A stretch of 64,000 nucleotides of DNA from Chloranthus sessilifolius (lineage: Eukaryota; Streptophyta; Magnoliopsida; Chloranthales; Chloranthaceae): positions 18,477,366 through 18,541,365 of the forward strand of contig CM037587.1 in assembly GCA_021018995.1 (NCBI GenBank). The letters run 5' to 3'. Positions 1 through 64,000 of the stretch are shown here, piece after piece. Made by a program: the position numbers and the translations under genes. The stretch's first letter is position 1. Every line of letters begins with the position of its first letter. Under the pieces are notes generated by a model. That model made no database searches and was not told where the DNA came from. It worked only from the letters and a program-made list of their open reading frames with translations.

Positions 1-1886
1 GCGAGGACTGCGCGAAGCCTAAATTCCTGAATCCTTTGGAGCTTTATCAGCTGCGCGATGCTTACCTCAGGTCTGGATTCATGGCTCTTTCTTCTGAGGG
101 ACTTTTGGGGTCAAAACAGGCTCCTTAGCAAGATTTATGACCTTATTGTACTGCTGTTTATTACCTACAAAAATAGCTTAACAAACATTTATTAAAGGGC
201 TAAGGGTCTAATCACAGGTTAAGTTAAGGGGTGAAAAGTGGTACTTTTCATGTCTTAACAGCTCGCTCGAGCAAGACTTCCTATTTTACTTCAGATGGCT
301 CGTTTTAACCGCTCGAGCGATCCCGTTTGAACCGCTCGAGCGATCCCGTTTGAACCACTCGAGCGAGGTCAGGTGACCGCTCGAGCGAGGTCAAGTGACC
401 GCTCGAGCGAGGAATTATACTTGCTCGCGTAAGGCACCACGCAGATATTAATAGTTTAGTGTAAATCCATGGAGGCTATGTACTCAAATGATTCTAGTGG
501 CACTTCTAAACATATTCTAAACACATGAAATGTAGATTTGACGTGTGATCGTGACGTGTAAACCTCTACGAGAAAAGTGTGCAATGGATTTGCGTTGAGG
601 TAGGGAATATTCTTGAAACATGTGCATTATTTTGTCAACTCATATATGTGGTGTATTTCAATTAAATAGTCAAGTATTGCATGAAGTCTATGAAAAAGGG
701 TGTGTGAGTGAGTTTCAAAGGTGATAGTCATGAGGTCCCCAGGGGACGTAAAAATTATAAAGTGGACATCTAGATGATGTATTGAACTAGTGGCATCCCA
801 AGGATGCAGATGAAAACTAATAGTGAAACGAAAGCTAGTGATAAGGCCTAATGTAATAAAATTAGCACAATCACGGTGAATAACTATATGTAGAGCACGT
901 TCGATATTTTTATTATTTAAGGTTTGATTAGAATACCCCATCGATATGGTGGGATATCCACGACTGACTCGGCAGGATATCTGTGACCGGTACGGCGGCC
1001 AATCCGTACAATCATAGCACTTCCCAGGGATGTAGATTTGAGAATAGACCCCGCCACCTATGAGAAAAGGGCTTGGGCGGTATTCCCAGGGAGTACACAT
1101 AATAACTGTCTAGTTAGACGACGATGGTGGGTATTCCATCGGGGCTCGATGCTATATTGCTCGGGGACTACTTAAGTTAAGATTTAAGTGATTAGGCCGA
1201 ATTCACAACTAAACTAGTATGGTGAGAACAAACAAAAACCATGCAAAGTAACAGCTGTACCCATCATTTTATTCCAGTTATTTCAATTGTTTTCCCAAAA
1301 GTGATATCCGATAAATGGTGTTTTTTTTTTTTAACTGCTAACATATATGGGAGATTTAATCTATATGTTCATTTTATTTCCCTATTGAGCTAGGATGTAG
1401 CTCACCCCCTAGACTATACGTCGCAAGTCCAGGACTAGCGGCAGCGAAGACTTCTGGAGACTTTGATCCAGGGGATTCAGATTATGTGCCCACAGAGGAG
1501 TCAGAGCCTCCTCCGGAGGAATTCTTCTAGGAGACCCATTGCGTACTTTGAGAGTGAGTTGAGAGTATTAGGTACTGCTTGGTAGGTCAAACCTCTTTAT
1601 TTGAATGTAATTAAATACCGTTATTCTTTGACAAACCGTCTGGAACGAACTGTTATCACCAACGGTTTGGGTAAGTTCTTATGCCCATGAATTGGCATGG
1701 GACAAGAACTGCCTTTAGAGATCCTATTAATTTTAAACATATGAGTACTTGTTAGAGTAGATACATGTGCCTAAATTACAGTTTTTGGCTTATATATACC
1801 AATGTTTCGTAAAGAATCACAAGGCACGGCCTTGAGGGTCGTGCTGATGGCACGGGTTTCAGGGTGTCGAAATTCTGGCTGTCACA
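1..1886 (+). mobile_element. Del/Tekay-like Ty3/gypsy LTR, 3' part (runs off the left edge)
   Basis: The stretch ends with a TGGCTGTCACA terminus like that of the Del/Tekay LTRs elsewhere in the window (TGTTACA or TGTCATA ends). Around 1118-1175 it shares an ordered block with them: GACGATGGT, then an ATCGG word, then GCTATA, then a GGGA-TTAAGTT word. The same order occurs near 46850-46920 and 56825-56895. It therefore belongs to a related but different subfamily. No primer-binding site follows, so it is either a solo LTR or the 3' LTR of a copy whose body lies outside the window. No coding potential was seen. Confidence 0.6.
311..415. repeat. Tandem 22-23 bp repeat around the palindrome GCTCGAGC
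   Basis: The 8-base palindrome GCTCGAGC, or its one-base variant ACTCGAGC, recurs at about 311, 334, 357, 379 and 401, and once more off-phase at 265. The period is 22-23 bases. It lies within the left-edge LTR, upstream of the conserved 3' half. This is comparable to the place where other Del/Tekay LTRs here carry TGATCGATCA arrays. Confidence 0.85.
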
Positions 1887-2538
1887 CTTCAACCCGTAGA
1901 TCGTGCACTGCTTACCTTAAAGATTGAGGTGCGTGCTATGAGTGCTCATGTTGATAGCTTGACCGACAATTTTTAGCGATGGCTCATATCCAATGATTCG
2001 AATGATAGTGGCGATGGCGCTACCAAACCTGGAAAAGGAGTCAGTGGTGGATCGAGCAACGGTTGTCCAAATTGATCATGGGTATATTTTTTTCTCTCTT
2101 TCAAATTAGCAGTTAACAGTTGACAGTTGATACATTGTTTAATCTGGATGTTGGTTATTTGTGGTGGCCATGTGGGGCCTTTGTTTTCCTTTCATTTAAT
2201 ATCATGTGCACTTATATTATGTCAGTTGTGGTTGCCTCTATTTCTTTTTGTTGCATCCCTTTGTCACTTTCTGACAAAAAGGGGGAGAAAAGGTTTGATG
2301 TTGATGGATGTTTGATTTGGTTATCATGTTATTGCTATTTTTGGATGTAAGCGTTTGGTTGTTTGTTTTGCAGGTGAGTGATGAAGACTTATCTTGGCTT
2401 AGAATAGGTACAGATTTAGGGGGAGATCAAGTGTCCATGTATTTTCCTATTTGCTTCTTCATGTAGATCAATATATACGATTAGTGGGATTGACTTCATG
2501 TAACTGCATTTTATATTATATAAACATAGTTTTTGTCC

Positions 2539-2586
2539 TAGAATGTGACAAAGGGAGAGATTGTTAGATCTAGTTGTCACATTCTA
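2539..2586. repeat. 13-bp perfect inverted repeat across the tract/LTR junction
   Basis: TAGAATGTGACAA at 2539-2551 is the exact reverse complement of TTGTCACATTCTA at 2574-2586. The 22-base loop contains the purine tract and the first bases of the presumed LTR. Confidence 0.9.
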
Positions 2587-2744
2587 ATCCAAAAAATCAT
2601 GTAGATCTCCCTTACGATGTTTGTGTGCTAAGATGGATGTATCTTGCCTTGTTTAACAAGGCTATCATTCACATATCTTTGACCCTGCCTTTAACAAATA
2701 AAAGCTCTTTCTCAAAATATTTTTTTGATGCCTTGAAGTGATGT

Positions 2745-2960
2745 CCACAACGAGCCGTGATTTTAACCACAACTAGCTGTGATGACCACATCGAGTTGTT
2801 GATTTATTCACAACTAGATTTAGTTGTACTCTGTATAAGTGTCCATAACGAGCTGTGAGTTTGACCACGACTAGCTGCTATTCCCAAAGTGAGCTACTGT
2901 GATATTCACAGTGAGTTGTGGTCACAGATCGTTGTTAGTATAATCACAGCTAGTTGTGCT
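2745..2960. repeat. Cluster of CACAACTAG / CTAGTTGTG palindromic words
   Basis: Words such as ACAACTAG, CTAGCTGTG, CTAGTTGTG and GAGCTGTGA recur many times in both orientations over about 215 bases. Spacing is irregular. They lie in the presumed copia-type LTR. No frame of interest was seen. Confidence 0.7.
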
Positions 2961-3330
2961 TCTTTGACCTGAGCCTTACATCACTCTTCTGTTCATTTGA
3001 AAAAAAGGGGCTTTAATTTTTGGACTTTTTGTTGAAGTGTCCTCGTGAGTAGTTTTAGGGTTTTAATAAAAAAAGTTTTTGAATGGGAACTGAGCTAAGC
3101 TAGTGCAATTCTTCTTCTTCCTTGTGTGTGGCCCTAAATCTTCTTCCCCCTGCTTTTGAAAGTTAGTAAATCTGTAAAACTGTTTCGTTCAAAAAGTTTA
3201 TTTTCTCCTTCATTTTCCTGTTGTTAATTTTCCCAAGTGAGTTGGGAGTTCTGTGCCTTAAAGATTAGAGTGCGTGGTTGATAACCTTGTGGATCTCAAG
3301 GTGGATTGCTGTGCGTTCATCAACAATAGA

Positions 3331-3689
3331 GAGAGCATTCGAATCTGAAAGCTATGGAGACGACCTGCGATGTGAGGTTGGATTACATGGGGGTTTGATA
3401 GTGCATGTGCATTTGTTCGGTATATCATTCGAAACTCCATGTAATTGTTTAATTTCATAGTGAATATGGTTTGTGGACTTCGATCCCGTGAGTTTTTCCT
3501 AGTGATTGGGTTTCCACATAAATATTGCATTATGGTGATTGTTGGTGTGTGTAATATTTAAATTAAACTATAATTAATCGAATAGCCAATCAATTCCACT
3601 GATTAAATGAATTTCAGTTTCCACCACTCACACCATTGACTACCTTGAATTAGATGCTAGAGGTTTTATTTTGTCTTAATCATGCACAC
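3331..3689. other. Unassigned AT-rich spacer
   Basis: Only short frames of 60-90 codons without recognisable motifs occur here. Nothing else was identified between the copia-type remnant and the first MITE. Confidence 0.5.
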
Positions 3690-3900
3690 ATTAGATATTA
3701 AGATAATGGCTTACATATTAAATGTTCAAATATTGATTACACGGGGCATACATCAGTAACCACACTGCACCATGGGATGCCATCATCATGGTCAATTTGG
3801 GATGTACGCCACGTGTAATCAACATTTGATCCTCTAATATGTGAGCCATTATTTTAAGATGTGTGTGTAAAAGATTGGGATGAAAAATTACCCATATCAC
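3690..3900. mobile_element. Hairpin MITE, copy 1
   Basis: The left arm (about 3698-3755) and the right arm (about 3801-3857) are imperfect reverse complements. Shared words include AATGGCTTACATATT against AATATGTGAGCCATT. The right arm is followed by AGATTGGGATGAAAAA, a phrase found at the same place in the other copies near 4290, 4607 and 20690. No coding capacity is present. Confidence 0.65.
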
Positions 3901-3999
3901 CATATCCAGGCAGTCAGCCTAATAGTGTGAGCAGTGGAACCATCAAGTGCTCCGAAAGAATCTTTATTGCAAATGATTTGGTTGAGGGAGAGGTTATTC

Positions 4000-4433
4000 A
4001 CACCTGTTTTTCCTGTGAAGAGCAAACACTGTTTCACAGGAAAAAATGTTGACTGCATTGATTCAGACGATGGGAGTCATTTTTAGTCCAAATCTTCCAT
4101 AAAATAGACATTGAGATTATGGCATACCTATTAGACGGTCAGATCCTGATTTCACGAGGCACATATCTCCAAAAGTGACTGTCCAACTTGGCGTACCTAT
4201 CAGACGATCACTTTTGGGGATGTGTGCCATATGGAATCAACATATGACCGTCTGATAGGTGCCCCATGATCTTAAGATCTATTTTGTGGAAGATTGGGAC
4301 GAAAAACGATCTCCATCGTTTAATGGTAGTCAATGATTTTTTCCTATGAAAGAGTGTATGCTTTTCACAAGAAAAAGTGGTGTATATAATGCCTCCCTTA
4401 GGTTAAAGGAAAGGAAATTGAAAAAGATAGAGA
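4000..4433. mobile_element. Hairpin MITE, copy 2
   Basis: This is a long inverted repeat. CACAGGAAAAA with GACTGCATTGATT and GACGATGG near 4030-4085 pairs with CCATCGTTTAATGGTAGTC and the AAAAAG region near 4312-4385. The inner core ACGGTCAGATCCTGATTTC pairs with GGAATCAACATATGACCGT. It is non-coding and belongs to the same family as the copies at 3690, 20480 and 21302. The outermost ends are approximate. Confidence 0.65.
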
Positions 4434-4752
4434 CATGGCACACCTATCACACGGTCAGATCCTGATTTCATGAGGCACATATCTCCAAAAGTGAATATCC
4501 GACTTGGCGTACTTATCAGACGATCACTTTTGGGGATGTGTGCCATATGGAATCAACATATGACCGTCTGATAGGTGTACCGTAATCTTAAGATCTATTT
4601 TGTGAAAGATTGGGATGAAAAATAATCTCCATCGTTTAATAGTAGTCAATGATTTTTCCCTAAGAAAGAGTGTATGCTTCTCACAGGAAAAAGTGGTGTA
4701 TATAACGCCTCCCCTTAGGTTATGGGAAAAGAAATTGAAAAAGATAGAGATT
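4434..4752. repeat. Tandem duplication of the MITE core (copy 3)
   Basis: Positions 4434-4752 repeat about 4112-4433 at roughly 316-base spacing with a few percent differences. Both copies contain GGTCAGATCCTGATTTCA, GATCACTTTTGGGGATGTG and the tail ATTGAAAAAGATAGAGA. This looks like a local direct duplication rather than a second insertion, because the sequence beside the MITE is duplicated too. Confidence 0.75.
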
Positions 4753-4814
4753 TGTATTATGTTAAGTTAGATCTTTAACAGTTAAAGGGCGTACTTAGAT
4801 AAAAAAGTTCAAAG

Positions 4815-4966
4815 TATTACAAAAATAAATTGTTTTAGCGGTAGCCAAAAACTACAGTTATTAATAAAAAAATTGGTGCTACTAATCCTGTCGCTACTGA
4901 AACAAGAAGTTCTTTTGTTAATAGCGCTTCCAAAAAATGCGGCTAATAGTCTTAATTTTTGTAGGA
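4815..4966. mobile_element. Short CACTA-like non-autonomous element
   Basis: The left end TATTACAAAAATAA with a TTTTAGCGG word and the right end GCTAATAGTC with TTTTTGTAGGAG are rough inverted copies. They resemble CACTACAAAAA-type ends. The right end matches, in reverse complement, the start of the CACTA-like piece at 8857 (CTATTAGC next to AAGAC and a CTACAAAAAA end). It is about 150 bases long and non-coding. Its own terminal bases have drifted from CACTA. Confidence 0.45.
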
Positions 4967-5450
4967 GAAATTTAGGGGGAATTTAATAAAGAAAGTTCAA
5001 CGAAAGGAGAAAACGACGCACTTGGTGCATTGAATTTAGGAACTTTTGACCATATTTTCAAGGTTAGCCCAAATTTTTTGAATGGTAACTGATCGATCTT
5101 ATCAAGTTTCTGCAGCACCCAATCCCTGTAATGGGTGCCACATGGTGTCCAACTGGTCTGAATCCATAGTCCCAGGCCTGGCCTCTTTATTTTTCTATTT
5201 GTTTTTAGATGTTTTTCTATTTTCACATATGTATGCTGCGATTGAAACTGTGATCTCCTGGCATTGAACATGTGACCCCGGGGTTGCCCTATTGCTTTAT
5301 GTATCAAGTGATCAATGACCGTCTGATCGACCACTTTGATGACAAGAAACGCACATTAACTAGCGTCCAAAGCTGGGCATTGATTTTATGGTAAATTTAT
5401 CTAAAAATTCTGACTAAAACAATCATGGTCCATAAGCGTGGAACCATAAA
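4967..5450. other. 5' flank of the WAK gene
   Basis: A minus-strand frame of 120 codons (4972-5334) resembles nothing I know. The stretch is otherwise unremarkable and is presumed distal promoter. Confidence 0.4.
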
Positions 5451-5461
5451 TTGACGGTCAA
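5451..5461. promoter_or_regulatory. Palindromic double W-box upstream of WAK
   Basis: TTGACGGTCAA is two WRKY-type TTGAC cores in inverted orientation sharing one central G. It lies 126 bases upstream of the chosen start codon. WRKY factors bind TTGAC cores and WAK-family genes are commonly defence- or elicitor-responsive. Function at this site is inferred from the motif alone. Confidence 0.35.
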
Positions 5462-5530
5462 GATCTTATTGTGCTCCCTACCATCTACCATTGTGGTGCT
5501 GCCCAATTAGCAATCCCCAAAACCGTTCAG

Positions 5531-5540
5531 TTATAAAAAA
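5531..5540 (+). promoter_or_regulatory. TATA-like element of WAK
   Basis: TTATAAAAAA lies about 50 bases before the ATG. If it is used, the 5' leader would be only some 20 bases, which is short, so a different start site is quite possible. Confidence 0.3.
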
Positions 5541-5586
5541 AAACACAACCAACTCATATGGTTATCCCATAGAGCCCAAAAAACAG

Positions 5587-6400
5587 ATGGAAAACAACTT
5601 CTCATGGCTTCTTCTACTCCCTCTTCTCTTAACTCAAATTTCTGCAAATATGAACAAAAATTGCTCACAAAAATGCGGCGTGGTTGAAATTCCATACCCA
5701 TTCGGAATCGGGCGAGATTGTTATCTCTCGGGCTTTGAAATTTCGTGCCTTAATATGGTCCCTTTCTTTGCTGGTACACAATTTCAAGTACTAAGCATAT
5801 CGAATGGCGAATTGCGTATCAATTCCACCCCTTATGTGGCCACAGATTGTATCAACGGTAGCCGGAGGCTGACACATATATCGTTGCCCGAGAACTGCCC
5901 GTTCACTATATCCCATACTGCCAATGTTTTCAGGGCAATCGGGTGCGACACCATCGCAGTAATCGCAGACGACGACACGTTCACGAGTGGCTGCGTGTCA
6001 CTTTGTGGAGCCCGCAAAGGCATAGAAAATGGTAGTTGCACCGGTGTAGGTTGCTGCGAATCAGCTATTCCTAAGGGGAAGCGATATATCGGGATTGGTA
6101 TTACTAGCATGTATGGTTATAGTAATGTTTCGGATTTTAATAATTGTAGTTATGCTTTTGTGGTCGAAAGAGGAGCCTTCAAATTTGTCGAATCAGATTT
6201 AAGGGACATGCTAAGGCCTAATGATCTTGCTATGGCCTTGGTATGGGCAATCGGAGACCATCGATGTTTGAATGCTGATTCAATCGTATGTGGGGAGAAC
6301 AGCATCTGCGTTGATTCGATTGGCGGGGATGGGTATTTGTGCAAATGCTCAGATGGGTATGGAGGAAACCCATATCTAAATGGTTCTAAGGGATGCCAAG
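5587..6400 (+). CDS. WAK exon 1: signal peptide, GUB_WAK domain, first EGF
   Basis: The exon encodes 271 residues plus the first base of a split codon. It starts MENNFSW followed by a leucine run, and the mature part begins near NKNCSQKCG. The family phrase IPYPFGIG follows, with many cysteines. The exon ends in an EGF-like repeat ([10 protein letters not shown], then [15 protein letters not shown]). The donor is AAG|GTACTA at 6401. Confidence 0.9.
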
Positions 6401-6871
6401 GTACTAGAATCAACTTTAAATACTAATTTGTAATGCTAAAGATTTATGGTTTTGATGGTATTCGTATGTGTGATGCAGATATAAATGAGTGTGGAGATCG
6501 AGAAACCCGGCCTTGCGCGCATGCCGCACGATGCCGTAACAAAGTTCCCGGATATCGGTGCATATGCCCGTTTGGTACTACTGGTGATGGAACAAAACAT
6601 GGGTCTGGATGCCGCGAGATATTTCAAATCATTGAAGCTGTACTAGGTATGCAGAAGGTCTTCCTTTAAGAGGCAACGGTTAGCTGCTTTGAAAATTCAA
6701 ATAATGGCCAACGGGGACTTTTTGGGGTAAATGCAAGATTAATTGTCATATATAGGGCTGCATTTAGGCTGTTAATGGGTTGGGTCGACCCGATACCGAA
6801 CCCGATATTTTACCAGATCGGGCATTTAAACTCGAGCGTCGGCTTGGGCCGGTTAAAGCCGACCCAACCTG

Positions 6872-6947
<76 letters not shown>

Positions 6948-9900
6948 ATGAAAATAAGGAGTTTTTTTATGATGCCAGTTCGGTTTTCCAGTCAAGCGAG
7001 CGTCGGGTCGAATCTAGTGCAATATGCCAATATCTGATCAGGTCAGATCCTGTCGGGTCAGATCAAGTCGAGCATTTGCAATATTTCCATTTATCCAGCA
7101 AAATTTTGGCCCGACCCGACCCCTTGACAGGATGCCCAAGCCAACATTAAGAGTTCAATCAACGTTTGAGATTTTAACTCAAACACAGTATTGATATTAG
7201 ATTACAATCTCTTTCACAGACATAGCAGTTGAGACGATGATTACTTGGTTCATCCAAGTTCAACCTAAAAAGTAAGGTTGGTGTTATTGCCACACCACTT
7301 TATGTTACAGGCACCTCACTTTTTAAAAGTACAAAACATTGATTGCTTTGACCCGGATGGTGGAGAGTTGATGGCTTTGGGTTTCCCCTGTTTAGGGCTC
7401 TCAATGGCCTGGCACAGATTTTTGCCCGCATCTGACCCAGAAAGAGTGGTACTTTCTATCAAGCAAACTCAGCCCAATATATGGATTAAGCTAAATATGT
7501 TGCAACCCAGATCAATTCAAGCAGGGCTTGGGTTGCGTCTTGGATATTATATATATATATATATATTATGTTTTTAAAACTTAACAAATTTTTTTTTTTT
7601 AATTAAATATGATTTACTTAAATGACCTGAGATTAACCGTTGTCCGTTATAATCATTGTGCAACCGCTGTCTGTTATAATCATTGTGCAAGAAACTAAAC
7701 TGAAATATTTAAATAAAAGCATCTACCTGAGTCTTTATAATGTTAATAAAATTTGTTTAATATTCTTCAAACTTTTATAGGAAAAAAAACAGTCAAAGTC
7801 CAACTAACTTTTATTAGAAAAAATAGTCCCCAAAAAATAACCTAACCAAATTATATTACAAAAAAAATAGTCTAAAAAAAGTCCGGAAAAACACCCAAGC
7901 TCGGCCCGGCCTAGTAGGAGTCGGGCTTGGGCTGAGTACATCGCAGCCCGGATTAGGGCCGGGCTGAAAATTTTCGAAAACCGGCCCCGGAAGGTTAGGG
8001 CCGGGTTGAACCCTAGCCTAGTCCTAATCGGGCCCCTTGAGAGACCTGCCCCTGTTTTCCTTGGCGACTCGCGGCTGAGCATTAAACGAGATTGGGCCGA
8101 TCTCTTGATGCCCGATTGAGAGATTGAACAGATCTCTTGATGCTGGATTGAGAGTTTGGTGGTTGTTTGTTTGATTTTTCTGTCTTTGTTTTCTTTTTCA
8201 TGTTTTGGTTTCTGTTTTCCGTGTTTTACTTTGGCTCTTGGGATGGTTTCCGGCTAGTTCCTCATTGGCCGGGCCTCTCTGGCTTGTATTTTCTTCTTTT
8301 ATGGAATGAAACTGTAATACTACTCAAAAAAAGAAGGAAATCAATTTTCTACCCAATCTTTTTTTTTTTTGGTCACTAAGCTTGAGTTTAGAGGGTCCTC
8401 ACCCTTTTATTAAAAAAGGAGTAACAAAAAGATAGCCAACTACAAATTTCGAGGAAACAAGAGCTACGACCATCACCCTTTACAATTCAAGCAACCCGAG
8501 TTACCCGGAATTACATCCGAGAAAACATAAAAACAAATCTTTTCTATGAAAGTTCATCAATCTCATAAGGAACTGAATCCAATCTGATAACATTAATAGC
8601 AGTAAGACCCCTCTCTGCTAGAAAATCGGCACAAGCATTTCCTTCTCTCCAAAGATGAGTAAATATAACCCCATCAAAGCAAATCCTCAACCTCTTCACT
8701 ACCTCAAGAAGCTCCCAATTTCTCCATGGCAGCTCAACCTCCCTGTTAATATTTCGGATAGTCCGCTTAGAGTCTGATTCCACCCAGATCTTTACATAGT
8801 GATACGTCTCTGCCATCTCTAATCTTTACATAGTGATAGTTGCATTCTTCACGCACTACAAAAAAATAAGACTATTAGCGACAGTTTTTTGCAGCCAAAT
8901 ACTGCTGCTATTAACGACAGTTTTTTGCAGCCAAATACTGCTGCTATTAACAAAACAACCCTACTAAAGCCTATTAAGACTATTAGTGGCAGTTTTTTTG
9001 TTAATACCCGCAGTTCAGGAAAACAATACCATAGGCAGCACTATCTCCTCTCATCGCAGCATCAACATTAATTTTAGGGCACTTTAGAAAACAATGCCCC
9101 AAAAACAAGCTTTTTAGCAAAAAAGACCCAAACTTCAAAAGTTTTAGAAAAACGGTGCTTTCACTAATTTTAGAGCTTCAGAAAATCGTGAAAGCGTACT
9201 TTTTTACAAAGTTTTTAGAAAAAACAGTGCTTTCACGGAATTTTGAAGTTCCAAAATCCGTGACGGCACCATTTTTCTAAGACGTTTGAGGTCGGGTCTT
9301 TTTTGCTAAAAAGTTTGTTGAGGCATGTTTCTCTAATTATCCCTTAATTTTTAATGGTTCCTTCAGGAGGGAGAAGCCATTGAAATGTTCCCACTCTATT
9401 ATCAGTAATAGGAGAGACTCAAAACTGTTGACAAGATATCGTCATCTCTAACAAGACCCAAAGAGTTCACTCGAATAGAGACACCTCTGATGATATGGTC
9501 TGATAAGATTTGTTTGTGAGTGATAGCATGATTGAAGTACCTATAATTTCTCTCCTTCCAAATAGCCCAAACTGTAGTACAAAAGGCATTTCTAATGAGG
9601 TGATCTCTTTGACTCTTTCCTTTGGAAATGCTCAACAAGCCCTTCAATTCATCATAAAGATTATGATTAGAGTGCATTCTAATAGCCAGCCTGGATTTAA
9701 TCGAGTGCCAAATCCATTGACAGTATTCGCATTTAAAGAACAAATGATTAGTTTCTTCGCAGTCAGCCCAACAAAGCACACATCTTGACAGAATGATCAT
9801 GCCTCTCTTATAAAGATTGCCCATCATCATCAATTTATAGTTCACAATCAACCAAGCACAAAAGGAATTCTTGGGTATATTCCCAGAATTCCAAATAAAT

Positions 9901-12900
9901 TTATACCACGGGACATCACTATAGGGTTCTCAATAATCGACCATGCTGATTTGAAGGAGAAATCACCAGTAATACTAGGCTCCCAAATCCATCTGTCATC
10001 CTCATTGGAGCAAGGAAGCGGAATATTTAAGATCTCATTACAAGCCTCTTGCGTACGATTTAGTAGAAGGAATGGGAAGATTCCAATGGTTATTTGCAAT
10101 AACGTCTTGTACAGAAGTATCTTCATTAAGACTAGCTTGAGCAATTAATCTTCTATAGTATCTGGGGATCACAGTCTAACATCAGCCCAAGGGTCAAACC
10201 AAAAGTTTGTACGAGAGCCATTCCCCAACCGAACCTTTGCATTGCTATGAACTATCTCTCTAGCTGATATGATACCCCTCCAAGCCCAAGAAGTATCAAT
10301 AAGCATAGTGCAAGTCCAAATATTTCGCTGACCAATATATTTACATCTTAGTAACGATAATCCAAAAGAGTTTGGTCATAGCTGCCAAATTCCAGTCAGC
10401 CAATCTTCTAATCCCCAATCCTCCTTCAATTATAGGTTTGCAGACATGATTCCGGCTAATGGGATGCATAGACTGTCCCAGAGAAGGACCCCTCCAAAGA
10501 AATTTGCAAAATATATTTTCAATCACCTTGACCGTTTTCTTTGACAGTAGGAATGCCCCACTCCAATAGATTTGGAAGCATACTCATAATAGTGGAAATA
10601 ATTACCAATCTGCCAGCATAAGATAAAAAATGCACTTTCCAACTTTTCAGCCTATCTCTTATCCTTTGGATAAGAGGTAAACAAAGATTGTGTCATTCTA
10701 GCTGCAAAAAGAGGAATTCCAAGATATCTGATGGGAAGAGACTCCTTATTAAAATTAAAAACCGGTAAAATCTCATTAGCAGAGTAGCAAGCCAATCCAA
10801 AAATCAATGAACTCGTGCTCTCCTGGGCCATGAGCCCAGACAAGTCATGAAATAGATCGAGAGTTCTTCGAATCTCCTTAGCAGAATTAACATCATCTTC
10901 AGGAAACAAACACAAGTGATCATCTGCGAACATAAGATGAGAAATAGTACGTCCACCTAATAAGGAAGGAATAGCTATCTTTCCTTCATCAACTTTCTGC
11001 TCCAAAATGGAAGAGGAGGACTCTAATACAAGGGTAAAAAGAAGGGGCGATAATGGCTCCCCTTTCCATTTATCAAAATGAAATAAGTAGGAGAAGTGAT
11101 GCATTCCTTCACCCAGGCAATCCAAGTAGCATCAAACCCAACTTGCAACAAAATATTAAGCAGGAAATCCTAACGAACCCTGTCATACACTTTTCGAATA
11201 TCGAGCTTGGCACACAAAGCTTTAAGTCCACTCTTCAAGTTGAATTTTCTAACCAATTGATGTGCCAAAAGGATATTTTCGGTGATCTTGCTCCCTTTTA
11301 CAAACGCGGATTGATTGTGGCTAATAATCTTAGGTAACACCACATTTAGTCTACTTGAGAGATTTTAGTAATTACCTTATACACCTAGTTGCGTGAGGCA
11401 GTATGTGACGGGGCCAATACTCGAGCTTACAGCATGGTGCGTGTGGCACGACATGTAGTGCCAGGAGGGCACGCAACATGGGGCCATGTTGGCCCGGCGT
11501 CGTGATCGCGATGCGAGGACGCGACACGGTCGCATGAGGGTATGACGCGGAGCGTCACGGTCGCAACACGGATGCGATATAGCCAAGGTGGGCTAGCGAT
11601 GCATGAGGCGTTGCGGTATGTCAAACCAAAGGGTTTGAGGTTTTCCTGCCATTCTGACTGAATGACTATTTTACCCTTATATAGGGGAAGAGAGCTAGAG
11701 AGCTATTCCCCCGCACACGGGGCCTTGCGTTGCCAGAGGGGGCGCAAGTGTCTCCTAGGTCTGAAAGGGTGGGCCTAGGACATCGACGCAGTGATGCCGT
11801 GTAAAACCCGGGTGAGGTTGAAGTATGGCCCCGGACTACGCGTCGCGGTGCATACGGCTGGGCAACCTCGCGAGGAGAACACCAGGGCGCTGCGTGGGAC
11901 TCAGTTGAGCACGATAGCATATGGGCTAAGGATGAACGTGTGCTAGTAATTCGGAACGTACACGAAGGCAAGCTGCGTGGGACTCAATCTTGGGAAAGAG
12001 CGAGGTACTAGTGCAAAGGCATGTGGTGAAGCTTGAGCGCCAAGTTAGCGCAATTGTAGATTGACGGTCGTGAAGAGACACAATGAGTGAATGGTAGGTC
12101 AGGAAATGAGGCAACCATGTTGGGGAGTTCCCCCTCTAGGGCGGTGGTATCGAGCCGATGTGCGATGGGTTGGCTTTGCACGTGGTAGTGAAGTACCGCT
12201 ACGGTTGAAAGTGGCGTCGAAGGATGCTCCATGACAGCTTGGTATCGTCGGTAACGACCTAGCGTGCGTTAGGTGCCGCACGGGACTGAGGTTGCGGAAG
12301 TGCGACCCCGTGACATTTTGGTATCAGAGCCAAGTTCGATTCAGAAGCGATGATGCTATGAGCAAATTGGTGCGGAGGCACGCGATGTGGTGTCAAGAGG
12401 GCACGCGACATCCTTGAACAACTGGTGCAGAGACACGTGATATGGTGTCAAGTTGACACGCGACATCCCTAAGCTAGTTAACAGGTGAGGGCCTTGTGAC
12501 AGCAGAACCAAGTTGACCCGACCGGGGTGACAGTGGGGAGCTAGTGGGAAGGTGTGGACCTAAGAACTAGAAATGTGTTGCTAACAAGCTGGGAGGAGTT
12601 GGCGGGGTCAGTTCACTGCGATCATGCGTCAACGAATTCGTTGACATTTTATGGAGTGGTGGAGGATGTGATGGGGCCAATACTCGAGTTTGCAGCATGG
12701 TGAGTGTGGCACGACATATGGTGCCAGGAGGGCACGCGACATGGGGCGTGGTCGCATCAGTGAGGACGCGACGATTACGGTATGACGCGAGCGTCCGCAT
12801 GCGTGACACGGACGCGACATAGCCAAGGTGGGCTAGCAATGCATGAGGCGTTGTGGTATGTCAAACCAAGGGGTTTGAGGTTCTCCTGTCATTCTTGTTG

Positions 12901-15900
12901 AATGACTGTTTTACCCTTATATAGTGGAAGGGAGCTAGAGAGCTATTCCCCCGCACACGGGGCCTTGCGTTGCCAGACGGGGCTCCTTTGGAGGGCGGAA
13001 AACTACCATCTTCCGAAGACAATCTACACTTGCGTGGTAAGCAGATAGCCAGTCCATTCCCAAAATGATGTCGAATCCCTTCATATCCAACAAAATCAAA
13101 TCTGCCCATGTCTCATGATCATCTACTGCCACTACCACTGATTCACACATAGTGAGTGCATTCACTGCACTACCCATGGGAATTGACACTGTCAAAATAA
13201 AATCTAGTTGTTCTGGAGTGGCACTCAATTCCTTCGTAAATTGAGGCCGTACGAAAGAATGCGTGGAGCCTGGGTCTATCAGGGCTCGTGCCCTATGGAA
13301 GCAAATGTCGCAACTCCTATACAGTTTCAGCTCACCTATACACCAATTTTAACATTACTTTAAATGTTTTAGATGTGTAGGCTTATGTGTACTATTATAA
13401 TCAAAATTAATCAAATAAATTTTATATTTTCAAATTTTCCAGTTCATCATATTAAACAACACCATATCTCTTGAATTCTAATCATACCTTGAATGACATC
13501 ATTCGATGTCAGAGCATCGGTAGCGGTGACGGCATAAGCTCGGCCGTGAACCACTGGTCGAGATGATCTCTGTGTAGATACGGATCCTGACCGCTCCTTG
13601 CTCTCCTCAGGGCAGTTCCTAACCAAGTGGCCCATCTTGCCACACCTGAAGCATGCCCCTGTCTCTCTCCTACAGTCCTCTGTCTTGTGTGGTTTCCCAC
13701 ACTGTGCACATATCGCGGCTGGAGTGAAGGATGAGACTCTTGAAGGTCCCTGAGTCACTGAGGCCCCGCTACCAGAAGATCCAGATGGTCGAAATGATCT
13801 GGAAGATGTAGGCGCTGCCGCTCTCTGATATGAACTCGGACCCGAATAAATCGTCGGTCGAGAGTGCGTAGGGTATCTAGGAGGTTTGGAAAATCTAGCC
13901 CTCTTGTTCTGCTCTGTGTCCTGAGATTGCCCTTGGAATGGTCTCTCTCTCGCCTGCTTGTCCCTCCAAGAGAATTGTTTCTGGTTCTCCTCTTCAGCTA
14001 TGAGAGCCTTGGCCATGACTCCCTCATAAGTCTCCATTTCCCATATGGCGACGTCTTTCTGTAAATTTTGTCTCAGGCCAAGTTGAAATTTCCTTGCTCT
14101 CATCAACTCCCTGGCTACATGCTGGGGTGCAAACCTAGCCAATCTATCAAACTCCGCTCCATAGTCCCTTACCGACATGGCGCCTTGCTTCAACTCTATG
14201 AATTTCACTTCCCACTGATGCCTCAATTTTCGAAAAGTATTTGTGATAAAATACCTCCGTAAACTCCTCCCATGTCCAAGGAGTGTGAGGAAACTCCCTC
14301 TGTCTATTTTGTGACATCGACTTCCACCAAGGTCCGGCGTCACCATCCAATTTGAAAGTGGCCCAACGCACTTTCTCCACATCACTACACTGTAGTACTT
14401 CAAAGAGCTTTTCCATCTCTTCCATCCACCCTTCTGCCTCTATGGGATCCGTTTGACCCGAGAAGTTAGGAGGCCTCATTCTCCTAAACTCCGCAAATCC
14501 ACTAGGCTGATGGGGTGGTCTAGCTGCCTGTTGAGCCAAAGCAGCTATCTGTTGAGCGACGTTGGCAGCTAATGCTTCCAACGCCTGCTCCATCCTTTCT
14601 TCACTTCTTCTTCTACCTCCTCTTGGTCCCACTGGAACCGCATTTGTATGTGAGAGGAATTCCAAGCCCCTCAACGTGCCAATGACCTCGGGCACATCCC
14701 TCAGAGGAATCTCTCTCTGACCCGTTCTACCTCCACTATGGCTACCTCTAAACTTAGGGCCCATACTGGTCTGTCATTGTGAAAACAACAGCATTGATCA
14801 GTACACAGATTGTGAAAACAATCCTACCTAAACCCGTAGTTCAACCTAAGTATAGGCTTTGATACCAACTGTAACAGCCCGAATTTTTACACCCAGAAAT
14901 CCGTGCCATTAGGATCATACTCTGGATGATCCCCGGGATAAATCATAAGTGTCTGCTCGTATAGCGGAAGCCAAGCAGACACTATCCAGCAGTGGTAGAT
15001 CGAGTCAGTCATCTATGAATGCATTTAATCATAAAGAACAATAATGATAAAATAATTAATTCTATATAAATCAAAAGAATACACATTCTCAAAAAGGAAC
15101 TAAGAAGAACCATTGGTGATGGACATCCATCACCCAAACAATGGTTCCCGATAGTGGTTTCGAATAGAATGCATAAATAATACAATAAGTAATTCTACTA
15201 AAAATATATACAAAAGTGGCCACCAGGCACACAATAATCCAAAAGATTAAAATACAGGACATCGGACTCAAGTACCCAGGCTACGGATAGAACTCGTCCG
15301 CCTGAATGCCTGTCTCCTCGTCCTCGGCCTCAGCCTCTGGGTCACTCTCTGTGCCGAGAGCTACAGCCTCAGAACTTAAAATTGATTTAGAAAGCAGGGT
15401 GAGCTACATCATAGCTCAATAGAAGAATTCCAATTAAACGAATTGAATATGCAGATCATGCTATCTTATAATAGAAATCAAATCAGGAACGTATAATCAT
15501 GACGAATTAACTAAGAGCTGAGGTTTTATGCAAGAAATCAAATGTTATGCAAGTATATTATTAGAGAACTTAAATTGTGTGTATTTAACTTAAGAAACTC
15601 CCGTGACTATATAGCACGGAGTAAACAGGAATGTTCGATAGGAAACCCCAACCAATCGTCGTTCACATGAACAATTTTGAAAGTACAACAATGCCTCATC
15701 TATGGAGTGCAATTGTGCCGAGGATTAAAAGCAGGTGCACAAGTGTGCCAGGCATCGGATATACCACCGGGTCGGTGGGGATCATCTGGTTTAAATCATC
15801 AAATCACATACATATATACCTCCACGGATCGATAGCGTAAATCGAAGGTGTTTGAATCGAATCAGAGGCAATCAAAATAGCAGGAATCATGATATGCATA

Positions 15901-18900
15901 CATGCTTGGTAAAAACAGAAATCAGGGTATAGATATGAAATAAACATGGAATCATTAACAAAAGAAGTTTAAGTTGGTTTTCTCCTACCTCAGGTCAATT
16001 TATCTTCTAAGCAAATCTAAAGTCTTTTCAATGTGTCAGGGTTTGATCCTAGACTATAAACATAGTACTTTAAGTGTTAGGGATGTCAGAAAGTTAACCG
16101 GCACAATGTCCGGTGGTGTTTAACCCATAAAACTAAAACAGAACAAAACAGGGGTGATTGATCGATCAATACCTCTTGTTGATCGATCAATAACCCCATT
16201 GATCGATCAACACCCTCTTAGATCTCTTTCTGTAACAAGCCAATTGATCGATCAATACACCTTATTGATCGATCACCTATCATCATTGATCGATCAATAC
16301 ACTCATTGATCGATCAATAACCTCTCTTCTATTCACTTTTAACACAGCTTAAATTGATCGATCACCACTTTGTTTGATCGATCAATGCCTCCTATTGATC
16401 GATCAATGCCCTCATTGATCGATCACTAACCCATTTTGAAAAATTCCCACCTTCTGTTCACATTAACTGTCTATACAGATTGATCGATCAATGCCTTCAT
16501 TGATCGATCAACACCCTACAGTGATCGATCAATACCTTTGTTGATCGATCACCAACTGTCATTGATCGATCACTCTCTTGTTGATCGATCAATACCCAGG
16601 ATTGATCGATCAATGCCCAAATTGATCGATCAATGCCCTTCGGGCATTGAACTTCCAGAATTTAGGGGCTTCTGTTCCCCTTTCTGTTTTATACAGATTG
16701 ATCGATTAATGGTCTTCATTGATCGATCACCACTTATCATTGATCGAACAATGCCCTTATTGATCCATCAATAATGACAGGAACTCTGTCATTAATGGAG
16801 TTCATCTCCAAACCCTATTTTCTTATTTTTCATTAATGGTTCTCAACAACCATTAACACAACATCAATGTACATACTTGGGCTTCTCATTTGCCCCTATT
16901 TAAACATACAGACTCACCTTTGTTTGGGCCCTCTCAGGGTTTCGGCAAATCAATCTGGATGAGGGTTTCGGATCTAGCTCTCGGAGTTCATCACCGATCC
17001 GAGTCCGACGAGCAATCGTTTAGCTCCGGTTCCGCATGCATAGACTTCACACATACTTAGACCATACCTAAGCTCATCTCATTGAACTCTACCTACCCAA
17101 GCTTAGGAAACTCATCATCTCAATCTTGCTAACCCTGTTTTTCTCCAAGAACCCTCTTGAAAACCCACCTAGCTACAGGTTCTTTACCTACTGGAGCAAC
17201 TAGGGCAAGGGGAAGAAGAAGAAGAAGAAGGGGATCTCTCTCTAAGTCTCCCTTCCTTCTCCTATAAGTTACTAAACAGATATTTCTGTTTGCCCCTAGT
17301 TTATGTTTCGGTGTGGAGCACGAACACGGTTGCTACGACGCATCGTGTCACATTGGCCCTTTACACAACTCGGACTTAAACGAAAACGCACGTGTGAACT
17401 CATCGAATCACAGTGCAACTTTGTCTTAACTAATATTAATTCCAAAGTTTTAAGTTAGCCTCGATTTCTGTGCCGAGCACGTAGATCGAAATAGTCAGGT
17501 TCGTGTTCTAGATTTCAGGGTCGTTACAGATGCCGTGTGGAACCCGAGTGAGGTTGAAGTATGGCCCCGGACTACGCGTCGCGGTACATACGGCTGGGCA
17601 ACCTCGCGAGAAGAACACCAGGGCGCTGCGTGGGACTCAGTTGAGCACGATAGCATGTGTGCTAAGGATGAACGTGTGCTAGTAATTCGGAACGTACAAG
17701 AAGGCAAGCTGCGTGGGACTTAGTTGGGCACGCGAGCGTGAGGCACAAGGCTGTGGGCTTGGTTCGGTAGGCGAGCGAGGTACTAGTGCAGTGCACAGGG
17801 TGAAGCTTGAGCAGGCCAAGTTAGCGCAGCTGTGCAGATTGGCGTGTCGTAAAGGACATGATGAGCTGAATGGTAGGCCGTGAAATAGAGGCAACCATGT
17901 TGGGGGAGTTCCCGTCCTCTAAGCGGGTGGTATCAGAGCTGATGTGTAGATGGCACCGCTGGGTTGAAAGCGTTGTCAAGGACGCCTCGCGGCAGCTTGG
18001 TATGGGTAGGCTGACCTAGGGAAGCGTGCGTTAGGTGCCGCACGGGACTGAGGTTGCGGAAGTGCGATCCCGTGACAAGTAGGTCTAAACTTATCTATGG
18101 TGTTAGCATCCTTTTCCTTAGGAATAAGCCTAATGAAAGTCGAATTGATGAATTTATAAAGCAACTTCTTTTTCCTGAAAAAATTACTTACAGCCCTTGA
18201 GAAGTCATCTTGAATGATATCCCAATAAATTATGAAGAATTCAGCTGGGAATCCATCTGGGCCAGGAGCCTTGCCAGTAGGAGAGTCAAAAATTGCCTTT
18301 TTGATCTTCTCCGAAGTGACTGGAAGAGAAACCCTGCTGGCCTCCTCTGGGAATAACTTTCTTTTAAAGGGAATAAGTTGAACATCAGCAAAGCTAGAAG
18401 GAGAATAGATAAGTTTATAGTGACTGACTGCGAAATCTCCAATCTGCTTAGGATCAAAAAATTTATTACCATTACCGTCCACCTATTCAATAAGATTGTT
18501 AGTTTTAATACGGACACTAACAGCAGCATGATAATATCTTGTATTCCGATCCCCATCATTAATTCGAAGATGCCTTGCTTTATGAAAGTAAAACGCTTCT
18601 TCAGTGATTAGCTCCCTATTAAGATCAACTAGATCCTTCCTTTCATCTGCGTCCAAAGCCAAATTTCAAGGGTAATGTTGTATCGTCTTTTGAATATTCG
18701 AAACCATGGCTTTGGCATCTCCCACTCGGACATGAATAGACCCAAACTCATTATCATTCCATGATCGGATTGTAGTTTTAACATTTTCTTCAGCTTCTGT
18801 TGGAGGATGAACATTTCAGTCCCCTCCATAGCATCATTCCAGGCATTCTGAATAATATCACCAAAAACAGGCTGGGAGCACCAAACATTAAAAAAATTTA

Positions 18901-21900
18901 AAGGTTTTGGGCCAGATGGAAATCGCCCATGAAATTTAATAATAAGAGGTGAATGATCAAAGATTCCTGTAGGTAGATAATCAACAAACACATTTGGAAG
19001 ATCTCTATTCCATAGTCCATTTCTCAATGCTCTATCCAAGCAACATAGAATACGACGAGGCCCAACAGACGTTCCAAGATCCACAATTCATCTAGACGCG
19101 AGTTGGTGTTGCCTGACCCAGCTTTGGGTCTCTTTCCTTTACCATTATGTTGGTATTATTGTTTCTCTTGGATTTGTTTGAAGCTTTATCTCAATAATCC
19201 ATAATCATAGAAATATAAGCCACCTTAATTATGCTATTCTCGAGAAAGAGAGTTTCAAACTGATTTCATGATGAGGAAATCACATCCTCATTTCCAATTT
19301 CAGTTTCCAAAATTTTGAATTCCTTTTTCTGGTGGTAACTTCTTGCCAACCGGACTCATCTTCTGTATTCTCCGTCCTATTTTCCATAATTTGAGGAGAA
19401 TCTTACAGCTCCTTATTCCAAGGAGGATTGTTTGCCGCTGGTTGAGGTTCAGGATTTTGATCACTTTGACGAACGACCCTGTCACTAGTCTCTTCATTTA
19501 TTTGATGATTTTCACGAATCTCTATGTTATTGAGATCCGCATTTCCAGTTGAGACAACCGGACTCTTCAGGAGCCACCTTCTTTGGCCGCCAAACCTTTC
19601 TTTGCTCCTCCGAAACAGAGTTAATTGTATTCTTTTTAGTGTAATCAGCATGAAGCAAAGATTTGCATGTGGGACATGCAGGAGGTCTCCATTCATATTC
19701 GATAGGCTGAATATGAGTAGTTCCATCTGAAAGTTCAATCTCCATAAAGTTCGGCAAAGAGGACCCAATTTCAACTTCCACACAAATTCGGGCAAAGCGC
19801 AAGTCTCGATTTCATCGACTTTTGTTTATCCACCCTCAGAGGATTACCAATTTGGCTGCCAATACGTTGAGACTAACATATGAGAGGGAGGCCAGGCAGT
19901 CTAACCCAAACTGGCAACGAAGAAAAATTTTCCTTCTTCACAGGAAGCGTTGGCTCCCATTTCTTAAGAATTAAGGGATTCCCTCTAATGAACCAAAGAC
20001 CAGCTTCTAGAATAAATTTCCAATCTTCCTCGAGGCTAAAATCAAACAGAAAAATTCCATCAGCCATTGCTAAGACTTCCACCGTGCCTTTAATCTTCCA
20101 CATACGCGTTACGGCAGCCTTAACACCTTGAAAAAAGGCTCCACAGAAGCAGCCTTAGTGAAAAGAGAGCTCCATTTGACGGTCGAAACAGATCCCTCCA
20201 TGATAAAAACAAACACAGAACCCCACCCTCGCCGATATAGGGTTCAGAACAACATAGCCCCTCACAATCACCCAAACTTCCTATGAATTACCGAGAAACG
20301 GATGATCCACTGGAGCCTTTCCCTTACAAAGTTAGGGGGGGAATCCCCCAAGGTCCCTGCCAGTTTCCAGCCCCAAAGCCACCCTAAACAACCCTAGAAT
20401 TCAAGGATGAAGACGACACGATTTTTAAGGGTCTAGAGCAAACTCCTTTCTCTGACTCTCACGATATCTCCTTTTTCTTCCCAATCTTCCACACAATAGA
20501 TCTTGCGATCACGAGCCTACCATAAGACGATCACATGTTGATTACACACCACACACATCTCAAAAGTGAATGTGATCACAGTGTACCATCAAGCATGGTT
20601 CACACTCACGCTTTGGGATGTGTGTCACATGGAATAAACTTCTAACCGTCTTATGGTAGGCCCAAATCTCAAGATATATTATAGGGATGATTGGGATGAA
20701 GAATGATCTCCGTCATTTGATTAAAAGTTATCAGGAATTTTTACATTACTTTAATGAGGTGGCTGTATAATAAAGAGGTGTGGAAGTAACACCACCCAAA
20801 AATAATTTAGTGTCCAACTGGTTTAACATAGGAGAATTATAATGAGTGGACCTCAAACATCAAACAAACAAGGGATTGCTTATATGGAGGGATGCAAGTG
20901 GATGGCCCGACTTGGTTTTCTGGGACCCGTAAGTAGTCCATTGAATGGTCTGCTATTTTCAGTCTGTCATTTACCAGTGTCTGTTTAACCTACTATCAAG
21001 ATGAGCTGGCATTAAGGATCAACCGCCCTTAGTGCTGAACTGTTCACTAAGGGCAGTGCAAGGGTTAATTTCCCTCCTCAAAATTGGTCAAACATGGGAG
21101 ATGCACAAATATTTATAATTGCCAAAAGTATAAAATTCTATTTTCGACCTTTCACTGTTTAGAACTTGTAAAATATTTGTGCATTTCCTTAGGTTGGAGC
21201 AGCTTGGCAATGGAGATTGAACCATTCACAGGCATCTAATTAGTCCTAAAAGGCTTAAAACAACGACTAACCTTGTTTTTATACGTTGAGAACTATATTT
21301 TCTACACCACCTTACGTTACACTCACCCCACTTAGACAAAGAAAAATCAATTGACTATTTTGAATCATACGATGGAGGTCCTTTTTCGTCCAATCTTTCA
21401 TAAAAAAGTGAACATAAATCACATTTAATGTTAAATACTAGTTGTGATCATGTTCACATTTTTGCATGTATTCCATGTTGAAGCAACATTTAATCGTCTG
21501 ATGATAAGCTAATGTTTCAAGATTTATAAGACAAAAAATTACCTCAATTGTCAGATTCAAAGTAATCAATTATTTTTCCTTTGCTTAAGTGAGGTGGGTG
21601 TAACATAAGCTGGTGTGGTAGTCACTCCAGCAAAAATTATTTTGGGACGCGGGAAAGAACTCTGGACTTTTCTAGTCTACCTTATATACAAATATACTTT
21701 TAGGTGTCATGCGGACGTGTTTATGATCAATTGAAAACCATTAAATAAAAATAAAAAATAGAAAAATTTGACTATCTTGAGATTAGTGGTGGTCAATGAT
21801 TTAAAAAAATGAACCGAAAAATGTTTCTTTGTTTCCCAATTTATTTTGATCACATTGGCTCTTACTGAGTTTTATTTTTATTTTTAAAAATTTCTACCAA

Positions 21901-22298
21901 GGCCTCTTAGATAGGGGTGAATCCCTCTAAGGGGTGGGGGGACATAAAGAGTGTGGGGATGAAGCCCCAATTTAACTCTTCAATTTATATAAGATATACT
22001 TCTTATACATCACTCATTGTTGGCCCCAAGGGAACAAACTTGGTATCAGTATCGGGTATCAGTCCTTGGAGGACCGATATGAATCGGCTAATACCGATAC
22101 GGATCGGCCAATTCAAAAGAAAAAAAATTATTTTTAAATTTAAAATACAGGTAGTGGCCGATACAAATATGGATTGGCCAATTTAAAAATTAAAAACTTA
22201 CAAATATAGGTATTAGCCGATACCGGATACCTATCAGCTGATACCGACTTGGTTACTCGATACGTATAGGCACCGATACTTATCGGTTTGCTGAAAAA

Positions 22299-22363
<65 letters not shown>

Positions 22364-24600
22364 AGATAAAGTTAGGAATAGAAATCCGAAAATGATGAAA
22401 TGGGCAAGAGAATTGGACTCAAGGCACGTAATCATTGCAAAAGGGTTTCAGCTAGATGTTTCTAGGATACAACGAGCCTAATCTCTTGGATGGGATCCGT
22501 TACCTTGTAACAGTAGAGAATCGCCCCAGAAAACTCAATCCGATGAAGTACCACAAAAAGAAGAAAGCAAGAGAAATTCTCAAGTTTTATACAAGGAATC
22601 CGATGGATTTCAGAGTGTCTTCAAATTTGTGTTCTAAAGCCTCCTTTTATAGAATTTTGAACGGCTCAGATAATCTTATGAAAGGTTGCAACTTTTCGAA
22701 TTTAAATTCGAACGGTTGCACACCTTTATAAGCGATTATGAAACGGTTGGGTCTAATGGTCAACATTTGACCAATCAGTTTGGCTCAATAAAATCAAATT
22801 GACCAACTGATTAGTGGCCTATTAGGCCCGATCCGGCCCATGAATAATTTGACCGTTGAATCTACTTGGTCAAAAAGTCAAACCTCTCCTTGCAACGATG
22901 CGCAGTGCAAAATGCGTGCGCGCCTAAACGCGAATCTCATGCACACGCGAATGCGGCGACTCGCCGCTAGACATACTCTTCTCCTCTTATTGCCAAATAA
23001 TAACAGAAGGTGAAAGGTTCTATATATAGCCTAGACATTTTTTACTTTTACCAATGTGAGACTATTCATTTGCATACAAAAATGAGAATACCTATTGCTT
23101 AAAAATTAACTCACAAAATTAAAAAAGAAATCAAAAGCAAGTTTTATTTTCTTTAAAATTATTTAATATATTTATTATATTATAAATTAATAAATAAAAG
23201 CAAGTTTTATTTTCTTTAAAATTATTTAATATATTTATTATATTCTAAATTAATAAATAATTATAACTTCTCAAAAAAAAATATATATTATGTATCCCCG
23301 AAACGTGCCGATATTTGATACCCTGATTGGTGGATGTGTGGATGTTAATAAAATCTTAACTACCAATGCACCTCTAAACTTTATTATTATTATTTTTTTT
23401 GGATTCTTTTGTTTCTTATTTGTTGTGTTCTTTTTTGTAGGGACATGTTTAGGTATTGGATTAATGCTAATATGTGGCCTGTGGTTCTATCTACAACTCA
23501 AGAAACGAACCCTAATCAAGCTTAAAGAGCAATACTTCCGCCAAAATGGCGGTCTGCTATTGAAACAACAAGTGTCGTCGACTCGCGAAGGTGCCACAGA
23601 TTGTGCTAGAATATTTTCATTAGACGAGCTTAAAGAAGCTACTGAGAACTACAACGACGATCGAATTCTCGGCACGGGTGGATACGGAACGGTCTATAAG
23701 GGAACTCTAGACGACGGCACGATAGTCGCCATTAAGAAATCCAAGGTAATCGATCAAAGCCAAATCGATCAGTTCATAAATGAGGTCGTTATCCTAACCC
23801 AAATCAACCACCGTAACGTTGTAAAGCTTTTGGGCTGTTGCTTGGAAGCCGAAGTCCCGATGCTCGTTTACGAGTTCATCCGTAACGGAACCCTTCATCA
23901 ACACCTTCACGAGACCCTCTCCTCTAAAATATCATGGAAAACTCGGCTAAGGATTGCAATAGAAACGGCCGAAGCCCTCGCATATCTCCATTCGGCTGCA
24001 TCAATGCCCATTTTCCATAGGGATGTGAAGTCTTCAAACATACTATTAGACGAGCATTATACGGCAAAAGTAGCGGATTTTGGAATATCGAGATTGGTTC
24101 CTTTGGATCAAACACAGATACCCACTTTGGTTCAAGGGACATTAGGCTACTTGGATCCCGAATACTTTCAAACAAGCCAATTGACCGAGAAAAGTGATGT
24201 TTATAGCTTCGGAGTAGTTCTCGTCGAGCTCTTAACCGGGCAAAAGCCAGTCTCCTTCGAGCGGTCGAAAGAGGATAGTAATCTAGCAATGTATTTCTTA
24301 TCTTCTTTGAGGGCTAAGGATCTTTCGGAGTTTATTGAGGAGAATGTGTTGAGAGAAGGCAGCGAAGAAGAGCTGCGAGCGGTTGCGGGATTGGCGAGGA
24401 AGTGTTTGCTATTGAAAGGCGATAAAAGGCCAACCATGAAGGAGGTGGCTCGAGAGCTTGTTTTGGTGGCCGGCTTAGGAAGCCATGCTTCGGTGGAGAA
24501 TGAGGAAGAGAATGAAGAGTTGGTCAACGGGAGACTGCCGTTAACTATAGTTGATAGCGTTTCCGCCAGTTTGGCTTTTAGCTTTGACTTGGCGAGGTAG
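5587..24600 (+). CDS. Wall-associated receptor kinase (WAK), three exons
   Basis: The exons are 5587-6400, 6479-6646 and 23441-24600, all with GT-AG borders. Both junctions split a codon after its first base, and the total of 2142 bases gives 713 residues plus stop, the usual WAK size. WAKs sit in the plasma membrane, contact cell-wall pectin through the extracellular part and signal through a cytoplasmic Ser/Thr kinase. Domains in order: signal peptide (about 1-22), cysteine-rich GUB_WAK pectin-binding domain (about 26-130), EGF-like repeat ending in GCQ (about 272), calcium-binding EGF repeat starting DINEC, one transmembrane helix from [10 protein letters not shown] at about 328, and the kinase. 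Start choice: the frame is open upstream to 5491, but this ATG is the one that begins the signal peptide. No break is seen. The odd feature is intron 2 (16794 bases), packed with nested transposons. Clade within the WAK family is not assigned. Confidence 0.9.
6401..6478 (+). other. WAK intron 1 (78 bases)
   Basis: The intron is AT-rich with a GT start at 6401 and a GATGCAG end at 6478. It falls between the two EGF repeats, where WAK genes typically have their first intron. Confidence 0.85.
6479..6646 (+). CDS. WAK exon 2: calcium-binding EGF repeat
   Basis: The split codon from exon 1 makes Asp, so the exon opens DINECGD, the calcium-binding EGF signature. Six cysteines follow, with the family-like phrase [15 protein letters not shown]. 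The exon ends [10 protein letters not shown] just before the membrane helix. The donor is CTAG|GTATGC at 6647. Reading past this donor gives 7 more codons and a stop, consistent with a true exon end. Confidence 0.88.
6875..6943. repeat. (AT)n microsatellite
   Basis: About 34 uninterrupted AT dinucleotides. A minus-strand frame made of repeated Ile-Tyr across it is an artefact. Confidence 0.95.
7262..7325. mobile_element. Fragment of a hairpin-MITE end
   Basis: TTGGTGTTATTGCCACACCA followed by CTTTATGTTACAGGCACCTCAC resembles the terminal arm of the hairpin MITEs. The reverse complement of 20755-20810 reads GGGTGGTGTTACTTCCACAC and continues similarly. No opposite arm is seen nearby. Confidence 0.4.
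8100..8345 (+). mobile_element. Possible truncated LINE 3' tail (plus strand)
   Basis: This is a T-rich stretch with TTGTTTG and TTTTCTT runs, then TCTTTTATGGAATGAAACTG and TACTACTCAAAAAAAG. It resembles the 3' untranslated tail and A-rich end of plant L1 LINEs. No coding part is attached. Confidence 0.35.
8544..8816 (-). pseudogene. LINE ORF2 C-terminal RNase H domain
   Basis: A 90-residue stretch carries the plant L1 RNase H (RVT_3) pattern: IWVESDSK, then [11 protein letters not shown], then [18 protein letters not shown]. The N-terminal part of the domain is lost at the CACTA/MITE insertion to its right. It ends at the LINE's 3' untranslated region. Confidence 0.8.
8857..9066. mobile_element. 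CACTA-type element fragment inside the LINE
   Basis: It begins CACTACAAAAAAATAAG, a CACTA-type terminus. It then has a 36-base unit repeated in tandem (about 8879-8914 and 8915-8950, sharing GACAGTTTTTTGCAGCC). No matching right terminus (TTTTGTAGTG) follows before LINE sequence resumes, so the fragment is truncated. Confidence 0.5.
9077..9343. mobile_element. Mutator-like MITE, 267 bp
   Basis: Terminal arms of about 50 bases pair: GGGCACTTTAGAAAACAATG with GCTTTTTAGCAAAAAAGACCC on the left, against GGGTCTTTTTTGCTAAAAAG and the ATTATCCC end on the right. The flanks are TTAATTTTA (9068-9076) and TTAATTTTTA (9344-9353), a near-perfect 9-base target duplication as expected for Mutator-like transposition. 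The inner sequence also folds on itself (GTGCTTTCAC and GTGAAAGC words). Confidence 0.7.
9402..10144 (-). pseudogene. LINE ORF2 zinc-binding region (zf-RVT)
   Basis: Two overlapping frames match the zinc-binding region found downstream of plant L1 reverse transcriptases. The first has [19 protein letters not shown]. The second has [22 protein letters not shown], a C-x2-C ... H-x4-C pattern (about 9740-9790), then [14 protein letters not shown] frameshift separates them near 9848. Confidence 0.8.
10145..10340 (-). pseudogene. LINE ORF2 linker between RT and zinc region
   Basis: No long frame remains here, but the sequence lies in line with the flanking LINE domains and has similar base composition. 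It is read as decayed ORF2. Confidence 0.5.
10341..11403 (-). pseudogene. LINE ORF2 reverse transcriptase, C-terminal two thirds
   Basis: On the minus strand the sequence continues the reverse transcriptase from the insertion point: [12 protein letters not shown], then [12 protein letters not shown] (motif A aspartate), then [14 protein letters not shown] and [10 protein letters not shown] (FADD catalytic motif, about 10925). It goes on to YLGIPLF and the C-terminal FLWRG and [14 protein letters not shown] phrases near 10341-10526. Several frame changes and stops occur. Confidence 0.85.
11404..12315 (+). repeat. First LTR of the short LTR element
   Basis: It matches 12667-12978 and 17529-18077. 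It is GC-rich compared with the surroundings and contains repeated GGCACGCGACA-type words. The frames in it are not genes. Confidence 0.85.
12319..12330 (+). other. Primer-binding site
   Basis: TGGTATCAGAGC directly follows the first LTR. It is the common initiator-Met tRNA-type site of plant LTR elements. Confidence 0.85.
12982..14764 (-). pseudogene. Del/Tekay gag and protease remains
   Basis: The gag start MGPKFRG is followed by an Arg/Gly-rich region, the capsid-like stretch with [18 protein letters not shown], and two zinc knuckles ([13 protein letters not shown] and [14 protein letters not shown] near 13600-13710). An AT-rich non-coding spacer of about 220 bases comes next. The protease region has [19 protein letters not shown]. 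The same spacer lies between gag and protease in the plus-strand copy. Confidence 0.85.
14870..17528 (-). repeat. Del/Tekay LTR (minus strand)
   Basis: It is about 90 percent or more identical by eye to the solo LTR at 30787-33464 over their first 200 bases. Both carry the TGATCGATCA array, the AGCAGACA-rich end and a GAAGAAGAAGAAG run near 17215. Confidence 0.88.
16156..16735. repeat. Array of TGATCGATCA palindromes in LTR
   Basis: About 20 exact TGATCGATCA palindromes, usually extended to TTGATCGATCAA or ATTGATCGATCAAT, are scattered over some 580 bases. Spacers vary from about 8 to over 50 bases and differ in sequence. Near-matches such as GATCGATTAA lie at the edges. This is not a constant-period satellite. 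Confidence 0.95.
18078..18482 (-). pseudogene. LINE ORF2 reverse transcriptase, N-terminal part
   Basis: The minus strand carries [29 protein letters not shown] (a hallmark of L1 reverse transcriptases), [12 protein letters not shown] and IDKFRP, and stops at the LTR element. The continuation lies at 11403 and leftward. Confidence 0.85.
18629..19084 (-). pseudogene. LINE ORF2 endonuclease, C-terminal part
   Basis: [13 protein letters not shown], then [11 protein letters not shown] (the SDHSP-type motif of APE-like L1 endonucleases) and the linker PLNFFNVW followed by tryptophan-containing spacer. The N-terminal catalytic half is missing. Confidence 0.8.
19300..20201 (-). pseudogene. LINE ORF1: DUF4283 and zinc knuckle
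   Basis: The start codon at 20199-20201 opens [14 protein letters not shown]. The DUF4283 region follows (about 19873-20103: [28 protein letters not shown]), typical of plant L1 ORF1 proteins. Next come [11 protein letters not shown] and a C-x2-C knuckle ([10 protein letters not shown], about 19665). The C-terminal part is low-complexity with Asn/Gln. Frame changes separate the pieces. Confidence 0.8.
20480..20815. mobile_element. Hairpin MITE, copy 4
   Basis: CCTACCATAAGACG near 20517 pairs with CGTCTTATGGTAGG near 20650. ACATGTTGATTACAC pairs with the ATGGAATAAACTT region. The right arm continues GATTGGGATGAAGAATGATC, as in the other copies. It abuts the LINE's 5' end. Confidence 0.65.
20816..21301. 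other. Unassigned intron sequence
   Basis: No frame, repeat or motif that I can assign. AT-rich with a few GGGCAG and CTAAGGG words (21028-21056). Confidence 0.5.
21302..21621. mobile_element. Hairpin MITE, copy 5 (best-preserved ends)
   Basis: CTACACCACCTTACGTTACA followed by CTCACCCCACTTAG at the left is the near-complement of CTAAGTGAGGTGGGTGTAAC and TAAGCTGGTGTGGTAG at the right. It is 320 bases long, with CCAATCTTTCATAAAA corresponding to the AGATTGGGATGAAAA side in other copies. No convincing target duplication was found. Confidence 0.7.
21622..22300. other. Intron stretch with GATACCGAT / ATCGGCC words
   Basis: From about 22040 to 22290 the words ATCGGCCGATACCG, CCGATAC and TATCGG recur in both orientations with about 20-50 base spacing. 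The remainder is AT-rich. It resembles a dispersed simple-sequence repeat and no protein is recognisable. Confidence 0.5.
22302..22359. repeat. (AT)n microsatellite
   Basis: About 28 AT dinucleotides next to the GATACCGAT repeat block. Confidence 0.95.
22360..23132. other. Unassigned intron sequence, possibly a solo LTR
   Basis: It begins TGTTAGATAAAG after the (AT)n tract. It contains TATATATAGCC near 23017 and CAATGTGAGACTATTC near 23053, phrases that recall LTR promoter ends. There is no purine tract, primer site or second copy to confirm it. A 91-codon frame (22456-22731) is unrecognised. Confidence 0.3.
23133..23258. repeat. 63-bp tandem duplication
   Basis: Two copies at 23133-23195 and 23196-23258, both starting AAAAGCAAGTTTTATTTTC, differ by about one base. 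They lie shortly before WAK exon 3. Confidence 0.9.
23441..24600 (+). CDS. WAK exon 3: membrane helix and Ser/Thr kinase
   Basis: The open frame extends upstream to 23290, but 23290-23440 encodes a hydrophobic low-complexity run and ends in a TTTTTTGTAG acceptor. I therefore place the exon start at 23441. It encodes the helix [17 protein letters not shown], then [15 protein letters not shown], and a complete kinase. Residues numbered in the whole protein: P-loop GTGGYG at about 405-410, ATP lysine 426 in VAIKK, helix-C glutamate 442, HRD aspartate 522, DFG at 540-542, then [11 protein letters not shown] and [19 protein letters not shown] plus DFG make it an active-type RD kinase. It ends LARstop, with a short acidic insert near VENEEENEE. 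Confidence 0.93.
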
Positions 24601-24719
24601 TGTCGGGGAGTGTGTTACTATGTGGTCGCTATGTTTGACTTTAATTATAGTGAAATTTTGGAAATATGGAATTGAGTAAAGGATATTTTCGTCATTTTGA
24701 AAAAAATACTATATTAATT
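24601..24719 (+). other. WAK 3' flank, 119 bases before an LTR
   Basis: No clear AATAAA signal is seen; AAAAAATACT lies near 24700. An LTR begins at 24720, so the gene's polyadenylation signals may now lie in LTR sequence. This is inference. Confidence 0.4.
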
Positions 24720-25308
24720 TGATGCAGTACAAATTACCGCGGATGAGTACATGGAAGCCCTGGATCGGCATAGGTCGACTCGCTAAAATTTTGTCCACTT
24801 ATTAAAATTTTGGGTTAAGCATTAGGAGAAATTATGGACCCAAACGCCAGAAAATCCCCTGAAGGCCCATTTTGGAACGGAAATGTCCAAACAATCAATA
24901 GTCATGACTTTGCCATGAGGTCCGCATTTTTTAGGGAAATTCCTTTGTTTAAGGCCCGAAAATAGCAATTTTGCTATTTTAGGAAATAATTTCTTTCGCA
25001 ATTCCTGAAGATTTACAACTCAGAATCAATTCGTTTCGATTATGGATTGATTCTAACAACAATATCTTTCCGTCTATATGCTTATCTCGTTTTTGTTATT
25101 TTTAGTAAATTTTGCTTTCTTTTCTACTTAATAGATGTAAACCAAACGAAAATTATTATTGAATATATTGAAAGTTTGAGATCCTTGTTTTCCGTTTCTC
25201 TTGGTATTGGTGTGAATCAACAAGAAAGGTGGATGGACATTAGATTTCTGGTAGTTCTCCTTAGAAATCAACAGTTCTAGTGAAAGGTTGCAGTTTAGCT
25301 CTGCATCA
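24720..25308 (+). repeat. LTR A of the CRM-like element
   Basis: TGATGCAGTAC start and CTGCATCA end. It includes the sequence encoding the pol C-terminus (GATGAGTACATGGA word), as LTR B does. Confidence 0.8.
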
Positions 25309-25350
25309 GTTGGTATTAAAGCACTAAGATCCAGAGATCATTTATACATC

Positions 25351-28300
25351 ATGCCGCCTAGACGTGGTGGTCGCCGGGAAGTGCCTATTCACGATGTTCA
25401 CGAGCGCGATGACGTCGCCCGATTGACACGACAGATAGAGGCACTACAACCCAAGTGGTCGCCCTCATGGCCAGGGACGAAAAATGAATGAATCCAACCC
25501 ATCGTTCAGAGTACGCGAACGATGAAGAACTTGAGTTCGATAACGTATTTGGTAATCCAGAGCCGCCGCTACGACCCAGAGAGGGGAATCCACGACGATG
25601 GGATGTCGGGTTACGTATAGATCTGCCTGAATTCCAAGGTAGCGTGCAACCCGAAGAGTTTCTCGACTGGCTTTATTCTATCGAGGAGATCTTGGAGTTC
25701 AAGGAGGTACTCGAAATTAAGCGGGTCCCTTTGGTTGCAACTAGATTTCGAGGGCAAGTCGCCGTATGGTGGTAACAAGTTAAGGTTACACACGCCCGAC
25801 AAGGAAAGCGAAAGGTAGATATATGGGAGAAACTAAAGAAACTTCTGCGAGCGGTGTTTCTACGTCATAATTTTACCAAGGTATTATATCAACAGTTGCA
25901 GAACTTGAGGCAAGGGGCAAAAACTGTTGATGAGTACACAACGAAGTTTTACTGATTGCTGGCACGCAACGACCTGAAAGAGCCCAACGACCAACTAGTC
26001 TCTCGATATATTGGGGGTATGCGGATTCAATTTCAGGACACTCTTAATTTATTTGACCATTTAAATGTCGCAGAGGCACATCAGAGAGCCTTGCAATTCG
26101 AGAAACAACTCGGTCGCAAATCGTATGGCCCGACATGGAGTAGTACCGCGGGTGCTGCTGAACACCAAACAAATATACCGAGGGGAGGCGAGAAACCACC
26201 AATTAGTGGGCAGCCTACCCAAGTCCCTACTGGTGGTCCCCGATGTTTTAAATGCAGGGAGGTCGGACACCGAATTACAGATTATCGGAAAGGGGATCGC
26301 GCCAGAAAAGGTCTTTTATAGACCATATGGAAGATCCAGATCAGGAAGACGACGAACCCTAAATAAATCCCATCTTCGACACCACGGAAGAGGAACGTGT
26401 TGAGGGGGATGAAGGGCGATTGCTTGTGATGCGCAGGACTTGCTTGACTCCTAGAGCTGCCAATGGGAATGGGTGACTGCGAAGTAACATATTTCGGACA
26501 ACGTGCACGGTCGAAGAAAAAGTGTGTCGATTCATTATCGATTTGGGCAGTTGCGAGAATGTGATTGCAGAAGAAGCGGTACAGAAGCTAGGGCTACCTA
26601 CAGAAGCACATCCCAATCGTTACAAATTATCATGGCTTAAGACAGGAAATGAGGTAACAGTTTTGAAACGGTGTTTGGTTTCGTTTTCCATTGGGTGTAA
26701 TTATAAAGATAAGATATGGTGTGACGTCGTTCGGATGGATGCATGCCATATTTTGCTGGGGAGACCATGGCAGTATGATAGGAGTGTTTCACATGATGGT
26801 CAATTGAACACAAATAATTTTATGTTCCATAACATCAAAATTGTGTTAATACCCAAGAAAGAGTTGGCACCCAAACCACTAGCTGGGGAGGGATCTAAGC
26901 TCTTATCTATGAATCGATTTATCAAGGTCGCAACAGAAATCGGGACGATATATGTGTTGATCGGAAAAGATAATCATCTGAGTGGTGAGATCCTTGACCC
27001 AATAAAAAAAATTATAGATGAATTTCAAGATGTGTTCCTTACAGATCTGCCCCCTAGATTACCACTCCTACGGGACATTCAACACCAAATTGACCTTGTC
27101 CCAGGATCTTCTCTACCGAATAGACCTCACTATCATATGAGTCCAAAGGAGCATGATGAGTTGTGAAGACATGTAGAAGAATTGCTTGATAAGGGGCACA
27201 TCAGGGAGAGCCTCAGTCCTTGTGCAGTACCAGCATTACTTACACCGAAAAAGGATGGTTCATGGCATATGTGTATCGATAGCAGGGCTATAAACAAAAT
27301 TATCGTGCACTACCGCTTTCCCATCCCGCGATTGGATGACTAGTTGGATCAGTTAAGAGGAGCTACTATCTTTAGTAAGCTCGACTTGAAGAGCGGATAC
27401 CACCAGATCAGAATCCGAGAAGGAGACGAGTGGAAAACCGCCTTCAAAACTAGTGAGGGCTCATTCGAATGGATGGTTATGCTGTTTGGACTTTCTAATG
27501 CTCCAAACACTTTTATGCGAGTGAACCAAGCCTTTTATCCTTTCATTGGTAAATTTGTTGTAGTTTATTTTGATGATATTTTGGTTTATAGTGCTAACCC
27601 AGATTTGCACTTGCAACACCTGTGAGAGGTTCTTTTGGTGATGCGCAGGAATAAATTCTTTACTGATGCTAGCAAGTGCGCATTTATGACGGATAGTGTC
27701 CTCTTTTTGGGCTACGTGGTGGGCAAAGACGGTATTTCAGTAGATAAATCAAAGGTGGAAGCCATCAAACAATGCCCTATACCAACTAATCTATTCGAAG
27801 GATGCAACTTTCACAGTTTCGTGTCCTTTTATAAGTGATTCATCCCAAATTTTAGCACGATCATGGCATCAGTTTTGGATTGCATGAAGACAGAAAAATT
27901 TTCATGGACCGAAGCAGCTACAGAAGCTTTTAACAAAATCAAGCAGTTCATTACCTTGGCACTAGTCCTCGTATTGTCAGACTTTTCTCAACCATTCGAG
28001 TTACACTCCGACGCCTCCCAAGTTGGTATTGGGGTAGTATTTAGTCCGAATGGTAAATCGGTTGCCTTTTTTAGCGCCAAGTTGAATGGGGCCCAATTAA
28101 ATTATATCACATATGATGTGGAGCTTTATGCGGTGGTGTGAGCCCTGCGGCATTGGCGATCTTACTTGTCCTATCATGAGTTTGTTCTATACACGGATTA
28201 TGTTGCTTTGAAGCACACCAGTAATCAAGACAATCTCTCCAGTCGACACGCTGGTTGGGCAGCATACCTTCAACAGTTCACGTTCGCCATCAAGCATAAA

Positions 28301-29697
28301 TTCGGTGCCTTGAACAGAGTGGCAGATGCACTTAGCAGGCGCACCTCCTTACTAACTACGATGCACACAAAGGTATTCGGTTTTGATTCTTTTTCAGATC
28401 TCTTATCTACTGACCCCTATTTTGCGTCCATTTGGAGTGATGTACTGACAGGCGCGAGACTTGAGTTTGTGATACACAATAGTTTCCTTTTCAAAGGAAA
28501 TCTTTTGTGCATTCCCGAGTCTAGCCTCCGCTTAAAGATAATCCAGGAGATGCATGATGAGGGTCACATGGGACGTGACAAAACTTTGCATGCCGTGATG
28601 GGTACATACTTCTGGCCGTCGATGCGTCGAGAGACCACTAAGTTCATGGAAAGGTGTCGCATCTGCCAAGTTTCTAAGGGAATCGCAACCAATGCAGGCC
28701 TTTATATGCCTCTGCCCGTACCGAATCGCCCATGGGATCACATGAGCATGGATTTCGTCCTAGAACTTCCTCGAACACAGCGAGGGATGGACTCCATCTT
28801 TGTAGTGGTGGACAGATTGTCGAAGATGGCACACTTTATAGCCTGCAAAAAGACTACGGATGCTATTAACATCACTTAGCTTTATTTTTGGGAGGTTTAT
28901 CGGCTTCATGGATTGCCCGTGTCCATAGTTTCTGATCGAGATACACGATTCCTCAGCCACTTCTGGAGGAGCTTATGGCGCATTGCTAACACAAAGTTGG
29001 ACTTTAGTTGCGCGTATCACCCACAGACTGATGGTCAAACCGAGGTGGTGAATCGCTCATTGGGCAATCTATTGCATAGCTTGGTAGGAGATCACCTAAA
29101 ATCGTTGGACCAAAAGCTATACTAGGCAGATTTTGCCTACAGCTGTTCGATCAATTGCAGTACGGGATTTTCTCCCTTCCATATCACATATGGCGCTGAC
29201 TCGAGGTCGCCACTAGATTTGGCCCTTGTACCGAACTTGAAGTGTGTTCCCAAAAAGGCAGATGACCTAATTACTACAATCCAGAATGTGCATAAGGTTA
29301 TAGAGCAGAACCTATTGAAAGCCACTGCCAAGTATAAACAAGCTGCAGACAAGAAGCAACGTGCTCTAGAATTTGACAGTGGGGATTTTGTGTGGGCCAT
29401 CCTGACGAATGATCGATTCTCAGTAGGAGAATATAACAAACTAGCTGCTCGAAAGATTGGTTTACTCGAGATCGTGGAGAAAAAAAACCCAAATGCCTAT
29501 CGGTTGAAACTCCCGAGCAATTATTGCACGTCTGATGTCTTTAATGTCAAACACCTAGTTCCTTATCATGGTGATAGCTCGAAAGATGAAACTACGAATT
29601 CGAGGGTGAATTCTCTTCAGCTTGGGGAGAATGATGCAGTACAAATCACAGCGGATGAGTACATGGAGGCCCTGGATCGACGTAGGTCCACTCGCTA
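25351..29697 (+). pseudogene. CRM-like gag-pol remains
   Basis: Parts in order: gag start MPPRRGG at 25351, capsid-like FQGSVQPEEFLDWLYS, zinc knuckle CFKCREVGHR near 26245, protease with [11 protein letters not shown] near 26750, reverse transcriptase with YFDDILVY near 27570, RNase H with HSDASQVGIG near 28005, integrase with zinc region and MDFVLELPRTQRG near 28750 and HPQTDGQTEVVNR near 29020, and a C-terminal tail ending ALDRRRSTR inside the LTR. The whole is a fossil with several breaks. Confidence 0.85.
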
Positions 29698-30059
29698 AAA
29701 TTTTGCCCACTCATTATAATTTTAGGTAAGGCACTAGTAGAAATCATGGACCCAAACGTTAGAAAATCCCATGAAGGCCCATTTTGGAATGGAAACGCTC
29801 AAACGGTCAATAGTCACGGCTTTGTCGTGAGTGCAGACACCCCCATTTTGGCCTCTCGGAGTACACAAATTCATTTGGTCAGCCCTTGACCTTTTTAATC
29901 CTCGACACGGGACCGTGCAACAGTACATGGCTGAATACAAGCTGAAATAATAGCTTTGCGGCTCAGATCCCAATGTAGGGAGGCTATATACTAAGTAATA
30001 GTATATAGTCGGAATGCAGACTGAACAATAGTCTTGCATTCCATTCTTGAGACCATACC

Positions 30060-30710
30060 CGAACAACCCTGAATTAAGCGCCTGAAACCCAGCGCGTAAT
30101 TTGATCACGCGTAGAACCACAAGCGCACGATCAGTCCCCTTTCAGACCAACCTTCCTTTTACAGACCGTTTTGAGACTCGATTACACGCCTGGAACCAGA
30201 CGCACGATTGGATTGAGCGCTACACCACTCACGCGTAATTGGCCTACGCTCGACCTAGTCTCCTACCCTTGACTTCTGCGTTTCCTCGATTAAGCACTTC
30301 AGGTAACATGCTTAATTGGATTACTCATGTCCCAACATGCGCGTAATTAGTCCTGATTTCGTTAGGACTAGGAAACTCGCTGAATAATTCATCCCATCGC
30401 TCACTTAGTCGGTGGCCGACTACAGGCGATTAAGCGCCAGAAAGCTAGCGCACAATTCTGTTGAACACCCGAAAATAGGCGCATAATTGAAGGAAAACTT
30501 ATAAAAGCTTTTTTTCTCGAAGAGAGAAGGGAGGCTGGCAATTTTGAGAGAGAGAACAAAACTTTTTTGGGACTTCGAAACTAGAGAACTCCGAGGACAA
30601 GCCCATAGAGCAAATTAGTCATGATGTCGGTGATCGACTCAAAGCGATTAAGTGCCAGAAAACTGGTGTGCAATTCAGTTAAACGCCAGGAAACAGGCGC
30701 GTAATTGATG
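30060..30710. repeat. GCGCC...GGCGCG-TAATT hairpin words in LTR
   Basis: Units such as AAACGCCAGGAAACAGGCGC followed by GTAATTG, AAGCGCCAGAAAGCTAGCGC and TACACGCCTGGAACCAG recur about every 30-50 bases. Each is an imperfect hairpin around a GAAA or GAAC loop. They recur at 57740-58160 and, within the interior, at 42580-42960. Confidence 0.75.
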
Positions 30711-30786
30711 GAAAACCTATAAAAGCTTTTTTTCTTGAAGAGAGAAGGGAGGCTGGCAATTTTGAGAGAGAGAACGGAACTTTTTT

Positions 30787-33464
30787 TGTGACAGCCCGGA
30801 TTTCTGCACCCAGAAATCCGTGCCATCAGGATCATACTCTGGATGATCCCCTGGACAAATCATATGTGTCTGCCCGTAAAGCGGAAGCCAAGCAGACACC
30901 ATCCAGCAGTGGTAGATCGAGTCAGTCATCTATCAACGCATTTAATCATAAAGAACAATAATTATAAAGCAATTAATTCTATATAAACTAAATGAAAATG
31001 CATTCTCAAAAAGGAACCAAGAAGAACCATTGGTGATGGACATCCATCACCCAAACAATGGTTCCCGATAGTGGTTCCGAATAGAGCGCATAAATAATAC
31101 AATAAGTGATCCTACTAAAATATATACAAAAGTGGCCACCAGGCACACAATAATCCAAAAGGACAAAATACAGTACATCGGACACGATTCAGACTTGGAC
31201 AGAACTCGTCTCACTGAATGTCTCTCTGTCTTCTCGCCTCACCTGGTCAGGTAGTCAGGTCTCTCTCGTACTGTGAGCCACGACCTCAGAACCTAAAATT
31301 TATTTAGAAAACAGGGTGAGCTACATCATAGCTCAATAGGAGAATTCCAACTAAGCGAATTGAATATGCAGATCATGCTATCTCATAACAGAAATCAAAT
31401 CAGGAACGTATAATCATGACGAATCAAACTAAAAGCTGAGATTTTATGCAAGAAATCAGATGTTATGCAAGTATATTATCAAAGTACTTAAATTGTGTGT
31501 ATTTAACTTAAGAAACTCCCGTGACTATATAGCACGGAGTAAACAGGAATGTCCGATAGGAAACCCCAGCCAATCGTCGTTCACATGAATAATTTTGAAA
31601 GTGCAACAATGCCTCATCTATGGAGTGCAATTGTGCCGAGGATTGAAAGCAGGTGCACAAGTGTTCCAGGCATCGGATATACCGTCGGGTCGGTGGGGAT
31701 CATCTGGTTTAAATCATCAAATCACATACGTATATACCTCACAGATCAGATAGCAGAATCAGAAGCAAGTTTCAGAATACGAATCAGGAAACAGAAATCA
31801 AGATAACAGGAATTTATGATATGCATACATGTTTGTTAAAAACAGAATCATGGCACAGATATAAAATAAACATGAAATCATACTAAAAAACAGTTTAGGT
31901 TGGTTTTCCCCTACCTCAGGTCACTTTATCTTCTAAGCAAATCCAAAGCTTTTTCAAGGTATCAGGGTTTGATCCTAGATCATAAACATAGTCCTTTACG
32001 TGTTAGGGATGTGCACACAATGGGGTGGTGTTTAACCCACAAACCAAAACAGAATAAAACAGGGGTGATTGATCGATCACCACTCTTATTGATCGATCAA
32101 TACCCCTTATTGATCGATCAATACCTCTCATTGATCGATCACCACCCTCTTAGCTCTCCCTCTGCAACAAGCCAATTGATCGATCAATACACCTTATTGA
32201 TCGATCACCTATCATCATTGATCGATCAATACACTCATTGATCGATTAATAACCTCTCTTCTACTCACATTTAACACAGCTTAAATTGATCGATCACCAC
32301 TTTGGTTGATCGATCAATACCTCTTGTTGATCGATCAATGCCTTCATTGATCGATCACCAGCCCTTTTTCAAAAATTCCCACCTTCTGTTCTCATTAATT
32401 ATTTATACAGATTGATCGATCAATGCCTTCATTGATCGATCAACCTCGATGATCGATCAATACCTATGTTGATCGATCACCAACTGTCATTGATCGATCA
32501 CTCTCTTGTTGATCGATCAGTGCCGAGGATTGATCGATCAATGCCCAAATTGATCGATCAATGCCCTTCGGGCATTGAACTTCCAGCATTTTGGGGCTTT
32601 TGTTCCCCCATTCTGTCCTATACAGATTGATCGATCAATGTTCTTCATTGATCGATCACCACTTGTCATTGATCGATCACTCTCTTGTTGATCGATCAAT
32701 AATGACAGAAACTCTGTCATTAATGGAGTTCATCTCCAACCCTATTTTAACCTATTTTTCATTAATGGTTCTCAACAACCATTAACACCACATCTATGCA
32801 CCTACTTGGGCTTCTCATTTGCCCCTATTTAAACACACAGACTCACCTTTGTTTGGGCCCTCTCAGGGTTTCGACAAATCGATCCGAATGAGGGTTTCGG
32901 ATCAAGCTCTCGGAGTTTATCACCGATCCGAGTCCGACGAGCAACCTTTTAGCCCCGGTTCAGCATGCAGAGACTTCACACACACACAAACCATACCTAA
33001 GCTTATTCCATTGATCTCTACATACCCTAGCTTAGGAAACTCACCATCTCAATCTTGCTAACCCTGTTTTATCCAAAAACCCTCTTGAAAACCCACCTAG
33101 CTACAGATTCCTTAGCTGCTAGAGTAACTAGGGCAAGGGGAAGAAGAAGAAGAAGAAGAAGAAGGGGGTCTCTCTCTCTAAGTCTTCCTTCCTTCTCCTA
33201 TAAGTTACTAAATAGATATTTCTATTTGCCCCTAGTTTATGTTCCGGTAAGGAGCACGAACACGGTTGCTACGGCGCAACGTGTCACATTGCCCCTCTAC
33301 ACAATTCAGACTTAAACGAAAATGTACATGTGAACTTATCTGATCACCGTGAAACTTTATCTTAACTAATATTAGTTCTAAAGTTTTAAGTCAGCCTCGA
33401 TTTCCGTGCCGGGCACGTAGATCGAAACAGTCAGGTTCGTGTCTTAAATTTCAGGGTCGTTACA
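30787..33464 (-). mobile_element. Solo Del/Tekay LTR
   Basis: 2678 bases from TGTGACAGCCC to GGGTCGTTACA (minus-strand orientation), flanked by TTTTT on both sides (30782-30786 and 33465-33469). It has no interior, as expected after LTR-LTR recombination. It is the same subfamily as 14870-17528. The uninterrupted Tat-like sequence is seen in the other LTR near 58225-58250. Confidence 0.9.
32065..32702. repeat. Array of TGATCGATCA palindromes in the solo LTR
   Basis: About 23 exact palindromes over some 640 bases. The spacer text is largely shared with the array at 16156-16735, so the array is inherited within the family. Confidence 0.95.
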
Positions 33465-35708
33465 TTTTTGGGACTTCGAAACCAGAGAACTCCGAGGACC
33501 ATAGAGCAAATTAGTCATGATGTTGAGATTCAAACCCCCGAACCTTCGATGATTCCTCTCCACGGCCCCGACCCTAGGTAGGAATTTAATTTTGCTTTAG
33601 ACTTAGGATTTCCCCTCAGTTTAATTAATCAAATCTATTTATAATTTTTAGATCGTAGCATCCTTTTCAGACCGAAATTCTCTATATCCGATTCTAGTTC
33701 TTTGTTTCTAGAATTGGCCCTTAATCTGGCGGTCCGATATATCGACCTTATACTTTGATTCTACTCTAAAATCTTAATCTACAGTCCTGTCATTAATCTC
33801 TGGTTCTAACTCTTAGAGTTCAGAACCAGTCTTTAATCCCATGGTTTGATTTTTTTTATTTCGACTCCGATTTTAGTCCTTGGATTTTTTTTAGCCTTTA
33901 GTTTTAATCTTTAGATTCTAATTCTTAAATCTTAAGTTTTAGAATTCAGCCTTTAGGAAATCCCTCCCCAAATCCTTACTTTAGAGCCAACTAGGTCTCA
34001 CCCACCTTTTTTCAATTGTCAATCTCATTACTTTTATATTTGACTTATTTTGAGGTACCACACGGAGTCAGATTGGGGTAAAATTGGTCATGTTGGAAAG
34101 CTTATCAAAGTAGCTTTCCAATGAGCTAAAAAATGAACAATTCTGACATATATCAAAAAAGTTATGGTCAATTTTCAGCCGCTGCACAAAAAGTGATGTT
34201 TTTCAAAACTCTTAGTTGAATTAGGATTAGTATCTTTATTATATTATTTTATAAAATAAGATTTATGGTAAAAGCCTATAAATAAGACCTTTACCTCCTA
34301 TCCAATTCTCCTCTACATAATCTCCTCTATCCAATTCCCCTCTACGTAATTTCCTCTACACAATTTCCTCTATACAATTTTTCCTTATACAATTTCCCTT
34401 TATACAATTTCCCTTTGCACAATTTAGACGATTTCTACAGGTAATTTCTTAATCTTCATTTTTCTGGTTCTAATTCTTAGGTTCTAGAACCAATTCCCCT
34501 TTTTTATATTCTAGTTCTAGATTTAGGTTCTAGCCCTCTAGTTCTTAAATTCTAGATCTTAGGTCTTAATTTAAATTTATAATTTTCTAATTCTAGTCTT
34601 TAGGTTCTAGAATCGGTCCTTAATCTCACGGTCCAAATTCTCCTAATTTAAACCCCGATTGTGGTTCTTAGATTTTAGCTCTAGTCTTAATTTCTCATAA
34701 TTCTATATTCTAAAATTTGCTTTATAGTTACGATTCTTAATTCTTTTTTTCTTTTAGCCCTAAAATCTTAGCCCTTAAATACGAATCATCAATCTCTCAA
34801 TCTATAAAAAAAATACTACTTTATAATTCAAATTCAGTCTTTTCAATTTTTAGCCATCCGATTTGCCTAAGGGAGCTTACGGAGGGTACTCGGGAACGAG
34901 GCCAATCCTCCTTAGCATAACGAGCCACACCCCCCTTTTTCCGTCTATTTATTTCATTTAATTTTATTTCAATAAAACTAGCATGCTTATTTAAAATCAG
35001 AATTTCCATAGAATTGACATATTTAATTTAGTTAGAGTTTTATTCAAATCAGTATAATTCTAATCAGTCATAATATAATTAAGAACGGTTGTATTCCTAG
35101 TACAATTAGGGGACTAATATTAATTAGACTTCTAATAGGATTAGGAAACTAAATTAATTAGAGCTCTAATAAGATTAAAACGTTTAAATTAATTAGACTC
35201 CTAGTGGGATTAGGAGACTTAATTAAATTAGACTCCTAGTAGAATTAGGAGACCCTTTCTTAATCAGACTCCTAGTAGGATTAGGAGACCCTTTTTTAAT
35301 CAGATTCCCAGTAGGATTAGAAAACTAAATCAATCAGACTCCCAGTAGGATTAGGAGACCAAATTAAAGAAAATCCCAACAGGAATAGAAAAACCAAACC
35401 AGATACACTAAAGGCAACCCACAGTTGCTGACGTTCGCCGGCGGACGATTCAGTAAAGGAGTTCAACCTGCAAGCCCCCGCTTCCCTTTAAAACGTGATC
35501 ACTGACGTGTTGCAGCGTCAATAAATATCTGCAGCTTGCGATCGCATCTTCTCAGGTATTCTTCATTTAGAGTTTGCCTCTTTAATTTCAGCATTTAATA
35601 TTTTCTAATTTATTACTCCGTCATTGCCATTGCAAGAGTCCGCTTAGGACAGAATTGGGCCACTGGTTTCGGGGATCGAAAGGAACCCAGAAAAAATGCA
35701 CACCAACA

Positions 35709-36154
35709 GACTCGCGATTGCGATGGGACTCTTTTGCGCTAAGGTTGCCCCGATTTAATTAATTTGGTTTTCTATTTTTCTTGTTTTATTTAATTTGGTT
35801 TTATATTTTTCACTTTTTATTTTAATTTTTATTTTATTTCGCTTTATCACTTTTCTACATACACTTGCACGTGGATAAATTAAAAAAAAAAAATAATAAA
35901 AGAAAATAAAAAAAAACTATTTTAAAATGATCGGCATCAGAAAATTGAACTTTAATGATAATGACCCACCCGTATGTGGCCCCCATAGCGACCCCGAGTA
36001 TAACGATAGGTCATCTTCGTGGACAGCCCAGCGTCGTACTCGGGTAAATATAGTTAATGAGAGCGAAAAATACCCCTTCGCTCCATGAAATATAAATCAT
36101 AGTGATAGCACTGAAGAAAGGGATACTGAGCGAAGCAACTCCAATAGTCAAGTT
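35709..36154 (+). other. Leader of the Tat-like element
   Basis: GACTCGCGATTGCGATGGGA follows the LTR and may contain the primer-binding site, although it does not match a site I can name. A T-rich stretch and an A-rich stretch follow (35760-35920). Confidence 0.4.
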
Positions 36155-37276
36155 ATGGACCACACTCCCAGTGCACTCACAAAAGGAGGAAAAGAAGTCG
36201 ACGCATGGCTCCGGTCCCAAAAACAAGTTACTCCAAGGAACAGACAAGAGGAAAGGACACTGACTCCTCCACATGCTCCGACTCCCCTGACACACAACAC
36301 ATATACCTCTCACACCTTCTGCAACAGCAACTGTCGAGGACAACCCTCCCCCAAGGCATCTAGAAAAGACACCGTGATAAATGTAAACAACCTCCACCAA
36401 TTTCTAGATGACTACATGGCTAACAAAGAACGCTCCAGTCACACGTTTGGATACGACAAATTTTTCCGAAACATTGACTTCATTGTACCCGCTGGTTTTA
36501 AACCTCCAAAATTTAACAAATATAATAGTACGGGAAACCCAAAGCACCACTTGGCCCTATTCTACAATGACTGTCGACCAATCCGCACCAATCACGGGAT
36601 CCTGATCCACTACTTTCAGAGATCTCTAGAAGGAGGAGCCCTTGACTGGTTCACGGCCTTACCTTTAACCGAAATCGAGACATTCGAAGACTTAGCCCAC
36701 AGATTCCTAGATCAATACCAGCACCTGACTCTTGAAGAAATCAGTCTCGTTGACTTGATACACACAAAACAGGAGGATGGTGAAGGCTTCTCGACATTCA
36801 CCAATCGTTGGAGAAGACTTGCTGCTCTAACGAGGAATAAAATAAAATAAAGCAATGCGATAGAAATCGTGATTAGCAATACCCGAGAGCCTCTTCGGAG
36901 CATTTTCATCCTAAGCGACTATCATGACCTCGCTAGCCTTTATCAGCACGCCTCACGCTTAGAACGTCGATTGAAGAATGGAGACCTCAATCTTCCTGCC
37001 TTAACGTCCAACGGACCTTCCTCCGACAATCCTAAGACAAACACCCTAAATGAGAGTCTAGACTCTGAAGAAACTCACACGAACCAAGAATCGAACCAAA
37101 CAAACCCTCAACCGTACCACCCATATGACCAAGCTCAAGATCTATGCACAAACCTATATCCTGACCAAAATCAATTATCACACATAAACCAAGGCCAACA
37201 CCAAAACCAATCACTATACACCAACCAATATATGAACTCGTACTATGACCAAAACCAGTGCCCCAACAACACGTAA
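36155..37276 (+). pseudogene. Gag-like region of the Tat-like element
   Basis: The first part (36155-36850) has the retrotransposon gag pattern: FKPPKFNKYNSTGNPKHHL, HYFQRSLEGGALDWFTALPL, FEDLAHRFLDQYQHL, then GEGFSTFTNRWRRLA. The following part (about 36869-37276) continues with an LYQHASRLERR-type phrase and then an Asn/Gln/Tyr-rich tail (DQNQ, NQYMNSYYDQNQ). No zinc knuckle was seen. It would form the particle core if functional; it is a fossil. Confidence 0.65.
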
Positions 37277-37662
37277 ACTAACACCACCTATTACAACCCA
37301 TTGTTCGATCAAACTCAACTCGCATACGAGACTGTACACTCATTCTCCTCTGCCCCATTCACCCAGCTAGCTTGATTCGAAGAATTGGACCTCCCTCAGA
37401 GCAAAACCATACTATTCACTTACAGCCAACCAACCTTATCCCACGCACTTATAAACGTGACGTTACCTTTCGCCCTAGACTGGTTACCAAGATCACTAAA
37501 CTTTAAACTATCACTGAATCCACCCCTAAACTAACTCAACCCATCCCCAAACTCATCGCTGAGCTCAACGCGCTTATCTCCGAACCAACTCAACCTACCC
37601 TTGAACTCTACAACCTACCAATAAACAAATCAACCCCCACACCTCCTGAACAGACCGAACCA

Positions 37663-39105
37663 ATGATGCAAACTGTCCCCGAACAAACTCACGTGCCGAT
37701 TCTAGGAGTATCTTTTGAACCAATCAATCGGTATTATACGACGCCATTCATACTTAAACCAATCACAAAACTAAACTCTGAACCCAAATCAGTAATCAAA
37801 TCTACTCCCAAAATCACTAACCCTCTCGCTTCCAAATCAACTCCAAAACTAACCCCCGAAATCGAACACATTGTTGAACACATTGCCCCACTAATCTCAA
37901 AACCAGCCCCTAAATCAATCCCTACACCTGCTTTAAAACTTGAACTCAATAACAAACACATCACCCCACTAACCTCAGAATCAACTCATGAATTGGTCTC
38001 TACACCCGCCTCAAAACCTAAACTCACAACCAAACTCACCACCTCTCCAACTTCAAAAAAAAATATCGAATCCGGCTCTATCACCAAACAGACCTCCGAA
38101 CCACCCACTCAAAAATCACTCCTTGGCTTAATTTTGGAACCAACTCATGAATCAATCCCTACAGAACTTACCACTGAACTTATCATCCCCTCAACTCCGA
38201 AACAAGAACTTAAACCCACTATTGAACTTACCATTCCACCAACCACGAAACTGAACCCTAAACTCAAACATATCATCAAAACTAAACCTATCATCAAATC
38301 TAAACTTAGCATCAAACCTAAACTTATCATCAAGCCTAAACCTACTATCAAAACTAAACCTATTATCGAATCTAAACCTATTATCAAACCTAATCCTATC
38401 CTCGAACATGAATCTATCATCGAACCTAAACCCATGATCGAACTTGAACCTGTCATCGGACACGAAACCAAACCGATCATTGAACTTAAACCCATCGCTG
38501 AATCCAGGCCCGAACCTATCATCGACCCAGCACCCATCCACAAGCTTGAAACCTCCATCAAAAGCGAACCCGCCATCAAATCTGAAGTCCAACCTGAACC
38601 TATCGTCAAACCTAAACTGATCACCGAATACAAACCTGACATCAAGCCTCCAACTATCAGTGAATCCAAATCGACCCTCGAACCTGAACCTACCGTTGAA
38701 CCTAAACCAATCACCGAACACAAACCTCTCATCAAACCTCAAACTATCAACAAATCCAAGCCCATCATCAAACTTGAACCCATCATTGAACTCGAGCTTG
38801 TTATCGAACATGAACCCAATACTAAAATCGAACCTATTCCTACAACGCCAACTCCACTCACCTTTGAGCCTACCACAAAACCTATCATGGAGTCGATCAT
38901 CGCTCCCACTTTCAAAATCAAACCAAACCCAAATCTTATGAAGCCAATCACCATCCATATCAACATACCTCAAATCCCATCAAAACATGAAATCAATAGC
39001 ACAACTAAAATCGCTTCTGATCATCACCCAAATCTTCGTGGACCTCATAATCAAAACCTTCACCGAACTCCAATCGGCGACAAAGCTACTACGTCAAACT
39101 TCTGA
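37663..39105 (+). CDS. 480-residue Lys/Pro/Ile/Glu repeat frame in the Tat-like element
   Basis: A single uninterrupted frame, unusual in this decayed surrounding. From about 38260 to 38830 it is dominated by a hexapeptide of the form [K/E]-P-I-I-[E/K]-[P/L/S], encoded by an 18-base degenerate repeat. The flanking parts are Thr/Pro/Lys-rich (TSKPAPKSI-type phrases). Asn, Gly and aromatic residues are rare, so the product should be extended or disordered. It sits downstream of gag where a protease-pol would be expected. Antisense frames here exist only because the repeat has no stops on the other strand. Function unknown. Confidence 0.5.
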   Translation: MMQTVPEQTHVPILGVSFEPINRYYTTPFILKPITKLNSEPKSVIKSTPKITNPLASKSTPKLTPEIEHIVEHIAPLISKPAPKSIPTPALKLELNNKHITPLTSESTHELVSTPASKPKLTTKLTTSPTSKKNIESGSITKQTSEPPTQKSLLGLILEPTHESIPTELTTELIIPSTPKQELKPTIELTIPPTTKLNPKLKHIIKTKPIIKSKLSIKPKLIIKPKPTIKTKPIIESKPIIKPNPILEHESIIEPKPMIELEPVIGHETKPIIELKPIAESRPEPIIDPAPIHKLETSIKSEPAIKSEVQPEPIVKPKLITEYKPDIKPPTISESKSTLEPEPTVEPKPITEHKPLIKPQTINKSKPIIKLEPIIELELVIEHEPNTKIEPIPTTPTPLTFEPTTKPIMESIIAPTFKIKPNPNLMKPITIHINIPQIPSKHEINSTTKIASDHHPNLRGPHNQNLHRTPIGDKATTSNF

Positions 39106-42100
39106 TACTCAACCTCCTCGAAAAATTATAAATAAAACTTTAAAACAACCTCACGATAAACCCAATGTGTGAATCAAACCAAACAAGCATAATCAAACAA
39201 AATTGGACTGCCCCACAAGTAGGAAAGGTCAACTTTAGACTACGCCCCCACGTCTCCTCTTCCTACTCTACCCCTGCCTTATCTTTTCACTACCTCTACA
39301 ACACTACCGTCCCTCTCAATGATTTTCACTCCAATTTCACTCGTAAACAACTTTCCAACGATCCATAAATAATTCTGCAGAACTCTCTAACAACTTTACG
39401 CTTCAACTCTATGAGAGGCTTCCCTCCGTTGAAAAACAAAAGAAGGTCCCTCCTGATAAGGAGACCCCGGACATAAAAGTCCTATCGAAGGAAGAAATCA
39501 AACGATACCACACTTATTTTTATAAACCCTATACCATCTAGAAAACGAACCTAAACATAACCTCGTTCTCATCCCTATCCCTCATTGATTAGATCGAAAG
39601 GGATCGAGGACCCGAAAACAATATTATCTAATCGAACGGTCACTTCGACCATCCAACATGTCCCACCAAGCGGACTTCCTGAGTCAGTCCCCCACCTAAG
39701 GAACTGATATTGTACCGTAACACGATAGTAATAACAAAAAATAATATAAAAAAATAAAATAAATAAATATAGAAAGGTACAAAAAAAACTAAAAGTATAA
39801 ATGCCCAAAACGTAGATACTCGAAAACAAAAATACTCTTCTATGCCCCAAACCCTTCGGATTCATGCTCGACCGAGAACTTGAAGTCAGGGAGCTAGTGC
39901 TAAGGAAAAAGTGCCTGTACAACCGCCTCGCCTGGAGGAAATCAAACCCATAAGAGAAGTACTTATATTATCTCGACAACATGCCCAGCAAATAGCCACA
40001 GGGGAAGGACTTTCTGACCCTTGGAATCGTAACTCAATGACCATCATGTTTCGTAGCCTATACAAACATACTTATATACCTATCATCCTCGCAATCATCA
40101 CAAGGCATTCGCCAGTCGTAGGTCATTATTTTCAAAACTATTTTGGGTATCATCTGACTCATTGACTACCCTCCTACTCAGGCAAATTGATCGAAAGGGC
40201 TAGTGGATCATGAAACTCTTTTTTTTTTAAATATAGAAAACTTTTGATTCTCATCCACCTCCTTCAGCCATTGGAGTTGATATTAGAGCAGGAAAAAATG
40301 AAAATATAAGGTTCCATCAAACCTCATATTTCTTGCATTAGTAGGTTGTTTAAAAAATATATATACGGATAAGGAGCACAACCGAGCGAGAGCAATACGA
40401 CGAATGAACAGTCAATGAATTCAGGGAAGCATAAGCAAATTGTGAGGGCATTCCTGATAATCTTATTAGGAAAGTATAAGCAAGCCGTGAGGGCATCCCT
40501 GACATCTTCACACTACTAGATGTCATCGTACCATGGCGGGAGGAGGATAAAACTCCTGCTAACTATAGAATTTGATGATTTGATGGTGCTGGACCATGAC
40601 GGAGAGCTCAATTATGACACCGTATTATCCACCCGAGAAGAAAGTAGTTGACTACTATTTCAAAATTTGGTCGAATAAGAAGCTACCCTCAGATCAATAA
40701 ACCTTACCTCCTCTTCACACTTTATTTTCTTTTCAGACAATGAGTCAAATGATTTTTAAAATCTCTTTCAGAACAAAATCGAAAACTCTCGAATGACTAG
40801 TGATGCAATCACCCATTTCCTACCATTCACCTCAATCTTGTTAAAAGCTATGATACATGATGATCGTTCTGCACTTAAAAAATCAAGCCTGCCATGCGGC
40901 CGAAATAATCGAACTACTTCCCAACGTAAGATCATTGGTAATACACTCCAGGACATCTGTGAGGTTGATAAAAGTCCCACTGTCACTTGACACTGGGGCA
41001 TTTTTTTTTAAGAGCGCTAGCACCTTGGTAGCGATACTCAGGTCACAAGACTGATACCCCAAACTGGGGCATTTTTTTTTTTTCAATTTAGTTTTTGCAT
41101 TTCCACCTTGGATACCCCAAACAGGGGGATTTTTTATTTATTTATTTTTTTTTATTTTTGTCTTCTATCTTTAAGTTCTTACTTTTCTGCCATGGGACCC
41201 TAAAATGAACACTTGAAACAAAATAATAGAGATACAATCAAAAAAATAAATACCATACTCTAATACTACCCATTCCCCCTTCTAACGTAACATACAATGA
41301 CAAACATAAAAAAATATAAATGAAATAAATACAATAAGAGAAAAATATCGTTCATTCTCAACAATAAAGAAAAAAAATTAATAATTACAAACCTCTTAGG
41401 ATTTAATATCCGGGATGCAAAATAAAAAGGAAGAAAAGACATTAGAAAATAAAAATGCCCCAAACTTTTAAATCCTAAGTTTATAAATAAAATTGAAAAT
41501 AAAACCAAGCCCCTTAGCCTCTATTGATAACATACACCTCCTAAATCACAAAACAACAAGTGTCACCCTCACAAATATTCTCCACGTAATTAAATCCATG
41601 GCAAGCCTAGATAAGCCAATAGGATTCAAACACTTCACACCCATCTAGAAACTTTCAATTAAACCCTAAATTCACACACTTCTAACAAGTGTCATCTCAA
41701 ATCAAATAAATGACAAAAAAAAAAAACTTTAAATTTTAAACAAAAAAATAATTTTCTAGAATAAGATCCTGACGTGTTTGGGACCAAAAAAGAAATGCCC
41801 CCAACAAATCCATCAGAACCAATTAAACCCTCTAAACAAAACTCAATAAAATAAATTAATCTTGGGATAAACCCTTAATAAACTCGGAGTGAAACCCTAA
41901 ACTAAATTAAATTCTAAAATAAATCAAACAAATCAAATATATTCAACTAATCCATCAATAAATTATATCAATAAACAAGCATAATAAAAAAAATGCCCCT
42001 TTATTTATAATTTAAAATTTTACAAATTTCACCGGAGGCATACCTCCCGAATTACAACCAAAAACGAAAGCCTAAAATGTAACATACAACTCAAAATAAA

Positions 42101-42999
42101 AATCGAAACTACGATGAGCCAAAACGAGGAGTAGAACGTCCAATCGGAGGCTTCAGAAATATTACCACCACACTTGGAGAACTTAAACGAGCCACCGGCA
42201 GAAGAGACAGAAGGATTGGTTGGGTAATGCATCCCTCCATTTACAGTACCTCCTCTCCCCGCCATCTCCACTTCCTCCGTTGCCACCCCATCAACGCTGC
42301 CTTCACTGCTCCCTAGAAAGGAATGGTGTAAAGACCGACGCTCTCATTCCCAATACCGCCCATTCTCAGAATAATATTGTCCCCCGACATCACACTGGCA
42401 TGAAGATCACGTGAAATAACGAATATAGGAAGAAATCCCATCCCAATCTGATGGTTAAATCACTCAATATAACTGAAACACGAATCTCAAAACACCAGAA
42501 CATTCAAAAAAGTCAACACTCGAGACTAAACGAGAGAATGAGAAACAAATGAAACCTCCTTCGCTTATATAGAGTACGGTCTTAATCGTGCGCCTAAAAA
42601 CATGTGCTTAATTTGATCAGGTGCTAGAAACATCATGCTCAATCGAAAACCTGCGCTCCTAACCTGGCGCGCAATACGACTGTCTCCCACATAGATAGTG
42701 CGACCTTATGATTCCGTGCTGCCCACCAGCCGCACAATCCGATTAAACGACTCACTTTTATCGCACAATTTGAAAGATCACCCACACACTGACCGAGTGA
42801 TGCTTTAGTCGCGCGCTAGTATTAGAACGTGTAATCCAATCACAAGTTAACCTACACACGCTTAAATACTTCCTTTAGACCCTGAATCGCACACCTGGAA
42901 TCGGGCGCGTGACCAGTTTAAACGGCTGATATCAGGGGCTTAATTCTTGATTTTACTCAAAATTTACCCCTCCTCGAGCAAGAGTCCCCTTTGCCCCAT
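39106..42999. other. Tat-like element interior, no recognised genes
   Basis: Short frames only (for example 39911-40165, 40793-41054 and 42029-42286 minus), none with a motif I know. AT-rich with A and T runs. GCGC-type hairpin words like those of the LTR occur at 42580-42960. Confidence 0.55.
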
Positions 43000-43760
43000 C
43001 GCATAGCCTCATGAACCATTTAAATTGAAAAGGGACCGTCACTTGTTGTCGTCCCATCACAAAATTATAGCCATGCTCTCATGGCCCATCGCGAAAAGCC
43101 AAAAATAAATCTCTCGAGAAAGCAAATACGCAAAAAAAAAAAAAAAAAAAACTAAGTCAATCATAACACAATTACAACATAATCTCACCAGAACCCAAGA
43201 TCTGCCAAAGAAAGAAACTAGACACACTTATCACACGAACACCTTACCCAGCGTAACGCTTAGCTCACTTCCCATCGCGGACACTACTACCCAAAAAAAA
43301 AATCATTCAAACAACACCGGTTACACTAAAGAATAAAAGGAGAAAGCATGAGCATGTCTCATCACCAAAACTAAGAGCCTCCTCCCGAAGTGCCCGCCAT
43401 AAACCTACCAGACGCCACTGCAACAAAAAGGCAGGAAGACATGGGACTACTCTCACGTCCTATAGCATTTCACTACGGCCAAGCTACAGCGCGATCATTT
43501 CAGCAATACCTCCCAAGTCCCATAGCGGTACCACTACAATCACCAAGGCCCCATCGCGACATCACACCGACAACCGCCAACCACCGCTTAAGCAACAAGC
43601 GAAAAAAAGAAAAAAAAATTGTACCCTACTACGACATTGCACCCGGAACATTGCATTACAATGACAGCCACCAAGTCCCGTCGCGACGCTACAATACCGC
43701 CAAAGTACCACCACCACAATATTACCAAGGTCCCACCGTACAATTCAGGTAAGTATCACC
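43000..43760. repeat. Scattered CCCATCGCG words in the element interior
   Basis: About eight variants of TCCCATCGCGAC lie near 42996, 43048, 43080, 43269, 43516, 43546, 43674 and 43729. Spacing is irregular. A 120-codon frame (43390-43752) across them is rich in Pro, Gln, His and Tyr and unrecognised. The LTR-adjacent leader at 35718 carries the reverse-complement word GCGATGGG. Confidence 0.55.
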
Positions 43761-44888
43761 CCCAGGTAAGTACTACCCCTTTTTCAATTACTCGATATTT
43801 CTCCTAAATTATAATTATCTTTGATTAAGTCAAAATAATTTCAAAACCCCTCTCTCTAATCTTGTAAATTACTGTAGTCCTCCCATAAGAGACAATCATC
43901 ACTATTCGTCGACAAGGTTAGAAGGAGTATTCAACATGCCAAGTGTCATCTTGACAACCACATAAACAATCGGGTCCACAACCAACTACAAAACCCCTTA
44001 CCACCGAATTGATCTTAAGTTAAAATCCCCAAAACTTCAAAACCCCTTACTCATTCTAAAATCTTTTATTTCAAAAATCTTTCTTCTCTTACTTACAAAA
44101 AAAAGAAAAAAAAAATAGAAAAAGAACAAAATGAACAAAATATATAAACCCAACTCACCTTTCTTTAAATACCACAACCAACTACACTTAGCCTTGACCT
44201 TTAATTCCCAAAACCTCTGAACTTACAATCAAGCGCGTACTCCACCGCACAGAATTGGATTGGGCGCATACACCACTGTGCAGACTCACTTGTTCAGATG
44301 TAAAAAAAAATGACTCCAGATGAACCAAGTACACATGCCACTGCGCAGAATTCAAGTGAGCACACTTCACAAAATTTACCTCAATTACCAACCCAAATCA
44401 ACCATTCCCCTGGGAAGCCAAATAATGAGTATAATCAATCTAAGAACTTATAAATGCCTATTGGAAACAGAATGCCTGACGCGCATTGGTGTGAGCAATG
44501 ACGTGCCCGGTCTGAGATGACTTACAAAAGCTTTTGACATTACATACTATTTCATCTCTTTTTGTATTACCAGTCTCTGCACCCTATGGACATTTGATTG
44601 ACGCCCCGGTACCTCGATTGCGTAAAATCCATCTGTTAGCTCGCGCCATGGGACGGGTTGCGCCATGCACCCACAGATCCAGAATGTGCCCTTCGACAGC
44701 TACCATTTGCCCTTCAGATATTCCATTAAAGATTTCATTGATAGATAAGAAAACCAAGCTTGTCATGTCAGCATCACCAATTCACATTTGTGAATTCCCA
44801 AGAAACAAGAAGGCACCTCGAATGAGGGGTGTCTACTTCTTCGACGCGTTCTTACTTCGTAAGAGCGCGTCAAAGAGGGGCATCTGCA
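43761..44888. other. 3' interior tail of the Tat-like element
   Basis: No gene recognised. A 177-codon frame (44534-45067) runs across the LTR start and into the next element, so it is not a real gene. The purine tract lies just before 44889. Confidence 0.5.
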
Positions 44889-44974
44889 GACACCCCCATT
44901 TTTCCCTCTCGAAGTACACGAATTCGGTTGGTCAGCCCTTGACCTTTTTAACCCTCGACATGGGACCATGCAAC

Positions 44975-47657
44975 TGTAACGACCCAAAAATTATGAACAA
45001 GAAAATAACTATTTCGATCTACGTGCTCAGCACAAAAATTGAGACCGATTTGAAAATTCATAATTAATATTAGTTGACATAAAGTTGCACCATAGTTAGG
45101 TGAGTTCACACGTGCATTTTCGCTTAAGTCTGAGTTGTGTAGGGTGTCGACGTAGCACGTTACGCCATAGAGATTTGTGTAGGTGCTTAACACCGGAGTA
45201 CAAATTAGGGTCTAAACTGAAATATCAAAGATATTTCAGTTTAGGTAGCTTATAAGGGAAGGGAGAGACCTGGAGAGGTATTCTTCTTCTTCTTCCCCTT
45301 GCTCTTGAGCTAAGAGTCTGTAGCTAGGTCGGGGTTTGAGTGTGCTCTACGACGAAAGAGGGTTAGAGGTACCGAGATCTTGTGTAAATCGTAGTTAGGG
45401 TATGTGGACTGCAATAGGAGGAGCTCAAGCATAGTCTAAGTGCACGTGAAGCCTTTGCATGCTGAATCGGAGTCAATACTTTGCATATCAGAGTCGCACC
45501 GACGACACAGCTCGAGTTCCAGATCTGAAACCCCTTTCGGACCTTTTTGCCGGAACCCCGAAAGGGCCCAAATAAAGGTGTGTTTGTGCGTTTAAATTGG
45601 GCTAAAGACAGCCCCTTATATATGTGTTATGTGTGTATTAATGGTTGCAAGAAACCATTAATGAAAATTGGTTTAAAATAGGGAAAGTAGATGACCTCCA
45701 TTAATGACAGAGTTTCTTTCATTATTGATCGATCAATGACAAGATTGATAGATCAATACTTGAGTGATCGATCAATGAAGGCCATTGATCGATCAATCTG
45801 TATAAGACAAATAAGGGAACAGAAACCCTGAAATTCTTAGAAGTTCAATGCTCGAAGGGTGTTGATCGATCAATTAGTGGATTGATCGATCAATCCTAAG
45901 TATTGATCGATCACAGAGAGGGTGATGGATAAATGACTGGTAGTGATCGATCAATGAAGGCATTGATCGATCACTGGAGTGTATTGATCGATCAATCGAT
46001 ATAAATCACAAATGTGAACAGAAGGTGAGAAATTTGAGATTTTAGGCTATTGATCGATCAATGAGGGTATTGATCGATCAACAAGACGCATTGATTGATC
46101 AACCAAGCTGGTGATCGATCAATTTTGGCTGTGCTAAAGTGTGAAGAAAAGGGATTATTGATCGATCAATTAAGGTAGTGATTGATCAATGAAGGGTGTT
46201 GATCGATCAATAAAGGTCATTGATCGATCTACTACCTCTGTTGCTGGTGAGTTAAATTGAGAGTGTTGATCGATCAATGAGGCCATTGATCGATCAACAA
46301 GGAGGATTGATCGATCAATAAGAGTGTTGATCGATCAATTATCCCTGTTTTGTCCTATTTTAGTTGTGTGAATTGAATGAGACTGGACACCATACCTGTT
46401 GACCATCTGACCTGCCTAACACTTAGTATGCAATGTTTATGGTCTAGGATCGAACCATGACGCTTTAAAAAGCTTTGGATTTGCTTAGAAAGAAATCTGA
46501 TCTGAGGTAGGGGAATTCAATTGAAATTACATTTATTCTTGATCTCATGGATTCTAATGTTCTACATAAAACTGCATAGTCTGATTTTACTGTTCAGTCA
46601 TGTTTAACATATGTGTGGCAACTCTGTTATGTATTTGACTCCTACTATCTGACACCTGTCAGCTGTCATCTAAATTCTGTTAAAGTATAATATGTCTGCA
46701 TGTGATTTGAGGCTTATTAATCTGATGAATCTCACCGTCTCGATGGTATATCTGTGTCTGGCACACTCGTGCATCTGCTTGAAAATCCTCAGCACAATTG
46801 CACTCCATAGTTGAGGCATTATTGCATTCCTGAAATTGTTCATGTGAACGACGATGGTTGGGATTACCCATCGGACCAAATCTGGATACCACGTGCTATA
46901 CTCACGGGAGTTATTTAAGTTTATTATTCTAAGTCATTAAACACTAAATGCATCACATTTCGTGGATTCCGATACGATTTGCCTGCTTTGATAATTCTGC
47001 ATTCTGAAATATCTGCTTGCACCTGTTCAATTCTGACCATGTCTTCTGTTACCATGTTTTACAATTAAGATATAATTTTAACTGATATTCTTCTACTGAG
47101 CTTAGATGGTTAGCTCACCTTATTTCCATTAACATTTTAGGTTATGAGGCTAGAGTTCCTGGTATTGAGAGCGACCCTGACTATCAGCCGGATCTAAAGG
47201 CTGAGGCAAAGGACGAGGAGACGGACGCCCAGGCGGACGATTTCTATCCTTAGTCTGGGTATACTGGCCCACTGTTTTGAGGGATTTTGTATAAACTTTG
47301 GATTGTTGTGTGCCTGGTGGCCACTTCTGTAGATATTTTCTTTCTTTTATAGTGTTACTATACATTCTATTGGAACCATTATTAGGAACCATTGTTTTGG
47401 GTGATGGATGTCCATCACCATTGGTTCTTCTTGGTTCCTTTTTGGGAATGTATATTCTTTTGATATGGTTAAATACAAGTTTGTTCTATTGTTTCTTTCT
47501 ATTTTAAATGCCTTGAGATGACTCGATCTACCACTGTTGGATAGTGTCTGCTCAGTTTTCGCTATACGAGCAGACACTTAGTGTTTTATCTTGGGGATCA
47601 TCCAGAGTATGATCCTGATGGCCCGGATTTCTGAGCGCAAAAATTTGGGCTGTCATA
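44975..47657 (+). repeat. 5' LTR of the Del/Tekay element
   Basis: TGTAACGACCC start and GGGCTGTCATA end, with a TTCTTCTTCTTCTTCC tract near 45280 and the palindrome array in its middle. Confidence 0.88.
45724..46340. repeat. Array of TGATCGATCA palindromes in the 5' LTR
   Basis: About 18 exact palindromes plus several one-base variants over some 615 bases. Spacers differ in sequence from the 16156 and 32065 arrays, except for the core word. Confidence 0.95.
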
Positions 47658-47763
47658 GTTGGTATCAGAGCCTTGGCTTTAGGTTGAACTGTGGGTTCAC
47701 GTTGGATTGTTTTCATAATCTATGTACTGATCAATGTTATTGTTTTCATAATGACAGACCAGT

Positions 47764-49086
47764 ATGGGCCCTAAGTTAAGAGGCGGACGCAGTGGAGGAA
47801 GGGAAAGTCAAAGAGAGGTTCCTCTGAGGGAGATCCCCGATGTGATTGACACGTCGTGGGGATTGGAATTCCTCTCACACATGAACGCGGTTCCTGTGGG
47901 ACCTAGAGGAGGTAGGAGAGGCAATGAGGAGAGAATGGAGCAGGTGTTGGAAGCATTGGCTACCAACGTCGCTCAGCAGACAGCTGCTCTGACTCAGCAG
48001 GTCGCTAGACCACCTCATCAGCCAAGTGGGTTCGTGGAGTTTAGGAGAATGAGACCTCCTAACTTCTCGGGTCAGATGGACCCCATAGAGGCAGAGGAAT
48101 GGATAGAAGAAATGGAGAAGCTTTTTGAAGTGCTCCAATGCAACGATGTGGAGAAAGTGCGCTGGGCCACTTTCAAGCTGGATGGTGACGTCGGACCTTG
48201 GTGGAAGTCGGTGTCACAGAATAGACAGAGAGAGTTTCCTCTTACTCCTTGGACATGGGAGGAGTTCACGGAAGTGTTTTACTACAAATACTTTCCAAAA
48301 ACTGTGAGGCATTAGTGGGAGGTAAAATTTATAGAGCTGAAGCAGGGTGCAATGTCAGTGAGGGATTATGGCGCTGAATTCGATCGACTGGCTAGGTTTA
48401 CACCCCAGCATGTAGCCACTGAACTGATGAGAGCAAGGAAATTTCAACTTGGCCTGAGGCAGAACTTGCAAAAGGATGTCTCCATGTGGGAAATGGAGAC
48501 ATATGAGAGAGTGATGGCCAAGGCTCTCATAGCAGAGGAGGAGAACCAGAAATAGTTTTCTTGGAGGGACAAGCAGGCAAGAGAGAGACCATTTCAAGGG
48601 CAGTCTCAGGACTCGGAGCAGAATAAGAGAGCTAGATTCTCCAGACCTCCGAGATACCCTACACACTCTCGACCGATGATTTCCTCGGGTCCGAGTTCGT
48701 ACCAGAGAGCAGTAGTGCCTACATCTTCCAGACCATTTCGACCGTCTGGGTCTTCTGATAGCGGGGCCTCAGTGACCCAGGGACCTTCAAGGGTCTCTTC
48801 TTTCACTCCAGCTGTGTCATGTGCAAAGTGTGGGAAACCACACAAGACAGAGGATTGTCAAAGGGATACTAGGGCGTGCTTCAGGTGTGGTAAGATGGGT
48901 CACTTGGTTAGGAGTTGCCCCGAGGAGAGCGAAGACGGCAAAGAGTGGTCAGGATCGGTGTCCACGCAAAGATCTTCTCGACCTGTTGTTCACGGTCGAG
49001 CATACGCTATTACTGCTATAGATGCTCTGACATCGAATGATGTCATCCAAGGTATGATTAAAATTCAAGAGAAGTTATTTATCTAG
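47764..49086 (+). pseudogene. Del/Tekay gag
   Basis: It starts MGPKLRGGRSGGRE. It has the capsid-like region PPNFSGQMDPIEAEEWIEEM and [15 protein letters not shown], an Arg/Gln-rich region and two zinc knuckles near 48830-48920 ([27 protein letters not shown]). A non-coding AT-rich spacer of about 170 bases follows before the protease. Broken. Confidence 0.88.
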
Positions 49087-49255
49087 TAAGATGGAATGGA
49101 AATTTAGTAAAAATAGAATTGCTTTGACTAAGTGTTAAAATAATAGTACACATACGCACACACTTCTTAAACACTTGATCTAATATTGTAATTGGCTTAT
49201 AGGTGAGCTGAAATTATATAGGAGTTGTGATATTTGCTTTCATAGAGCAAGAGTC

Positions 49256-52200
49256 TTGATAGACCCAGGCTCTACGCATTCATTCGTAAGGCCCCAATTT
49301 ATGAAGGAATTGAGCGCCACTCCTGAGCAATTAGATTTCATATTGACAGTGTCCATTCCTACGGGTAGTGCAGTGAATGGACTCACAGTGTGTAAATCGG
49401 TGATAGTGTCAGTAGATGATCACGAGACCCTGGCAGATTTAATATTATTAGATATGAAGGGATTTGACATCATTCTGGGAATGGACTGGCTATCTGCTTA
49501 CCATGCGAGCGTTGATTGCCTTCGGAAGATCGTGGTTTTTTGCCCTCCAAAGGAGCGATCGTTCAGATTCTTCGGGGTGAAGTCTAAAGTAGCTCCGCTG
49601 ATATTTGCTATTTAGGCTGAGAAGATGATGAAGAGTGGATGCAGTGGATATATGACCTTTCTACAAGAACAACGGGAAGAGATGAATGTGATATCCGATA
49701 TTCACGTTGCATGCAAGTATCCCGATGTATTCCCTGAGGATTTGCTAGGACTACCACCAGCTCGAGAGATTGAGTTTGCAATAAATTTGGTTCCAGGCAC
49801 TAAACCAGTATCTAAGGTTCCCTATCGGATGGCCCCAACAGAATTACAAGAGTTGAAGGAGCAACTACAAGAACTGCTTGACAAATGGTTCATTCTACCG
49901 AGTGTGTCTCCTTGGGGAGCACCTGTGTTATTTGTCAGAAAGAAGGATGGTTCAATGCATCTATGCATTGACTATCAGCAGTTAAACAAGTTGACGATTA
50001 AGAATCGTTACCCACTCCCTAGGATCGATGATCTGTTTGATCAGTTACAAGGAGCGAGGTTCTTTACGAAGATTGACTTGAGGTAAGGATACCATTAGCT
50101 ACGAGTCAAAGCATAAGATATTGAGAAAACGGCGTTCAGAACCAGATATGGGCACTATGAATTCTTGGTTATGCCATTTGGATTGACGAGCATGCCTGCG
50201 TCTTTCATGGACTTTGATGAACCGAGTGTTTAAACCACACTTGGATAAGTCGGTAGTTGTCTTTGTAGACGACATCCTTATCTATTCCAAGACAAAGGAA
50301 GAACATGAAGGACATCTACACGTGGCTTTACAGACCCTCAGAGAGCACAAATTGTATGCGAAGCTGGCAAGTGTGAGTTTTGGCTGGACCAAGTTAGTTT
50401 CTTAGGCCATATTGTCTCTGCTAAGGGTATAACAATTGACCTGACGAAGATCGAGGCCGTCGTGAATTGGGAACAGTCGAGAACAGTAACAGAGGTCCGT
50501 AGTTTTCTTGGGTTAGCAGGATACTACAGACGGTTTGTAGAGGGGTTCTCCAAACTCTCGAGTCCACTTATTCAGCTTACCAAGAAGAATGCTAAGTTTG
50601 ATTGGACTGATCGGTGTGAGAAGAGTTTCCAGGAACTGAAGACGCGTCTGACTACAGCACCGGTATTAGCTATACCTTCTGGCAGAGGGGGTTTCGCTAT
50701 CTATAGTGACGCATCTTATAGTGATTTGGGTTGTGTCCTCAACCAGCACAAGAAGGTTATAGCGTATGGCTCTAGACATCTTAAGGAACATGAGAGAAAT
50801 TACCCGACTCATGATCTGGAGTTAGCGGCGGTGATCTTTGCTTTGAAGATTTGGAGACACTACTTATACGGTGAGACGTTTGATATCTACACCGACCACA
50901 AAAGCCTTAAGTATCTGTTTACCTAGAAGGATTTGAATATGTGACAGCACAGATGGATGGAGTTCTTGAAAGATTACGATTGTTCCATTTAGTATCACCC
51001 TGGGAAAGCCAATGTTGTGGCAGATGCTTTGAGTAGGAAGTCTTCAGCACAGTTGACACATCTTATCACCAGAGTACAGCGGTGGCATCTACTTGAGGAC
51101 TTGGCCTTGTGTGATACACTGATTGATGTCAAGGGTTCAGGGGCATTGATATACGGCCCACGTTGTTTGATAACGTGCGTAAGCTCTAGATGATTGACGA
51201 TGAGCTTATGGCCATTAGAAGGGATGTGATCAATGAGATCAGGCCTGATTTTACCATCAAAGATGATGACACTTTACTATTTAGAGATCGGATGTGCATA
51301 CCTGATATGAAAGATCTTAAAGATACAATTTTGGAGGAAGCACACAAGTCTACGTATGCTATACATCCTGGGAGTACCAAGATGTACCAAGATCTCAAGC
51401 AAAGTTTTTGGTGGAGAGGACTGAAAAAGATGTTGCAGATTATGTTTCTCGGTGTTTGGTCTGCCAGTAGGTGAAAGTGGACCATCGGAATCCAGCAGGT
51501 TTGTTACAGCCATTGCCAGTACTAGAGTGGAAATGGGAAGCCATTTCTATAGATTTTATTTTGGGATTGCCGAGCACATTGAGGAAGAACAATGCCATCT
51601 GGGTCATTGTAGATCGACTGATAAAATCTACGCATTTTCTGCCGTATCGGACTACACACACAACAAATAAGCTAGCAAAGCTGTACATGAAGGAGATAGT
51701 TCGGTTACATGGCATACCAGTCAGCATTGTATGTGATAGAGATCCGCTCTATACTTCGCAATTCTGGCGACGGTTTCAGGAAGGCATGGGTTCTAAATTG
51801 GAGTTTAGCTCAGTGTTTCATCCTCAGACAGATGGGTAGACTGAGAGAGTGAACCAGATTATAGAGGATATGTTGCATGCATGTGTGTTGGACTTTCATG
51901 GTTCATGGGATCAACATTTACCTCTGATCGAGTTCGCTTACAATAACAACTATCAGTCGAGCATTGGGATGGCGCCTTATGAAGCCTTGTATGGACGACG
52001 ATGCAGATCTCCATTGAATTGGGAGGAAGTCAGTGAGAAGCCCGTTTTGGGACTTGATATCGTGGACAGTACTATCGAGACGGTTCAGTTGATCTGCGAA
52101 AGATTGAGGGTTACTCAAAGTCGCCAAAAGAGCTATGCCGATCTCCATCAGACGCACGTGGAGTGTCAGGTATAACTGAATGCGTTAGAAAAGTTGCTGT

Positions 52201-52644
52201 TCATAGTTAATATGATTGGCTATGGACTTGACCACTATTTTTCAGGTTGGAGACAAGGCCTTTGTAAAGATCTCGCCAACCAAGGGTGTTATGCGCTTTG
52301 GGAAGCGAGGGAAGCTGAGTCCTCTATATATCAGCCCGTTTGAGGTACTCGGACGGGTTGGCAAAGTCACGTATCGGATTGCCTTACCACTGCGGTTGGC
52401 GAGCATGCATAACATGTTTCATGTTTCCATGCTACGAAGATACGTGCGCGACCCAACTCATGTCTTAGATTTCCAACCGATTGAGTTACAAGAGGACTTG
52501 ACGGTCATTGAGGAACCAATCGCCATCTTGGATCATAGAGATCAAGTTTTGTGGACCAAGTTGATTCCACTGGTGCTAGTCAAGTGGAGAAATCATTCAG
52601 ATTCGGAAGCTACTTGGGAATGCGCAACTGAAATTCGCGAGTAG
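49256..52644 (+). pseudogene. Del/Tekay pol: protease to chromodomain
   Basis: Protease with DPGSTHSFV and [16 protein letters not shown]. Reverse transcriptase with [14 protein letters not shown] and FVDDILIYSK. RNase H with [13 protein letters not shown] and [21 protein letters not shown]. Integrase with FHPQTDG and YGRRCRSPLNWEE. The end is VLVKWRNHSDSEATWEC, the C-terminal chromodomain-like motif of the Tekay branch. Broken in several places. Confidence 0.9.
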
Positions 52645-52837
52645 TACCCGCATCTGTTTACTTAACGTCAAAGGTACTTTCACGGATCGATTTACGTTAA
52701 TAATTGTACGTATATGCATGATTTACCCGGGTACTATATGTAGCTTATAATGTACCTTTATTGCTATGAATACTGTTGATCTGTGTTGTAAACTTTAAAA
52801 AGAATAAAAATATAAAAAAGGTTAGTTTCTAGTGTGA

Positions 52838-53170
52838 TTGATTGATCAGTAGGAGTTATTGATCGATCAATGAGGTTATTGATCGATCAACAATGTCTAG
52901 TTGTGGGGTTGAGCTCGATTGATTGATAGATCAATTTCAGCATTGATCGATCAATGTAAAGAGTGTTGAACGATCAACATGGTAGTGATCGATCAATTAA
53001 GAGAACATTGATCGATCAATAGAGGGTATTGATCGGTCTATGCATTGGGCTAGGGCATAAAGATGCTTCATTGATCGATCAATAAAAGCATTGATTGATC
53101 AATCCTGAAGTTTTAAGTTAAGATTGGGGTTTTCGAATGGTCATTTGCACTGTGCTTGGAGTGATCGATC
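52838..53170. repeat. Second TGATCGATCA array, between pol and the extra frames
   Basis: Eight or so exact palindromes and about six variants (GATTGATC, GATCGGTC, GAACGATC) over some 330 bases, outside the LTRs. The spacers do not match the LTR arrays. Confidence 0.85.
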
Positions 53171-53423
53171 AAGGGCAAATTTTCAACCGACCATTCAACC
53201 TCCTTCCCGACTCATTTTTCGGCCATCTAGCTCCTTCTTCCGCCTGATTAGAGTGGAAATTGCCCCATTCATTTGGTAACACCTTCTTTTTGTTCATTCG
53301 ATTCTCGTTTTCATATATTTTTGCAAGAGTTTGACCATGGGACCTTGCACGAAGAACCCTTCGCGTAAGGTGCCCATTTCTTAGGCCCGTACACCCGTAC
53401 CGCCCACCGAGTCCGTTCCCCAA

Positions 53424-54233
53424 ATGTCCGTGCCACCTGTGGCATCAGTTTCAAGCGTGGTACCACCCGTTTCAACCCCCATCCCGACCCCGATGGGTCC
53501 TTGGTGGACTTCTAAATCGTTCCTACCCGAGTACGTGTTCACCTTGTCCCTTTACGAGGATCGGCCCAAAATGGCTTGGGCCAAGGGCTACATCCAACGG
53601 CTCGGGTTGAAACCCTTGTTGGAGCCTTTCCACGATCACTACTGTCCTAGGATCATGAGGCATTTCTTTCAAAATTTATGGTGGGGTGATAGTCAGCATC
53701 GACTCGTCACGTCCATCGATGGGTTCGAGTATAAGTTCAACCACTTTCACGTGGCGGCGGCACTTCAATGCCTGTCCTCTTACGTTGAAAACGCAGGTTT
53801 GGATGCCCTGTATGTCAAGGAGGTCCCCTTCATTGACGTGGTCACCAAAATGACCCAAGGTCAGTATGGGAAGGGCCAATCCATCTCTGGGGCCCAATTG
53901 CCCGACAAATTGTGGATGCTTGATACATATATCAAGTGTGCACTTAACCCATTTTTGCACAAGTCCTCACGGACTGGTACGGTGCAGCAGGCCCTGTTTT
54001 CGGCCTTTGAGAACCGTTGGTTCTCTATGGCTGATTTGGTCATCGATGGCATCATAAATGCCAATGACCTTATGTCCGAAAAAGTCAAATCTAGGGTTAA
54101 GAAACAAATCCCCTATTTTTGCCTCATCACCAAGATGGTAGAGCAATATGCCGCTCTATGCGAGGCATATACCTTGGCTCCTAACGAGCCACGCTTGGTC
54201 GATAATACCAAAGTCTTTTACTTGAAAGACTAG
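53424..54233 (+). CDS. Extra frame between pol and 3' LTR, plant transposon-associated protein
   Basis: 269 residues. A Pro/Ser-rich start (SVPPVASVSS) leads into a compact domain with SKSFLPEYVFTLSLY, GLKPLLEPFHDHYCPR, FFQNLWWG, KFNHFHVAAALQCL, NPFLHKSS, QQALFSAF and IINAND, ending in YFCLITKMVEQYAAL. The style resembles the 'putative plant transposon protein' family found in many plant retroelements, whose role is unknown. It lies in the same strand as pol. A distantly similar pattern occurs at the right edge of the window (minus strand). It could be an acquired host-like gene. Confidence 0.5.
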   Translation: MSVPPVASVSSVVPPVSTPIPTPMGPWWTSKSFLPEYVFTLSLYEDRPKMAWAKGYIQRLGLKPLLEPFHDHYCPRIMRHFFQNLWWGDSQHRLVTSIDGFEYKFNHFHVAAALQCLSSYVENAGLDALYVKEVPFIDVVTKMTQGQYGKGQSISGAQLPDKLWMLDTYIKCALNPFLHKSSRTGTVQQALFSAFENRWFSMADLVIDGIINANDLMSEKVKSRVKKQIPYFCLITKMVEQYAALCEAYTLAPNEPRLVDNTKVFYLKD

Positions 54234-54320
54234 ACCAAGAGCTACAATTTATTAGTTCGACGACTCCCGGAGGAGGAGGAGGGCGCAGCTGAGCCCGTCC
54301 CGCCTGTCGTCGCCGAGGGT

Positions 54321-54809
54321 GTGGCACCTGCCGAGCCTGCACTTGGAGAGGGGGAGGCCCCACGTGATCCACCACCTCTACCTGAGGTGTCTGCACGACC
54401 TGCCCCCACTACACCCCGTAGACCGCCTCGTCACACCCCATCACATCCCCCACCACCTTCCTCAGTCGACGTAGCAGCCACGCTTCGCAAGCTTGTGGAG
54501 GGTAACCGGCGCATTCATGAGCGTCTTGACGGTATGGAGGCGTTCCAGCGACAGATCCATCGTCGTCTGGACTATCACGAGGGCATGCATGAGCTCATCA
54601 TGCAGCACTTATATGCCACCACATCCACACCGATGATTGCCCACTCCCGTCAGCACGTGGTGGACCCTCGTTACTACCGCACACCACCACCTCGTCCCAC
54701 CAGACCCATGCCTGACGAAGCTGGACTATCTGATGTCCCTGCAGGTAATTGCTTTACTCTTCTATTTAATTTTGTTGGTAATTCTATATGTTTACTACAA
54801 TCTATTTAA
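54321..54809 (+). CDS. Pro-rich frame with coiled segment, after the extra frame
   Basis: 162 residues. The first half is Pro/Ala-rich (PPLPEVSARPAPTTPRRPP). A charged helical stretch then follows (VAATLRKLVEGNRRIHERL, MEAFQRQIHRRLDYHEGMHE) with heptad-like spacing. The tail overlaps AT-rich sequence and may be spurious. It sits directly downstream of the 53424-54233 frame and may form the tail of the same product type. Function unknown. Confidence 0.35.
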   Translation: MAPAEPALGEGEAPRDPPPLPEVSARPAPTTPRRPPRHTPSHPPPPSSVDVAATLRKLVEGNRRIHERLDGMEAFQRQIHRRLDYHEGMHELIMQHLYATTSTPMIAHSRQHVVDPRYYRTPPPRPTRPMPDEAGLSDVPAGNCFTLLFNFVGNSICLLQSI

Positions 54810-54939
54810 TTACATTTCATTTCATATTCTGTCTATATATTTCATTCCTGCTTGAAGTAGTTACTTGTTACTTTGTTCACTGCAAACCCTACGCCCAACC
54901 TAACATTTTCGAGGACGAAAATTCCTAAGGGGGGGATAA

Positions 54940-57595
54940 TGTAATGACCCAAAAATTCTGAACAAGAAAATAACTATTTTGATTTACGTGCCTGGCATAA
55001 AAATTGAGACCGATTTGAAAATTCATAATTAATATTAGTTGACATAAAGTTGCACCATTGTTAGATGAGTTCACACATGCATTTCAGTTCACACATGCAT
55101 GTTAGATGAGTTGTGTAGGGTGTCGACGTAGCACATTACGCCATAGAGATTCGTGTAGGTGCTTAACATCGGAGTACAAATTAGGGTCTAAACTGAAATA
55201 TCAAAGATATTTCAATTTAGGTAGCTTATAAGGGAAGGGAGAGACCTGGAGAGGTATTCTTCTTCTTCTTCCCCTTGCTCTTGAGCTAAGAGTCTGTAGC
55301 TAGGTTGGGGTTTGAGTGTGCTCTACGACGAAAGAGGGTTAGAGGTACCGAGATCTTGCATAAATCGTAGTTAGGGTATGTGGACTGCAATAGGAGGAGC
55401 TCAAGCATAGTCTAAGTGCGTGTGAAGCCTTTGCGTGCTGAATCGGAGTCGATACTTTGCATAACGGAGTCGCACCGGCGACACAGCTCGAGTTCCAGAT
55501 TTAAAACCCCTTTCGGACCTTTTTGCCGGAACCCCGAAAGGGCCCAAATAAAGGTGTGTTTGTGCATTTAAATTGGGCTAAAGAGAGCCCCTTATATATG
55601 TGTTGTGTATGTATTAATGGTTGCAAGAAACCATTAATGAAAATGGGTTTAAAATAGGGAAAGTAGATGACCTCCATTAATGACAGAGTTTCTGTCATTA
55701 TTGATCGATCAATGACAAGATTGATCGATCAATACTTGGGTGATCGATCAATGAAGGCCATTGATCGATCAATCTGTATAAGACAAATAAGGGAACAAAA
55801 ATCCTAAAATTCTTAGAAGTTCAATGCTCGAAGTGTGTTGATCGATCAATTAGTGGATTGATCGATCAATCCTGAGTATTGATCGATCACAGAGAGGGTG
55901 ATCGATCAATGACTGGTAGTGATCGATCAATGAAGGCATTGATCGATCACTGGAGTGTATTGATTGATCAATCTGTATAAATCATAAATGTGAACAGAGG
56001 TGGGAAATTTGAGATTTTAGGCTATTGATCGATCAATGAGGGTATTGATCGATCAACAGGACGCATTGATCGATCAACCAAGCTGGTGATCGATCAATTT
56101 TGGCTGTGCTAAAGAGTGAAGAAAAGGGATTATTGATCGATCAATTAAGGTATTGATCGATCAATGAAGGGTGTTGATCGATCAATAAAGGTCATTGATC
56201 GATCAACTACCTCTGTTGCTGGTGAGTTAAATTGAGAGTGTTGATCGATCAATGAGGTCATTGATCGATCAACAAGGAGGATTGATCGATCAATAAGAGT
56301 GTTGATCGATCAATTACCCCTATTTTGTCCTGTTTTGGTTGTGTGAATTGAATGAGACTGGACACCATACCTGTTGACCATCTGACCTGCCTAACACTTA
56401 GTATGCAATATTTATGGTCTAGGATCGAACCATGATGCTTTAAAAAGCTTTGGATTTGCTTATAAAGAAATCTGATCTGAGGTAGGGGAATTCAATTGAA
56501 ATTATATTTATTCTTGATCTCATGGATTCCAATGTTCTACATAAAATTGCATAGTCTGATTTTACTGTTCAGCCACGTTTAGCATATGTGTGGCAACTCT
56601 GTTATGTATTTGACTCCTTCTATCTGGCACCTGTCATCTGTCATCTAAATTCTGTTAAAGTATAATATGTTTGCATGTGATTTGAGGTTTATTAATCTGA
56701 CGAATCTCACCGTCTCGACGGTATATCCGTGTCTGGCACACTCATGCATCTGCTTGGAAATCCTCGGCACAATTGCACTTCATAGTTGAGGCATTATTGC
56801 ATTCCTGAAATTGTTCATGTGAACGACGATGGTTGGGATTATCCATCGGACCAAATCTGGCTACCACGTGCTATACTCATGGGAGTTATTTAAGTTTATT
56901 ATTCTATATCATTAAACACTATATGTATCACATTTCGTAGATTCCGATACGATTTGCCTGTTTTGATAAATTCTGCATTCTGAAATATCTGCTTGCACCT
57001 GTTTAATTCTAACCATGTCTTCAATTACCATGTTTTACAATTAATATGTAATTTTAACTGATATTCTTCTACTGAGCTTAGATGGTTAGCTTACCCTATT
57101 TCCATTAACATTTTAGGTTATGAGGCTAGAGTTCGAGAGCGAACGACTATCGGATCTAGAGGTCGAGTGGAGGACGAGGAGACGGACGTCCAGGCGGACG
57201 ATTTGTATCCTTAGTCTGGGTATACTGGCCCACTATTTTGAGGGATTTTGTATAAACTTTGGATTGTTGTGTGCCTGGTGGCCACTTCTGTATTTACTTC
57301 TGTAGATATTTTCTTTCTTTTATAGTGTTACTATACATTCTATTGGAACCATTATTAGGAACCATTGTTTTGGGTGATGGATGTCCATCACCATTGGTTC
57401 TTCTTGGTTCCTTTTTGGGAATGTATATTCTTTTGATATGGTTAAATACAAGTTTGTTCTATTGTTTCTTTCTATTTTAAATGCCTTGAGATGACTCGAT
57501 CTACCACTGCTGGACAGTGTCTGCTCGGTTTCCGCTATACGAGTAGACACTTAGTGTTTTGTCTTGAGGACCATCCAGAGTATGATCCTGATGGT
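54940..57595 (+). repeat. 3' LTR of the Del/Tekay element
   Basis: Matches 44975 onward, TGTAATGACCC start, and lacks the last roughly 40 bases relative to the 5' LTR. Near 55085 a short local duplication of TTCACACATGCAT distinguishes it. Confidence 0.88.
55700..56318. repeat. Array of TGATCGATCA palindromes in the 3' LTR
   Basis: About 22 exact palindromes. Several sites that are one-base variants in the 5' LTR array are exact here (for example near 55722 and 56064), so the ancestral array was probably near-perfect. Confidence 0.95.
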
Positions 57596-57739
57596 AGTAT
57601 ATGGCTAAACACAAGCTGAAAGAATAGCTCTGTGGCTCAGATCCCAACGTAGGGAGGCTATATACAAAGCAATAGTATATAGTCGAAATGCAGATTGAAC
57701 AATAGTCCTGCTTTCTATTCTTGAGACCATACCCAAACA

Positions 57740-58160
57740 ACCTTGAATTAAGCACCTAAAACCCAGCATGTAATTCAATCACGCGCAGAACCTTAAGCAC
57801 GCGATCAGTCCCCTTGCAGACCAACTTTCCTTTCACAGACCATTTTGAGACTCGATTACACGCCTGGAGCTAGACGTGCGATCGGATTGAGCGCTACACC
57901 ACCAACGCGCAATTGCCCTACGCCCAACCTAGTCTCGTACCATTGACTCCTACGTTTCCTCTATTAAGTGCTTTAGGTAACATGCTTAATTGGATTATGC
58001 ACATCCCAACACACGCGTAATTAGTCCTGATTTCGTTAGGACTAGGAAACCCGCTGAGTAATTCAACCCGTCGCTCACTGAGTCGGTGACCGACTCAAAG
58101 CGATTAAGCACTAGAAAATTAGTGCGCAATTCAGTTAAACACCTGGAAACAGGCGCGCAA
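57740..58160. repeat. GCGCC...GGCGC hairpin words in the 3' LTR
   Basis: Counterpart of the words at 30060-30710, with many at one or two mismatches (for example ACACCTGGAAACAGGCGCGC near 58139). Confidence 0.7.
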
Positions 58161-59280
58161 TTGAAGGAAAGCCTATAAAATCTTTTTTTCTCTAAGAGAG
58201 AAAGGAGGCTGACAATTTTGAGAGAGAACGGAACTTTTCTGGGACTTCGATACCAGAGAACTTCGAGGACAAGCCCATAGAGCAAATTAGTTATGATGTC
58301 GAGATTCAAACCCCCGAATCTTCGATGATTCCTCTCCACGGCCCCGACCCTAGGTAAGAATTTAATTTTTCTTTAGACTTAGGATTTCCCCTCAGTTTAA
58401 TTAATCAAATCTATTTCTAATTTTTAGACCGTAGCACCCTCTTCGGACCGAAATTCTCTATATCCGGTTCTAGTTCTCTGTTTCTAGAATTGGTCCTTAA
58501 TCTGGCGGTCTGATATACAGACCTTATGCTCTAATTCTACTCTAAAATCTTAATCTACGGTCCTATCATTAATCTCTAGTTCTAACTCTTAGAGTTCAGA
58601 ACTAGTCTTTAATCCTACGGTCTGATTTTTCTGATTTCGACTCCGATTTCAGTACTACGATTTTTTTTTGCCTTTAGTTTTAATCTTTAGATTTTAATTT
58701 TTAATTCTTAAGTTTTAGAATTCAGCCCTTAGGAAATCCCTGCCCAAATCCTTACTTTAGAGCTAACTAGGTCTCCCCCACCTTTTCTCAATTGTCAATC
58801 CCATTACTTTGATATTTGGCTTATTTTGAGGTACCAAACGAAGTCGAATTAGGACGAAATTTGTCACGTTGGAAATCTTATCAAAGTAGCTTTCCAACGA
58901 GCTAAAAAACATACAATTCTGATATATATTGAAGAAGTTATGGTCAATTTTCGGCCGCTGTGCAAAAAGTGACATTTTTCAAAACTCCTAGTTGAATTAG
59001 GATTAGTATTTTTATTATTATTATTATTTTATAAAATAGGATTTATGGTAAAAGCCTATAAATAAGACCTTTACCTCCTATCCAATTCTCCTCTACATAA
59101 TCTCCTCTCTCTAATTCTCCTCTACATAATTTCCTCTACACAATTTCCTCTGTACAATTTTCCTCTATACAATTTTTCCTTATATAATTTCCCTCTATAC
59201 AATTTCCCTCTGCACAATTTAGACGATTTCTACAGGTAATTCCTTAATCCTTAATTTTTTGGTTCTAGTTCTTAGGTTTT

Positions 59281-59400
59281 AGAACCAGTTCCCCTTTTTT
59301 ATATTCTAGTTCTAGATTTAGGTTCTAGCTCTTAGGTTCTAGAACCAGTTCCCCTTTTTTATATTCTAGTTCTAGATTTAGGTTCTAGCCCTCTAGTTCT
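59281..59400. repeat. 60-bp tandem duplication private to the 3' LTR
   Basis: Two adjacent 60-base copies beginning AGAACCAGTTCCCC, nearly identical. The 5' LTR has one copy (about 34489-34548). The duplication therefore arose after insertion. Confidence 0.9.
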
Positions 59401-60931
59401 TAAACTCTAGATCTTAGGTCTTAATTTAAATTTCTAATTTTCTAATTCAAGTCCTTAGGTTCTAGAATCAATCCTTAATCTCACGGTCCAAATTCTCCTA
59501 ATTTCGACCCTGATTGTGGTCCTTAGATTTTAGCTCTAGTCTTAATTTCTCATAATTCTAAATTCTAAAATTTGCTTTATAGTTATGGTTCTTAATTCTT
59601 TTTTTCTTTTAGCCCTAAAATCTTAGCCCTTAAATACCAATCATCAATCTCTCAATCTATAAAAAAAATACTACTTTATAATTCAAATTCAACCTTTTCA
59701 ATTTTCAGCCATTCGATTTACCTAAGGAAGCTTACGGAGGGTACTCGGGAACGTGGCCAATCCTCCTTAGCATAACGAGCCACACCCCCCTTTTTCTGTC
59801 TATTTATTTCATTTAATTTTATTTCAATAAAACTAGCATGCTTATGTAAAATCAGAATTTCCATAGAATTGACATATTTAGTTTAGTTAGAGTTTTATTC
59901 AAATCAGTATAATTCTAATCAGCCATAACATAATTGAGAACGATTGTATTCCTAGTACAATTAGGGGACTAATATTAATTAGACTTCTAATAGGATTAGG
60001 AAACTAAATTAATTAGAGCTCTAATAAGATTAAAAAGTTTAAATTAATTAGACTCCTAGTGGGATTAGGAGACTTAATTAAATTAGACTCCTAGTAGAAT
60101 TAGGAGACCCTTTCTTAAATAGACTCTCAGTAGGATTAGGAAACTAAATCAATCAGACTCCCAGTAGGATTAGGAGACTAAATTAAATAAAATCCTAACA
60201 GGAATAGGAAAACCAAACCAGTTACACTAAAGGTAACCTATAGCTGCTAACATTCGCCGGCGGACGATTCAGTAAAGGAGTTCAACCTGCAAGCCCCTGC
60301 TTTCCTTTAAAGCGTAATCACTGACGTGTTGCAGCGTCGATAAATATCTGCAGCTGGCGATCGCATCTTCTAAGGTATTATTCATTTAGAGTTTGCCTAT
60401 TTAATTTCAGCATTTAATATTTCCTAATTTATTACACCACCATCATCATTGCAAGAGTCGGCTTAGGACAGAATTGGGCCACTAGTTCCGGGGACCGAAA
60501 GGAACCCAGAAAAAGCGTGCACTAATAGTGAGGTCCACATTTTTTAGGGAAATTCTTTCGTTTAAGGTCCGAAAATAGCAATTTTATTATTTTAGAAATA
60601 ATCTCTTCTGCAATTCTCAGAGATTTACAACTCAGAATCAATCCGTTTCGATTCTGGATTGATTCTAACAACAATATCTTTCCGTCTATATGCTTATCTT
60701 GTTTTTACTATTTTTAGTAAATTTTGCTTTCTTTTCTATTTAATGGATGTAAACCAAATGAAAATTATTAATGAATATATTGAAAGTTTGAGATCTTCGA
60801 GATTCTTGTTTCCCTTTTCTCTTGGTATTCATGTGAATCAACAAGATAGGTGGATGCCCATTAGATTTATGGTATTTCTTCTTAGAAATCAATAGTTCTA
60901 GTGGAAGGTTGCAGTTTAGCGCTGTATCAGT

Positions 60932-61535
60932 TGGTATCAGAGCACTAAGATCTAGGGATCATTTATACATCATGCCTCCTAGACGTGGTGGTCGCTGAGA
61001 AGTGCCTATTCACGATATTCACGAGCGCGATGACGTCGCCCGATTGACACGACAGACAGAGGCACTCACGACCCAAGTGGCCGTCCTCATGGCCAGGGAT
61101 GAACGATGAATGAATCCAACCCCAGATCGTTCATAGTATGCAGAAGATGAAGAACTTGAGTTTGATAAAATATTTGGTGATCTAGAGCCACCGCGATGAC
61201 CCAGAGAGGGGAATCCACGACGATGGGATGCCGGGTTACATATAGATATGCCCGAATTCCAAGGTAGCGTGCAACCCGAAGAGTTTCTTGACTGGCTTTA
61301 TTCCATCAAGGAGATCTTAGAGTTCAAGGAGGTACCTAAAAATAAGCGGGTTCCTTTGGTTGCAACTAGATTTCGAGGGCAAGCCGCCGCATGGTGGCAA
61401 CAAGTTAAGGTCACACGAGCCCGACAAGGAAAGCGAAAGATAGATACATGGGAGAAACTAAAGAAACTTCTTTGAGAGGCGTTTCTACCTCATAACTTTA
61501 CCAGGGTATTATATCAACAGTTGTAGAACTTGCAG
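60932..61535 (+). pseudogene. Second, truncated CRM-like body (gag start)
   Basis: Primer-binding site TGGTATCAGAGC at 60932, the leader, a gag start region near 60973 and FQGSVQPEEFLDWLYS near 61260. It aligns with 25311-25910 of the first body. Similarity ends abruptly near 61535, where unrelated minus-strand sequence begins. A broken remnant. Confidence 0.8.
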
Positions 61536-62085
61536 ATCAGATGTTGCTACTACAGGTGGGGATTGTGGGGGAGTGATATCCATAGGTGGGGCAATAAGGG
61601 ATAGATCGATAGCGACAGGTTGGGGTTCAGGGTCTATTTGGGTGGAGGCATTGGTAAGTGTAAATGGAGGGATAATGGGAATGGGGTCAATAAGTGTAGT
61701 AGCAGGTGTGGTGACAGCTAAGGTTAAGGGTTGGGGAGGAGGGGTGGGTGTTCCACCTCAGCAGTGGAAACCACTGCTAAAGGAGATGGAGGTGGGGTGG
61801 GTGTAGGAGTAGGGACTGGAAGAGGTTGGGAGGTAAGGGTAACAAGGCTTATGGTTGATTGGATGGCTTGTAGGCAGGTGGCCATGGCAGCTTGGTTTGG
61901 AGCTGGGCAAGGATGGTGGTGAGAAGGGAAAGTATTTGGGTGGAGGCCTCAGGTAGGATATGGGCTTGGGTAGCAGGTGGAATGGGGTGAATGGGTTGGA
62001 AGGGAGATGTGGGGGCATGCAGAAAAGGTGGGGTGAGTGTAGACTAGAAATGGGTAGGTTGTGGGGTGTCAGGTAGTGGGGTATA

Positions 62086-62916
62086 TTAATACCCAATGCC
62101 TTCCACAATGGAGTCAATTAGGGATGAATATCCCTCAGTGGTTAGGTGGTCTAGCTCTTGGGTATGGGTAAGTGAGAAGGAGAAAGTGGGGTTAGTGCCA
62201 AAGGGTATGGATAGTGGAGAAGTGGAAACTGGAACAGCTGATGTGGAAGGTGCAGGGCTGAAAGGTTCAGCAGCTGATATGGATGGGCTAGCTGGAGGTA
62301 AGGTAGGGATGGGGTCTATGATAAGAAGAGTAATTGACCAAGGTGTGGATGTGGTGATGGTTGAAATGATGGCTGAGCTGCTGGGGGGAATGGAAACTGG
62401 AATGGAAGGTAAGGAAACTGAGATGGATGGTATGACAGAGGGGGGAATGGTGAGGTTGGCATCAGAGGAGCTGACCATAGGTAAAATCAAATCGATGGAG
62501 GGGATGATTGTGGGTGCAAAGGTCATAGGTGGAGGCTCCAAGCTAGGAGCACCAGATGTGAGCAGGCTCTCAGAGGTGATTGATGTAGAGATCTCAGGAG
62601 GAGGTATTGAGCTAGTGGCAGCTGTTGAGAGAGGCTCTAAACTAGCAGAAGTAGAGGTGCCATGTGCAGCAGCAGAGCTGACTGCTTGTGGAGCTTCTAT
62701 CTCAGAATCCTCAGTTGATTTGTTCTTACTCTTCCCAATTAGGGTCCTACTAGCAGACCAAGCCCTCTTCCCAAACACTTTTGGCTTCACCCTCTCCACA
62801 GGCTCATCCTCTTTAAACACAAATTTTCCTCTATTAAGCAAGGCAGTGATGAGCCTTCTATAAGGTGGCCCAGGTAGAGCTTGCACTCTCCAAATTTTGT
62901 CATTGACATCCACCAT
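62086..62916 (-). CDS. Ser/Pro/Ile/Thr-rich frame, right-edge block
   Basis: 276 residues. A short ordered start (NDKIWRVQALPGPPYRRLI, ALLNRGKFVF) is followed by a Lys/Arg stretch (FGKRAWSASRTLIGKSKNK) and about 180 residues of Ser/Pro/Ile/Thr-rich sequence, ending HTQELDHLTTEGYSSLIDS. An antisense frame of 255 codons (62096-62863) is a shadow of the same low-complexity stretch. No function known. Confidence 0.4.
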   Translation of the reverse strand: MVDVNDKIWRVQALPGPPYRRLITALLNRGKFVFKEDEPVERVKPKVFGKRAWSASRTLIGKSKNKSTEDSEIEAPQAVSSAAAHGTSTSASLEPLSTAATSSIPPPEISTSITSESLLTSGAPSLEPPPMTFAPTIIPSIDLILPMVSSSDANLTIPPSVIPSISVSLPSIPVSIPPSSSAIISTITTSTPWSITLLIIDPIPTLPPASPSISAAEPFSPAPSTSAVPVSTSPLSIPFGTNPTFSFSLTHTQELDHLTTEGYSSLIDSIVEGIGY

Positions 62917-62945
62917 TACATCAAATACCAGTTGGGCAGCATTTA

Positions 62946-63388
62946 TTATTGTCCCTTGGAGAAAAAATATAGGGCATCCACTATGGGGGTTCTCCTCTCT
63001 TGCTGATGTCCACTGACATATATATTCTTTCTCAAAATTGAATCAATAAACAACATGCTGGGGTGTAGATCTCTCCTCATTATTAACTCCCCAGACCCCA
63101 CAATGCCTTGAGTGAGGTGCCTGGCTATTGCTTTGAAATACACATTTCAGGTTCTGGCAGACCATAGGATGTATCAAAAATAGAAGGGGCCCCTAATGTC
63201 AACCCAATGTCATTGCAATCTACCAAGAGCTCCATGTTATCAATCAAAATCACAAGGCAAGGCTCAGTTGAACCTGGCTTGGTCTTCTTCCTTAGGTTTT
63301 GATTCCACAGTTTGACCAGCCTAGGGTAAGACTTCTCCTGTAATGGGGTCATCAATGGGGTCAAACCTGCCTTCACCAAATAATTCAA
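62946..63388 (-). pseudogene. Globular region of the right-edge protein
   Basis: Two overlapping frames contain TLNYLVKAGLTPLMTPLQEK, SYPRLVKLWNQN, VILIDNMELLVDCNDIGLTL, then LHPSMLFIDSILRKN and IVDALYFFSKGQ. The order recalls GLKPLLEPF, then FQNL, then the IDG region, then NPFLHKSS and QQALFSAF in the frame at 53424-54233. The similarity is weak and judged by eye. Confidence 0.4.
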
Positions 63389-63448
63389 AGTGTCCTTACA
63401 TGCCTCTTCCTTGGAGAAGTAGGGTATGTCAATGATTGTCTTAGGGAT

Positions 63449-63788
63449 CTAGCTTAACTTCTCCACAAATTCATTGGGTGTGGATAGGTTTACATTGACC
63501 TCAAGTTCCCCCTCAAGGTCAGACACAGGCTCAGGAATTTTAAGCATAAGGGTGGGCTCAGGTATAGGGTTAGGTTCTGTCTCAAGGGCTTCCTCAATAA
63601 TTTCTTCACTGATTTGGGCCTTCTTAGCTTTCTTTTCTTTCCTAGGTTTCTCAGATTTTTTAGCTTGATCCACGACAAGCTTTCTTTTGGTAGATGGGGT
63701 CTCCTTGGGCTATTTGGTTAGCCTACTGGATTTCTTAGTGGAAGGGGCTTTGAAAAGGGTAGCTAGGGCATCCTCTTGATCAGCCATT
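63449..63788 (-). pseudogene. Lys-rich N-terminal region of the right-edge protein
   Basis: A start at 63786-63788 reads MADQEDALATLFKAPSTKK. The region further on (63449-63673) is Lys/Glu/Pro-rich (RKEKKAKKAQISEEIIEEAL), with a basic nuclear-signal-like patch and then an acidic stretch. The sequence right of 63788 to the window end shows nothing recognisable. Confidence 0.4.
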
Positions 63789-64000
63789 AGGCACTCAATC
63801 CACACAAATTATATCTCAATAATTCACAAAAATCTTCTATGTTTCAAATGAATCACCACAAAAATTACCAATGAAAGTACTGAGCAAGGAAATCATAGAG
63901 TGAATGGTGAAGGAGGACTTACCAACAGAAACCTAGGGTTTCTCAGATCTCGATGTGCACGACACCAAATCAGTCTCCAATAGGTGCAAAATATAGATTT

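Follow-up and report, generated by a model that had tools for sequence, protein, structure and literature searches.

Arrays of a perfect palindrome in LTRs of Chloranthus sessilifolius retrotransposons as probable clusters of protein-binding sites

A perfect 10-letter palindrome, TGATCGATCA, occurs 90 times as an exact match in a 64,000-nucleotide stretch of Chloranthus sessilifolius DNA (hereafter the window), where 0.1 occurrences would be expected and dinucleotide shuffles give a mean of 0.10 and a maximum of 1. All 90 copies fall inside five arrays, four in LTRs and one internal to an element, and the word stays nearly unchanged between two LTR subfamilies whose spacers have diverged widely. 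These arrays are probably homotypic clusters of putative homodimer binding sites required for element replication; selection as the cause, binding by a protein, the dimeric state of that protein and an effect on expression or chromatin are what we infer from the pattern described below.

The four array-bearing LTRs represent three insertions, namely a truncated element, an apparent solo LTR and one element with an LTR pair (element C), which are laid out as follows:

14870..17528, minus strand: LTR A, the 5' LTR of the truncated, chromovirus-like element (self-BLAST, PBS-like sequence, LTR ends)
30787..33464, minus strand: LTR B, a probable solo LTR in a T-run (self-BLAST, flanks; exact ends and target duplication ambiguous)
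44975..47657, plus strand: LTR C5, the 5' LTR of element C (self-BLAST), followed by the PBS-like TGGTATCAGAGCC at 47660
47755..52641, plus strand: broken gag-pol of element C in separate open pieces (Pfam: gag, zinc knuckle, protease, RNase H, integrase, SH3_Tf2-1, borderline chromodomain)
53337..54809, plus strand: extra sense ORF (3' aORF) of element C, with its ATG at 53337 and in-frame stops at 53382-53384 and 54231-54233
54940..57594, plus strand: LTR C3, the 3' LTR of element C (self-BLAST), preceded by the PPT-like GGGGGGGATAA

In the truncated element, gag domains place gag at 13447-14773 (minus strand), and the similarity to element C ends near 12982. An uninterrupted stretch related to the insertion site of LTR B is found at about 30553-30619, and LTR C3 either lacks its last part or is truncated at about 57595, where a repeat of 29922-30629 starts. 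The Pfam domains along 47755-52641 stand in Ty3 order (gag, protease, RNase H, integrase), an RT piece at 49616-50083 without a Pfam match shares 46% identity with a Ty3-type piece from another part of the window, and the Chromo match of element C (PF00385) reaches E 3.4e-5 and 24.1 bits, against a curated cut-off of 25.1. An assignment to Del/Tekay is consistent with the gag-pol content, the borderline chromodomain and the long LTRs. The 5' aORF that the available part of the source describes for sunflower Tekay group 2 (PMC11728184) is absent from element C, where the PBS and a gag frame open from 47755 leave no space for it; since some sunflower Tekay groups lack a 5' aORF according to the same text, this absence is compatible with Tekay.

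Word sites, defined as matches to TGATCGATCA with at most two mismatches, number 105 over the five arrays:

16157..16773, minus strand: array A, 23 words within 2 mismatches, 20 exact
32068..32700, minus strand: array B, 24 words, 23 exact, in groups of 4-8-4-4-4 on the element strand
45724..46339, plus strand: array C5, 23 words, 18 exact
52839..53171, plus strand: array I, internal, in the interval between pol and the extra ORF of element C, 12 words within 2 mismatches, 7 exact
55700..56314, plus strand: array C3, 23 words, 22 exact

The original prediction had given the same exact counts for the four LTRs and had correctly placed arrays there, but had missed the internal one. It also described the words as mostly extended to ATTGATCGATCAAT, which is too strong, as this 14-mer has 35 full occurrences and TTGATCGATCAA has 59, compared with 90 for the word; the wider consensus around the word is RTTGATCGATCAAY. 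That the arrays are not a simple satellite holds as far as the spacers differ in text, but the spacing is more regular than was claimed: 72 of the 73 LTR-array spacings of up to 25 bp measure 19-21 bp (34 of 21 bp, 31 of 20 bp and 7 of 19 bp, besides one of 17 bp). Words in the LTR arrays are grouped, with long spacers of conserved length between the groups, and the short steps of array I measure 19-23 bp.

Between the subfamily of LTRs A and B and that of element C, spacers have diverged by 28.8-31.5% and LTR flanks by 28.1-31.4%, but words by 0.9-4.1% (word and spacer differences of 4/220 and 106/368 for A-C3, 2/230 and 115/377 for B-C3, 9/220 and 111/369 for A-C5, and 7/230 and 119/378 for B-C5). 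The better preservation of the word had been anticipated, and the contrast survives an alignment of B and C3 driven by non-word letters only (word 2/230, spacer 97/374). Per position, these two LTRs differ at 0 or 1 of 23 sites for offsets 0-9 and at 8-14 of 22-23 sites for offsets -5 to -3. Across the three insertions in the window on which the family comparison rests, fixed differences between A/B and C affect 0/220 word, 85/367 spacer and 402/1919 flank columns, and private changes number 11 in words and 41 in spacers (Fisher 1.1e-5 for fixed against private changes). For these counts, only columns aligned without a gap across all four LTRs were used, namely 220/240 word, 367/397 spacer and 1919/2173 flank columns, and mixed-pattern columns (0 word, 8 spacer, 57 flank) were placed in neither class.

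The two LTRs of element C, which have diverged since insertion, behave differently, with words (7/230, 3.0%) and spacers (14/381, 3.7%) changing alike (p 0.82) and flanks differing at 108/2022 positions. Equal rates in word and spacer, the observation that the original prediction named as speaking against it, are thus absent between subfamilies and seen only between LTRs of one insertion, which is where selection on replicating copies only predicts them. Because words are near-unchanged between subfamilies yet decay like spacers in the C5-C3 pair, the word is kept during element replication and lost after insertion.

Words could also have remained alike for reasons other than a bound protein. 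An ordinary young tandem repeat, with words alike by recency or unequal exchange, would fit the periods found by TRF (19-21, 41, 81 and 108-109 bp) and arrays that differ by about one unit (their indels are of 1-2 bp or 16-20 bp, with a single 4-bp indel between A and B; flank indels range over 1-18 bp). Recency or homogenisation would, however, make the spacers alike as well, and this reading, which we regard as very improbable, is contradicted by the spacer data: words inside one array are 0.991 identical, but short spacers within arrays are 0.573 and 0.587 identical (shuffled 0.471), less than orthologous spacers at 0.714. The whole unit is therefore not alike, and a simple satellite or homogenised repeat was rejected. 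Bases 1-2 positions from the word also hold their positional state (74/92 identical against 0.65 expected, with 0/5000 permutations as high), and since they and the spacers keep positional identity, homogenisation in the usual sense, which had been offered earlier beside selection, is unsupported. So is growth by 108-bp units, because in the 4-word groups spacers of the same index are no more alike than those of different index (0.558 vs 0.571 in B, 0.606 vs 0.600 in C3). A different route to alike words without function is hairpin-templated (quasipalindrome) correction during reverse transcription, in which neighbouring words pair with loops of 6-7 nt and template switching repairs word from word and half from half. 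Such correction would yield alike words, free spacers, decay after insertion only, perfect symmetry and family-different words, and the predicted RNA fold indeed pairs many neighbouring words; under concerted drift, the chance of no word change between subfamilies would be 0.03 (10 free sites) to 0.17 (5 half-sites) at a divergence of 0.30, and 0.06 to 0.24 at 0.25. We nonetheless find it unlikely, as the state of the word-adjacent bases means that correction tracts would have to stop at the word, and as array I retains the same word among spacers that are not clearly akin to those of the LTRs.

The arrays might instead act as RNA, transcribed in the leader and forming hairpins or kissing dimers for packaging, dimerisation or translation. 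In line with this, a TATATA or TTAAATA motif precedes the first exact word in each of the four LTRs, by 109-134 bp in three of them and by 174 bp in A, arrays in which the letters of every word are scrambled lose 131 (C3) and 114 (B) kcal/mol of folding energy, and the native sequences are more stable than 12/12 controls in which words were kept and other letters shuffled, both in C3 (-281.5 vs a mean of -245.1) and in B (-273.0 vs -245.7). When 14-mers are kept and spacers shuffled in place, B still falls below 40/40 controls (mean -257.3, lowest -265.3), but C3 is not clearly special (-281.5 vs a mean of -274.4, sd 4.9, lowest -285.0), and any palindrome array would fold. Moreover, the exact letters are kept, beyond what pairing demands, with 0/15 deviant words being compensated palindromes. 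For this last reason the cruciform-only role that had been proposed as one possibility is disfavoured, and cruciform or RNA pairing as the main reason for the words was rejected on it together with the C3 folding control; we judge an RNA-structural function quite unlikely.

The binding-site reading is further suggested, from the sequence, by the recurrence of the same word before the extra ORF among spacers without clear kinship to LTR spacers. These are at best weakly related to LTR spacers, their score being reached by 7/200 shuffles against C3 and 61/200 against B, and the non-word stretches of array I gave in BLAST, among the matches listed, E values of at least 2.6 unless they overlapped words. 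A plain copy of LTR sequence as the origin of array I was accordingly rejected.

As to the binder, we lean slightly towards a host factor for the TGATCGATCA family over an element-encoded protein. In the element-encoded version of the binding-site reading, which we consider possible but doubtful, the product of the 3' extra ORF would bind the palindrome both upstream of its own gene and in the two LTRs, lifting silencing in a VANC-like manner. This would suit the word array that directly precedes the ORF in element C and the different palindrome in a second LTR family of the window, and there are precedents in the available parts of three reports (PMC5735166, PMC10398659, PMC2613891). Over 489 codons the ORF frame contains 2 stops (9 and 30 in the alternative frames), and the ORF matches PF20167 (Transposase_32) over almost the full profile (2-172 of 177), though weakly (E 0.0088, 16.4 bits, below the curated cut-off of 45). 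Against an element-encoded binder, this is a single degraded copy in whose two pieces Pfam at E up to 10 finds no DNA-binding domain and neither of the VANC domains DUF1985 and DUF287, giving PF20167 and DUF3597 only. The single-sequence fold of the longer piece is uninformative (mean pLDDT 38.5), nothing in the PDB matches the ORF significantly (best E 0.31), and no relative was confirmed among viral contigs.

Different palindromes occur elsewhere in the window, in one array and in a second, tentative one:

264..409, plus strand: array of GCTCGAGC / CGCTCGAGCG in another LTR, of a related family
2746..2958, plus strand: tentative third array with the degenerate palindromic consensus ACAACTAGTTGT, in an LTR-like stretch, with many steps of 19-22

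The first of these holds 5 exact 8-mers, and 4 exact 10-mers plus 2 with one mismatch, in steps of 46, 23, 23, 22 and 22 (control: first-order simulation in 500-base blocks, 20 runs), and the 3' end of its LTR matches LTR B over 43 bp at 86% (E 1.2e-7). In the second, ACAACTAGTTGT has 10 sites within 3 mismatches (two overlapping), whereas none of 4 simulated sequences has more than 3; for 10-mers the count is not significant (5 sites vs up to 5 in 15 simulations). Repeats of 34-36 bp, located at 35095-35367 and 59950-60211, do not form perfect palindrome arrays. Speculatively, and with rather low confidence, each LTR family of this plant might carry its own palindrome array together with an element-encoded dimeric reader (here the 3' extra ORF), the two co-changing between families as an LTR counterpart of VANC/TNPA.

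VANDALs are DNA transposons, and the regulatory region of gypsy has several sites for Su(Hw), whose motif is not a palindrome. As described in the available text, VANC targets are short family-specific motifs in dense arrays of non-coding transposon DNA, formed by tandem repeats (PMC5735166, PMC10398659), and the present arrays resemble them as dense motif arrays in non-coding element DNA, family-specific within the window, and in that arrays also lie upstream of, or in introns of, element genes. They differ in that the VANC21 motif YAGTATTAY is non-palindromic and in one orientation (PMC5735166, PMC10398659) whereas the word here is a perfect palindrome, that VANC carries DUF1985/DUF287, and that VANC targets diverge fast whereas the word has not changed between LTRs that are about 30% diverged. 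The CACTA element Tgmt* has 24 motif copies in 732 bp at its right border, and the available part of that report likewise describes many copies of one palindrome-forming motif, different between subfamilies and the presumed target of a TNPA-like DNA-binding protein that the element encodes; there, however, the motifs sit in DNA transposon ends as cis-determinants of transposition and the repeats pair mutually as stems, whereas here single words are perfect palindromes (PMC2613891). In Drosophila, the Su(Hw) insulator of gypsy likewise brings sites for a single DNA-binding protein into the regulatory DNA of an LTR retrotransposon, but, from the text available, its binder is a known host zinc-finger protein and the element is an animal one (PMC6471301). 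Plant Ty3/gypsy elements share tandem arrays and extra ORFs between pol and the 3' LTR (PMC11963269, PMC11728184, PMC7264820), and the accessible portions report a predicted DNA-binding domain in the Retand TRP28 aORF (PMC11963269) and a partial PF20167 match in a sunflower Athila aORF (PMC11728184). In Retand the arrays occupy the interval from pol to the 3' LTR, where its aORFs are mostly antisense (PMC11963269) and the extra ORF here is sense; the sunflower Tekay aORF is 5' of gag (PMC11728184) and that of element C is 3'. In the parts of these papers available, no conserved palindromic LTR word with free spacers is described for Retand or sunflower Tekay/Athila (PMC11963269, PMC11728184, PMC7264820).

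Literature searches with TGATCGATCA returned no transposon title among the matches listed, its letters occurring in a qPCR primer (PMC3120740), and as a plant motif it led to no retrotransposon paper by title. In a search for GATCGATC with retrotransposons, the three matches inspected were an artificial test sequence, a junction from a Chicago library and a chloroplast primer, one for palindromic arrays in LTRs gave no match by title among those listed, and one for DUF1985 with Transposase_32 and related terms gave the sunflower paper only. Viral contigs with two words (3 loci, 2-4 words each) and prokaryote genomes with three words (5 loci, 3-8 words each) look unrelated in the stretch at the first word, and some of these loci are plain minisatellites.

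Under the preferred reading of the arrays as binding-site clusters, about 24 copies of RTTGATCGATCAAY in the LTR, mostly 20 or 21 bp apart and thus close to two helical turns, and a shorter array just upstream of the element's own extra gene would be coated cooperatively by a dimeric protein, which would either switch the LTR and the extra gene on or keep silencing off both. Several observations sit less easily with it. Two dozen redundant, near-perfect sites exceed, in our judgement, the constraint that ordinary promoter sites need; deviant words are more frequent in array I (5/12) than in the LTR arrays of element C (6/46, p 0.039); a helical period of 10.25-10.5 does not describe whole arrays, the best values being 9.8-9.9 for LTR arrays and 10.6 for array I; and as RNA the native spacers give more stable folds than some of the controls, a feature not called for if the words act purely as DNA sites.

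The roles of extra genes in plant LTR retrotransposons are described as undetermined or debated in the available part of one account (PMC7264820), and an exact cis word in the LTR and before the extra gene offers such a gene a directly testable partner. The contrast between decay after insertion and its absence between lineages provides a simple way to detect functional words in other LTRs. If the element-encoded reader were true, retrotransposons would, like some DNA transposons, possess a sequence-specific system of their own for regulation or anti-silencing.

Self-comparison of the window yields four copies of one LTR, each about 2.66 kb long, which fall into the subfamilies A/B and C:

14870-17528, minus strand, LTR A
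30787-33464, minus strand, LTR B
44975-47657, plus strand, LTR C5
54940-57594, plus strand, LTR C3

LTRs A and B are 88% identical, and C5 and C3 94%. The latter two bound a broken Ty3-type element (element C) with gag, zinc knuckle, protease, RNase H, integrase and SH3_Tf2-1 domain, whose chromodomain match scores just under the curated cut-off. Gag also comes after LTR A, where the likeness to element C ends near 12982, and LTR B looks like a solo LTR sitting in a T-run. In the 3' half of the LTR, a perfect TGATGGATGTCCATCA-like palindrome (about 47408-47423 and the corresponding site in the other three) is identical in all four aligned copies.

The 10-base palindrome TGATCGATCA, hereafter the word, has 90 copies in the 64-kb window, against a mean of 0.10 in dinucleotide shuffles. 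The original prediction had placed it in four clusters, which we find with the counts given there, but had overlooked a fifth at 52860 (array I), located in the internal region of element C, after pol and ahead of an extra sense ORF.

Clusters of the exact word
16159-16729, array A, 20 copies
32070-32698, array B, 23 copies
45726-46337, array C5, 18 copies
52860-53171, array I, 7 copies
55702-56312, array C3, 22 copies

Allowing up to two mismatches, there are 23 sites in A, 24 in B, 23 in C5, 12 in I and 23 in C3 (105 in total, 90 of them exact). Inside the groups of the four LTR arrays, words follow each other at steps of 19-21 bp in 72 of 73 cases; the groups hold 4, 8, 4, 4 and 4 words in B and 4, 7, 4, 4 and 4 in C3, and the long spacings (45-48, 65-66 and 76-77 bp) are nearly equal in both subfamilies. 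The conserved unit around the word is RTTGATCGATCAAY; in B and C3 its ten core positions carry 1.85-2.0 bits of information each, and two positions on each side 1.0-1.6 bits.

We aligned the four LTRs with MAFFT and classed columns as word, spacer (the DNA between words) or flank (the rest of the LTR). Between subfamilies, words differ at 4/220 (A-C3), 2/230 (B-C3), 9/220 (A-C5) and 7/230 (B-C5) positions, against a divergence of 28.8-31.5% in spacers and 28.1-31.4% in flanks; A and B differ at 4/230 word, 43/377 spacer and 230/2026 flank positions. The two LTRs of one retrotransposon insertion are identical at the time of insertion, and C5 and C3 now differ at 7/230 word, 14/381 spacer and 108/2022 flank positions, word and spacer rates showing no difference (p = 0.82). 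Fixed differences between A/B and C number 0 in 220 word columns, 85 in 367 spacer columns and 402 in 1919 flank columns, and private changes 11, 41 and 241, respectively; a McDonald-Kreitman-like table of word versus spacer gives a Fisher p of 1.1e-5, where the p-values assume independent sites and are silent on a concerted-drift (hairpin correction) model. The contrast persists when words are masked in the alignment, with 230/230 word letters of B still landing on word letters of C3 (word 2/230, spacer 97/374). Word differences are then higher in the other four pairs with A or B (A-C3 8/217, A-C5 12/217, B-C5 18/225, A-B 9/227), which we put down to small register shifts, and those in spacers stay well above them (85/360, 86/354, 95/369 and 41/377). 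Since word and spacer change at equal rates within an insertion and the word is nearly unchanged between subfamilies, it is not slow to mutate but is retained in replicating lineages.

Unequal exchange that kept the words alike would have made the spacers alike too. Short spacers at corresponding positions of B and C3 (n = 17) have an identity of 0.714, different short spacers inside one array 0.573 and 0.587 (shuffled 0.471), and words 0.991 among themselves; the two bases on each side of the word likewise keep their positional state (74/92 identical versus 0.65 expected; 0/5000 permutations as high). We therefore rejected homogenisation by unequal exchange, as spacers are not alike within an array yet retain positional identity. 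We could think of just one neutral process confined to words, hairpin-templated correction in reverse transcription, which keeps some probability as an alternative: under concerted drift, the probability of an unchanged word is 0.03 with ten free sites and 0.17 with five at a divergence of 0.30, and 0.06 and 0.24 at 0.25.

Array RNA is predicted to fold strongly, the words being self-complementary. When everything but the words is shuffled, native B and C3 are more stable than 12/12 controls, in part because this shuffle breaks the palindrome's flanking bases. With 14-mers kept and spacers shuffled in place, B (-273.0; control mean -257.3, sd 5.1) lies below 40/40 controls, and C3 (-281.5; mean -274.4, sd 4.9, lowest -285.0) is not clearly more stable. 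Among the 15 deviant words there is no compensated palindrome, and 5 carry a central CG to TG change; the letters themselves are preserved, which points to a protein. Upstream of the LTR arrays there is a TATATA or TTAAATA motif; it lies 109-134 bp before the first exact word in three LTRs and 174 bp before it in A, a placement by which the array may fall within a transcribed leader.

The spacers of array I score 17.0 against those of C3 (shuffled 12.7, 7/200 as high) and 14.0 against those of B (61/200 shuffles as high), compared with 145.5 between B and C3; we thus rejected a recent origin of array I by copying from an LTR. Of its sites, 5/12 are deviant versus 6/46 in the LTR arrays of element C (p = 0.039), which makes it the less intact. 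The extra ORF begins with an ATG at 53337, and its frame holds 2 stops in 489 codons, compared with 9 and 30 in the other two. It matches PF20167 (Transposase_32) from position 2 to 172 of the 177-position profile, with E = 0.0088 and a score well under the curated one. In sunflower, an Athila aORF is reported to match PF20167 in part (PMC11728184). The predicted fold of the longer piece of the extra ORF is uninformative. At 63158-63385 (minus strand), a coding stretch is weakly similar to this ORF (27.6% identity over 76 positions, E = 1.3e-4) and is followed by a proline/serine-rich open frame at 62086-63042 (minus strand); the palindrome scan described next found no cluster in either.

We scanned the window, alongside 20 simulated runs, for 8-base and 10-base palindromes that recur exactly three or more times within a short distance; besides AT runs, only TGATCGATCA and GCTCGAGC qualified. 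There are 5 copies of GCTCGAGC at 265-408, and simulated sequences hold 0.1 (8-mers) and 0 (10-mers) non-AT clusters each.

264-409, second palindrome array, GCTCGAGC with extended form CGCTCGAGCG, within a further LTR from a related family
2746-2958, third array, a degenerate ACAACTAGTTGT-like palindrome with steps often of 19-22, in a stretch resembling an LTR

Including one-mismatch copies, the GCTCGAGC array has steps of 46, 23, 23, 22 and 22 bp, and the final 43 bp of its LTR are 86% identical to the end of LTR B. The third array is tentative: its 10 sites (two overlapping) compare with at most 3 in four simulations for 12-mers and are not significant for 10-mers, so that the result hinges on word length. 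Tandem repeats of 34-36 bp with inverted arms CTCCTA...TAGGAG, at 35095-35367 and 59950-60211, belong to another repeated, LTR-like family (33462-35695 and 58233-60514). Elsewhere, an Accumulibacter MAG (L004 4438-4657) has a 21-bp minisatellite containing TGATCGATCA, whose spacers, unlike those of the LTR arrays, are alike in the stretch viewed. The window also holds a wall-associated-kinase-like extracellular part (5455-6426, plus strand) and, 17 kb apart, a kinase domain (23257-24600, plus strand), perhaps one host gene split by transposons.

We read the arrays as clusters of putative sites for a dimeric DNA-binding protein; selection for element replication would maintain these sites. Steps of about two helical turns would suit cooperative binding; phase fits over whole arrays (9.8-9.9 bp in LTR arrays, 10.6 bp in array I) lend this no added support. 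The protein could come from the host, as in the case of Su(Hw) and gypsy (PMC6471301), or from the element itself, as in those of VANC in VANDALs (PMC5735166; PMC10398659) and TNPA-like proteins in CACTA elements (PMC2613891). An element-encoded binder is worth considering as a candidate possibility because array I precedes the extra ORF and another LTR family carries a different word. Among the matches listed from the open-licence literature, none describes a plant LTR that carries TGATCGATCA or a conserved palindrome array whose spacers vary freely. Motif arrays as such are already known from transposons.
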